DNA of 64,000 bases, taken from NCBI GenBank assembly GCA_021018995.1, contig CM037591.1, forward strand, positions 7,942,001 to 8,006,000. The letters are read 5' to 3'. The position numbers and the translations under genes are program-made. The notes under the pieces were generated by a model. The model worked only from the letters and a program-made list of their open reading frames with translations, had not been told where the DNA came from and did not search any database. Below are positions 1-64,000 of the stretch, piece after piece. The number at the start of each line of letters is the position of its first letter. Within the stretch, counting starts at the first letter, position 1. The stretch comes from Chloranthus sessilifolius (taxonomy: Eukaryota > Streptophyta > Magnoliopsida > Chloranthales > Chloranthaceae).

Positions 1-147
1 TCTCGAGCAAATGCAACACCCACACATCACAGGTACCAAGTAAGTAGGGATAAATCTATGGCCAATGAAGCATTTTTGTATAGTTTTAAGCCTAGAGCTA
101 AAGACATCTGTGCTATGAGGATGAAGAGAATGGGGTTTTAAACCTAG

Positions 148-478
148 AGTTGTCAATCGGTCGGGTCAAGTGAAGTCGAGCACAAATTTTGGCTGTACCT
201 GACCTGACCCGATCAGCAATCGTATATGCTCGACCTGACCTGACCCGATGCTGGACCCGAAAACCCGACCCAACTAAAATCCTCTATTTTTCTGGAATTT
301 ATATATATAATATCGGGTGGGGCCAACTGACTCGAACCAAACTTTGCCCAAGCTGCCCAGAGCTGAATGTCGGGTAGGATGCTTCATGCCCAACCTGACC
401 TGACAAGTGAAGTTTATATGCCTGACCCGATAATAAGGTTAGGTCAGGTATTGGGTGGACCCAACCCATTGACAGCCT
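148..478. repeat. TIR-type MITE remnant, Gly/Pro-codon-like gacctgaccc repeats
   Basis: The ends are imperfect inverted copies (gttgtcaatcggtcgggt on the left; ccaacccattgacagc on the right). The inside is rich in cctgaccc/gggtcagg motifs. Related gacctgaccc stretches recur at 61450-61610 and 62405-62575. It looks like a hAT-type MITE, but no clean 8-bp target duplication is seen. Confidence 0.45.
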
Positions 479-537
479 TAGTCAAAACGGCACGTTCACT
501 TTACATTTTAGATTTATCTTATTACACCCATTTCGAC

Positions 538-1290
538 TAGGGGTGGAAATGGGCCGGGCTACCCTAGCCCGGCCCAATGGATTTGAACTAGGCTCAAGCT
601 TGGCCCAAGCCCATGATGGGATTATGACCCTAAGCCGAAGCCCGCCTCAGCCTGTCTAATTTATTTTCAAAATTACTTATTGAGTTCTATATTTATAGAC
701 ATTGAGACATTGATATATTTCAAATATCTATTAGGCTGCGTTTGGGTTAGCTCTTTGAGGGTAAAGAACAGCTCTTTTGCTCTTTGGCTCTTTGACTCCG
801 ACAGAAAAATGCTTTCATTTTTGATAATATAGCTCCTCGCCCCATTTTCTTTGATGGGAAGCTCTTTTAATTGATAAAATTGCTCTCTAATTACTCTCTG
901 TCAATACAAATAAAATCTGCTCTACCAGAGAGGAGACGGAGAACTACTTTTGCTCTTATAATAGCCAACTCAAATACAGCCTAATAAGAAGTTAATATTA
1001 TTCTTAGGAATGCCTAAAGTTTAACTAAAATCTATAGTTCTTTAAGGGTTTTTTGAAAAAATAAATATTACAAGTAAATTTTTTTAATATTACAAAAAAA
1101 TTCAATATAAATATTATATATGAGCACCCACTAGGCCTAAGGACTTAAGCCCAAGCTTGTCCCAATTAAATTTCGGACTTAAAGTGCTGCTCAAATCCAG
1201 CTGACAGGATTTATGTCAAGCCCAAACCCTCCTTAAATTAGATCGGGTCTAGTGGGCTGGGCCGGGCTACTCAGCCCTTTTCCACCCTTA
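538..1290. mobile_element. non-autonomous hAT-like element with GGGCCGGGCT subterminal repeats
   Basis: Terminal inverted repeats taggggtggaaatgggccgg and its counterpart at 1255-1290 (rc: taagggtggaaaagggct). Flanking 8-mers atttcgac and gttttgac agree at 6 of 8 positions, as expected for an old hAT target duplication. It has no coding capacity. A smaller MITE sits inside (732-983). A diverged relative starts near 47110. Confidence 0.55.
732..983. mobile_element. MITE nested in the hAT-like element
   Basis: Inverted ends taggctgcgtttgggttagc (left) and gccaactcaaatacagccta (right) enclose about 250 bp rich in gctctt motifs. The pattern is a common plant MITE end; the superfamily is not settled because the flanks give no clear duplication. 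Confidence 0.55.
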
Positions 1291-1857
1291 GTTTTGACCA
1301 ATGCTAGCGCATTTTGGTTAAGACTAATATTTTGAACCGTTTCGGTAATAAAAACGAGCCTAGCTAGAGCTGAGCACTCTATAGTTCAGCTAGAGTGGCT
1401 CGTTGACAGCACTACACATGGCACACAATCTTGTACCCAACAGATCTTGAGATCATATTTGGTTAAATTTTGATTCCACATGCCACATGTCCCAAAAGGT
1501 TATGTTTGATGTACGCTCATGATCATGTTCTTTTTTTGAGATACGTATGAGGTGGAATAAAACTTTGATTGTCGAATAATAAGCCCATAATCTCAAGATC
1601 TATTGTGCTCAAAGATCGTGACGAAAAATGATCTCCATCCTATGATTCAAAGAATTGAACGGTTTAAGTTTTAAGCACTTGAAACCCGGGTTGAGAAGAA
1701 GAATCTTGGGCAGTAATAAATGTACCCTGCAAATATAACGCCAAGAATAACTTCATTGCTTCTATATTTGGAAAGAAGATCTTACCTATCAATTGTATAC
1801 TAAATTTAGATATAACCATATAATTTTTAATTATTTCTTTTTGATTGATAAGCATAC

Positions 1858-1859
1858 CC

Positions 1860-1893
<34 letters not shown>

Positions 1894-1929
1894 GTGGACT
1901 TCCACTTGGAACCTTCGACGACGGTGACC

Positions 1930-1967
<38 letters not shown>

Positions 1968-1968
1968 T
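1858..1968. repeat. TA and CA microsatellites
   Basis: A (TA)n run from about 1860 passes into (CA)n at 1881-1892. A second (TA)n run at about 1932-1966 ends some 40 bp before the ATG at 2008 and could serve as a TATA-like element for that small gene (inference). Confidence 0.8.
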
Positions 1969-2007
1969 TTTTGCTCTCTTATTTTTCCTCCCTCAGACAA
2001 CAAAAAA

Positions 2008-2400
2008 ATGGCTTCTCTTGCTATATTATTTTTCCTTCTTCATATCATGCTCTCTCTTTCTTCTGATCAATCCTCTACCAATGCAAGCCTGGTTGCTGAT
2101 GATTTCTGCGTCGATGCTGATTGTTTGAACTTCAAATTCATCAACTACTCCAATGCGACGTCCGATTCCGGTTTCAAGTGCTACGGAGATCCGGTAACAA
2201 GCGTCAGAAAGATGGCATGCGCTACCGAAGTTGTATATGATCTTAGTACAATAGCTCTAAATGTGTTGATCAGTAGTAATGGGAGTAGATTTGGGTATCA
2301 TGGGTCTCCTCCTACTTCTTTGATTGCCATTTTCTTATTTTTGGGTCTGTACCTTATTTCCTGTACTTCCCCTAGTGGCATAGATGTTGGTGTATTTTAA
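2008..2400 (+). CDS. small putative secreted or GPI-anchored glycoprotein, family unknown
   Basis: I do not recognise the family. I chose the ATG at 2008 rather than an upstream in-frame ATG inside the TA repeat, because it has a strong plant start context (caaaaaaATGGC) and begins a clear signal peptide (MASLAILFFLLHIMLSLSS). The 130-residue product has five cysteines after the signal (FCVDADC, FKCYG, MACAT, ISCTS), four N-glycosylation sequons (NAS 25, NYS 46, NAT 49, NGS 91) and a hydrophobic segment near 104-119 that could be a GPI signal or membrane anchor. Alternatively it is the first exon of a longer gene, with residues after about 92 being intron. The coding signal is modest; it may be an orphan or a gene fragment. 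Confidence 0.45.
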   Translation: MASLAILFFLLHIMLSLSSDQSSTNASLVADDFCVDADCLNFKFINYSNATSDSGFKCYGDPVTSVRKMACATEVVYDLSTIALNVLISSNGSRFGYHGSPPTSLIAIFLFLGLYLISCTSPSGIDVGVF

Positions 2401-2414
2401 ACTTCAAAGTTTAA

Positions 2415-2583
2415 AGCTCTCTTTTTCTTGTTTTTCTACTATTAGAGAGTAGCCCACTAATTTTAGTCCCACATAGGAAAGAGCCAAGCACTTGGTTGTT
2501 CTTAGCTCTCTTTTTCTTGTTTTGCTACTATTCAAGAGTAGCCCACTAATTTTAGTCTCACATAGGAAAGAGTCAAGTCAAAT
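2415..2583. repeat. 89-bp tandem duplication after the small gene
   Basis: The segment starting agctctctttttcttgtttt recurs 89 bp later (2415 and 2504). Both copies carry agcccactaattttagtc and acataggaaagag, with few differences. It lies just 3' of the small reading frame. Confidence 0.8.
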
Positions 2584-2774
2584 CAACAGTCATGCCTGCT
2601 AAGTCCTTGTCACGTTGGTATATCACGCACGCTATTTTGGGAGGAAGGACTAATGGTTCTTTGGGATTTTTATTTTTTTCTCTTTTTCAAATTGTTTTGG
2701 GGAGACAAGTCAAATCAACAGTCGCGCCCGCTAAGTCCTCGTCACGTTGGCATGTCACGCACACTAGTTTGGGG
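2574..2774. repeat. dispersed direct repeat, about 70 bp, 132 bp apart
   Basis: caagtcaaatcaacagtc at 2574 and 2706 opens two copies that share gctaagtcc, gtcacgttgg and gtttgggg. The unit overlaps the end of the preceding 89-bp duplication, so this spot has duplicated more than once. Confidence 0.75.
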
Positions 2775-3240
2775 TGTTGTATGCCAACTCAACATTCTGC
2801 TTTCGCATATTAACGGAAGGTGACAATAGGAGTTTAGTTGATGAACTTATGTGTACTATAATCAATAATTTAGATACATTATTGATGATGGGGTGAAAGT
2901 TTAGGAGTTATTTGAAATTTTCCCTCATCTTAAATATTCTACCAATCTATTTATCTAAGGGTCTGATTGATAGCAGGAAAACTCCAAACAGAAAATAAAA
3001 TTAAATTCCTAGTTGATTTCATGCAAAATAATTTTACGCAGAAATAAAAATTTTATTGTTTGATTAGGCTTTCTCATAAATGATTTCTATTCGAAATTGA
3101 TTAGTCTATTTGGAATAGAATCTAGAGAAGGATTTTTTCCAAACAATAAAAAGATAGACCTTCAGACGCTATTATCCGAAAGAAAGAGAGCAGTTTTAAC
3201 CAAAATAGTACTGAAATGACCGGAAAAAAAACTTACTGTG

Positions 3241-3945
3241 TTGGTGAAAAACTCAATTTCAACCACCTAAACGGTTAAATTGATTTCCACCTAAAATGGC
3301 TTGCCCTGCTTGAGAACATAGCGGAAAAACGTTTGTTTCCTGATAGTAAAATCCAAAACCATGTCTTTAGTGCTTCTGCGTAATCACTACAAAATATGGC
3401 ATTTTGACCGGCAACATTTTTTACTGGCGGTTTAAAATTGCCGGGAATTATCATAAGCATAGCCTTTGCCTGACAGGTTTAAACCGCCGGCAAATGTTAA
3501 AAAATTAGACAATTTGCCGGTGGTTTGAAATTGCCCCCATGAAATTTTTTTGTAAAAGCAAGTTATAATTCTCACCTTTTCCCGGCAGCTAGAACTGTCG
3601 GGAAAGATAAATTATTGCCGGTGGATATATAACTGCCGGTGAAGCTTTCGGTGACGATTATTTCCTCAGTAGCTTCGTCGATGCCGGAAAAATAGTTACC
3701 AGCAAAGTCTGACTATTCAACGGCGGTTTTTGGCCGCCTGTAAATGACACAGTTTGTAGTGAATGCTCTTTTTTAAGGGAAGCGGGAAGCTATAAGGAAA
3801 AGCCAAAAGCTTACTTTTACCAAACAAGCTTCCTTATAGTGTTTCTAGCTTTTTACCGCCAAAAGCTGGAAAAAGCAGGGAAGCCGAGTTGTCAAACAGA
3901 GCCTTGGTGTGTGGAAATTGAGTTTTTCCACTGGACCTACTTAAT
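3241..3945. repeat. inverted-repeat pair flanking the CACTA element
   Basis: gtgaaaaactcaatttc near 3243 is matched in inverse orientation near 3914-3935 (ggaaattgagtttttccac). The pair encloses the CACTA mini-element. It may be the ends of an older MITE into which CACTA jumped; no target duplication is clear. Confidence 0.35.
3385..3761. mobile_element. non-autonomous CACTA (CMC) element, 377 bp
   Basis: Starts cactacaaaa and ends tttgtagtg. Flanked by the 3-bp target duplication aat (3382-3384, 3762-3764), as is standard for CACTA. The inside has many subterminal gccggcaa/ttgccggt motifs in both orientations, the expected layout of transposase-binding repeats. No coding capacity. Confidence 0.85.
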
Positions 3946-5590
3946 TTCCTTCCATCTCTTTATATCGCTATAAAACAAAAACATATGGATAAAAAAAAAA
4001 AAATTCCCACCAATATTTGCCATTTGTAAGTTACCAAATCCGCCTAAACAAAGTTTATAGCTTTCTTTTCTCTACACTGGCAAATATTTAAACCACCAAG
4101 TAAGAATTGGAGTGAATTTGAGCAAGAATAGTGAAGGAGAGGCTATAATTTGAGCATGCATTGATTGTTTCCAATTGGAATGAGTTCATCATTTTCATCA
4201 TCTATGGCTTTAATTCAAGTCGACAAGTGCTTGTTTCAATCATATAAATCTTGTAATATACAACAAAACCAAGAGGTTGATCAATATAAACTTCTTCATT
4301 AAGATACCTATTCAATAATGAAGACTTGATAAGGTTTCCATCTATTTTGAGATGTCAAAAAGTCAAAAAAACCAATACTTTTTAACACTTCCAATTTGAT
4401 AATAGGAAATGCCTATTGATAATCTCTTGCCGCTGCCTACAGATTTTTTTTACCAATCTTGCGTTCTAATTTTCAACCACTTCTTTTCAAATGAACTCTG
4501 TCATCAATTTGAATTCAAGCCTTTTTTTCCTTAATAAGGTTGCGTTTGGCAGCAATCCCAGCCGGAGCTTGCTTGCCCAGCGGGTTTTACCCACTCTTTG
4601 GCGGGGTACTGGTTCTGGACTGGTTCTTAACTTAAAACACCTGCCCGTCAGCGCTCTTGGGGCAGGGAGCTAATTTTCCAAACAGGCTTCCAAGCCCTAT
4701 TAAAGCCTTTCTGAAGCTGACGGCAGCTTCGAGAGCATTGCCTAACACAGTTTAAGTTTAGGGTAAAGGTAGCCTGGTACCATAGACCAAGTAACTTATC
4801 TAATCCCACACTAATTTGCAGCCACATGACACCCAATCACATGGTCTAGTGTCATGGATAAGAGAGTCTCAATGATCATAACTATTTTGTGAAAACAAAA
4901 TTAAAATATAAAATATAAAATTGCATAGTCAATGACATCAATCGTGGTGAGAAATGACCTGTAAAATCAATTGTGATTTTCCTGTTCATTTTAAGTGCAG
5001 TTGACTCTTAGACCGCAAGATTTTATTTATTTTCCTTTTAAATTTTTTTCACAAAATAATTATGAACTGCTCATTTTACATGATTGAGAGCCAAGTGGCT
5101 GCAAATTACTCATTCCCAGTTTATTGCAGCATCATTTTTGTATGTATCCCTATGCAGTGCACAGCTCTTTGTCTGCACTGAGTTGTACGGTTATTGTGGA
5201 AAAATTCTTTATTTAAAGTGAATAATTTGTCCCAAATCATGATTACTTATGAATTTATATAGATTTGAAAAAGACATTTGCAATAGGTCTTGATGAAAAG
5301 TTATATTTCTTACCAAAATAAAAAATAAAATACATTGTGATTACTTTTTTCCACTTTATTGCAGCATCATTTTTGTAATCTAATCAGATTACCCCTCCAA
5401 ATACAGCCTAAAAAACCATAATTTATGCACCAATGAAGTAAACAATGATACATATAGTGGGGTAAAGAAATTAACATGGGGTAGAAGATTAGGAACCAAA
5501 AGAACATAAAAAAAGGGGTACTTTTTTCTCTTCCGTTGTATCAGTTTTTTTCATTCTGTTCCACTCGAATCAACGTATTTAGCTTGATTT
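3946..5590. other. intergenic stretch 3' of MRS2-4, no gene seen
   Basis: AT-rich. Holds an A-run near 3991 and a MITE-like piece at about 4536-4690 (left gcgtttggcagc; right ccaaacaggc). A repeated phrase, ttattgcagcatcatttttgta, occurs near 5122 and 5361. Nothing coding is supported. Confidence 0.5.
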
Positions 5591-5847
5591 TTGAGTATGT
5601 TCAGGGGCGGCAGAATTGACAAACCAGTGACCGTTCCCGTCATCGATCATCACGGTGTCTCATATACCAACATGATCAATAGTTGCATATTGATCAATAT
5701 ACTTTCTTCAACTCTATTAAACGTTTTCCATCTTTTTTCGTTCTGGTTTGATCAAGTATTTTCGAAGTTCACAGGTATTGAATGAAATATGATTCCTTAT
5801 AGAACCACCTGAAAACCTTAGTGGTGAAATGGTTTTGCCAACACCGA

Positions 5848-6126
5848 TTACGAGCCTAGTAGCTTCTTCCATCTCGCGTAGCCTATAATGAAGAGAAAAA
5901 GCAAGAAGCAGACAGCTGAAGTGCCTCCGATGATGGGGCCAAAGATGCCACTGATTTTGTACAACGAGCATGGGATGTTCATACCAAACATCCCAGCTAT
6001 GAGAGTCTCTATGGCTATGGCAAAGGATGCGATGGTCAACGTCAGCTGGAGCTGGATGAGTTCATTTCTCTGGTTATCAAGTTGGATGTTTACGTAGTCT
6101 TCTGTGTCATCAATGTATTCACGAAC
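5848..6126 (-). CDS. MRS2-4: MRS2-4 coding exon 4 (membrane segments, GMN motif)
   Basis: 279 nt: 92 residues and TAA. Acceptor gtttaacag at 6135-6127. Starts [20 protein letters not shown], followed by [10 protein letters not shown], the first membrane helix ([17 protein letters not shown]), GMN, a short loop ([10 protein letters not shown]), the second membrane helix and [10 protein letters not shown]. The GMN tripeptide forms the ion selectivity loop in the CorA family. Confidence 0.96.
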   Translation of the reverse strand, partial: VREYIDDTEDYVNIQLDNQRNELIQLQLTLTIASFAIAIETLIAGMFGMNIPCSLYKISGIFGPIIGGTSAVCFLLFLFIIGYARWKKLLGS

Positions 6127-9100
6127 CTGTTAAACAACGGAAACAAAATAGACTTCCACGTAAACTACGAGAAGATACCGGAGCTAGGAGATCAATATAT
6201 ATGATATCAAGGTATCTCAGAATTCTATTTAGAAAACATGTTTATACTAGAGAAATTAACTTATGCAATCTCAGATTACCCATAAAAAAAGGACCTGACG
6301 TGTCCGTCATTTAAACACCAAAATTGTGTTTAAGTGATTTTTACACCATCAATGGTTTTAAGATGTGGGTGATCCGTACCGTCAAAGTGATATATCATAG
6401 ATTGAAGTGCAACAGGCCCAAAAATGGTGCTTTAGGTAGATTTAAACCATCCGATCTGTGGCCTATAACATCAACCATTGTTTTTAGTTTTAATGGCTGA
6501 TATTACAGTTCATGGTTTACATCCACTTAGGCATATTTCTTTGGGCTGAAACATGTTCCAACGATAGATTGCCACTTGGACAATTTAGATTGATCATAGA
6601 TGTGTGCAATGATAAATCACCTTCAATGATGTGAGATACAAATCTAAGTTTAATGGTGTAAGATCATTTAAACACTATTTTGGTGTTTAAATGTTAGCCA
6701 GGAGCCATTATCCCTAAATAAAAATGAATTTTTTTTAAAAATTTTTACAAGGCATAGAAAGTAACGTATTTAATGATAGTATTTACATAAACATATAGAA
6801 TATGTAGATTCAAAATGCCAATAATTAGATATGGCACCCAATTAATCATGATTATCATTGCTGCCTTGTCCTATATCATTTTGGATTTAGATATGAAGGA
6901 CGATAAAGTTAAATGTTGGCATAGTAGATGCAGTTGCCATTAAGAGCAAGAGAATGGTTTCATAAAGGTAGTGGGAGCAGGCAGAATTGACATTCCGGAG
7001 TGGGAGTAATGCCTTGGGTTCCTGCCACTAAGCAACCGACGGAGCTGTGATCATGATCACTGCTGTCCAAATTGCTCATTTTGTTAGAAATTATTGCTCT
7101 AAACGGTAACTATTATAGCTTCGCATTTGGATCTTAAAACTTGATCATATAAATGATATAGTAACTACGAATCATGAATGTTATGCATTTTATATCTGTT
7201 AATTCCATCACCTAAATATAACAATACTTGGATGCTGAACTTTTTCTAATCCATAAAGAACTAAAGATTCATTGCTAATTCTGGTATGTATAAGAAAAGA
7301 GAGCGCCAACCTCCCATAACTATATGCTGTAGTGTCTGAAATGGTAATGGCTTCCTAAAAATAGAATAAACCTGAGACACCACAAGTTCTAACATATCAT
7401 ATATCTCTTCAAAACAAGAGTATTTTAGTAGGAAATGTGTGGTAACTCACTGTAAGAATAGACAATGGATGATTCTTAATATGATGCTGAATAAAGCTTC
7501 AAAAATCATCATATTTTTATTAATTCCATATAACAATTATTGTTTGACATTCTACTTCACAATATTCCCTGGAAGTCCTATATTGTACAAAACCAGTCGA
7601 ATCAAATAATGTTGCTTACAGATGATGTCAAATCCTCACTATTCTCCCCAATTTTATTTTAAATATATCATCAACAAACTTATCAATATTCAATCAGAAG
7701 AGATTTTGGGTTATTTATGATTAAGATAAGTGGTGTTAATGGTGGTAATAGGGTTGAAAACAGAGTAGTAGGTTTAGAGTTAGGGAGATCAGAGAAGAGA
7801 TGAGAAAGAAATTATGAGAAGGCTTAGTGAGTCAAGTGGTCCTCAGTAGAATTTACATTAAATTGACAATATTACATACACGCCCAAGAATACTACAGAC
7901 ACCCCATTACTAATATATTAATACACATGCTAACACTCCCCTCAAGCTGGAGCATAGATATCCAACATGCCCAGCTTGACAACCACATCATGCAGAATAC
8001 TGTGCCCAACAGCCTTAGTCAATACGTCTGTTAGTTGATATGAGGATGCAACATCAATAAGCACTAAGGGCATATCCCAAACCCTTTCCTTGACGAAATG
8101 AATGTCAACTTCAATGTGTTTCGTTGTTCCTTGAAGTACCGAATCTGAAGCAATCTTCTCAGAAACGTCATTATCACAATGAAGCGGGATGGAAATGCTA
8201 GTGGGAAAGCTCAACTCATAAAGAAGAGAACACAACCATAAAATCTCGCAAGTACCATGTGTAATGGCATGATATTCCGCCTCTACGCTAGGCCGGGTGA
8301 ACACTAGCAGTTACCACAGAGAAAATCATAATAACCTGAAGTAGAGTGCCGATCCGTGACAGACCCATCCCAGTCAGCATCAGTGTATCAAGAAATGCTC
8401 AGGTGACCATATGAACGATGACAGTCCCCAACTTGGGCTAGTTTTGAGGTGCTGAGGAATACGATGGACAACAACAAGATGAGGAGTGCGAGGCGCATAC
8501 ATAAACTAGTTGACTAAGCTAACCGCAAAAGTAATATCTGCTCTAGTAAGAGTAAGATAAATCAAGCAGCCCACCAAACGTTGATACTTATAGGGATCAG
8601 GGAGATGTAGCTGGCTTACAGTCAAACATTCCTGTCACTAAAAAGATCAATAGTATACTTCCATTATGAGCATGGTAGTCAAGGTAACACCATGGCAAAT
8701 GACGATGAATTCGCCATATGAACAGAAATGGCGGCAATGGTGAAATGGCAACACTATGGCAAAATGACATCATGGCGTCGCCATGGCGCTATTTATAAAA
8801 TTGACATAATAATTTATATTATAATAAGTTATAATTTTATAAACTATAAGTTATAATGCCTATAAATTAACTTATATGCAAGGTAGTTAAGGCAGTGTGG
8901 TGAGGTCATAGCGAAGAGGCTCGCCATGCCATGGCGAGGCTATATATTATTTTCTAATTTCATTTATTTATTAAAAATTAGATAATTAAGAATCAATAAT
9001 ATTATATATTTATATCATTACATGGGAGCTACAATCGACACATGAGATTTGAAGGCCATGGTGTAAAGATTTGATATTTTAAAATCTTTCTTTTGCCACG

Positions 9101-10019
9101 TGAAAAAGAAAGACTTGTTATTTTTCGTATCTATGCCATGTGAAACACAATCAAAGCCGTCTGATTTGAAGGCCATGGTGTGAAGATCTTTTTGCCAAAG
9201 TTTGGCACTAAAAGTGATCTCTATCATCTGATTCAACATATTCAAAGACAATCATTTGATTCAATGGTTGACTGAGACAAATCAGATGATAAAGATCATG
9301 TTTTGTGCCATCTTTGGCTGCAAATTTTTTTACATGATTGCCTTCAAATTAAATGGCTTTGATGGTGTTCCATGTGGCACAGTTCCCAAACGATATTGAG
9401 TATTTCTTTTTACTCAAAACTCAAGCTTATTGGTGGATGTGGACCATCCATTTGATGAACTTTAATATCAGCCATTGAAAGTAAGAACAAAGACTGTATT
9501 AAAGTTCGCAGTTGGGATTACCAATGGCAGCCATTGAAAATCTGACGCCTACAAGGGTCAATCTCCATCTATTAAACACCAACTTGGTGTTTAAATGACT
9601 TATTCATCACTTTAATGGTGCACGATCAGTTAAACACAAGCTTTTGTGTTTCGATTTCATTTACTTGAACTTAGGTTATAAGTTCTAACTTAAGTTATAA
9701 CTTATAACTTACAAGAGTTCAAAATTATAACTTATAAACAAAATGTGCTATCATTTATAATTTATAATCATTTATCTTACAACTCAAAAAATATATATAT
9801 ATAATCAGTTATCTTACAAAATTAGCACCATTTTTTAAAAAAATTAATCGATTGTCAAATAGCATCTATAGTGGCGCCATGGCGCTATACCGCCATGGCG
9901 TGGCCATTTGGAGACTTACGCCATGTACCTCAATATGGCGATTTCCCTCACCATTCGCCATGGCGACGCCTTGACAACCATGCTTATAAGTTATAATACT
10001 TATAATTTAAAAGTTATCA

Positions 10020-10067
<48 letters not shown>

Positions 10068-13000
10068 TTATTTAGAGTTTGGAGACCAAATCTCCTCTCT
10101 TTCTCGTCTTTTCACTCTCTTACGCAACTCTTATCTTTTGCGTCTCTCTGTCTCTCGTGTCTCTTTGTCTCATATCGTCCCCAACAAAAAAATACAGGTA
10201 CGCTATTTTTTCTTTAAATCTCTATCGTCTATCTCTCATACCCTTTCTCGCATGCAGCTCCTTTCTCTTTCTCTCTCAGTTGGCTAATTTTTTCTTTATT
10301 TATACCTTCGCAAGCTTAAGATCTTCGCCTCTATAATCACTAAACTCTTTTATAGGTTTCTTGAAACGTCTATTACGAATTGAGCAATAGGCGACACTAC
10401 AGTATGTGTCGTTGTGTACTTGAATATTTCATATCTTTTAATTTTTCTATATTGGTTGATATTTCATATTTATATTTTATTTATACTTACTCATATTGCG
10501 ATTTTATTAATGTTTCATATGTCATAATTAATTTTTTCTCTCTATTTATTGCTATTTATTTATGCTTGATTAATTATTCGAAATTTTTTATCCTTTATAA
10601 AAATATAAAAATTAAAAATACTCAAAAAATTTTAAAAATAGATATTAATGATTAATATATAAAATAAAAATTATTAAAAAATAATAATAATAAGTAAATG
10701 GCCTTGCCATGGCATGGCAAGCCTCTTCGCCACGGCCTCGGCACACCGCATTAACTACCTTGGTTGTGAGAGAAAGATCCACCTTTAAAGCGAGCCATTT
10801 CAAACTCCCCCCCAAAAAATAATTCAAACTCCCCAAATCTTTCACTTCAAAAATAGACTTTCGAAGTCTACCAACTTTCTTTGTCTTCCCCTGAAGCAAG
10901 AAGCCAGGGGGAGGGTCCATATAAATCTCCTATGTCAAATACTCATGTAGAAACGCATTCTTCATATCTAACCGGTGAAGGGGGCAATTGATTTGTTGTA
11001 ACAGAGATAAGAACTCAGACAAAAGTCAACTTAGCCACTGGAGCAAAAGTGGTATCATAATAATACCATACGTTTGGGTAAATCCGCAAGCAACAAGGCG
11101 GGCCTTCTACCGTGAGACACTGCCATCAAGGGTATGTTTCACTCCAAACACCAACTTACAACCCACGATTTTCTTCCCAGGAGGTAGGGGGACCATTTCC
11201 CAAGTATGATTACCCTCTAGGGCATTCATCACCTCTACCATAGTTGTTTTCCATGAGGGTTAAGAGAGGGTCGCATGAATAGTGTGAGGTTTAGTAACAG
11301 TATCAATAACAAAGAGGAAGGCCCTGTAAGAGGGGGAAAAAACAAGATAACAACCATATATTGCAATAGGATAAGGGTAGTACAAGATCGAACCCCCTTG
11401 TGAAGAGCAATGGTAAATCCAAGTCAGATGAGGGAGAGGAAGAGGGAACCCAACCAAGGGTCCTCGGGATGATCCACCTGCATAGAAGGTTGCAATGAAG
11501 GCCTGACAGAAGGGGTTCCATGCATATGTTTGTGAGCATAAGTGTGAAATTTCCTTTGTTGTTGTAAGGGAGGCAGAGTGGGATGTGTAATATCAACATT
11601 CTCTTGTATTGGAGACGAGATAGGAGGAACAAGAGGATGTTGTGTAGGGGTAGTGGAGGAGGTAATATGAGGTAATGAAGGCATAAAGTCAATAGGCAGA
11701 GTTACATGGAATAGATCAGCAACATGTGCAGATAGATGACAAGACTTAGACTAATGAGAGGAAAAATAGGGAAAATGCGCAAAAAGGGTAACATCCAATG
11801 AAGTAAAAAATACGAGAGACTTGGGATCATAACACCCATATCCTTTAGACACTCCAGAGTAACCAATGAAGATACACTTGATAGATTTATCATCTAACTA
11901 TTTCCGATTAGGATGAAGGCTCTACACAAAGCAAGTACACCCGAACATTCATGGTTCAGTAGAAAACATAGAATCAGTAGCGCGAAGAGCGAGAAAGGGA
12001 CTTTGACCATCAAAGACCTTGGAAGGAGTACGATTAATTAAGAAACATGCTGTAAGAACGACCATTGATCAATAAGTCTTCGACACAAACATACTCCTCC
12101 ATAAAGAACGTGCAACCCTAATGAGATGCCTATATTTGCGTTCAGCCACCCTATTTTGTTGAGTATAGGGACACGAAAACTGATGAATAATGTCATGCTC
12201 CCGAATATATTAGGCAAACAAATTGGAGGTGTACTCTCCACCGTAGCTGGATCAAAAAGTTTTCATGATGCACCATATTGAGTCATAACCATAGAATGAA
12301 ACTTCTAAAATTTAACTAACACTTCATCTTTTGATTTCATGAGGTAGACCCAAGAGGCACTGGTGTATAGCGAAACCCCTCTAGAGAAACAACCGGAGAA
12401 CGACCCTAAACATCTGAACGAATCAACTCAAAAGGAACATTGCACCTGTGCATGCGAGTAGGGTAGGTACTTCGGTTTTGTTTAGAGAGAGTACAAATCT
12501 CACATTGAATTTTAGAAGAATGCAAACAATTCGAAACGAGGGGATCAGTGAGCACAAGGTTTGATAACCAACATGCGCTAATTTGGCATGCCAATTAGAA
12601 AGGGTATCATGGTTGGCATTGACAGGGAAGTGAGTGGAAAGATCAAGTGAGGAGTTACTAGCAACAGTGGCAGCAATAGAACACTTATGGTCAAAATTCA
12701 AATTAAACCTCCCTTTTCAATGTCTTTACCAACAACCTGCTTAGTGGTAAGATCTTCAATAATATAATGAGAAAAGAAAAAAGTAATAGAGCAATTTAAA
12801 TGTTTAGTGTGGCTACCAACAGAAAGCAAATTTGTAGCAAGATGAACATTAAGGGCCTGAGACAACGAAAGAGAAGGTGATACTGGAATAGAACCAACAT
12901 TGGTAACAGGGGTAGAGGAGCCATCAGCTAACTGTACCTGTTCAGCTGATCAAAAGGTGGGGTAATAAATACCCAGTGGAATATCTTAAATAAGATAAAA

Positions 13001-16000
13001 GTTATTTCCAGTTAATTGGATAGCATATTATGGTTATGGCTGAACAATTAAATCAGCCCGCCAATTCAGGAGTGACAGAAACCAATTCCGGGGTAATTGC
13101 AGGAAAGGATCTATATTGGTTAGATAATTGCTCAAAATAAGGTATGACATACTGGCATCTGATTGAGCATGCATGACATATATTTCTGGTTAGTGTTTTG
13201 GTTATTTCAGACAGCTCTGATTTTATCGCATGCTTAGTTATTCAATTTCTGAGCATTAGTATTACGTGCAACACATAGTTATGCATTTGACATGTATTAC
13301 AAGTTTTGAATTTTTTATATAATTTGTGAATTAAAATTTGATTAGCACAGTGTCATTGTATTTCTGATATCCAGTTATTCTGAAAATAAGATATTTCTGT
13401 TTTTTTATATTCAAGCCTGGAATACCAATTCCGACAAAGAGCTGGATCAAGAATGGTAAATTCAGGGCAAGGTACCACATTGAGAATAATTTCTGAAATA
13501 GCTGGCCAGCAAATGAATGAGTTCTGATTTCTGGACCCAGATAAAAATTTCTTATATCTCGACCCTGAAAGAACTGGGTATATCTGTTTCTGTTCTGAAC
13601 CCTGGATGCAAATTAGTTCTGATTTCTAGATCCTGGACGCAAGGTAGTGAGCATCGGTATTCGTGGTCCCACTACTCAGCAGTATGGTTATGGTTGCCAC
13701 CCAATTGCTATAGTACGGGTCGATAACATTAAGTAAAAGAAGTGGATTTACGAAATTTGCAAAATTTTCAGAATAGAAAATTTTAATGAAAAACCTACAT
13801 TTGATTGCATTTAGTCATTTGCACTGCACTGTTTCAGTTATTCTATTCTGAGGCTTTTGGATTATTTTCTGACGCATGAGCATAGTAGCATACACATTCA
13901 TATTCTTTGTATTTATAGACCTGCGAGTACCTACCTCAGTTGTGTTTATTTCGGAATGTCAGTTGCGAAGAGGTAGGTCTTGCTGAGCAGTGGTTTTTTA
14001 CTCACCCCTTGTGTTTAATACACAGGGAAGGTAGTCGAAAAGAAAGGAAAAGGTTTAGCCGATTAAGATTGTTAAGACTTTGATGTGTAAAAATGTAAGA
14101 ACGCATAGTGTGCGTGTGTTGTTGTTGCAAAACACTCCAGTTGTTATCAGCATAGTGACATTTCAGTGAAAATTTTCAAAATTTCACCGAAATTCACTGA
14201 AACGGGAGTCTGTCAAAACTTTCAGCGAAATTTCGGTGATTTCGCCGAAATTTCATCAATTTCACCTAAATTCATGAAGTTTCTTAATTTTTGACTACTT
14301 TTTAAATAATAAATAATATTTGTATAAATATTAAAAATATATTTTATATATTTATTTCTACTCCCAGAAATTTTTCTGAAAATTTTTCAATTTTTTTCCG
14401 AAATGACCCCCCATCGAAATATTGCTGAAAACGAAATTTGTCACTATGGTTATCAGGTCACCTGTACTCTTTTTTTTTTGATCAGTAATAGGATTATATA
14501 AATAAACCAGCAAGGCGCTGAAGCCGTATACAATCGTAATAATCCAAAAGAAATTCAAACAAGCGCACACCGACAACAAAACAGCAAGGCCTGCGAGAGG
14601 CACTCAAAAGGTCCGGATAAAGCCCCTCATGAGGCCGTCCTTACCCTGGGTCCCACCTGAAGTGGGATCCGTTGGCCCCGGTTCCTCCACTCGTGCCCCA
14701 TAGCGTGACAAGATCCGAAACCGCCCTGAGAATCACAGGAGCAGGTTTAGATTTTCCTTCAAAAATTCTGCTATTCCGCTCACGCCATAGGCACCACATC
14801 ACTGCAAAGAGAGTAGCCCTCCACGCAACCCTCTCCCCATGTGTTGGCACAGCTGCCTCCCAGCTGATTAAAAGCGAGTGGGGGGACCGAGGCATCGTCC
14901 ATGCCAAGCCAAAGGCTTTAAGAATGCCTCCCCACACCTCATGAGCGACATGGCAATGAAGAAGCAGATGAGCCGCGGACTCCTCCTCCTCGGAGCACAT
15001 ACCGCAGACCATGGAGACGTCCTTCCCCCTTCGACATAACTGGTCCCTGGTAAGAATTTTCTCCTTGCAGACCGTCCACACAAAAAATCTTATCTTTAAC
15101 GGGATAGATTCCTTCCACAGCCAACTCCCATCGAATCTGATGAGCGGTCTACCAGTACTACAGCTCCTTGACGCTGAAGTCCCCCTTGCGATTAAAATTC
15201 CATAACCGAAGATCTGTTCGAATACTGTTCCTCTGCACCGACAGAAGCACATTCAGCAAGTCCACGTAGCTGCCCACCTTGCTATCTCTGAGTCGGCGTC
15301 TGACAACAACCTCCCAAACAATCCTATTGTTGGTGAGGGAAAAAAACTGATCAATCCTCCTCCCCTGGTTGGGGGAGAGGGCGTAGATCTGCGGAAACCG
15401 ATCACGGAGCAATCCCTTATCCAACCACGGATCTTGCCAAAACCGGATACGAGACCCGCAGCCCCAACTGAACCTAACCCCTTTAACCATACCCTCCCAA
15501 GTGTACTGATACATTTTTGTTTAATATGGAGATGAAATGGAAACTTTCTGTTGGATGTGCTTCTGTTCTAGTCCCTTTGTTATCACTTGTCAGGTCCCTA
15601 TATGTTTGTATGATTTACAATCCTAATCTATGTGGGTGGATTTAAGGGTGTTACAAAAGAAGAATCGAGTATTACTTGCACTAGATGAAGCACAATACAT
15701 CATAGGCAGCATGCACATTCGGGTCTTCAAACCGCAACATATAAAGCACATATATCAGATGGAGAAAGGAATAGGGTATACCAGAAGTGGATTGAAGAAG
15801 CCACGAAGCCTAGAAGAGGTGTTGAGATACCAGACACTCAGAAGAAGAGACGAAACCACGAAGTCCTTTCTGAAGGCAATATTACCAACCCCACGAGATT
15901 TGACAAATCTCTTTCAAAACTCAATCATCTTTCACGATATATGGTTCTAAGTTCTAACAACTCCTCTTGATGAAACTGGAAACCCAAGTGGTTTACTAAC

Positions 16001-19000
16001 ACATAATTGTGCTCTCGATAAACAAGATTTTGGGCGATAGACAAGAGCACCACAAAATCCTTCGAAAAATGAAGATTTTGGCTCCAACATGCAAACTTGC
16101 AAGAGAAAAAAATAAAGAGCAGAATAATCTGATCCTAGTGGTAGAGTTTATGTGTCTAAAACAGGTCAAAGGACAGACCCGCTGATGTCAGCAGGGAAGG
16201 ATGATGTGGCACCTCTGGACAAAATCTCCAAATTAATCAAATTGTGGGAAAATTCTCCGTGTAGGTGCTTTGCCTAACTTTTACTGAATACTTGACCAAT
16301 TTGTCGATTCTCTGAACTTTTCATGATTTGTTTTTAATTTGACGAATTTTCTGAATTTGGATGATCGTTATACATGCTTTGATCATACTTCATATTGTTT
16401 TTTATGATTTTGAATTGTTGTTGCACATGGATTAAGTAATGCATCTATTTTATTGCTTAAAGACATCATTTTAATTTAAGATAGTTCAGATATATTGTTG
16501 TATATTTTAATTATGTATAATTATTTTTTATAATCACCGATTTTTTCAAAATTTTCCCTAAATCTTTCCCAAATTTATGCAAATTAAATCGAACTAACCC
16601 CCCACCCCACCCCACAGAATGATGTAGAATCCGAACTTGGTTACTATGCTAGTCACCAACAGTAATGTCGCAGGTCCTGCTCTGATACAAAGAAGAGCAT
16701 TAGGGTTTTAGAGATGAGGGTTTAGTTTAGTGATATTAGGGTTAGAAAGGTGGCATTAGGATTAATGTTAGAAGAAGAAGAGAAAGAGAGAAAGAAGAGA
16801 AATAATGAGAAGGCTTATTGAGTAGAGACTAGAGAGGCAATCACTAGCAATTATATTAAGTGAGAAATGCTCTATATACAGACCCAAAAATACTCCATAC
16901 ACGCCACATAAACTAATAACACACATATACATCACAGCTCTCATATTGACCTTCAGTACAGATGTGCAGTTTTAGTCATTATAAATTGAGATTTTCACTA
17001 TCCATAGCTGTTGATGCGATGATTGCTGGTGTCGTCATATTGATTTGTTGAAGATGTTTTGTGGGTGTGACGTTGCCTTGCCACTGTAATTAGGAAGGGC
17101 CAAAATTTGAAGAGTTGGTGGATGCTTTAATTTTACAGAGGTATCGTTGCAATCTCTTGAATTTTAGCATGTAAATTATTTACAGATTTTCTGGAATTAC
17201 TTTCCTCGTCTTATGTAAGTACATCAACAATTTCAGAGTACTTGGTGAATTATTTTCATCATATGACAATATTTTGTTCCTTCATTTTTATATTATAATA
17301 CAACTATATTATTATTATCAGATAATTTTTGCATCTCTTAGTGATGACCACCCTTAGTATTAGTAAAATTTAACAAAAATTTTCTGATTGGTATGTTATA
17401 ACTATCAAAAAGCTGCATGATGCTGATACAAGGTTCAAAATTTCGGCCGAAACCACTGAAATTTGGGTCCAAAATTTTGGTTTCGGTCCCCACCGAAACT
17501 GAAACCCAAAATTTTGGATTTTTGTATGGGATCCAAAATTTCGAATTTCGGTTTCATTCATGCCCGAAACCGAAATTTAACCCGAAATTTTGATCCTTTT
17601 GCTGATATATAATTTGAAAGTTAGATGCCAGTTTTTCAATTTTCCAACAGAGAAACAGGACTCACTGATAAGATTTTGTTGCGGGTCCCATCTAGCTGCA
17701 TAAAATAAGCCTCGAGCAACATCTCCAGATCCTCCACATCATGGTCATATGAATGGGTGCTAGTGATCAAACTTGCACTGCTATGCATATTAGAACTAAC
17801 GTGCGGCAGGTTAGGTGCGACAGTGCCCATGCTATTTGAAGCCCCAGCTGCTGCCAAAGCTTCAAACTGCTGATTCTGAATCCACCTTCTTGTTAGGTAC
17901 AAATGTGCCATATCTTCATTGTCATCTAGAAGGTGTTCAAGTTCATCTCTAACCTGGTAGTAGAGAAAGATATGTTACTCATGGAAACAAAATCATTTAT
18001 GTTTACGATAAGAGTAAACTATGTTATTTGGGAGGGAAGGCAGTTCTGGTTTCAAGAAGTTCACCAGAAATGACTATCATATACTACATTAAATTTGTAC
18101 TTATAATGTAACGATATCAGAAAGAGAATCAACGATGAAAATAATCCATTCAAAGAATCAAGCCAACTTCACAAAAATATTCCCAGAAACAGAGAGTTCA
18201 GGAAAAGTAGAGGATACATTAACAAATGGTCTGTCCCATAGTTAGTTCACTGGTTCGCTCAGGTCGAATTCGGATTTGCAATTTGCAATTCACTACAACC
18301 AAGCAAACCCAATTTGCTATGGGTAGGATCAGTTAAGTATTTATTAACTTTATAATATAAATTGACCCTCTTTAGTAAAAGAAATGCAAATGATGACTTC
18401 GTTAGCTATAAAAATTAAACAACCATAAAGTCTTAGGTTCCGATCCTTATTTATGCTTTTAAAAATTTGTTCTAAAACAAAATATTCGCATTAACAAGTC
18501 AATTCGCTAATCACGCCGATCGCATTAAACTGCGAACTGGTTCCCTGTGCCCAATTTGCGATTCATTAGGTGAACGAGAGAATTAACATAGGTCTGTCCC
18601 ATCTGCAATTTTTTTCCTTCGAAGTCATCATATTTAGAGTGTTTCCGCACTTTGTGGTTATGAGCATATTATCACTCGCATTCTCATCCACAAGGTTAGA
18701 GTCGCCAAACAGATCTGCATATCGTTTGATCAAATCGGCACCATATCAAAGTAGGCGCAGCAAGGTGTTTTGTCATAAAACCAAAACAACAAAGGAGAAA
18801 GGATAACAAACCAAAGGAAAAAAGAAAAGGTACAGAAAATATAAACAGCACCTCTGGACACACATAGTAAAAACATAGGGTTATGGTGGCCTAAGTTGAT
18901 TCCATTCCCTTAAGATCTCTTCCTTTGATTTAGCCGGAGAAAGAGGTGACATCAAACACCACCAAACCATATCATTAGAAATGGATGCCTCTGTGGACTT

Positions 19001-22000
19001 CATATATCAAGTTTCTTTTCGATATCTGTCTGTTTCTTTCCTCCAAAATTCCCTACAAGATAACCGATGGCAGCCTCCAGAGAATGCCCATGTTTGCGGA
19101 AGGGTTCCTCAGGCCATCCCATCAGAACCATTGTGCAGGACTTACCTACACACTCAACCCTGAAGACTGGTAGGAACAATGCAAATCTGCACCACAAACT
19201 CGTATCGAAGGAAAAGGTGATCCACTGACTCTTCGTGCACTCCACAAAAGTGCACTCTTCAGGAACCTCCATTCCCCTCCTACAAAGTTCTACACGAGTC
19301 AGAATTTCCCCTTAAGCCACTTTATAAAAAAAACACTTATTCTGTAGGTCCACATTGATATCCAATTTTGGCCGACAAGGAGTGTCCTTGCAAAGGAAGC
19401 ATTAACGACTTTACCATGCAACTCCCTTTTTTTTTCCAAAATTCAATTTGAGGACCCCTAAGGGCACTACCAACCACTTCTTTATTTGTCCACTCGCTAT
19501 AATGACATTCAATTTCCTTCACAGATCATCCCCAAAAAACCAATCTGAACCTGAAGTATTACCAAATCTCATATGCCACACTATAATGTAACAACGTATA
19601 AAGCACCGATTTGCCAAGATTAGACTGCCATTAAATTGATGACCATGAGAATCTTACCCCATGCCACTGTCCAACAACTTCCACAAGCCTATCCAGTGAA
19701 ACTTGATCATTGGTAATGTACACATTAAGGCATAAAAGGACTAGGTACCACAAGGTTCACCCATCAAAATCTTACGGTTTGATTTCACATTCGGAATATA
19801 AACTCCCTCCAACCTTATCCACATCTCAACTAGGGCAGTACACACCTCATCCCTCAAGTTGGCATAGCTAAATATTCCAAACCACCCTTCCACCAACCCC
19901 TCAAAAACCTCTCTAGACACAACAATTTCATATAAAGTATAAACCACAAAACACAGAAACTCCTCACCAAGAGAATCTTTCCCAACCAAAGATCTTCCCA
20001 AAATCTAATTCAGTCCTCATCCCCTACCCTCTATCTAATTCATTTGTGAAAGTCTCCCTTCATTTTGCACACAGCCCTTCCCCACCTTGGCTTCTTTACC
20101 AGAATCCAACCAAATTTCTTACTCCCGTCACAAAATTGTTTTCAGTACCAAGGACCTTTATCCACAACGCTTTACTCCACCCAACAGGCAAAACCAGTTC
20201 CCTAATAAAGCCCAACTCATCACCCTCAATTTCCAAATGCTCAAACCCCTTTCCCTCATACAGAATTGAACCACTTTTTAACTACCACATCGTATTTTCT
20301 ACGGAAACCCTCGCCACTTGACAAAAATTGTGGTTTAATAATATCTAACTTCACAATCGTACTGGTCGAGCACTAAAATATCACCATAAAATATACCAGT
20401 AAGCTTTTTGTTTTTTTAAAGGTGGACTTGATAAGCTTGATTCACCAAAATTTCGAATATCCAAACCCCCTCCTTAATACAAAATTGAACCAATTCCTAA
20501 TTAACCAAATTGTATTTTCTACCCCCTCCTTAATACAAAATTGAATCACTTCCTAATTAACCAAATTGTATTTTCTACCAAAACTCTGCTCTCCACAAAA
20601 ACTGTTGTTCGATCTTTTCGAATATCACAATCATATGAGTCAGGCATTGGAACATCCCCATAAGATAAATTGGCAAGTTGGAGAAATTGGGCTAATAAAC
20701 GTAACTTGCCACCAAATTGAGAGAAGACTATTTCACAACGCAAGCATTCGTTCAAATAATTTAGAAATTGGGTCCCACAAAGTCCTAGGAGGTGTGATTA
20801 AGGATCAAAATCTCGGTTTTCCATTACGTATCGGCCAGCTCCAAAACCAATACACATTGAACGATAAATATCGATTTTGGGCGATACATTGGTATGCATT
20901 GGCTGATACATATCCACCTATATAGGCTGACACATTCAATGTATCGATCCAGTGACCTTCGAAACCGATACGTACTGGTTGCGTCCGAAATTTTGATCCA
21001 TGGTCCTGATGCACAACAGATGACTGAGGTATGCAAATGGCAACAATGACAACCAAAAGCCTCTTTAACCTTCCTAAGATGCCCTCCTTCGTCCTAATGC
21101 CCATAACCGTACATTTTCCTATAGTCAACCTTTGGCCCTAAATAGCTTCATAACAATGAAACAACACTAAAAGATTTTGCACATCACTAACCGAAGCACG
21201 ACAAAGAAGATGTGAAATGGATTACCCATTTGGCATCACCTCTCAGCCACCATAGATATAACGAAAGAAGAGACCAAATCCCTCCGTCTAAGTCCTCCTA
21301 TAGCCTTTGAAGAAACCTCCAGTCATCCCATCAACCATCACTGAAAACCATGGGAAAAGGCACAAGTCTTTCACTTATGCCATTTCAAACCAAAACAATT
21401 CAGAACATGTAATCGAGGATGTTTAATCAACTCTATCATACATTTTTTTCCATATCCCTTTTACACATGATGTTGGGCCGGTCCTTTTATATCTTGAACC
21501 AATGCATTCATGAAAAATTCTTGAGTGGTGGGTTATTTTCCCCTGATAAAGATGTAGATTTTTAGTTGAAAAATAAAATACATCTTGGTTCATAGAAATC
21601 ACCTTTCCCATATGTGGCTTGAGTCGCGACACCAAAACCGTAGTCATATTTTTATACAAGCTACAAAGTAAGCTAGTGGGCTTGAAATCACCCAATTCAA
21701 CTGCCCCATCTTTCTTAGGAATTAAGTTTATGAACGTGGAATTAAGAACCATAACAACATTTGCATGTTCAAAGAACTCACCCTCATCCAATCTCCTTTA
21801 AGGTCCTAAAATTGGTTATCAAAAGCCCAAGTGAAAGAATCGAGCCTTGGAGCTCTATCCCCACCGAAATTAAATAAAGCAATTTTAACTTCCTTTTCGT
21901 CAAACCCGCATTCAAGCCACAAATTATCCACCACCTCAATCCTATAAAAAATCAAACGATCAACAGTGGGTCTCATCCGATCCTCATCCATACAGATTTT

Positions 22001-25000
22001 AGTAGTGATCCATAATTTCTTCCCCAATCTCATTCCCATGTGCAATGCAAGCACTCTCTTTCACATCTCCTATGGATCTCGGTGTTCTTCCACCTATAGA
22101 TGCTCCATTTTTGCTCAATGGAATTAAACATTTTTAGTTGTTGCTTGGTCAACAAGAAGAACATTCTAGAGAAAGGCAAAGAAATTGATTTCGATCAAAA
22201 GATAAACTCCAAAAAAGCATTCTCACACGCTAGATAGTGACTTAAAACTCGGAGCATAATCACTTGTTTGCAAAAAGGAAAATTTTACTAAGAAACATTT
22301 GATATCCAATGATAATTATGATATGCTTCCACGCAACAACCACCTTTTTCCCATAATCACCATCATCCATAGTCATCATCATCATATCCTCTCCAACCCT
22401 GATGGCATTCATGTTGTCATCAGTGGTGTCATTTTCAGCATTTACATCATCTCCATCATCATCATTGTTGATCCCATCGTTTCCATCATCTCTCTCATCT
22501 TGATAATCCACCATCACCGCCCCAATGCCATTATTGTTATCATCATCTATGTCATCGTCAGCATCTACATTTTTATGAGCCACTTTCTATGGGTAAGCTG
22601 GAAATGAGCCTAAGACCTCAAGGATCCAATATTGTTAGCTTCTACATCATTATGACCCTCAACCACATCATTTTTCATAATCATTACTGTTAATCCATTG
22701 TTCTCAACATCATCACTGTCATCTCGATGATCCACTTGTTACCATTATTGTCATTGTCATCATCTAATCAATCGTCGCCATCAACTTCATCATCATTGAT
22801 TTCCATCCTTGTCATCATCATCTCTATCACCTTGATCATCCACCATCACCATCGATATCGATGTCATTGTTGTCACCACTAGCGTCTTGCTAGCATCAAC
22901 ATCATCATCATGCCAACTTCATCAAACCTTCATTTCCATATCCATTGATCCCAATGTTGTTCTCATCACCATCATCGTGAACTTCATCATCCACCCCTAT
23001 CGACTTCGATGTCATTGGTGTTGTCACACTTGGCGTCGCTGTCAACATCTACATCATCATCACCATTGGTCTCACCATTGTCATCATCATTACCATCATC
23101 TTGATCATTCACCATCATTGCCTCGATATCATTGTTGTTATCTTCATTGGTGTCATCTATATCACTATCAACTACGTCATCCATCATCATGGTTAGTCTC
23201 ATTGTCCTTAATATCATCACTGTCATTTTGACCATCCACCATCACGATCAACCGTGTTGTCAATGTTCTCATCATTGGTGTCATTGTTAGCATCTACATC
23301 ATTATCACCATCAACTTCCTCATTTGCCATCATCATCATCCCATTGTTCGCATCATTACTGACATCTTGATCATCCACTATCACCACCACAAGGAGCCCT
23401 TTCCTCCACCCTCGTTGTCAAGTTGTAGCATAGCTTTTTATTAGGACTTGCTTAAACTCAAAGTAAAATCTTTTTGCAAACATCATAAAAAGATGTTAAA
23501 AGAAGCATTAAATATCACTTAAAGGGACAGAGGTCCCTTATCTGAAGCATCAAAGTTCCCATCAATATAAGCTTTTAGATTCATTTTGAGGAATCCATTC
23601 TTAATTACAGGCTTTGGGTGGCTATTCTTGAGAAATAAAAGAGGGCCAAGTAGCGCCCTTTCTTCCCCTCTTTTTCTCTCTTCCTCAAGTTCTTGAAACC
23701 ATCAAATATAGTGAAGAAATCGTGGCCTCCCAATCAGCAGCCCATAGAACTTCCTACCAAAAATTGGCCATGAGTTGTCGCTCTCGCCTTCATCATTGAA
23801 ATATGTAGCTACTTAGATGTTACTCTACCCAAAATCCGTCAGGATACAGCCTAATGGTCATGATGGAAGTCATTACATCCATGGATAGTCTTCCTAATAT
23901 GTATTCTCTTCCATGATTTATGCATGATTATAAATGTGTTAATAATCTTCCAACTGCATATTTTCTTTGATATTTTGCAAGATTTAAAAGTTCGGGGATT
24001 GGCCTTTGATGGCAGGTGAATAATCAAAGATTTTACAATGCGCATAAAAGCGTGCAACATAGGACAACACACCACACCAAAGGCTAGAAGTAAGGAAAAT
24101 TATGATTGAAAAACAATGATCATCGTACCCATTGTTACGAGTAAATTCTATGTTCCATCAAGTGCGTCTTTATGTCTCAAACTTGTATGATGCGTACCTA
24201 GACACCTTATACTTGATGCGTTGAAGCTTTTTGTTAGAAGAAAAAGATGAGAAAATAAACGATTTTTCTCCAACATTATCTAGATATTTCTACTTTTGGG
24301 ACTTTTGGTGTGCAAAAAAACCACCCTGCATTAATCCTATTCGAGACGTCCTCTTCAAATCCACCATCTGATTGTAGAGCCTAAATAGCGAAACCTATGG
24401 GAATGTGGCACTAAATGATTTTCTATTTTAACTAAATCCTCTCAAGGCTATCACTTCACTAAATTTGCACTCCATGTATTCCGTCTTTTATTCTCTTAAT
24501 TTTTAAACCACTCGACTCCAAAGCATTTCTCCAAAATTCTAGCTTATCATTTATTGGTTTTCTTATTTGAGCAATTAATACTACATCATCCGCAAAAAAC
24601 ATGTCTCTTCTTATGTTTATGATTAACACATCCATGACCAGCGTAAACAAACAAGGGCTCAAGGCAGATCCTTGATGCAGCCTAACTCCGACAAGGAACT
24701 CATTCGTTCTCCACATGTCGTTCTTCCACTAGTTACCTCCCTCTCATATATGTATTGGATAATCTTAATATATAAGTTTGGGATGCATTTCTTCTTCAAC
24801 GTCCACCAGATTATCTATCTCGGCACTCTATCATCAGCCTTCTCTAAATCAATAAAGACCATATGTAGGTTTTTCCTTCTCTCTTTGAACCAAGGATCAA
24901 AATTTCGGGTTTCATTTTGGTTTCGGAGGGGACCTAAACCGAAAATTTGGACCAAAATTTCGGCCGAAAACTGATAATTTGGCCCAAATTTCAACCGAAC

Positions 25001-28000
25001 TTTTGAATCCCATACAAAATATGACCGAAATTTCGGTCATTTCGGCCGAAATTTTGACCCTTGCTCTGAACTTCTTCATAAGTTGCCTCAATAGGAATTT
25101 CCGTTGTTATCTTTCAGGCATAAATCCAAATTAGTTCTATGACAATTTGATTCTACCTTAGCCGTTATTCTACTGTTCTTTCCCAAATTTTCATAGTGTA
25201 GCGCATTAGTTTAATGTCTTGATAGTTAGCACAGTTTTGGATGTACCTTTGTTCTTATAGAAAGGGGCCATAATGCTCTTCCTCTATTCTTCAAGCATTT
25301 TCTTTGTTTTTAGTGTCTCATTGAATAATTTAATCAACCAATTCAATCCATTCTCTCCCACCACAATCTGTACTTCTATAGGTATTCCATCTGGTCATAA
25401 TGCTTTTCTTTTCTTCATCTTTGTTAAGGCTGCTTTTACTTCAGCTTCTGATATTTAGTTGATCATCCCTTGATTTGGTTCCTCTTCTTGATCTACTTCC
25501 TTCATATATTCGTGTTTAATAGTTCTTTAAAGTATTCTTGTCATTTATGTTTCATCTCATCCTCTTTGACCAAGACCTTAGATCGTTGTCTCTAATGCAC
25601 CTTACTTTGTCAAGATCTCTAGTTTTCGTTTCTCTATTCTTGACAAGGATATAAATTTCTTTCTCTCCTTTTGTTCCATCCTAATATATAAATTGTATTA
25701 CATTTCATGCTTAACTTTACCCACGGCTTTCTTGGCTTCTCTTTGGGCGAATTTATATCTTTCAAGATAATTTGTTGTTTTCTTTGCCATTCAAAATTCA
25801 ATATTGTTGAGAAGTATTTTAAAGAATGACAATATTGTTGAGAAGAAGTATTTTAAATTCCTCGAGCACCCCCTTTGCAACTTGTTTAAGGCAAACACCT
25901 ATGACACTCTGATACTTGGCACCCGTGCCACGTGTCTGGGTATGACTGGTTTTCCCATATTTTAGCCAAAAAATTGGGTGGCAACTCCATACCGCCAGAC
26001 ATCTTCAATGGACTATAAAGGCCCAAAACATCTAGATGATGACAAATAAGACAAGTGATCATAAGAGTCATTTTCACCTCAGCTCCCGAACAATTATCAA
26101 GGGTAGTCAGGCGATAAGGCCGAACTCTCTTGACAATTGATAGGAAAGGTGACGGTCTAAAGACTCACATACCTCCATAGTCCATACCTTCGTCTCTCAC
26201 TTTAAGAAGTAGGGTAGTGGGATCACTATATCATGCACTTTCGTCATGGATGTTATTAGAGTCTCAACATAATTCTCTTGGGACAATCGAGTGACTAAAA
26301 CATAAGAACTGAAGAGGCGAGGTTGCACATAACTCTCTCTACATCACAACACAACGATGAAACTGTTCTTTTGACCAAAAGCTGAGCTAAAGGTTCTCAA
26401 CTCTAGGAAACTTCTAGGCCCCTGATCTCTCTAAACCATTTCCCATCCCGAAAAGCCTTCACATCATGACCACCAAAAAAACTCATTAGTAAACCCCTTT
26501 ATTCAATATCTAATAGCACTAAAAAATATTGGCCATTAACTAAGACCTCGACTGCTCTAGGAATAGTACTCGAACACTAATTCCTCACCTTGATGCATGA
26601 GGATTCAAGTTCGCCCATGCCCCATGGTACTAGTGAGATAATCAGCACCCAAGTAAGAACTGCATCTCACACCCACGAACTTGCATGCACTCTCAATCCA
26701 GGCATGATATAGAATCCCAAAGGCCCTAACCTAGAAACCCTCTTCCACATAATTTCAACTGAAATAATCAAAGAGAACCATGGTTGAAAACCATTGCTTC
26801 TCATTCACTAGCAAGCTTTTGTTTGCTCAAAGTGTCCCTTCAGATATGTTTCTAGCAAGCAAACCCTTGAAAACCAACCCTGTATAATTCCCAGCCCAAG
26901 CTCTGAGTTATAAAAGATCCTACTAATCATCTAATTCATAGTAGCACCCATTGCCTAACTCCCTAAATCCACCTATTGTATCCCCCTTTACTCCTTCACC
27001 TCTGCATGGACCATTAGAGGGAAAGCCCTAAGAGTTAAAGTTCTAGAACAACCTACTTGCCCTCGAAATCTTTTTCCCCATATTCCCCAACAATCCTTTA
27101 GATCTTGATTTTCTGTCAAGAAGGGTCTTTCTTCCAGTATCCACAAACGCTAGATTGCTGATCATCATCATCCTGCCTTCCGCATGGGTAGCTACATGCC
27201 CATGGTAGCTACAATAAAACCCCAAAGTTGAAGTTCAGGTTAGGGAAACAACCACAAATCCGATCCTTAGGTCTCCACAAGCTCACCATTACTTCTCTCT
27301 CAACCAATTATTAGAGATAGTGCACGTCTACACATTATAGTCCTAAACTTTTTAAAGTCAATGAAGGTTGTAATGACCATCTTGGATCGCCTAAGGCTCA
27401 AGTGATGCCTAAGAATTAGGCAATCCACCAAGTCTCCCCACTCTTCAGCCCTTAGTTACCGGAAGCGGCATGAAGCGTGTGGTAGGTTGGGAGCGGGAGC
27501 GTCATTAGGAGCTTAAAAGTGCACTAGTTTATGGTCAGAAGCAGGTGTGGGACCAAGATTCTGAAGCGGGAGCGGCTCACTAATTAGAAGCTTCCTGCTA
27601 CTAGGGCCTAACCTATTTATTGTGTGTGTCAATTGAAGTATCGTTAAATGAAATGAAGAATGAATGCTTCTCAATATAAGGAAATGAACTTAGGAATCCC
27701 CTTTTCCATAAAATATGATAAAACCCAAATTTCCTCAAAACGCTCATTCTAAGAAAAAAAACTTGGAGCCTATCTCCTTGTTCCTTGTTAACACCACTGG
27801 CCTTTTTAATCAAGCAGGAAAAATGATAGAGAATGAGCATAATATACCATGTTTAGTCCCCCCCAAAAATAATGCCTAGGTAGTCACCTTTGACAAAATA
27901 ATAAGTTTGTGTGTCGTGCATGTGTGTGCGTGCATGCGTGTGTCTGTGCGTTCGTGCGTGCATGTGTGTGCGTGTGTGTGTGAGGATACACATATCTAAG

Positions 28001-31000
28001 ATGGAGAAGTAAGAAAAGCTCTTACAATGCTGATAATATAAAAGCCACAAGGCAATGATTTTTTGGAAGATATAAACAAGCAAGAAATACATAATTGACA
28101 AGCATAACATATGAAACAATAGTTTCATTATTGATAAAAAAGAGATGTAATGAAGGTAAAAATAAACAAAATTAACGAGCCATACCTTCTGCACACGAGC
28201 AAGCAGATGAGTGAGATTGCTTTTCAAACTCCGAACAAGCTCAAGATTCTTAGTACTAACATTCCTAGCTAGTTCATCCAACACAGGATAAGCCTCTCTC
28301 TCGAGATTTGCCACACTAGAGTCCAAATATGTACAGACAACCTCCAAGGCAATCTCCAGGACTTGAAACTCAAATGGAAGTTCACATTGCAAGCCTTCAG
28401 CTGCCTCAGGAAGAGGTAACCATTGTCCACCAGTTGAAGAATGCACTTGTCTTTCTTGTATGTCGGTAGAGCCAGGCTCATGAATCGTAAACGGACTTTT
28501 AAGAGGAAGTTGCTGCCTTAGTTGATCCACAAAAGGAATAACTTCCTGACATAGAGGATCCAGCAAGAGCACTTCTTCAGCAGTTACTATGGCCTTTACA
28601 AATTCTAAATTGACAACCATGGCTTTCTCTCTGGCTGCAATGGTTTCAAGAAAACAAACAATGAGTTTAATTCCCTCATGGTTGACATAAACTAGCAATA
28701 TTTAATTCATCAAATTTAAAAATAAGAATTTCATTCATTCTGGAAGGAAAACTATTGATGGAAAGATGCTTTAACTGATACTACTATTATTATTGATAAA
28801 ATAAGAAATAGCAGTAGCCAAACCTATATAGTCGGGACAAGGTGGCGAAGACAACGATGACTGATGACGGCAATGACAATGATGATTATGGAATTAACAC
28901 ATCGCAGATGAGAGCAAATCAAGAATTATTGTACCAAGGTAATGAACACAAGAGAGAGAGAGAGAGAGACAGAGGAATGTTTCCATGAAGGAATCTTGCG
29001 AAGGCAAGTTTACATAGAAGAAAAGGACAGGAAAATATGAATCATTTTTTAATAGGACATCTTCAGCACTGAATCCCTCCAAAACATATTGGCAAAAAAT
29101 CAGGGACAAAGAAACAATTTTACAGTCTTGTACATGACCACACTCCATCTACTATCTACCTGGTTTCCATTTTCATGTTACAATGACCCCCACCCGCAGG
29201 GAAGATAACTGTTTTTTTAACATGATAAAAAACCATTCCATTTTACGTTACCATGGCCACAAGTAGGGTAACTTCTTATTTAAAATTTTATAAAAAAAAA
29301 AAACAGGAGGAGACCACTGCTAATGAATAGATACCCATCTGTGTAGGATAGAACCTAAACAAAGCAAGTTGTACACATTGTCATCTGCGTGTAGAAACAC
29401 TTGAATTTAATGTTCAGTTAGGATTAAGAGGTGATGGAAGAAAGAGAGCAAAAGGAAAAAAAGAAGGCTAAGGGGAAGGGGAAGCGAGGAAAGGTTTGAA
29501 AGTATTGATTAGAATACATTGCTATGTTGACGATAATGGCAAAAATGAAGATGCGAAGAGTATTTGTATCTTTAGTGTCTTTAGTAGGCTTAGTGTCGTG
29601 TGGGTTTAGTGCAAGGGCAACTTTGTTTGTGCAAGTAATGGCTCCCATAAAAAATGGGCAGCATTTATCATACATATGATGTGTTAATTGATAGAGATAC
29701 AACTGTATTGGTTTTATTGACAATGTTACAATCCTATGATAAAAAAAAGATATCAAGGTAGTCAAATGCAATAAGCGCATATGAGGTGACATCATCATTT
29801 GTGATGCCCACCTATGCAATGATGTGCACACCTAGGCGTATGCATCACTTTGCAATGCACATTTTTGTGCAAGTAATGGCTCCCATAAAAAATGGGCAGC
29901 ATTTATCATACATATGATGTGTTAATTGATAGAGATACAACTGTATTGGTTCTATTGACAATGTTACAATCCTATGATAAAAAAAAGATATCAAGGTAGT
30001 CAAATGCAATAAGCGCATATGAGGTGACATCATCATTTGTGATGCCCACCTATGCAATGATGTGCACACCTATGCGTACGCATCACTTTGCAATGCACAT
30101 TTTTGTGCAAGTAATGGCTCCCATAAAAAATGGGCAGCATTTATCATACATATGATGTGTTAATTGATAGAGATACAACTGTATTGGTTCTATTGACAAT
30201 GTTACAATCCTATGATAAAAAAAAGATATCAAGGTAGTCAAATGCAATAAGCGCATATGAGGTGACATCATCATTTGTGATGCCCACCTATGCAATGATG
30301 TGCACACCTACGCGTACGCATCACTTTGCAATGCACATTTTTGGCTTATAATTACATAAGAGGGCCGGGGATGTCAGCCAAACACCATCTGGTTCTGCAC
30401 CTCTGGTATTCGTACAAGGCCCCCAACCTCCGCAATTCGACCATGTGTCTCAGTCCATCCACGTGTCGACTCCAACCGCATGGGGTCCTCCCTACCTGGC
30501 ATCCCCATCTTTACAAAGGACATGTCCTCCTCTATGGCGTGTTTGAAATTCACTCTATGGCGTGTTTGAAATTCAAAAACATATCCTCTAACAACCAAAA
30601 TTTTTTTACTTTAGATTAACGGTGTTAGATGATGTACTACACCATGCATTGTACTAACGCTCCACACCGGAACCGAAACCCACCCTCTTTTTAGAAAAAT
30701 TCTGATTTTTCCTATACCAATATTAGACTCATTGCGAAGTGTTCATTGAAATGATTCCAACAATATATAATTTGTCGATTTTCGATAAGAATAAAAAAAG
30801 TTACGCCCATATTCAGTGATGAAGCAGGTCAAAGGGTATAGAAGCAAGTCAAAGGGAATAACTGTAATTTCGGGAGAGAAACACCATTTGTTTTGGTGCT
30901 TACACAAAGCGCTGGAACGAAATCTTTTCTCAAGCTATTCAAGTCACGTATGAATTCTTATTGCGTGGAAAAACTTCTATTTTATTAAATCTTCTACCGA

Positions 31001-31680
31001 AAAGTGTTAATTAGAATTAACCTAAAACTTCTTACCATTATAAATAAAACTTTAAAAGCTCTCTATTCTCTATAATCAGAAATTATTCTCTCCCAAGTCT
31101 TAGACGAACCGTCGCCTTGGGCATCAAACTCTTCAACCCAAACCATCGTAAATCTACCATTCACGCTTCAAGAGGTGGGTACCCATCAATCCATCTTGTT
31201 CTTCTCAGATCCCGTCAGCGTAGGGTGCGTTCGATTGAGCATTGATAAGTTAAAAAAAAAAAGAATCTTATTTAAACCCTAATATCTCATAGATTAATAG
31301 ATCTGTATGTTTAATATTATGCTTTCCCTTGAAAGTTATATAATTTGTAGGCCGGGTAATATTTTGTTTCTCCTTCCAAACAATCCTTTTGTTTGGCTAC
31401 TTAATATTGTACTTTTCTATTAGGTTTTCATTAAACTCTAATATTTGTAAATTTGATAGATTGACTTATTTGGAATTCCCTATTGATATTGTTTATTTCT
31501 AAATCTATATAGTTAGAAATTTACTCTGTTATTAAAACTGCAATTTTATATTATTATCTATCTAAAACTAATTAAACACTAAAATTTAAATCATATTCTT
31601 GTTTATCGAACTCCATTAATGGCATCTTGAATATAAAGAAGAAAATAAGCAAAACTAATTAAGCCCTAAGATACTATAAA

Positions 31681-31721
<41 letters not shown>

Positions 31722-32392
31722 ATTAGTAATTTACCCTTCTACTAAAAACTATAATGATATATTATTATCGCAAGCCTATATTATTATTTACTTAAAAAAA
31801 ATTAAGCCCTAAAACTAAACTATATTCTTATTTTATTTAAAAGAATAATAGATTGCACCATCTTGAAATTTTGGGTCCGAACTCGCGGCCACGAGCCAAA
31901 GCTCGCGACTATTGATGTACTGGTCTCGGTATTTTGGCCACAACTTTTTACTCTAACCTCGAATTAACGTTATTCTCGCGGCATTGGAAAGAAGACTGCG
32001 AGCTTTACAGCTTTGGGTCAAATAGCCATTCACGAATCTGACGTTTTAGAGGTCAAAATAGAGCAGCAAGTCGGGTTCAATTTTGAATTACCAAAGGTTG
32101 CACGAATTCAGTGTTATTTTCTAATTTTCTAATTCATGTATATAATATATCTTGCTTAAGGTCTTTCGATCGATGGTCATGATAAATCACAACCTAATAA
32201 TTATAAATACCTTTTAATTTAATTATCCAATAATATATATATATATATATATCAATTTTATCGTTTCAACGCAACCTCTTCGATAACACGAAGTGTTAGA
32301 CATTCGATGTCTCGTGAAAATCGAACTCTGACCTTCACGATATTGAAATCACACTAATAACTACCATATCCTATAAGTGTATTGGTGTTATG

Positions 32393-32451
<59 letters not shown>

Positions 32452-35400
32452 GTATAAACATAATGGAATCTAAATGTAAATCTATGATTTGTGTATGATA
32501 GTGCTATGTATCAATCTTTATCATGATATATGAGTTATGGATACGTTAAGTCATATGTACGCGAGTATATGAGATCGTGCCAATGCTTGGGCGTGGTGAT
32601 TCGCCGAGATGGTATCGAAGTGAGGAATAGTGAGGAATACATCATATTCACATGCCTTACAATTCATGGTGGTATGAGATATCATGACGAGTCGGGTGAA
32701 TGCGAATTCAGTGTAACTTCGTATACGGTGGCATATACGGTGACCCTATCACCCCAAGTTTTAACATGAGAGGATATGATATGAGATTCGGGTTTTGGGC
32801 CTTAGCTATGAGAAGGTTTTTTTTACGATCACGTGAAACTCAGAATATTGGCGTCCATGTACGAATGCAACCCTCTATGGTAGTATGAGCTGTCACACGA
32901 AATATATCGAGGTTACTGCGGAACCTTTTCCTTGGGAAGCATGATTTAGGGAAGCTACCCCACTATAATTTAAATATGAGAGTACGATAAGATATGAGTA
33001 TGAGATAATATAAGTTATGATACGAATACAATAATAAGGCACCGCTGTGTAGGCCAGCATAAGATTAAAAACTTATGTCTATGTACGTATCGTTCCTTGC
33101 GTAGCCACCGTAAGGGCAACGTCTTTCAGCCAAGACGGATCTCTAGGAGAGATTATAAGTATGAGTATGTTTATGAGTTACGTTTGGCCATTATGTCTTC
33201 CCATTAGGCTGGTAGGGAGTATGAGGAGGAGAGGGAGGGCGATTAGATAGATTATGATAGTGGTATGATATTATGGTGACCCTCACATGGTAGCTCGAGC
33301 ACCGACTCTGGCACGGGTCGTTTAAAATTTTATGAGTGTGCTAGTTACGCTCATGCGATGTACAGACGTATGTGGGAGAATAATGATAAGATATGGTATG
33401 TTATGAGTTATGGTAAGGTGCGTTAGGATATAAGTGTCTAGATCATGGTCTTATATTTATGTTATGATACGAGATTTACAATATGCACTTGAATTTGTCA
33501 TGTTATTTCAGATTTCTTGTTATTTATCACTCACTTGATGCACCCACAATGCACCTGAGTAGTTTGGTGTGGATTGGTGGTGCATCCATTGAGTTTGCGT
33601 GACTGAGTAAACATATCCCACGACAATCTAACAACTACAGGTGATTACGCTGGTGGAGTAGACGCCGACCATCCAAATCCCGCAGACGTCGATTTCATTA
33701 ATCCCGCGAGCGTTGAATACCAGGAGCCTTAGGAGGGCAATACAGCTGAGTACCAGGAGGACCTCAACGCTGACTTTGATCCGATCACCGGTTACTGATA
33801 GTTTTAGATTCAGTATCGTGTTTCATTTAATACTTTTGTGTTGATTATATAATTTCATGTTATCGGATTTGTCTCCGGCCTTTATTTCTGTTTATTTACG
33901 GATTTCCAGGGTTTTCATCACCTTGTTTAGGTTATTTATGACTGCCTTGATATTCCACCTTTATGTGTTGGCCTTCACGGATTTCGTAGGACTATATTTG
34001 CACGATAACTCTGATTAGGTGTATGTCCGCTTAGCATATCCGGAATCTGTGCGGATCATAACTCGAAATTTTAGGCCCTTGGGATGGGGTAGAATTTCGG
34101 GGCGTGATAGAATGGTATCAAAGCTCGGGCTCTACTTCCTCGAGGACTGTATGGGTTATATATGTACAATATATTGATTGAGGTTATGATGATTCAGATA
34201 GACCTGAGACTTTAAATCTTTTGAGGACTTATTGGTTTTAAGGAAGTTCGATCGTTGATGATAGAAGACCCTAAGGTTCAATTTGGTATTTAAAGATTTA
34301 TTGAAGAATGACTTATATAGTTAGGAACTTATGAGAAACATTAGAAATGATCTATAAGGATTGAAAAGTAATGGATGAAACTTTTCTAAAATTGAGGGGT
34401 GATTAGATAAATAAATCCTTGAATATTTGACTGTTTAAGATTCTCGGTGATCTGAGATGCCAACTATAGGAATAGCTAATTCTCGGTTATATTATAAATG
34501 ACTTCAATAATTGGATCAAGTGTATATCTTACGAAAGTTTGACATACCACACATTCAGAGAAATTTGTGACATCAAATCAGATTATTTTATAAATTGATA
34601 AATTAGAATCAACCACTATCATAAAGAGAAGGGAGACCCTACCTTGATGATATCAAATATTAGGTGTCGAAAATATAGAAGTTTTGCAAGTGATTCGAGA
34701 TTAACAAAGAATTGATGATATTGGTTTGTAATCAATGCGTAATTTTCGATGACAAATTTTTAAGGAGGGGAGAATGTAACGACTCTGAATTTTATTAACG
34801 TTGAGTCGCTGACTTTTGATGAGAAGCTAAGGTTAGAGAGAAGTAGCCAGAGCTCATCGCCTCATGTACGTAATTTTCGAAGACGAAAACATTATAAGGG
34901 GGAGAGAATGTAACAACCCATATTTTTTTACTTTATTTTAACAGTGTTAGATGATGTACTACACCGTGCAGTGTGCTAACGCTTCACACCGGAACCGGAA
35001 CCTACCCTATTTTTAGAAAAATTCTGATTTTTCCTTTACCAATATTAGACTCATTGCGAAGTGCTTGACGATACGATTCCAACAATATATAATTTGTCGA
35101 TTTTCGATAAGAATATAAAAAGTTACGCCCGCTTGAAGTGATGATGCAAGTCAAAGGATATAACTGTAATTTCGGGAGAGAAACACCATTTGCTTCTGTG
35201 CTTACACAAAGCGTTGGAACGAAACCTTTTCTCACGCTATTCAAGATACGTATGAATTCTTATTACATGGAAAAACTTCTATTTTATTAAATATTCTACG
35301 AAAAGTCTTAATTAGAATTAACCTAAAACTTCTTACCATTATAAATAAAACTTTAAAAATTCTCTACTCTCTATAATCAGAAATCATTCTCTCCCAAATC

Positions 35401-36016
35401 TTAGACGAACCGACGCCTTGGTCATCAAACTTTTCAATCCGAACCGTCGTAGATCTACTGTTCACGCTTTAAGATGTGGGTACCCATCAATCCATCTTGT
35501 TTTTCTCAGATCCCATCTCATAGGGTGCGTTTCGATCGTGCATCGACGAGTAAAAAAAATCTTATTTAAACCCTAATATCTCATAAATTAATAGATTTGC
35601 ATATTTAATATTATGTTTTCCCTTGAAAGTTGTATAATTTGTAGGCCATGTAATATTTTGTTTCTCCTTTCAAACAATCCTTTTGTTTGACTATTTAATA
35701 TTGTACTTTTCTATTAGGTTTTCATATTTAATATTTTATCTTCTTTTAAATATGTAAAATTAATTAAACTCTAATATTTGTAAATCAGATATATTGACTT
35801 ATTTGGAATAATACCCTATTGATATTGTTCATTTCTAAATCCATATAATTAGAAATTTACTCTTTTATTAAAACTGCAATTTTATATTCTCATCTATCTA
35901 AAACTAATTAAGCATTAAAATTTAAATCATATTCTTGTTTATCTAACCCCATTAATGCATCTTGAATATAAAGAAGAAAATAAACAAAACTAATTAAGCC
36001 CTAAGTTATTATAAAT

Positions 36017-36067
<51 letters not shown>

Positions 36068-36191
36068 CAATTTTATCGTTTCAACGCGACCTCTTCGATA
36101 ACACGAAGTGCTAGACATTCGATGTCTCGCAAAAATCAAACTCTGACCTTCACGTTATTGAAATCACATTAATAACTACCCTATCCTATAA

Positions 36192-36232
<41 letters not shown>

Positions 36233-39200
36233 GAAATCTAAATGTAAATCTATGATTTGTGTATGATAATGTTATGCTTCAATCTTTATCATGATATATG
36301 AGTTATGGATATATTAAGCCATATGTACGCGAGTATATGAGATCATGCCTATGCTTGGGCGTAGTGATTCGCCGAAATAGTATCGAAGTGAGGAATACAT
36401 CATATTCACATGCCTTACAACTCATGGTGGTATGAAACATCATGGCGAGTCAGGTGAGTGCGAATTCAGTGTAGCCTCGTATACGGTGACATATACAGTG
36501 ACCTATCACCCCGCGTTTTAACATGAGAGGATAAGATATGAGATATGATATGAGATTCGGGTTTTAGGCCTTAGCTGTGGTGAGGTTTCTTTTACGAACA
36601 CGTGAAACTCATAATATTGGCGTCCATGTACGGATGCAACCCTCTATGGTAGTATGGACTATCACACGAAGTACATTCAGGTTACTATGAAACTTTTTCC
36701 TTGGGAAGCGTGATTTAGGGAAGTTACCACACTGTAGTTTATCCTAGAATTAAGTGTAAGAGTACAATAAGATATGAGTAGGAGATAAGATAAGTTATGA
36801 TACGAGTACGATAATAAGACACTGCTATGTAGACCAGTATAAGATTGAGAACTTAAGTCTCTGTACGTGTCGTTCCTTGCGTAACCACCGCAAGGGCAAC
36901 AATGTCTTTCAGCCAAGACGAATCTCTGGGAGAGATTATGAGTATGAGTATGAGTCTGTTTATGAGTTACGTTTGGCCATTCTGTCTCCCAATTAGGCTG
37001 GGTGGGAGTATGAGGAGGATATGGAGGGCGATTAGATAGATTATGATATGGTGGTATGATATTATGGTGACCCTCACATAGTAGCTCGAGCACCGACGTT
37101 GGCACAGGTCGTTTAGGATTTTATGAGTATGTTAGTTACGCTCATGCGATATACAGACGTATGTGAGAGAATAATGATAAGACATGGTATGTTATGAGTT
37201 ATGGTAAGGTACGTTATGATATAAGTGTCTAGATCATAATCCTGCATTTATGTTATGATACGAGATTTACGATATGCACTTGAATTTGTCATGTTCTTTC
37301 AGATTTCTTGTTATATTATATTTATCACTCACTTGATGCACCCACAATGCACTTGAGTAGATTGGGGTGGATTGGTAGTGTAGCCATTGTACTCATCTCT
37401 CGACAATCTAACTGCACGTGATTACGCTGGTGGAGTAGGCGTCAGCCATCCAGATCTCGCCAACGCCGATTTCATTAATCCCACGGGCGTTGAATACCAA
37501 GAGCCTTTTGAGGGCGGCGCAGCTGAGTACCAGGAGGACCTCGACGCTAACTTTGATCCGAGCACCGATTATTGATAGTTTTAGATTCGATATCGTGTTT
37601 CATTTTATACTTTTGTGTTGACTATATGATTTCATTTTATCAGATTTGTCTCCGACATTTATTTCTGTTTATTTATGAATTTCCAGGGTTTTCATCACCT
37701 TGTTTAGGTTATTTATGGCTGCCTTGATATTCCACCTTTATGTGTTGGCCGTCACGGATTTCGTGAGACCAGATTTACGCGATAACTCTGATTAGGTGTA
37801 TGTCCGCTTAGCATATCCGGGATATGTGTGGGTCATAACTCGAAATTCTAGGCCCTCGGGATGGGGTAGAATTTCAGTGTATGATAGAATGGTATCAGAG
37901 CTCAGGCTCTACTTCCTCGAGGACTATATAGGTTATATAGGTACAATATATTGATTGAGGTTATGATGATTCAGATAGACCTGAGACTTTAGATCTTTTG
38001 AGGACTTATTGGTTTCAAGGAAGTTCGATCGCTGATGATAGAAGACCCTAAGGTTCAATTTGGTATTTAAAGATTTATTTACGAATGACTTATATAGTTA
38101 GGAACTTATGAGAAACACCAGAAATGATCTATAAGGATTGAAAAGTAATGGATGAACTTTTCTAAAATTGAGGGGTGATTAGATAAATAAATCCTTGAAG
38201 ATTGACTGTTTAAGATTCTAGATGATCTGAGATGCCAACTAAAGGAATAACTGATTCTCGGTTATATTAGAAATGACTTGAATAATTGGATCAAGTGTAT
38301 ATCGTACTAAAGTTTGACATACCACACATTCGGAGAAATTTGTGACATCAAATCAAATTATTTTATAAATTAATGAATTAGAGTCAACCACCATCATAAG
38401 AGAGGGGGGGCCCTACCTTGATGATATCAAATATTAGGTGTCGAAAATATAGAAGTTTTGCAAGTGATTCGAGATTAACAAAGAATTGATGATATTAGTT
38501 TATAATCAATGCCTAATTTTCGAGGACGGAAATTTTTAAGGAGGGGAGAATGTAACGACTCTGATTTTTATTAACGTTGGGTCGCTGACTTTTGATGAGA
38601 AGCTGATGTTATAGAGAAGTACCGAGAGCTCATTGCCTCATGTACGTAATTTTCGAGGACGAAAATATTACAAAGGGGAGAGAATGTAGCAACCCAGATT
38701 TTTTTACTTGATATTAACGGTGTTAGATGATGTACTACACCGTGCACTGTGCTAACGTTCCACACCGGAACCGGAACACACCCTCTTTTTAGACAAATTC
38801 TGATTTTTCCTATACCAATATTAGACTCATTGCGAAGTGCTCGTTGATACGATTCCAACAATAAATATAATTTGTCGATTTTCGATAAGAATATAAAAAG
38901 TTACTCCCGTTTTAAGTGATCAAGCAAGTCAAAGGGTATAACTGTAATTTCAGGAGAGAAACATCATTTGCTTCGATGCTTACACAAAGCACTGGAACGA
39001 AACCTTTTCTCAAGCTATTCAAGTCATGTATAAATTCTTATTGCGTGGCAAAACTTCTATTCTATTAAATCTTCTACGAAAAGTCTTAATTAAAATTAAC
39101 CTAAAACTTCCTACCATTATAAATAAAAGGGAAATTTGCATTTTCGACCCTACACGTTTGCTTATTTGCAAAAACGGCCCTATCGTTTGAAACTGTGCAA

Positions 39201-42200
39201 AATCGGGCAGCTCCAACCCAAGCCGTTTCCACTTCAGCATCCACCTGTTTTTTCATTATATATGTGTTTATTTTTCATTTTTTTATTGTCCATTTTTTCA
39301 GTTCTGACTACAGTAGTGTTCGCTCTCTTATAATTGCGAGCGTGGTATCCGGCGTTTTAAGACAGTGGGCGCTATTTTACGATAGCGGACGATATTTTAT
39401 GATAGTGCTCGCTAACATATGATATATTTTAGGGTATGAAGAAAACATAAAGATTATTGTGTTTATTAGTTAGCGATCTGCCAAAAATATAAGAACGTAA
39501 TAAGTAAAAAAAAAACCAGTTAACATATTGTTATCTAAAGATAGAGACCATCATCTTAAGATAGATAGTGATTGCTATCTTAAAATGGTGGCTTTGGATA
39601 AAAAGAAAAAGAGAATTTATTGTGTTATCCAATATAAGTTTTATTAGTTAGTTATCTACAAAAAATATAAGAACAGAAGACATAAATAAATATATAAAAA
39701 AATTCAAAAAATCCACTAACATACCGCTATCTTGAGATAGCGATCGCAACATACCGCTATCTTAAGATAGCGACCGTCATTTTAAGATAGCGACCGCTAT
39801 CTTGAGATGGCGGTTGCTATTTTTTTTTTTTTTTTTTTTTTTTAAGGTAGCGGTCGCTATCTTAAGATGAAAAAGAGAGTTTACTGTGTTATCCAATATA
39901 AGTTTTATTATTTAGTGATCTGCAAAAAATATAAGAACGGAAGATATAAATAACAAAAAAAAAATTCAAACAAGCCGCTAACATTCCGTTATCTTAAGAT
40001 AGCGATCGCTAACATACCGCTATCTTAAGATAGCGACCATCATTTTAAGATAAGCGACCGCTAACTTAAGATGGCAACGGCTATCTTAAGATGGCGGTCA
40101 CTATTATTTTTTATTTATATTTTTTTGTCGTTATCTTAAGATAGTGACCAACAAACCGCTATCTTAAGAAAAAATATATATATATTTTTTTTTAGTTAGC
40201 GGTCGCTATCTTAAGATAGTGGCATGTTAGTTATTATTATTATTATTTTATTTTTTTTAAGATAGCGGTATATTAGCGGTATGTTAGCGGTTGATATCTT
40301 AAGATAGCGATATGTTAGCAAGTTTTTTTTTTTTTTTTACAGTAATTTCATACCATGTACACAATTAAAATAGATTACCATCTAATGTCGTCTTTAGATA
40401 GCGACCACCAACTTAAGATAGTGGTATATTAGCATTTTTTTTTTACAATGATTTTATACAATGTACACAATTAAAATAAATTATCATCTAATGTCGTCTT
40501 TAGATAGCAACCGCCAACTTAAAAAAAGGGACGACAAAAAAATAATACAAAATAAACATATATATATATATAATGAAAAAATAGGTCCATGCTGACATGG
40601 AAACGGCTTGGTTTGGAGTTGGCGTATTTTGCACAATTTCAAATTATAGGGCCATTTCTGCAAATAAGCAAACTTGTAGGGCCGAAAATATAAACTTTCC
40701 TAAATAAAACTTTAAAAGCTCTCTACTCTCTATAATCAGAAATTATTCTCTCCCAACTCTTAGCAGAACTGACACCTTGGGCATCAAACTTTTCAACCCG
40801 ACCTGTCGTAGATCTACCGTTCACGCATCAAGAAGTGGGTACCCATCAATCCATCTTATTCTTCTCAGGTCCCGTCGCATAGGGTGCATTCGATCGCGTA
40901 TCGAGGGTTAAAAAAAAAAATCTTATTTAAACCCTAATATCTCATAAATTAATAGATTTGCATGTTTAATATTATGTTTTCCCTTGAAAGTTGTATAATT
41001 TGTAGGTCAAGTAATATTTTGTTTCTCCTTTCAAACAATCCTTTGTTTGGCTATTTAATATTGTACTTTTCTATTAGGTTTTCATATTTAATATTTTATC
41101 TTCTTTTAAATTTGTAAAATTAATTAAACTCTAATATTTATAAATCTAATAAATTGACTTATTTTGAATAATACCCTATTGATATTGTTTATTTCTAAAT
41201 CTATATAGTTAAAAATTAACTCTTTTAATAAAACTACAATTTTATATTCTTAACTATCTAAAACTAATTAAGCACTAAAATTTAAATCATATTCTTATTT
41301 ATCTAACCCCATTAATGGCATCTTGAATATAAAGAAGAAAATAAATAAAACTAATTAAGCCCTAAGATATTATAAATCTTATATATATATATATATACTA
41401 ATTTACCTTTCTACTAAAAACTATAATGATATATTATTATCGCAAGTCTATATTACTATTTATTTGAAACTAATTAAGTTCAAAAACTAAACTATGTTCT
41501 TATTTTATTTAAAAGAATAATAGATTGCACCATCATGAAGTTTCGGGTCCGAACTCGCGGCCACGAACCTGAGCTCGCGACTATCAATGTACTAGTCTCA
41601 GTATTTTGGCCATAACTTTTTACTTCGACCTCAAATTGGCGTGATTTTTGTGGCACTGGAAAGAAGGCTGCGAGCTTTACAACTTTGGGTGATATAGCCA
41701 TTTCACGAATCTGACGTTTTAGAGGTCAAAATAGAGCAGCAAGTCGGGTTCAGTTTTGAATGACCAAAGGTTGCACGAATTTAGTGTTATTTTCTAATTT
41801 TTATGACTAATATTACTGTATATATTATATCTTACTTAAGGTCTTTCGATTGATGGTCATGATAAATCACAACTTAGTAATTATAAATACCCTTTAATTT
41901 AATTATCCAATCATAGTAATATATATATATATATATATCAATTTTATCGTTTCAACACGACCTCTTCGATAACATTAAGTGTTAAACATTCGATATCTCG
42001 TAAAAATCGAACTCTGACCTTCACATTATTGAAATCACACTAATAACTACCCTATCCTATAAGTGTATTGGTGTTATGTAAATATATATACATATAAACA
42101 TAATGAAATCTAAATATAAATCTATGATTTGTGTATGATAGTGTTATGCTTCAATCTTTATCATGATATGAGTTATGGACACATTAAGTCATATGTACGC

Positions 42201-45200
42201 GAGTATATGAGATCATGCCTATGCTTGGGTGTGGTGATTCGCCGAGATGGTATCGAAGCGAGAAATACATCATATTCACATGCCTTACAACTCATGATAG
42301 TATGCGACATCATGACGAGTCGGGTGAGTGCAAATTCAGTGTAGCCTCGTATACGTTGGCATATACGGTGACCCTATCACCCCGAGTTTTAACATGAGAG
42401 GATAAGATATGAGATATGCTATGAGATTCGGGTCTTGGGCATTAGATATGATATGAGATTCGGGTCTTGGGCCTTAGCTGTGGTGAAGTTTCTTTTACGA
42501 TCACGTGCAACTCAGAATATTGGCGTCAAAGTACGGATGCAACCCTCTATGGTAGTATGGGCTGCCACACGATGTACATCCAGGTTACTGCGGATTTTTT
42601 TCTTGAGAAGCGTGATTTAAGGAAGTTACCCCACTATAGTTTGTCCTAGAATTAAGTATAAGAGTACGATAAAATATGAGTAGGAGATAAGATAAGTTAT
42701 GATACGAGTACAATAATAAGATACCGATGTTTAGGCCAGCATAAGAGTAAGAACTTAAGTCTCTGTACGTGTCGTTCCTTGCGTAGCCACCTTAAGGGTA
42801 ATGTCTTTGAGCCAAGACATATCTCTGGGAGAGATTATGAGTATGAGTCTGTTTATGAGTTACGTTTAGCCATTATGTCTCCCCATTAGATTAGGTGGGG
42901 AGTATGAGGATATGGAGGGCGATTAGATAGATTATGATATAGTGGTATGATATTATGGTGACCCTCACATGGTAGCTTGAGCAGTGACTCTGGCACAGAT
43001 CGTTTAGGATTTTATGAGTATGTTAGTTACGCTCATGCGATGTACAGACGTATGTGCGAGAATAATGATAAAACATGGTATGTTATGAGTTAAGTTAAGA
43101 TACGTTTGGATATAAATGTCTACATCATGGTCCTGCATTTATATCATGATACAAGATTTACGATATCCACTTGAATTTGGCATGTTCTTTTAGATTTCTT
43201 GTTATATTATATTTATCACTCACTTGATGAACTCACAATGCACCTGAGTAGATTGGGGTGGATTGGTGGTGTATCCACTGAGTTTACGTGACTGAGTAAA
43301 CTCATCCCACGACATTCTAACAACTGCAGGTGATTACGCTGTTGGAGTAGACGCCGGCCATCCAGATCTCGCTGACGTCGATTTCATTGATCCCACAGGC
43401 GTTGAATACTAGGAGCCTTATGAGGGCAATGCAGCTGAGTACCAGGAGGACCTCGACGCTGACTTTGATCCGAGTATCGGTTACTGATAGTTTTAGATTC
43501 GGTATCGTGTTTCATTTGATACTATTGTGTTAACTATATGATTTCATTTTATCGGATTTATCTCCGACCTTTATTTCCGTTTATTTACGGATTTCCAGGG
43601 TTTTCATCACCTTGTTTAGGTTATTTATGATTGCCTTGATATTCCACCTTTATGTCTTGGCTTTCACAGATTTCGTGGGACCAGATTTGCGTGATAACTC
43701 TGATTAGGTGTATGTCCGCTTAGCATATCCGAGATATGTGCGGGTCATAACTTGGAATTCTAGGCCCTTGGGATGGGGTAGAATTTCGGAACGTGACATA
43801 TCCATCCTCTCCTTTTCGGCCGATCTTGTCATCATGGTCATTGAAACCTTCAACGGTGACAGATCGGGGTAGGAGGTAGAGCAGTCGCCATCAGCCTGAG
43901 CCGGAACCACCAGACCTCCGCGAGCCCCAGCCTGTTGCAAGCAAGTCTCAAGATATTCCGGTGACTGTTCTATTTCCCCCTCCTCCAGCTCCTCCGCCCA
44001 ATGTACATGGCCCCCCGACGTTGACCCGACACTCCTCGTCACGGTTGCCCTCAGATGTTGCCGTACCGGCGAGGGCACATCCCTCTACGAGGATCTTTTC
44101 CCCTGCCGAACGTCCAAATCAACCCCGTTCCCGGTTGGGTTGATGAAAGACCCCGTTGCTTCCTTCTCAGGATGCCTCGAGAGGAGAGCCCTCTCACCCA
44201 ACTCCACTTCTATGAAGATCCGAATGCTCTGTCCGCAGATTCAACAACGACCAGGATCCGGACGACGCTCGTCTCCGGCAAGTTGACAATGCTCTGACCC
44301 ACGAAAATGAGAGATCCACTGAGAGAGCCGACCGCCTCGAAGACTTTGAGACTCCAAGCATGTAATGGCAGCCCCATAGCCAAATCCAATTCCCCCCCAT
44401 CGAAAGAGAGTGGACTAACCTCTCCGGCGTGCACATCCCAACGTCGGCAAGCCCCCATGACGCCGTCAATATAAAACTTCTTTTGTGAGCAAAACCTCTC
44501 GGCATCGACCTCATTGTGAAAACGAGCCAGATAGCTAGTAGGAGCAAAAGAGGAAATGTAAGGTCGTTCACTGAGGCCCCACCTTCTATGTAACCATTTG
44601 TAAATCTAAATAGGAAGCAGGGAATTAATGGGGAAATGTATGGTTGACCAAAAAAATGGTAAGTTAGAGGCTAAGGACCTCAGCTCAGGATTAGCGCAAT
44701 CCAAAATAGGCGGTCCACAACCGCCACCCTTCCCCACGACGTCAGCCCCTCTTGGGAGACAACCTGTAGAAGACTGACCCTCGAATCTCACGGTGTCCTT
44801 AACCACATTCGCAAAGGAGACATCGGGGTGAACCCTAACAAATCACGAGCAGCGATGGGCCCCACTGCTATCCTTCGATCCTGATGCACCCCTAAAGCGC
44901 TTACCCGCAATAGACCAACCATTTTGGTGGTCTTCTGCCTAGATGCCATTAATGATCACCTGATCCATAGCCCTCCCCCTCAGGACCTAGAACTTGTTGT
45001 TTACTACAGGGACCGCCGTTGTTCTACCCACCTCGCATCCAATACGATGGCATAGTGAACGCCTTTTGAAGTTCACATTGTGGCAAGCCGGGCAAATCCA
45101 GTCGCCCACCCGCAGCACAACCGCTTGCACCATATGGATTATGAAAGTTAAGTTAGGACCTTAGCTGATGATACCCTAGCCAGCACCATGTCTCGAGTTC

Positions 45201-46105
45201 GAGTTACGAAAGGGGGACCTGGGAAAGCGCTACTTGGGGGCCCAAAGAGGGGTACCGAAGTGAAAGTGCCATAGTGTGGGTCATCGTGGAGTCTTGGAAA
45301 GGGCGGTGGTGTGTTATGACCCCGAAGTAATAAAGGACTAACTTTCCACTCCATTAATGCCTAGGCATTGTTGGAGTATAGGTTAGGACCTTAGAAAATT
45401 CCTTCAATCAATAACCCAACGTACACAAAAGAAACCGACCAATCAAACAGGTTGTCATCCGTAACTCTAGCATATAATAGAAAAATACTAATTTATTTTT
45501 GATGAAATTTATAATCAAACCAAGAGAAAAATAATTCCCAATTCGCAGAGAACCATTCAAATAATCACAAAAGCAATCGAACAATCAACAATGTCCATGG
45601 ATTACAATCCCTAATTCTCTTATAATACAAGCATATCGATTATTATGAATAAAAATCAAACAAAACATAAATAATTAACATACTCCAATAAAATCAGAAA
45701 AACCTATCATTTAATCGATTCCCCCAACCCCAAGCATATAACCAAACAAACCACCACTCACAATTTACAAAGAATCAAACCACTCCACCAAAATTTAAAA
45801 AGAAAAAAAAATTCACCGAGGATATTGGAGGAGTGAGAGAACACAGGGCCGAGGATCCTGAGATCCCGAGCAGGGATCGAAGCGCGCTTGATGATCGCGC
45901 TCTTATCGCATTCGATGAGCTCCGATTCTCCGTACCGATTGAATCGCATCCAGAGACGAGATCCAGTCTTCTTCTTGGTCTTCACAGCAGCTCCAATGGC
46001 GGTGGTGTTCGGATTGGTGCCCGAGGGGACAAGTGGCTGCATCTCGGCCGTCTTCTGTGATTGCTTGGTCTTTCTATGAAACGAAAAGGAAACTTTCTTG
46101 CCCAT
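5848..46105 (-). CDS. MRS2-4: MRS2-4/MGT6-type magnesium transporter, four exons
   Basis: CorA/MRS2-family Mg2+ channel. Family members form membrane pentamers; Arabidopsis MRS2-4 (MGT6) takes part in Mg2+ uptake and homeostasis. Coding exons: 46105-45817, 28634-28186, 17953-17666, 6126-5848. All three introns are GT-AG (phases 1, 0, 0) and the join gives 434 residues, against 436 for Arabidopsis as I recall it. Visible parts: basic N-terminus ([14 protein letters not shown]), SRLWMRF near residue 49, [20 protein letters not shown] (77-96), [16 protein letters not shown] (182-197), [18 protein letters not shown] (about 318-335), first membrane segment about 370-389, GMN motif 390-392, second membrane segment about 404-424, end [10 protein letters not shown]. 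These match MRS2-4 better than other MRS2 paralogues I can recall. No internal stop or frameshift is seen. The odd point is size: a 40.3 kb span that is about 97% intron, filled with transposons. TAA stop at 5848-5850. Confidence 0.95.
6285..6713. mobile_element. TIR element in MRS2-4 intron 3
   Basis: Inverted ends of about 65 bp share catttaaacaccaaaa, gtgtttaa, gat and tacaccat on both sides. The family is unclear (Mutator-like or other MITE). A single related end sits at about 9560-9640 (ttaaacaccaacttggtg). Confidence 0.55.
6714..7689. other. intron 3 sequence without recognised features
   Basis: AT-rich intronic DNA between the TIR element and the copia 3' LTR. I see no coding signal or repeat that I can name. 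Confidence 0.5.
7690..7935 (-). repeat. copia 3' LTR
   Basis: In sense it starts tgttagcatgtgtattaata right after the polypurine tract, and carries gaccacttgactcactaagc as the counterpart of the 5' LTR. The far edge is approximate. Confidence 0.65.
8670..9985. mobile_element. inverted-repeat element A with ccatggcg motifs
   Basis: Ends near 8670 (gcatggtagtcaaggtaaca) and 9985 (rc: gcatggttgtcaaggcgtcg) are imperfect inverted copies. Both are rich in gccatggcg palindromes. A common plant TIR-element end; no transposase seen. It interleaves with element B. Confidence 0.5.
9137..9385. repeat. long fold-back (arms about 110 bp)
   Basis: The left arm, with caatcaaagccgtctgattt and tttggcac, is matched inverted at 9270-9385 (rc: catcaaagccatttaatttg, gatggcac, atcatctgatt). 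Arms are about 75-80% alike by eye with a short centre near 9255. Related phrases are scattered at 1490-1640, 46680-46880 and 61620-61760, so this is a dispersed family. Confidence 0.55.
10021..10064. repeat. (TA)n microsatellite
   Basis: About 22 perfect TA units in intron 3, inside the inverted-repeat complex. Confidence 0.9.
14151..14448. mobile_element. hAT-type MITE, 298 bp, perfect 8-bp TSD
   Basis: Inverted ends catagtgacatttc and gaaatttgtcactatg. Perfect target duplication gttatcag at 14143-14150 and 14449-14456. The interior is rich in ttcaccgaaattt. Same general style as the copies at 17429, 24891 and 62186. Confidence 0.85.
14470..15514 (-). mobile_element. 5'-truncated L1 LINE (ORF2 C-terminus)
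   Basis: A poly-A tail (plus-strand T run, 14470-14479) marks the 3' end. Upstream, minus-strand coding reads [20 protein letters not shown] then [20 protein letters not shown] and [18 protein letters not shown]. This is the reverse-transcriptase zinc-binding region (zf-RVT), followed by a hydrophobic/Trp-rich tail ([18 protein letters not shown]). Two overlapping frames (15514-15158 and 15252-14641) carry it, so there is one frame change near 15.2 kb. GC-richer than its surroundings. Truncated at the 5' end as is usual for L1. Confidence 0.85.
15656..16691 (-). other. 5' interior of the copia fossil, non-coding or unrecognisable
   Basis: Lies between the LTR-like piece and the copia 5' LTR. 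No domain can be recognised. Part of it (16280-16520) resembles 60950-61210, so a shared dispersed repeat is present. Confidence 0.4.
16692..16936 (-). repeat. copia 5' LTR
   Basis: About 245 bp, matching the 7690-7935 LTR over phrases such as aagccttctcat and the TAAT-rich start. It is followed in sense by a Met-tRNA-like primer site. Confidence 0.65.
17429..17599. mobile_element. hAT-type MITE, aaaatttcgg family, perfect 8-bp TSD
   Basis: Starts caaggttcaaaatttcgg and ends cgaaattttgatcctt. Target duplication tgctgata at 17421-17428 and 17600-17607 is perfect. It lies only about 70 bp from exon 3 of MRS2-4, on the downstream side in gene sense. Confidence 0.85.
17666..17953 (-). CDS. MRS2-4: MRS2-4 coding exon 3
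   Basis: 288 nt, 96 codons, phase 0 on both sides. Acceptor ctactaccag just above 17953; donor gtgagt from 17665. Starts [20 protein letters not shown], then [17 protein letters not shown], a serine-rich variable linker, and [18 protein letters not shown] ending TRNKILS. Arabidopsis MRS2-4 has the same order (DNEDMADLYLTRKWIQNQQ and [17 protein letters not shown]). It forms the long helical stalk before the membrane segments. Confidence 0.95.
18240..18590. mobile_element. TIR element with 12-bp direct repeat at its ends
   Basis: ggtctgtcccat flanks it on both sides (18228-18239 and 18591-18602). The ends are imperfect inverted copies (agttagttcactggttcgct; rc of right: tgttaattctctcgttcacc). 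The duplication length suggests a Mutator-type insertion, but the family is open. Confidence 0.6.
18990..22060 (-). mobile_element. L1 LINE remnant (ORF2), decayed
   Basis: Minus-strand frames carry parts of L1 ORF2 in the right order. [20 protein letters not shown] (about 21.9 kb) matches the start of the L1 [22 protein letters not shown] (about 21.7 kb) matches the RT TFIxLIPKK...DFRPISL motif. FWEDLW-like sequence appears near 20.0 kb, and a C-terminal stretch at 19.5-19.0 kb. The parts are in different frames with stops between them, and the middle of the RT is missing. A MITE sits at 20799-21002. Confidence 0.7.
20799..21002. mobile_element. MITE of the aggatcaaaat family in the L1 remnant
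   Basis: Ends taaggatcaaaatctcgg and ccgaaattttgatccatg are inverted copies. The interior carries cgatac/gtatcg and ggctgatacatatcc motifs. The flanks (ggtgtgat, gtcctgat) match at 5 of 8 positions only. Confidence 0.55.
22290..23400. repeat. 1.1 kb degenerate (CAT/GAT)n low-complexity tract
   Basis: Almost every third base step is cat/atc/gtc on the plus strand. Both strands stay open in short frames (Asp/Asn-rich on minus, His/Ile/Ser-rich on plus), which are by-products of the repeat. It probably grew from a microsatellite by slippage. Confidence 0.85.
23401..24449. other. intron 2 sequence, no gene seen
   Basis: Between the GAT tract and the RTE LINE. Low-confidence similarity to decayed LINE text; nothing I can name. 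Confidence 0.4.
24450..25875 (-). mobile_element. RTE-type LINE, decayed RT, interrupted by a MITE
   Basis: Minus-strand pieces follow the plant RTE reverse transcriptase in order: [18 protein letters not shown]...PDGIPIEV (about 25.4 kb), then a YKNKG-like stretch (about 25.25 kb), [15 protein letters not shown] (about 24.85 kb), [20 protein letters not shown] (about 24.7 kb), [11 protein letters not shown], and [18 protein letters not shown] (about 24.5 kb). The FADD box of the catalytic core is intact, but the frame changes several times. A hAT-type MITE (24891-25063) sits inside the RT. Confidence 0.8.
24891..25063. mobile_element. hAT-type MITE inside the RTE LINE
   Basis: Starts caaggatcaaaatttcgg, ends cgaaattttgacccttg. 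Flanks ctttgaac (24883-24890) and ctctgaac (25064-25071) match at 7 of 8 positions. Family of the 17429 and 62186 copies. Removing it makes the LINE text run on. Confidence 0.85.
25876..27850. other. intron 2 sequence, unassigned
   Basis: A moderately GC-richer stretch that could be old retroelement or LINE ORF1 text on the minus strand (frames near 26.0 and 27.1 kb), but I recognise no domain. Ends near 27.6 kb with gggagcgg motifs. Confidence 0.35.
27903..27981. repeat. degenerate (TG)n microsatellite
   Basis: tgtgtg/gcgtgc-rich run of about 80 bp in intron 2, about 200 bp downstream (gene sense) of exon 2. Confidence 0.8.
28186..28634 (-). CDS. MRS2-4: MRS2-4 coding exon 2
   Basis: 449 nt coding residues 97 (part) to 246. 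Acceptor ttgcag at 28640-28635; donor gtatgg begins at 28185 after CAG AAG. Contains [37 protein letters not shown], then a variable linker, then [16 protein letters not shown] and [17 protein letters not shown], ending LLARVQK. This is the central cytosolic alpha/beta and helical part of MRS2. The frame stays open past both ends of the exon into intron sequence, which should not be read as protein. Confidence 0.95.
28951..28970. repeat. (GA)n microsatellite
   Basis: About ten GA units in intron 1. The surrounding 28.64-29.62 kb shows nothing else I can name. Confidence 0.85.
29631..30344. repeat. three-copy 238-bp tandem repeat
   Basis: gcaagtaatggctcccat starts units at 29631, 29869 and 30107, exactly 238 bp apart. 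The third unit ends at about 30344. Copies differ at only a few sites (around the cctaggcgtatgc position, for example), so the array is young. Each unit carries tgtgcaca and an acgcgtacgc-like palindrome near its end. Confidence 0.92.
30356..30586 (-). mobile_element. LINE ORF1, 3' part (split by the gypsy array)
   Basis: Minus-strand frame ending [10 protein letters not shown] then TGA at about 30375. It continues the LINE text broken at 43803, since tatcc is shared at the two breakpoints. An internal 27-bp duplication (tatggcgtgtttgaaattca at about 30534 and 30556) is present. Confidence 0.55.
30587..34109 (+). repeat. gypsy array LTR1
   Basis: About 3.5 kb, with TA microsatellites at about 31687-31718, 32228-32252 and 32396-32451 and a short acidic frame near 33640-33800. 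Followed by the primer site. Confidence 0.85.
34110..34908 (+). other. gypsy array interior 1
   Basis: About 0.8 kb: primer site at the left, polypurine tract at the right, no protein domain. A second polypurine-plus-LTR-start-like motif (aaggaggggagaatgtaacg) lies about 150 bp before the true one. Confidence 0.8.
34909..37886 (+). repeat. gypsy array LTR2 (middle, shared)
   Basis: About 3.0 kb, roughly 0.5 kb shorter than its sisters. Serves as the 3' LTR of the left unit and the 5' LTR of the right one. TA runs at about 36018-36068 and 36196-36229. Confidence 0.85.
37887..38684 (+). other. gypsy array interior 2
   Basis: About 0.8 kb, clearly homologous to interior 1 along its length, including the doubled polypurine motif. 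The left edge carries the primer site tggtatcagagc. Confidence 0.8.
38685..43798 (+). repeat. gypsy array LTR3 with Mutator-like insertion
   Basis: 5.1 kb in all, about 3.5 kb without the insertion at 39129-40700. Ends cgtgaca, followed at once by the target duplication tatcc. Confidence 0.85.
39129..40700. mobile_element. Mutator-like (MULE) non-autonomous element
   Basis: Long terminal inverted repeats of about 120 bp (left gggaaatttgcattttcgac; right, rc, ggaaagtttatattttcggc, both running through gtttgcttatttgca and gccgtttcca). Perfect 9-bp target duplication taaataaaa at 39120-39128 and 40701-40709, the length typical of Mutator. The inside has no transposase; it is an array of ctatcttaagatagcg palindromes in both orientations with T- and A-runs. 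Confidence 0.92.
43799..45375 (-). mobile_element. LINE ORF1 (RanBP2-type zinc finger and DUF4283-like domain), 5' part
   Basis: GC-rich block (about 55%) in an AT-rich intron. Minus-strand pieces in order: a proline-rich start ([20 protein letters not shown], 45354), a zinc finger [17 protein letters not shown]...C (about 45.1 kb; RanBP2-like W-x-C-x2-C-x3-N), then [18 protein letters not shown] (about 44.35 kb), which fits the DUF4283 domain of plant LINE ORF1, then an acidic stretch [17 protein letters not shown] (about 44.0 kb). The frames are interrupted. The 3' part is at 30356-30586, beyond the gypsy array. No ORF2 follows, so it is either 3'-truncated or a captured or retroposed ORF1. 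Less likely it is a host RanBP2-type zinc-finger gene fragment. Confidence 0.6.
45376..45816. other. start of MRS2-4 intron 1
   Basis: AT-rich intron DNA between the donor and the LINE block. No repeats that I can name; probably the original intron sequence. Confidence 0.5.
45817..46105 (-). CDS. MRS2-4: MRS2-4 coding exon 1
   Basis: Codes for residues 1-96 plus the first base of codon 97. The ATG at 46105 sits in an A-rich context (cacaaaaATGGGC). The basic leader is followed by [14 protein letters not shown] and the conserved stretch ending HSSNIL. The exon ends ctcg before the donor gtgaat (45816 downwards). The G pairs with CC at the start of exon 2 to make the Ala of NIL-A-REKA, which confirms the phase-1 join. 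Confidence 0.95.
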
Positions 46106-46122
46106 TTTTGTGCTTCCACCAT
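45982..46122 (-). promoter_or_regulatory. upstream ORF overlapping the MRS2-4 start codon
   Basis: An ATG 17 nt upstream of the MRS2-4 ATG (at 46122, context atcaATGG) opens a +1-frame reading frame of 46 codons. It starts [15 protein letters not shown] and ends at a TGA at 45984-45982, inside exon 1. If the transcript starts upstream of it, ribosomes initiating there would bypass the main start. The purine at -3 and the G at +4 make it a usable start. The peptide is basic and resembles nothing I know; a regulatory role is inference. Confidence 0.4.
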
Positions 46123-46132
46123 TGATTGATGG

Positions 46133-46188
<56 letters not shown>

Positions 46189-46250
46189 GTTTCTCGCTCT
46201 AGGCCATGCAATCGTTGCAGAGAGAGAGAGAGAGAGCGGGACGAAAGAGA
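46106..46250 (-). promoter_or_regulatory. MRS2-4 leader/proximal promoter with GA tracts
   Basis: Directly upstream of the MRS2-4 ATG lies a 51 bp CT run on the plus strand (46136-46186), i.e. (GA)n in gene sense, plus a second short dinucleotide tract (about 46219-46236). GA-rich tracts near plant start sites are known binding sites for BBR/BPC factors and are common in 5' leaders. No clear TATA box is seen. Which part is transcribed is inference. Confidence 0.55.
46136..46186. repeat. (CT)n microsatellite in the MRS2-4 leader
   Basis: About 25 perfect CT units on the plus strand, GA in gene sense, 30-80 bp upstream of the start codon. Confidence 0.95.
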
Positions 46251-46532
46251 ATATTAATATTTTATTGGGTCTTTATTACGGCGAAGAGGGAGATTTCGCG
46301 AATGAAACGACGTTTACTTTTATGTGTTATTCTGAAAAAAAAAAAAAAAAACACTTTTATGTGTTATACGGTAGCTTTCAGTTAAGAGTACCCGTTAACG
46401 GGTTCGCACGTGCGAAAATAGTTGACTGTTTTAATCAGACGATGGAGATTAATTTTCATCTTAAATCTTCAAGTCATGGTCTCCCATCATCCAATGTCAG
46501 ATTTTTATTCCACGTGGCATAATCTCAATTTA

Positions 46533-47080
46533 GGGATTTTTGCATTTATCCCCTAAGATATGTCTTATATTTATTATGCCCTTTGGGATTCACCTATTTG
46601 CAATGTGGCTCTTGTTTTCTTGTGTTTCCTACGTTCATTACTCCATGCATCTGTGTTGCTAAACTAATCTTTGACTAAACTAAACCAGGCAATAGGGATC
46701 ACTTTCACCGCAATCTTCCATCAAGTCAATTTTGAGATCAGAAGCTTATCATCAAGCGATCAGATTTTAATTCCACATGATTGGTGGTGTAGTTCAAATG
46801 TGGTTTTTCAATCATTTTTTGAGATGTGTCATATGAAATTAAAATCTGACTGTTTGATTGTAGATCCCTAATCTTAAAATTAACTATCTAAAAAGTGAGG
46901 GTGAGAAACAATCTCAACCAATTGATTCAAAGCAGTCAAAGCCCATGTTATTGGAGAATCCATCACTATCGAGATAACAAGTACAGAAAATTAAAAAGGG
47001 CCGCAATGCAAATAAGTAAAATAAGAGAGAGAGGCGACGTGCAAATAAGACATATCTTAGGAAAGTAAATGCTAAAAAGA
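46533..47080. mobile_element. Mutator-like MITE upstream of MRS2-4
   Basis: Inverted ends share gcattta, cctaagatatgtcttat and tatttgca (left gggatttttgcatttatccc; right, rc, agcatttactttcctaagat). Flanks ctcaattta and ctcaactat are similar but not identical 9-mers. Same general end style as the MULE at 39129. Confidence 0.6.
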
Positions 47081-47099
47081 CTCAACTATTAAACTTGAT

Positions 47100-47330
47100 T
47101 CTGGGGGTGCTTGTGCATATCTAAGGGTGGAGATTAGGCCTTATGGGACCAAGCTACGGTAAATCCAAACTCCGATGGATATGAACTTGGACCAAGCACA
47201 TCTCAAGCCTTTAACAGGATTATGACCCCAAGCTCAGGCTCGGCTGCTAATAAACTTTCAAAGCCAAAGGCTAGCCCGGCCCAACCGTTTATATATAAAT
47301 ATTTATTGATTTATAAAAATTACCTCCATA
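47100..47330. repeat. diverged relative of the 538-1290 hAT-like element
   Basis: taagggtggagattaggcc start and gattatgaccc...agctcaggctcgg phrases match the first element in order. One end only. Confidence 0.45.
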
Positions 47331-47340
47331 ATCCTTACTA

Positions 47341-47531
47341 GTAGGGTTGTGCATTTTTTGAACCGAACCGATCGAATCGGACCAAACCGCCGGGTTTGGT
47401 TCGGTTTGGATGGGTAACAGTTTGGGTTTTATTTAGAAAAAAGGAAAACCAAAAAATTTGTTTTGGTTTTGGTGTCAAGCCTCCCCAAACCGAAATTGAC
47501 CAAACCAAACCGAATGTAGTTTGTAAGTAAT

Positions 47532-47580
<49 letters not shown>

Positions 47581-47907
47581 GCAGGGGTTTTGATTAATTT
47601 TAAAGGGCATTAAGTAAAATGCATATTTTTATACAAAACCCTACCCTTGTCTTTAGCCTATTCCTAAATCCTAAAGCGGTAAAGTAGAACTCATAGGAAA
47701 ATTCGTTGAGAAGTTGTGAAAATTTTGATGTGCAAGTAGAACTTATAGGAAAACCAAAATCGATCGAACCAAACCGAATCTAATCGGGTTGGTTTGGTTT
47801 AAGAGTTGGGCGGTTTGGTTTGGTTTGAAAATCTAAAAATTGATTAAGACCGGTTTGGTTTGTAATTTTGGTCCAAAATCGACCAAATCGAACTGAATAC
47901 ACCCCTA
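47341..47907. mobile_element. TIR element of the ggttcggtttgg type
   Basis: Left end gtagggttgtgcatttttt, right end (rc) gtaggggtgtattcagttcg. The interior is full of ggttcggtttgg and its complement, a common plant hAT-type MITE style. Carries a TA-GA microsatellite at 47530-47577. Confidence 0.6.
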
Positions 47908-47975
47908 CTTACTACTATATAAAAATAAAAATAATTTATGTCAATTTTTCATGCCTAAAATACCCGTAATTCATG

Positions 47976-47978
<3 letters not shown>

Positions 47979-48014
<36 letters not shown>

Positions 48015-48300
48015 CGCAAAACTCCAATTTCGGAGCCCTACAACTCTTTGAACCCCAACAAACCAGAACACAAAATAAAAGTTTAAGGCTTTCAAAATAA
48101 CCCTCAACCCTCTTCCCTCTCTTTCTCTCTCATCCCCGTGCTTTTTTCTCTCACCTCAAACACCATTCCTTCCAGATTTCTTCTGCAATTCCCGTCGAAT
48201 TAAAGCAAAGGAAAGAGAAGGTGTGATCGTTTGCAGGTTTGCAGATTCTTCAGTTTACGTTTAATTAGCTTTTTTTCGAGCCCAATTTCACTTTCTATCT
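47979..48300 (+). promoter_or_regulatory. possible promoter and 5' leader of a divergent gene
   Basis: A TA run (47979-48012) is followed by a CT-rich leader-like stretch (48110-48160) and ttccagatttcttctgcaat. A possible donor at aag|gtgtga lies near 48220. This looks like a plant gene's untranslated first exon pointing away from MRS2-4, but no coding exon follows within the window. Speculative. Confidence 0.25.
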
Positions 48301-48443
48301 GTATTCAAATTTCGACATGCGAGAAAAAAAAATTTAAGCATCCCGAAACGAGTGTTGGAATTTTATAGAATCTCAAAATTCTTATTTTGTGGGATTTTAT
48401 AAAATCCTAGATTGTAGTTGCTTGAAATAATAAAGGGCATTAT

Positions 48444-48782
48444 TGGGAATTGAAGGAAACCTCTAAGTTTCGTAATTTACATTCAACTCTTATTCCTATT
48501 AGAATACCTTGATGGACGGCATTCTAGGTAGGGCATGACTCTTCATGCTATATATATAGGTGGACGTCCCGCGCACACTACACACAAGCCTTTTGGCATC
48601 TTCCCATCAAGAGAGTGTAGCAAGAGAGACGGGTAGAGTCACCTTCATCTTTCTTCGCAGGAAAAGCGTCGACTTGAATCAACGGCCACAATCTTTGCGA
48701 TAAGGTACGCACGTATATCTTAATTTATGGGTTGTAGATTTATTGTTTATTATTATGGGTGGTCGGATCAATAGATCCAACA
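48444..48782 (+). repeat. left LTR of the 48.4-60.5 kb element
   Basis: Starts tgggaattgaagg and ends aaca before the primer site. Contains the TATA-like ctatatatatagg. Confidence 0.65.
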
Positions 48783-50775
48783 ATTGGTAACAAAGCAAGG
48801 TTTTGATGTATGATTGATCCAAACACTTCTTACATGGTTCACATTGAATCCAAGTGAGATCACTCCCCGTATCATATCTATCAACAAAGAGCGAGGGATG
48901 GGAAGGGTGCCGATGCTCACCAACACCGAATAGAGATTACTTTTGGCTGTGGCGGGGACTTGTATCTAATCTACTGTTGTTCGATTTGTCAATGATGATT
49001 CCATGTATCTGTGATAGCCCAATTTTTTCCGTTCTCATAAAATCTTGTACTATATTTTTTCTTTCTTTCTTACATCTTAAACTTAGGGAAAATCAGACCG
49101 GCGGATCACACTTCATAATCTGAATACATAAATACTTGGTATATCCACATATAAGTGAGGAAATCAAAGCAGATATCATATATATGCGGAAATGAAATTT
49201 AGATATCACAAGACAGATCTAAAATCTTCTACTATATACACAACATCTAACACATATAAACAAGAGGGCCCGAAAAAAACTACTGGTGATAGTCGACCAT
49301 CCCCTAAACAGTGGCTTCCAAAAGTACATACAAAATAAATCTTAACCCTATATTTAATCCCTGGACATATCAAGTCCAAATCCAAAGTCCTCAAAAATTC
49401 ACCATACAAACTCAAAACATGTCCAATCTAAGTCCTCACCTAGGGTAGAATTCTCCAGTCAAGAGATCATGTGCCTTTCTCCAATACTCGATCTTGATCT
49501 ACACATGTACCTATGACATATAGTCAAGGGATGAGCTAACATCTAAGCTCAGTAAGAAAACATCAATAACATATATATTATCACATCACACATATATCTT
49601 ATGACATAATTCGAACATGTTTTTCAAACAAAGATTCACAAGTTAAAGATATTTGACTTAAAGTAAAACTGATATCAAATATAGATTTCAAAATTTAAAC
49701 ACATGATTTTCAAAACTTATTCTCATAACAAAAAAAAATTTAAATTGATTACTTAAATACTCTCTCTCGAGCATATATGGCATGGAGAGCCGCAAGATTA
49801 TACCGATGAGAATACCCACCATCGTCGTTCAATAAATCATTCGTATGATACTTAAGTCCCTTCGTATGAGAAAAACTTGTGCCGAAGGAAATTTATCATA
49901 AATCGGTAAGGAATGAACGGATATCTAACCGTCCCGAAGCACAATTGTACGGATATCCTGTCGTACTGGTCATGGATATCCCGATGCATCGGTCACAAAT
50001 ATACCGTCGCGTCGGTTGAGTATTCACTCGCATAAACCTTAAATCAAAGTGCGAAATTAACTTATAGTTTATCACCGTGAAATGTGGTAATTTATAATTA
50101 GGTTTGAAGTTTCAAAACTTCCACACACACTTATTCACATCTTTCTGATGTCACACATGCACATAATTGATTTTATACACACACAAATCTGAGCGCACAT
50201 ACACACACACTTTTCATATTTAAAATTATAAATGAAATTCATGCTAAATAAATGACAAGTTTCACAAATCACACATATTTCTATTACATTACAAAATTCA
50301 TGCTAGTTGTAATCAAATACATATGTTAAGGAGTTTTTCCTACCTCGACTTGAAGCCAAAACGAAGATTCCCTTATCAAGGCGACATTCTCCCTCACGTC
50401 CCCTTAGTCACAACCTAGAACACACCCATTTACTTCCGATTAGTCAAAAGTAACTAATAATGGAAAGTTCTAAAGTCTCCCAAAGTTGCTTTCTCAAAAC
50501 AGAGAAATTTCATAAACTAACCAAATCGATCGATCGAATCCCAATCTGATTGATCGATTCCTGTTTGTATAATTAGTCCCACACTCAATTGATCTGTTCA
50601 CAAACCGATCGATCGATTCCTAAATCGACTGATCGATTTACTCAGAAATCAATCCTTCTTCACATTTCATCCTGTCGACCTTGAACAGAGCTTGTCGACC
50701 AAATTCGATCAATGGAATTCCATTTCGATCGATCGGTTTCCAAATCAAAAGAAACTTGTCGACCTTAAATGAACT

Positions 50776-53306
50776 TGTGACAGCCCGGATTTCGGCACCC
50801 CGAAACCCGTGCCATCAGCACGATCATCTTGACCGTGCCCTTTAGCTAAGCACGGAACACTGGTATATCAAGCATCAAAAGTATAATAAATGGAATTGCG
50901 AAATTCAAATCTATATTAACTAACTCTCCAAAAGACAGTTCTACCCTCATGCCTCTGCATGAATGGAGAACCGATCCGAACCATCGATGATAGAAATCAT
51001 CACGGATGGTTCGTCCCAAAAGAATAAATCCAAAACCTTATATACATGGTTTTTAAACAAAATAAAGGCTTGACATACCAAGCCGTACAAAACTCTCTGT
51101 AAAAATCCCTCAAAGTGGCACAGCGGAGTCCTCTAGAAGAAGTCCTCTGGAGGTGGCTCCAACTCTTCGCCGGCCGCAAGGTCCGACTCGCCGGGATCAG
51201 CGTCTCCTGAAGCCTCGGCCGCTGCTAATAGTGGACCTGCGACGTATAGTCTATAGGGTGAGCTACATCCTAGCTCAATAGGGAACAAACACTGTTGAAC
51301 ATATAAATTATAACTCACATATATTCTATGATATGCCATGCATGATGTATCTATGCAATTGTTAATGAAACAGTTAAAAAGCATTCGTTTTACTGTTGAT
51401 TTCTTATATTTTCATTTACTCATGAATAATGCTGAAAAGGCCTAAAGCAAAACTTAAACTTTCAACTTAAGTAATCCCCGAGCAATATAGCATCGAGCCC
51501 CGATGAGATACCCTTCATCGTCATCTATATAGACAGTTTTAATGTATTCCCTGGGAATACCATATAGTACCCAAGCCCCTTTCCCCTGGGGATTGGTGGC
51601 GGGGTTTCACTTGTCTCAATCAACACCCCTGGGGTGTGCTTACTATGTACGGATAAGCCTCACTTCGCCTACGGTTTCGCCAACAGATCGGGTCACGGAT
51701 ATCCCGTCGTGTCGGGCCGTGGATATCCTTATCAAACCTCAAATAACAAAAATATCGCCGCCTTACAGATAGTAATTCACCGTGTAATCGCGCCCTCTTA
51801 TACCAACTAAGCCCCGTCAAACATGATTCAATCCTTGGATACATCCCTGGGATGTATCCATTTACTTGCATCACACCTGATGCTCTTATCTCTTTACTTC
51901 TTCATCCCCTGGGGATGGCTCATTAGTTTACTCTTATGAATGTCACACACACACACTTTTCACAATTCTTTAAGCAGTAAAAATATTTGAATGGAAATCT
52001 ATATCACTACATACATGCTCTTGTAAAATAAAGTACATGTTCAAGGTGTTCCCTACCTCAAGTCTTCACTTGTTCAATGCATCAAGGTCCCACGTGGTTC
52101 CTTGTGCACTAGTCCACACGTACCACCTATGGTACCACATAACAGGTGAAACACATCACAAAGGATGCAATAAAGAAGGTATAAGACCCCCCAAAGATCT
52201 TAAAGTCAAACTCCAAAGTCAACAAAATTTATCCCAGTCGATTAATCGAAATCCAAAATCGATTAATCGAATCTGATTCGATTAATCGATTTTCCAAAAT
52301 CGATTAATCGAAAGTCAATATCGATTAATCGATTCTCAAATCGATTAATCGAGATTCTCATTCGATTAATCGAATCCAAATTCGATTAATCGAAATTTAC
52401 TGTTCAGCCAAGTCAATTCTCAATTCGAGTAATCGAGTTCCTAAAATCGATTAATCGAACTCAATTCGATTAATCGAAAACTGAAATCGATTAATCGAAA
52501 TCTCATTTCGATTAGTCGATTTTTCTCATGTCTTTTCCTCCAACCCCTGGGGTCCACTGGAGGTTCCCAGTCGATTAATCGATTCCCAAATCGATTAATC
52601 GAAATCCAAATTCGATTAATCGAAATCCATTTCGATTAATCGAAATCGGGGTCCTCTGACTTTTCAACTTCCTGGCCAATTTTGATTAATCGAAACTCCA
52701 TTTCGATTAATCGAAATTGTCAGATTTGCCCCTTTTCGAGCTGTTCTTCCCAATCTTCTTCCATACATTTCTCTCTATTTTTCTAAGCCATTAACCTAAG
52801 ATTTAAACTAATTTCAACTACCATTTAGCCTCTATAATCTACGCATTTGATTTACAAAAATTTACCTTGAATCAATCTCAAATTGATTCCAAATCTAGGG
52901 TTGGAAGGCTAGGGTTTCCAGCTTTTGTTCTAACGGGTCCCTTGCGTTGAATCAGCCTCTTTAATGCTTGAATCCTTCTTCCAATCACCCACAATAACTC
53001 TTGCTTAATCACCCTCTTTACTCCTCTCTCTCTCTTCTTTACTCCTCTCTCAACAACTCAAAATCTCTATTTTAGGTTTATTAAACCCTTTTATATCTCT
53101 CCTAGTTTGTGTGTTAAGTACATGCACCTCAATAGGTGTATGTGACTTTAGATTTTCAACACACACCACATTGCTACACAACCCATCACATCACATTCAC
53201 TCATCACACTCTACGCTAACTATCGAACTCCTAATTGGTCAAACTTGTGACCGATCGGGCACGGATCCCGAGGTCATAGTTCAACGTGATTTTTTGGGTT
53301 ATTACA
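50776..53306 (-). mobile_element. inner solo LTR (gypsy-like), 2,531 bp, TSD gaact
   Basis: Runs tgtgacagcccgg ... gggttattaca on plus. Perfect duplication gaact at 50771-50775 and 53307-53311. Inserted in the outer solo LTR, so it is the younger of the two. Holds a short acidic frame ending EELEPPPEDFF (minus, about 51133-51240) and the TCGATTAATCGA array at 52237-52716. Confidence 0.9.
52237..52716. repeat. array of TCGATTAATCGA palindromes
   Basis: About 16 perfect copies of the 12-bp palindrome tcgattaatcga, plus about three near-copies, in 480 bp. They are separated by short, uneven AT-rich spacers of the type aatcc/aaatc. Lies in the inner solo LTR. Confidence 0.92.
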
Positions 53307-54747
53307 GAACTTGTCGACCTTGTACAAAACCTGTCGACCTTTACAGAGCCTATCGACCTGCATTAACTAGAGCCTATCGACTTTGAACAGAGTCAATAGA
53401 GCCTGTCGGCCTTGAATCAAAGCCTGTCGACCTTGACTCAAAACCTGTTGACATATATCGATCAATTGAATTCCAAACTGATCGATCGGTTCCTCAAATC
53501 AATCGATCGAATTTTAATTTCGATTGGTCAGTTTCTCACAAAACTCTTCACATTCTTATGTTCTATCAGAATCGATTGATCGGTTTGTGTTTCGATCGAT
53601 CGATTTTGACAAACTCTCATGGGGCATCACGGGCTTTTCTTCTCAGATTTGTTTTTCCCCAAAACTCATCACATTTATTTCTAGTCTTTTAGAGCATTTA
53701 TTGCCCACCCACCTATCATAATTACACATTTATTTCTACTCCTTTAGGGCATTAATTATCCAATTACAAATCATAAATAGCATGATTTAAAGCACAAATC
53801 TCATCTTGAAATCAGAACCCTTGCATAGTGATGCCCTAAACCTTTAGATCTCTGACTTATCTTTCCCCATATGTCAAAAGGTTTGAAATTAATCTTCTTG
53901 AGTTCTAATCGAACACACACAATATTAATTCCTCCTCTTCTTAGCTGGAATGATGAAAGAGTTCTTTTTCTCTATTTCTCTCTCTAGAATCTAAACCCCT
54001 AAAAATCTCAAACGATAATAGCTTCCAAGGGAGGCCTTTGCTTTTTATAGAAAAATGGATTTTTCCCACACAATACACATACACCACTTGTGTGTTCTAA
54101 TTCTTATCCAAGAACTTAGGCTTGTTGTGAAGTGCACATACACACGTTTTTCACACTAACTAAGACCCAAAGTTGGTCCAACTAGTCAGCCCAATATAGT
54201 TGGCCCAAATCGTCGGCACGTGTGGGTCCAAAATTTGGGGATGTTACAGTATCGACTTTGGGCTTCAACATATTAATTGTAAAGCTTCTCTAAAAACTCT
54301 TCATCGACAAAGTTCCTTGAGTGGAGTGGAGAATCTAAGGAATCTTTGTAAATTAGTTTGACACGTAGAGCCACAACTGAACTCGCATCTAAAGAATAAG
54401 GCTTCCATCACGATAAGCCACTAGACAACCTTAGTCCTATTAGGACTCTTTATTAAATTTGATTCCCTTTTCCATTCGATTTATATTCCACACTCATATT
54501 CATTATATGTGTACAACTTGATATTTTGTCCAAAATCTTGGTAATATAGATTTGTGCAAAACTGACCTGGAAGGTCATATAGGATGTACCAACTTATACT
54601 TTCTTCACTACATGACAAAATAAACAAGGGAAATGAAGCTTCTTGAATGAATACTATTTTGTGGACTCTTTAAAGGACCTATTATTATGTTTGGCTTCAG
54701 TTCTCGTAAACACCATAATCAAATGAAAAAAATAAGAAAAAAACCTC

Positions 54748-54920
54748 AAGGGGTTAGGCGAGCTGGCCAAGTACTTGCTTCCAAAAGCAAGGAACCTGAG
54801 TTCGAATCCCCTCCCTCCCTTGAGGCCACCCTAGGGATTTATATCCCGTGCTGACCTGCATGTGCTAATTTGGGGTGCGCACGTGCCCTTGGGATTAAGC
54901 AGGTGCTCTAAGAGGCTTAG
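54748..54920 (+). mobile_element. tRNA-derived SINE
   Basis: An A-box-like ttaggcgagctggcc (about 54754) and a B-box gagttcgaatccc (54798-54810) lie about 30 bp apart, as in a Pol III promoter. A tRNA-unrelated body follows (gctgacctgcatgtgctaat). The 3' side meets a gypsy LTR; cccaaatacccagg just beyond that LTR may be the rest of the SINE. Confidence 0.7.
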
Positions 54921-57871
54921 TGTCACAACCCAGAATCCTTACCTGATATCAAGGGCCTAGAATTCCGTGTTATGACATTGCACGCTGGTTAAGGCGATAA
55001 GCGAATACATAATCTATAAATTGACTTGTCATATGGATTGAGGCATTTAAGATAACATTAAACGATAAATGACTCATAAATTAATAACGGAAAACGTAGA
55101 CAATAATAATGAAGTACTTAATCCTAATCATGCATCTAGGATAAAAAATCAAACCAGTTTCACGTAGGGTAAAATGATCCCAAACATAAACTCACAAAAA
55201 TATATCAAGGCTAAAATATGCCTCTTAAGAAATAAAGGAAAAACTAGAGTAAAAGGTTCTCAATGTTAGTAAAAGTCTGCTGAGTCTACAATCTCATCTA
55301 AGTGGTAGCCGACGTCCTTGTCTATGTGAGCCATCTCCGGATCAACAGCTTCCGTATCATCAAGGACGAGATAAGCAGAATCTTCACCAAAATCGTAAGA
55401 TTTTGAGCGGTGAGTTTACTCGATCAGAACTCGGGTTGCACAATCGTTCCACCATAACTTACCCAGGTGATCGTGTGTGCAATCGCTTGAGTTGCAATAT
55501 ATTTTGAAACTAAAATTAACATTTAAATAAAATGACTAAATTATTCATATCTCATAACATATCATAATCCAACTGAAAAGTATATTATAATATAAAGGGT
55601 ACATAATGCTTCTAATTTTCTTATCTCTTTTCTTATTTGTCTCATCAATTTAGCATACGTGACATATCGTAAGTCTTATTAATTACTTCATACGCCTACA
55701 CAACGTACTTCGCATCTTATCTTATTTAAATGATCTGTGCCAGAATCGATACTTAAGCCTACCATGCGAGGTCCACGTGTAGATAACCACCTAACCTCCA
55801 TATCATAACATAAATCACCATCCAGCCAGATGAGGTTGCCGACATAATAATCACGATGTCTCCTTAGTTCGAGACAAAGCTAAAATGTCTTTAAGACCCG
55901 TCTCGGCTGCAGACGTTAGACCCTTACGGTGGCTCGTAAGGTATGACACGTATAGAACTTAATTCGTATTTAGCTGGCCTTCACAGCGTATCTTAACATA
56001 TCATAACACTATTCAGTTCTGGGCTTATGTTCCCGCTCCGATTTCATATTTGCGTGGGCTTAAGTCTCCACTTTTTTAACATACATGCGTCTTAACGTAT
56101 TCTTTTCTCATTTTTTCTTAAACTTAGTTAGAATGGGCCACGGTGTAATAGACTTCACTAAACTACGCTTTCTAAGGGACGAGTTTCGTAGTATTCTAGA
56201 TGTACTTCGTGTGGTATCCCATACTATCATAAAGGGGTTGCATCCGTACATGGATGCCTATATTTCAAGTTTCACCTGACCGTGAAAGAAACTCCACCGT
56301 GATGAAGGTTTATGTCATGTGTCATATCTTATTCTTAACTTATATGCATATGTCCTATCGTGATTTTTTACATGGTGAATGTCATATGATAATGGTGAAC
56401 ATATATAAGAATGAGCTGTAACATAAACCCTAGGCATTTTATATTTTTGAAGAAAATTAATATAAAACATAACACATAAAGCATTGAAGTAAAACAGAGA
56501 ATAAGAAATATCTAACTACATTTATTTTATAATTGAGTTGAAAATATATTTTATTGGGGTTAATTGTATTCATAGAAATTGATGGTCGATTGCTATAACA
56601 ATTGGACGCATTTTAGATTTTAAAGGGACACACATGTCCATTTATAGATTATAGAACGTTTAAAAGAGGTAATAGAATGGTAAGTATTGAAAAACGTTAA
56701 TATTTGACCCCTTAAACTTATAGATTCTTATTCGATGCAAGTTATTTAATATATTTTATATAATTTTAGCAATTTATAAGTCTGGAGATAAGTTGAGCAT
56801 AAAGTAGCCCAAGAGTTAACAAAATAATGTCAAACCCGTGCAACCTTGGATCATCTAAAATGTATCCCGACTTGTAGCTCAATTTTGACCTTAAAAATAT
56901 TAAATTCGTGAAATTGCTATTTTAGATAAAGTTGTAGATCTCGTTATCTTCTTTCTAATGCCACAAGAATCACGTCAATCCGAGTTCGGAGTAAAACGTT
57001 ATGACTAAAATACCGAGGTTGTATTTGTTGAAGAGTTTGGCCGAATTTTACGAAAATCTGGGAAAAATGAACCTATCAATTTTGGGCCAAATTTTTATAT
57101 TTTTAAGACCCGAAATTTATCAAAATTTAGGAAAAAATTAGGGTTTTCTTTTTAAGAAATAACTGAATAATTTAAGATGGATTTAGAAGCACCCACCTGT
57201 TGAAGCGTGATTCGAAACTAACAATGATTTAGGTTGATGGAGATCGGATTTGAGAGACAATATGCCCGAGTCTTTTCGCGAGAATTCATTTCTTAATATA
57301 GATCTGTCGCGGCGATAAGGAACTTTGATGGTGAAAGATTCTCTGATAAGATCAAAAAATTGATGGAGATTTGACGAGAAATTATGAAAGATGGCACTGT
57401 CGAAGCTTTTACAGAGAAGAGAGAATAGAGAGAGACAACTGAGAGAAGAAGTAAATATATTTCTACTTCTTTTTATGTTAACTCTGATTAAGACTTTCCG
57501 TACAAGATTTAATAAAATAGTAGTTTTTACACGCAAGTAGAATTCATACGAATAGCTTGAGAAGAGGTTTTGTTCCAGCGCTTTGTGTAAGCACCAAAGT
57601 AAATGGTGATTCTCTCCCGAAATTATAGTTATGCCCTTTAACCTGCTTACTCTTCAAACGAGCATAACTTTTTATATTCTTATCGAAAATCGATAAATTA
57701 TATATCGTTGGAATCGTATAGGCGAGTACTTCGTAATGAGTCTAATATCAATATAAAAAAATTAGACTATTTCTAAAGTGGGTAGATTCCGGTGTGGAGC
57801 GTTAGCATCACGCACTGAGTGATACATCATCTAATACCGTTAAATAAAGTTAAAAAATCTGGGTTGTTACA
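54921..57871 (-). mobile_element. gypsy-type LTR related to the 30.6-43.8 kb array
   Basis: Plus reading tgtcacaaccc ... gggttgttaca. Read on minus it follows LTR1-3 of the array through the same landmarks (ttagatgatgta, attttcgataagaatataaa, ttacacaaagcgctggaac, aattctaggccctt). No interior is attached and no clean 5-bp duplication is seen. A diverged single LTR of the same family in the opposite orientation. Confidence 0.75.
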
Positions 57872-59570
57872 CCCAAATACCCAGGTCTTCAAATGATCCA
57901 TACATTAAACTTGTTGTGGGCTTGGATTGGGTACCGTTGTGTGATTTCTTGGAGCTTATATGGGTAACGCCCAATTAATTTGTTAAGTTACTTTATTAAA
58001 TAAAATATAATGGTTTGATTTTTCTTATTGTTTTAGGCCCGTCTCTAGCATAAAACTAGACTTGAGCTTGAGCTTATTATATAGGACTTAATTTACCCCG
58101 TTTAAAAAGGTTTTTTGGTTTGGATTGTTATGGCCCCAAATTTACCCATGGATTGTGAGCCTTATAATGGTGTATGTTCTTAGTGGATCAAGTCTTGTTT
58201 TGAGCTTGATTCTTGAAAAGAATATGCTTGTACGCTTATAATGGTTTGGACCTTATGATTGTGGGCTTATAATGAACTCTTTTTTTTGGGTCTTGTTTAG
58301 GCCCATAGAAAACTTATTCATTTTTTAAGCATATTGGGCTCTTTTAAGTCTGATTTGAGTTTTAAGTAGTTGATTTCAATTTATTCGTCGAGCCCAATTC
58401 ATTGGACTTATTATCGGAAATAAGTAATGTAATATACGGTGACCCCAATGATGTGTCTAGTATATTGGTATTACATGTGCTTTTTGGATCATGAGTTTGA
58501 TCTTATGGCCCACGTATATGTGTTTATGACTAATTTTGACATCACTCATTATTTAAAATATTATTTTATGGCACTGTTGACTATTTACATGTTACACACA
58601 TACACTTTACAGTGAGTTGGTTAAACTCTTGAGACTAGACATATCGGGTTTAAGACTTTCCAATGGAAATAAGGAAGACCGCTAAAATAGTTGTTCGAGA
58701 GACTATAATTGAAGTAAGATTGGATTTGTCCAAAGGTGACCATTCTATAGTGGTTGTTGTTTTTTGAATCTTAAGATTTTATCTCATTAAGATCACCTTG
58801 TGCACTGATTTGCATGGAGTTATTAATTATGCCCAAAGGTAATTCATTAATTTCATGTAAATGAGGTAAGTAGAATAGTTGTAAGTGTAAAGGATAGAGA
58901 ATGATAAATCTCTTATCCAAAGGTAATGAATCATCGAGATCAAACCAGAAACATAAGTGATTAGGTCTACGCGCATTTTTCTGCGCCCTGGGGAAGAAGA
59001 TAGGTTGTACACACAATTTATGCCTAAAGGTGATGTTGGATGTTGGATATTGCACATTATCTATATCCAAAAAGTGGATTATTTGCACATGATAAAATAC
59101 TCTAATCAATTCGTTCATACCCCTACTATGAATTGTTTTATCCTTGGTGAGTATTAATGGCTTATAGTCATTTTGGAGTCTTGTGTGGGCATTGGTCTTT
59201 TAGACTTTTTGGTGACATGTTATCATGTCTATATCCTTGGTAGATTCTATGGTTGGTGTAACTTTTAATATTAAATAGTGAAAATACCAATATAACTATT
59301 TTTGTTTAAAAGAATAAATTTGTAAATCATTATAGAGTAGGGATCTCCATTTATATTTTATCCCAATTTATTATTAAAAAAAATTAACTATTATATTTTG
59401 AACATGATTTATTATTTAATAGTTACATGATTTTATTATTACATCATGATTGTCACCGTAAGGGATTGGTAAAGTCTTAAAATTTGTATTTTGAGTGAGA
59501 GTTATCTCACTGCTAAACTGCAACTATTATTGATGCATCTTAAAATCTTTTTCTTATATATACATGTATA
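57872..59570. other. interior of the 48.4-60.5 kb element, no domain seen
   Basis: AT-rich. Phrases such as gttattaattatgcccaaagg near 58818 are of the kind seen in copia-type interiors, but no coding domain can be shown. Confidence 0.4.
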
Positions 59571-59571
59571 T

Positions 59572-59700
59572 TATGGGTGGAGTTTTTCACAAAATCAGGT
59601 AGAATTTTTCTATAATAATATTATGGGTGAAGTTTTTCACAAAATCAGGTAGAATTTTTTCTACAATTATATTATGGGTGGTGTTTTTCACAAATTGAGG
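59572..59700. repeat. three-copy tandem repeat, unit about 52 bp
   Basis: ttatgggtg(g/a)agtttttcac followed by aaaatcaggtagaattttt occurs three times in a row, the third copy diverged. Confidence 0.8.
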
Positions 59701-60224
59701 GTGACATATTTTACAATTTTGGGTGGCACACCTTAGTGAGTGAGCTAATGAGGTTATACCTCAATCTTGCTTGCAAGTTTGGATACTCTTTTGGATTTGC
59801 TCGGAGTTAGATGTAATTAGACATCACGTTAATAACTTCTTGTTCTGAGGATAAGGTGAAGTATTTTCACAAGTCAGGGTTTTCTGAATGTCAGAATAAC
59901 AAACGACGAGTATGGAGCGGGACATTATGAATTTGCACACTTTGATTGTGCATTTAGTTCACATATTAATTTGTTATCATCTCTCAAATTTGTTATTAAT
60001 ATAGTTTTGTGATCATGGAATTGTCTTAGTATTGATTTCAAAAAATAGTGCATTTACTATTTACATTCATGATCCATTCCCATATTTTCATTAAATTCGA
60101 GTGATATATGGAAATGCTTAAGTTATTTCAAACAACGTTTTGTTTTCAAAGTGCACTTATTTTAATTGTCTAATTCAGTGTGAGTCATTTTTAAAATCAT
60201 AATCCATGTGTGAACCAAGTGGGA

Positions 60225-60498
60225 GACTTTTCATACTATATATATAGGTGAACATCCCTGCTCACTACACATAAGGCTTTTGGTATATTCCCATCACGAG
60301 AGTGTAGCAAGAGAGGCGAGTAGAACCACCTTCTTCTTTCTTCGCAGGAAAAACGTTGACTTGATTCAATGACTACGATCTTTGTGATAAGGTACGCATA
60401 TACATCTTAATTTATGAGTTGTTGATTTATTGTTTTGATTGATCATATGCCTAGATCTTAGGGTAATTATTATGGGTGGTCGGATCAATAGATCAACA
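60225..60498 (+). repeat. right LTR of the 48.4-60.5 kb element
   Basis: Shorter copy of the left LTR, ending gatcaaca. The outer edge is inferred from the match. Confidence 0.65.
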
Positions 60499-60730
60499 AC
60501 AAGTTGCAGAGGTAGATAGCGGGTCACTCGTAGTTGGCTTTAGTAGCGTTGGCTTTGAAGCAGAGGCCAAGCACTTTATGGGCTCTGTAGCTCCATGGTA
60601 AATAAGACTTTCACGGAGCTCAAGACTGTTTTTCTTCTAAATCCTGAAATCCGTGAAGGTTAATCTTTCAGCGCTTCCAATAGCTAAGAATAGTGTAGTC
60701 AGCTTTTTAAATAAGTACAGTCGCATCTAC

Positions 60731-60830
60731 CAGGTTCTCCAGTTTTTAACCATGAAAGGAAGGGTCCCTAAAAATTACTACCGGTTCTCCAGTTTTTAAC
60801 CATAAAAGGAAGGGTCACAAAAAATTACTA
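60731..60830. repeat. 50-bp tandem duplication
   Basis: Two exactly 50-bp units (60731-60780, 60781-60830), each with ggttctccagtttttaacca and aaggaagggtc, differing at about four or five positions. Confidence 0.88.
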
Positions 60831-61084
60831 TTCAGATTTGCTCTAGGAGAGCCTTTTGTACTTTTGAAATAAAGTACCCACCAATTAGTCTAATCTTGAT
60901 ACAAAATTCTCTAAATTAATAATAAAATTTCAAATTGGTTGACTTCTGAACTATTTATGGAACATTCGGCTGATTTGTGACTTCTTCGTATTTTTTTTGG
61001 AATTTCCCAATTGCCTGAATTTTTTTCATTGCCATATTGTCCAACATGTTTTAATCATACTTTGTATTATTTTTTAATAATTGT

Positions 61085-61122
61085 AAATTGTTGATGCATG
61101 CAGATATATGCATCAACAATTT
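61085..61122. repeat. perfect hairpin, 15-bp arms
   Basis: aaattgttgatgcat, an 8-base loop gcagatat, then the exact inverse atgcatcaacaattt. Lies in an AT-rich repeat also seen, without the perfect arms, near 16.4 kb. Confidence 0.8.
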
Positions 61123-61304
61123 AATAATTTTAAATTGTAAATGTTTTTATTATTTAAAAACATAATTTTAAACTTTAAAGATGATGCATATCAGGCATAT
61201 CTGTTGGGTCTTAGGTCGATACATATTGGATACATCGGATATGTATGGGCCATATCGACTGATATTAAAGTACCTTTTTATATTAAAATAGTAAAATATT
61301 TATA

Positions 61305-61610
61305 ACTTAATATATACCTTAGTTTCACAAAATTGATCTTGAGATCATGATCCACCCATCAAACGTTTATATACTGACTCCACATGGCACGCATCTCCAA
61401 TACAAACTAGGTTATATTAAAGGTTTGACTATCTGATTGGTAAATGACATATGTTGACCTGACCTAGCCCGATGGTGCACCTCGACTCAACCTAATACCC
61501 GAAGGGTTAAAAGTATATGCCCAACCCGACGTGACACACCTATCCCGACCTTAACCTGAAGGGTCGAGGGTATATACCAAACTCGATTTGACCTGACCTG
61601 GTTGAAAGCA
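61305..61610. repeat. duplicated segment, copy 1 (empty site)
   Basis: Begins atataccttagtttcacaaa and runs through gatcttgagatcat, ttaaaggtttgact, cctaatacccgaag and gggtcgagggtatat. Same order as copy 2 at 62115-62560, but without the MITE. Confidence 0.85.
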
Positions 61611-62114
61611 CTCTATTTTATATAAAAATCTTTTGTGCAAAAGATGGGTACATAAAATAATCTCTATCATATGATTTAACACAGCCAACTTACTTAATGA
61701 CAGCGAGCTTTGACTATATTCAATCTTATAATAGAGATCGTGTTTTGTGCCAATATTTAACACTACTTATTTTTAAATCACGGCTATCAACTGAGACAAC
61801 AATCAATGGATTTTTACATAAGTGCCTTTAATAATTCGGTAAGTGTGTATGGGAATCATACCCTTATGATTTCAATTTATCAAGGTAGTCTAATTTTATG
61901 GTCTTTTGAGGCCCATGTTTTTCATATATAACAAATATCGATATAGTTTCTATTAGCCTATTACGTGCGCTTACATAAGCATTATGGATCGTGTTCATAA
62001 GCATTAAAAATATAACTGCATCTTACTTCAGTTCACAGTTCATCTTATGATTTAGTATGTGCCGAACCCTCATAGTTTGCAGTCACCCATCAACTAATTC
62101 TATACATACTCATT

Positions 62115-62560
62115 TGATATATACCTTAGTTTCACATAATTGATCTTGAGATCATAGTCTACCCACCAAATGATTATATTGATTCCAATGATTAAAATTT
62201 TGGTTTTCATTTCGGCTTCGGAGGGGACCGAAACCAAAATTTTGGACCAAAATTTCGGTCGAAAATTTGAATTTCGGCCAATAATTTCAATCTCATACAT
62301 TTGATGACCGAAATTTTGATCCTTGATTGATTCCACGTGGTACACATCTCCAAAACTAACTTGGTCATATTAAAGGTTTGACTGTCCGATTGGTAAATGA
62401 TATATGTTGTCTTGACCTGGCCCGATGAAGCACCCCGACTCGACCTAATACCCGAAGGATTAAGAGTATATGTCCAACCCGACCTAACACTCCTATCTCA
62501 ACCTTAACATGAAGGGTCGAGGGTATATGCCCAACCCAATCTGACACATGACTTGACACG
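62115..62560. repeat. duplicated segment, copy 2 (MITE-filled)
   Basis: Direct repeat of 61305-61610 at about 80-85% by eye. The hAT-type MITE 62186-62325 interrupts it. Confidence 0.85.
62186..62325. mobile_element. hAT-type MITE, 140 bp, perfect 8-bp TSD
   Basis: caatgattaaaattttgg to cgaaattttgatccttg. Target duplication attgattc at 62178-62185 and 62326-62333 is exact. The paralogous empty site is in copy 1 near 61365-61375. Confidence 0.92.
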
Positions 62561-62625
62561 TAACCTGGCTTACTTATTTATTAGTTTTTAATTTTTTTCT
62601 TCATGTTCTATAGTTGACAATATAA

Positions 62626-62626
<1 letters not shown>

Positions 62627-62686
<60 letters not shown>
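62627..62686. repeat. (TA)n microsatellite
   Basis: About 29 TA units, the longest TA run in the 3' part of the window. Confidence 0.92.
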
Positions 62687-62827
62687 TAAATTTTTTATAA
62701 TTTTAAATTATAGATAATGAAGACATAAGAAACATACTAATTTTTTTGTTGTCTTTAATAAATCATAAAACATATTAACGAATACTTGAAATATTATACT
62801 TTTTTTATATTTAAATCACTCGATAGA

Positions 62828-64000
62828 TGTGACGACCCGACTTTTCCAATCCTTACGGTATAGGAAAGGCCGGTTCATCAACTTATTGATTTCTCAATAA
62901 GCCGTATTCAAACAGAGGCCGGCACATAGCAATGATCTAAAACAGAGGCAAAGCAGAGATAATTCATAATTCAAAAGCTTGTAATAACAAATCTATCACG
63001 ATGAGGAACCAAAAGGAACCACCGGTGATGGCCAATCCAACACCTAAACTAATGGTTCACGATGATGGTTCCTCAAGTGATATAAAAAAGAACAAAATAA
63101 GGCCTAGGGCCCAATATTCAAAACAATATTCAGACAAAATACTAAAATACAGGATCTAAAGGTCAAGGGAAGAACTCCTCAGCAGGCAAGTCTAATTCCT
63201 CCTCAGGAATATAATCAGAATCCTCCAAATCCTCATATCCCAAATCGGTCTAGTGGCGTATAGTGAGGTGAGCTAACAATAAAGCCCAATAGAGAAACAA
63301 ATCTATTTGTATTTCATTATAAGTAAAGGTTTTCAAAAGGCAATTCGGATCAAATATGGTTTCAAATGATGCTTTACAAGCGAAATCTCGATTCTAATCT
63401 TGAGTTAAGCGAATACATAAATCGATGTGTTGAAAATCTCACGAATTAGTATGCTTCTTGTAAATTTAAATGTATAACAATTATATCTCTCAAATTCCCT
63501 ATAGCATGAGAGCAGACTCCGTAACCGATGGGAAGACCCTACTGACCATAAATGCGTTCATGAACCCTTTTACGAATACAGCAACCCTACGCAATGAGGG
63601 AAACTTGCGCCAAAGTTATACCGTCAACACGGTTGGTAGAATCTAGGGCATCGTTCTGACGTACCTCAAATCAAATGCAATTGCTAACACATATCAAGGC
63701 TTATTATTCATATCATATACTGATTTTTCAAAGTTCTGATTCAAAGGTCTGATTCAAAGATTAACTGAGGTTCTGAGGTTCGAATTACAAAGTTCTTAAT
63801 TTTAGCAAAGTATCCATGCTGAGGTTCTGATGTCCATAACAGATTTCAAATACATGCTTCTCAAGCGAAATAGTCAAAACAGTCCCTACTTATAATAGAA
63901 TACAAATAATGTGTAGGGTTCCCCTACCTTAACAAAGAGCTTCAAAAATCACGCATAAACAGTCCTCACCAAGGACTCCCAACAGTCAAAACCTACATAT
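62828..64000 (-). mobile_element. partial gypsy-type LTR, runs off the window
   Basis: Starts tgtgacgacccgac, the same terminal style as the solo LTRs. It carries the landmark gtgagctaacaataaagccc and a minus-strand acidic frame EEELDLPAEEFFP (about 63163-63250). The other end lies beyond 64000. Confidence 0.65.

Follow-up and report, generated by a model that had tools for sequence, protein, structure and literature searches.

Can four coding exons scattered over 40 kb of transposon-laden DNA still constitute one intact gene, and what has filled the spaces between them? The locus that raises this question lies on contig CM037591.1 of Chloranthus sessilifolius (GCA_021018995.1), in a window of 64,000 nucleotides (positions 7,942,001 to 8,006,000) to which all coordinates given here without a contig name refer. 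A first-pass annotation made from the letters of the window had read it as an MRS2-4 magnesium transporter gene with three giant introns. We consider it highly probable that the locus, taken as a whole, is an intact MRS2/CorA-type gene with introns grown stepwise by transposon insertion and spliced normally, whose exon 3 has further copies borne by a CACTA element.

Gene model, protein and copy number

The gene model comprises four exons and three introns, as follows.

46105-45817, minus strand: exon 1 (289 nt; residues 1-96 and base 1 of codon 97)
28635-45816, minus strand: intron 1 (17182 nt; GTGAAT...TTGCAG)
28634-28186, minus strand: exon 2 (449 nt)
17954-28185, minus strand: intron 2 (10232 nt; donor GTATGG, acceptor end ACCAG)
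17953-17666, minus strand: exon 3 (288 nt)
6127-17665, minus strand: intron 3 (11539 nt; donor GTGAGT, acceptor end AACAG)
6126-5848, minus strand: exon 4 (279 nt; holds the GMN motif and the stop codon)

Joined, the exons yield 1305 nt in a single open frame of 434 amino acids plus TAA, with no stop or frameshift in the 434 codons, and GT...AG ends bound all three introns, whose phases, derived from the exon lengths, are 1, 0 and 0. From start codon to stop codon the gene covers 40258 nt, 3.24% of it coding. The first-pass annotation had claimed an exact 434-residue join, intact splice sites, introns of about 17.2, 10.2 and 11.5 kb and a coding share of about 3%, all of which agree with these measurements. 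Two features count against the preferred reading: the exon 1 donor, CTCG/GTGAAT, is not a strong consensus, and an out-of-frame ATG 17 nt 5′ of the start codon (46106-46122) opens a short overlapping upstream ORF. An AG microsatellite (46136-46186) lies near this upstream ATG, and an array of the self-complementary motif TCGATTAATCGA, with a period of about 20 bp, occupies 52238-52647 upstream of the gene.

The joined protein scores over the cut-off of 27 bits against both Pfam MRS2-like (6.6e-29, 101.3 bits) and Pfam CorA (2.6e-6, 27.4 bits), and all six matches listed by a PDB sequence search are MRS2 channels or MRS2 fusions, the best at about 2e-18. Because the Pfam MRS2-like match, the MRS2 structures and the breaks of paralog alignments at introns 2 and 3 concur, a chance join is excluded. 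We take the joined protein to resemble AtMRS2-4, which is the same protein as AtMGT6. These matches identify the predicted product as a plant MRS2/CorA-type Mg channel, and the translation of exon 4 contains FGMN, which includes the GMN motif used for recognising the MRS2 family (PMC10347230). The gene is probably an MRS2-4/MGT6 member, and the subclade name MRS2-4 appears plausible. Its four coding exons fall inside the range of 3-6 given for clade D, whose closest Arabidopsis ortholog is AtMGT6/AT3G58970 (PMC6345045), a likeness that is not specific since the ranges of other clades overlap. Tomato SlMRS2-4 has 432 amino acids, compared with 434 here, but is given as 6520 bp (PMC10347230), compared with the 40-kb span of the Chloranthus gene.

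Is this the only such gene in the plant? Our own-genome searches cover an assembly of 2.169 Gb in 32 contigs, with the listed matches falling on C1-C15. The protein search, in which all 31 candidates were scored, returned 26 matches. Those of 96-99% to exons 1, 2 and 4 are confined to the window, residues 1-97 (exon 1) having their 99% match at this locus only, and the parts of exons 1, 2 and 4 found elsewhere match much more weakly and are paralogs or exon 3 copies. For exon 3, four other genomic places give matches that contain stops and are 66-81% identical in protein sequence. Since exons 1, 2 and 4 match closely in the window only, this search found no second close copy carrying them, and hence no trace of the second intact MRS2-4 locus that the first-pass annotation had named as telling against its reading. 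Its claim of one intact gene is borne out by the uninterrupted frame, the GT...AG splice sites and this lack of a second close copy. On its sequence, the gene looks functional and is apparently single-copy; its expression, splicing, silencing and Mg transport are what we infer from it.

Transposons in the introns

The following elements were recognised within the introns.

30582-43803, unstranded: three-LTR array in intron 1 (self-alignment and LTR divergence; limits read by eye)
30587-34109, unstranded: LTR A, starting with TC, not TG, followed by an internal stretch to 34908
34909-37886, unstranded: LTR B, about 0.5 kb shorter than the other two, followed by an internal stretch to 38684
38685-43798, unstranded: LTR C, interrupted by a 1.57-kb insert
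39129-40700, unstranded: 1.57-kb insert in LTR C, with inverted-repeat ends and a 9-bp target duplication, TAAATAAAA
44213-44605, minus strand: DUF4283 fragment in intron 1 (Pfam 1.1e-10, over cut-off)
24462-24728: RVT_1 fragment in intron 2 (over Pfam cut-off)
21426-21797: RVT_1 fragment in intron 2 (below Pfam cut-off)
18239-18593, unstranded: MITE-like dispersed repeat in intron 2 (own-genome DNA search)
17429-17599, unstranded: 171-bp repeat insert in intron 3, with target duplication TGCTGATA
14644-15252: zf-RVT, a LINE 3′ end, in intron 3 (over Pfam cut-off)
12426-12716: gag_pre-integrase of a Copia-like remnant in intron 3 (below Pfam cut-off)
10651-10929: RVT_2 of a Copia-like remnant in intron 3 (below Pfam cut-off)

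By self-alignment, the intron 1 array consists of three copies of a 3.0-3.5 kb unit, kept apart by two internal stretches that are each about 0.8 kb long. Besides the LTRs, it has the other hallmarks of an LTR retrotransposon: a 5-bp target duplication, TATCC, flanks it (30582-30586 and 43799-43803), the primer-binding-site-like TGGTATCA follows LTRs A and B (at 34113 and 37890), and a purine tract precedes LTR B (34909) and LTR C (38685). The pairwise LTR divergences of K = 0.115, 0.122 and 0.129 indicate that the three LTRs are of similar age and that the insertion is not recent. At the grass rate of 1.3e-8, these values would give about 4.4-5.0 million years. At 1.51e-9, the rate used for Chloranthus in the relevant passage of a genome survey, they would correspond to about 38-43 million years (PMC8626473). 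For the internal region of the array, the genome offers 1730 candidate places, of which 40 were scored; among the matches listed, two lie in the array and 38 others match at 86-88%, one extra short row at 80% belonging to one of these 38.

The insert in LTR C contains palindromic CTTAAGATAGCGG repeats and is presumably MULE-like, judging from the length of its target duplication, while the DUF4283 piece is taken here to mark LINE ORF1. Ten ORFs were Pfam-searched separately, with a match in six and none in four; five further intron ORFs had no Pfam match, and five ORFs outside the gene gave only TAXi_N at 48682-48936, below cut-off. No Rfam family reached its gathering threshold anywhere in the window. 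The first-pass description of transposon-built introns containing LTR arrays, LINEs and palindrome-rich DNA is matched by what is present, namely the three-LTR array with its target duplication, the MULE-like insert with its palindromic repeats, the Copia and LINE remnants and the MITE-like repeats.

Two observations concern the surroundings of the array. Just before it, at 29626-30343, a 238-bp unit occurs three times at 99% identity, a recent tandem triplication; and the intron 1 LTR family recurs outside the gene at 56116-57871, in partial, inverted copies that are 76-81% identical.

Exon 3 copies in a CACTA transposon

One small additional find concerns the four places to which exon 3 alone extends its matches, and the segment in question is given here.

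17600-18716, minus strand: donor segment, exon 3 with flanking intron, of which a CACTA transposon holds copies at four sites elsewhere

The segment of about 1.1 kb consists of exon 3, 763 nt of intron 2 and 66 nt of intron 3. Its four copies, at C3:132.99 Mb, C3:84.67 Mb, C14:13.04 Mb and C1:111.42 Mb, have identical limits and are 91.6-92.1% identical to it; they match about 17370-17428 as well, for an overall extent of 17368-18716. Among the matches listed by an own-genome DNA search (40 of 2796 candidates scored), the whole segment occurs only in the gene and these four copies. The copies are closer to each other (K 0.014-0.047) than to the gene (intron 2 K 0.072-0.077).

The carrier element ends in CACTA(C/T)AAAAAA and TTTTTTGTAGTG and has subterminal repeats of the GCCGTCTCCAA type. 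Both CACTA...TAGTG ends and a matching 3-bp target duplication were found in two of the four copies, the C14 copy (AAC; element of 7015 bp) and that at C3:84.67 Mb (TGC; 10088 bp), and just one of the two ends in each of the others (C3:132.99 Mb and C1:111.42 Mb). A Pfam search of nine of the 17 listed ORFs of at least 70 aa in the C14 copy found no transposase, all matches of these nine, including a weak MRS2-like one, lying below cut-off. A Helitron had been considered because self-comparison of the exon 3 copies showed no terminal repeats, and gave way to a CACTA element when ends of that type, flanked by target duplications, came to light; the intron 2 sequence inside the copies spoke against a retro-copy origin, which was likewise set aside.

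Exon 3 is intact in the gene, whereas an in-frame stop is common to all four captured copies and one of them has a second; the AG acceptor persists in four of four and the GT donor in three. The CACTA-borne copies are dead copies. Their content also provides a relative clock, since a later insertion in the gene is missing from them. The MITE-like repeat at 18239-18593 is held by all four copies and was present in intron 2 before the capture, while the 171-bp insert at 17429-17599 is missing from all four and is probably younger than the capture. The simplest order would place the repeat's arrival in intron 2 first, then the capture of exon 3 and the spread of the copies, with the intron 3 insert arriving sometime after the capture.

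Gene fragments borne by CACTA elements have been described in soybean (PMC1947982) and in other plants (PMC8903248). As excerpts of these two papers describe them, the Pack-CACTA and Tgm-Express elements likewise combine CACTA ends, a 3-bp target duplication, a captured host exon and several dispersed copies; unlike them, the present family has captured an MRS2-type transporter gene and has one stop codon common to four copies. Among the papers listed by a literature search on magnesium transporters captured by CACTA elements, none concerns that subject, judging from titles and the opening of abstracts, which is weak evidence of absence. It is conceivable, if very improbable, that antisense or small RNA from the four copies, at about 92% identity, acts on the single MRS2-4-like gene; if so, a transposon family would tune a magnesium transporter.

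Gene length in the same genome and the weighing of alternatives

How unusual is a 40-kb gene in this plant? Five other MRS2-family loci span 38899 (C1), 55197 (C14), 13550 (C14), 6466 (C7) and 3502 bp (C2), so that three of six, this gene counted, exceed 38 kb; these spans run from the first to the last detected piece, read from flanks, and their gaps may hide exons. The best pieces of the other loci are 38-47% identical to the gene, short pieces reaching 72%, and the alignments are interrupted where introns 2 and 3 lie. The interruption at intron 2, after RVQK, recurs in the C1, 13.6-kb C14, C7 and C2 loci with gaps of <0.1 to about 5 kb, and in the 55-kb C14 locus a piece ends there, the next exon not being seen. 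The alignments indicate that at least introns 2 and 3 are at old family positions.

Large spans recur in other families, if each chain is one gene and with the proviso that chains may hide undetected exons. Scoring 65 of 160 candidates for the myosin head (PF00063) gave 79 rows. Six chains with ordered pieces near both profile ends (32 rows) were used; the other 47 rows, lone pieces or short, compact chains that in some cases reach only 1-2 kb, were dropped. The selected chains span 14.4, 21.8, 25.0, 37.3, 48.5 and 83.4 kb, three of six being >35 kb, and one of them might include an amplified piece, since amplified myosin pieces occur. The 69 chaperonin rows (PF00118; 87 of 146 candidates scored) form 32 clusters, 14 of them multi-piece. 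Among the 13 chains that are ordered and span half the profile or more, five exceed 38 kb, eight exceed 20 kb and three are <4 kb; one uninterrupted row that spans the full profile (C1:31763845) was left out of this count. Genes of 40 kb are common in this genome though not general: the same families include compact loci (MRS2 at 3.5 and 6.5 kb, the three chaperonin chains <4 kb).

Published genomes point the same way. Long genes and introns are prevalent in Chloranthales and magnoliids, with LTRs a major contributor; across 2184 orthologs, six magnoliids have mean intron lengths of 1270-2390 bp and Chloranthus spicatus one of 3681 bp, with 876 of the orthologs over 20 kb in C. spicatus, where expression falls off once intron length passes 40 kb, and a mean of about 2.87 kb is given for Magnoliaceae (PMC8626473). 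Magnolia biondii introns have a mean of 2774 bp and a median of 525 bp (PMC7917104). The locus described here has LTR-filled long introns likewise, seen in one gene in detail and not in a survey. It also resembles gymnosperm genes, in which introns >20 kb are numerous, with LTR elements and LINEs inside and little reported effect on transcript accuracy in the relevant part of that source (PMC9364684), and spruce, whose introns have ubiquitous repeats (PMC4108047). The remarkable status that the first-pass annotation implied for a 40-kb gene is not supported: some MRS2, myosin and chaperonin loci are equally long or longer, and excerpts of published surveys agree (PMC8626473, PMC7917104, PMC9364684). 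For this genome, a gene built in this way is ordinary.

In the mechanism that we propose, LTR, LINE, Copia-like, MULE-like and MITE-like insertions would have enlarged the introns stepwise while selection most likely preserved exons and splice sites as the introns decayed. Pol II most likely transcribes through the silenced intronic transposons, and the spliceosome would then join the four exons normally; separately, a CACTA element would have taken up exon 3 with flanking intron and spread it to four other sites. In Arabidopsis, several kilobases of heterochromatic transposons are described as being read through, their cryptic poly(A) sites suppressed by the IBM2/EDM2/AIPP1 pathway (PMC10241880); by analogy, read-through of this type may operate in the Chloranthus plant.

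The heavy transposon load of the introns could also be read as the mark of a relic, a gene intact in sequence but silenced, or one whose transcripts end at poly(A) sites of intronic transposons so that no full-length mRNA arises. We think this quite unlikely: 434 codons have stayed free of stops and frameshifts although the intron 1 LTRs differ by K 0.115-0.129, no second close copy is there to take over, and the captured copies of exon 3 have decayed. In so repeat-rich a region, the exons of one compact gene might also have been separated by repeat sequence misplaced during assembly, but the insertions have clean target duplications, in the four captured copies exon 3 runs without a break into 763 nt of intron 2 and intron 3 is matched on either side of the later 171-bp insert, and large spans recur in the unrelated myosin and chaperonin families; such an artefact is extremely improbable. 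An intact, normally spliced gene is the reading that we retain. It shows in one clear case how old introns can grow to tens of kilobases and leave the coding sequence unharmed, and carries two warnings for annotation: single-exon matches in this genome may be transposon-borne fragments, and real genes here can span 40 kb and more.

Pieces of other genes are dispersed in the genome as well. Among the matches listed, many short myosin pieces (profile about 25-77, 77-131 and 149-201; for example, C7:27763086, C4:72817620, C2:80323834 and C14:96890065) look like an amplified gene fragment, several having identical frame length and stop pattern, and eight dispersed chaperonin pieces on C3, C4, C6, C8 and C12, whose profile limits nearly coincide (about 235-326), resemble one too.
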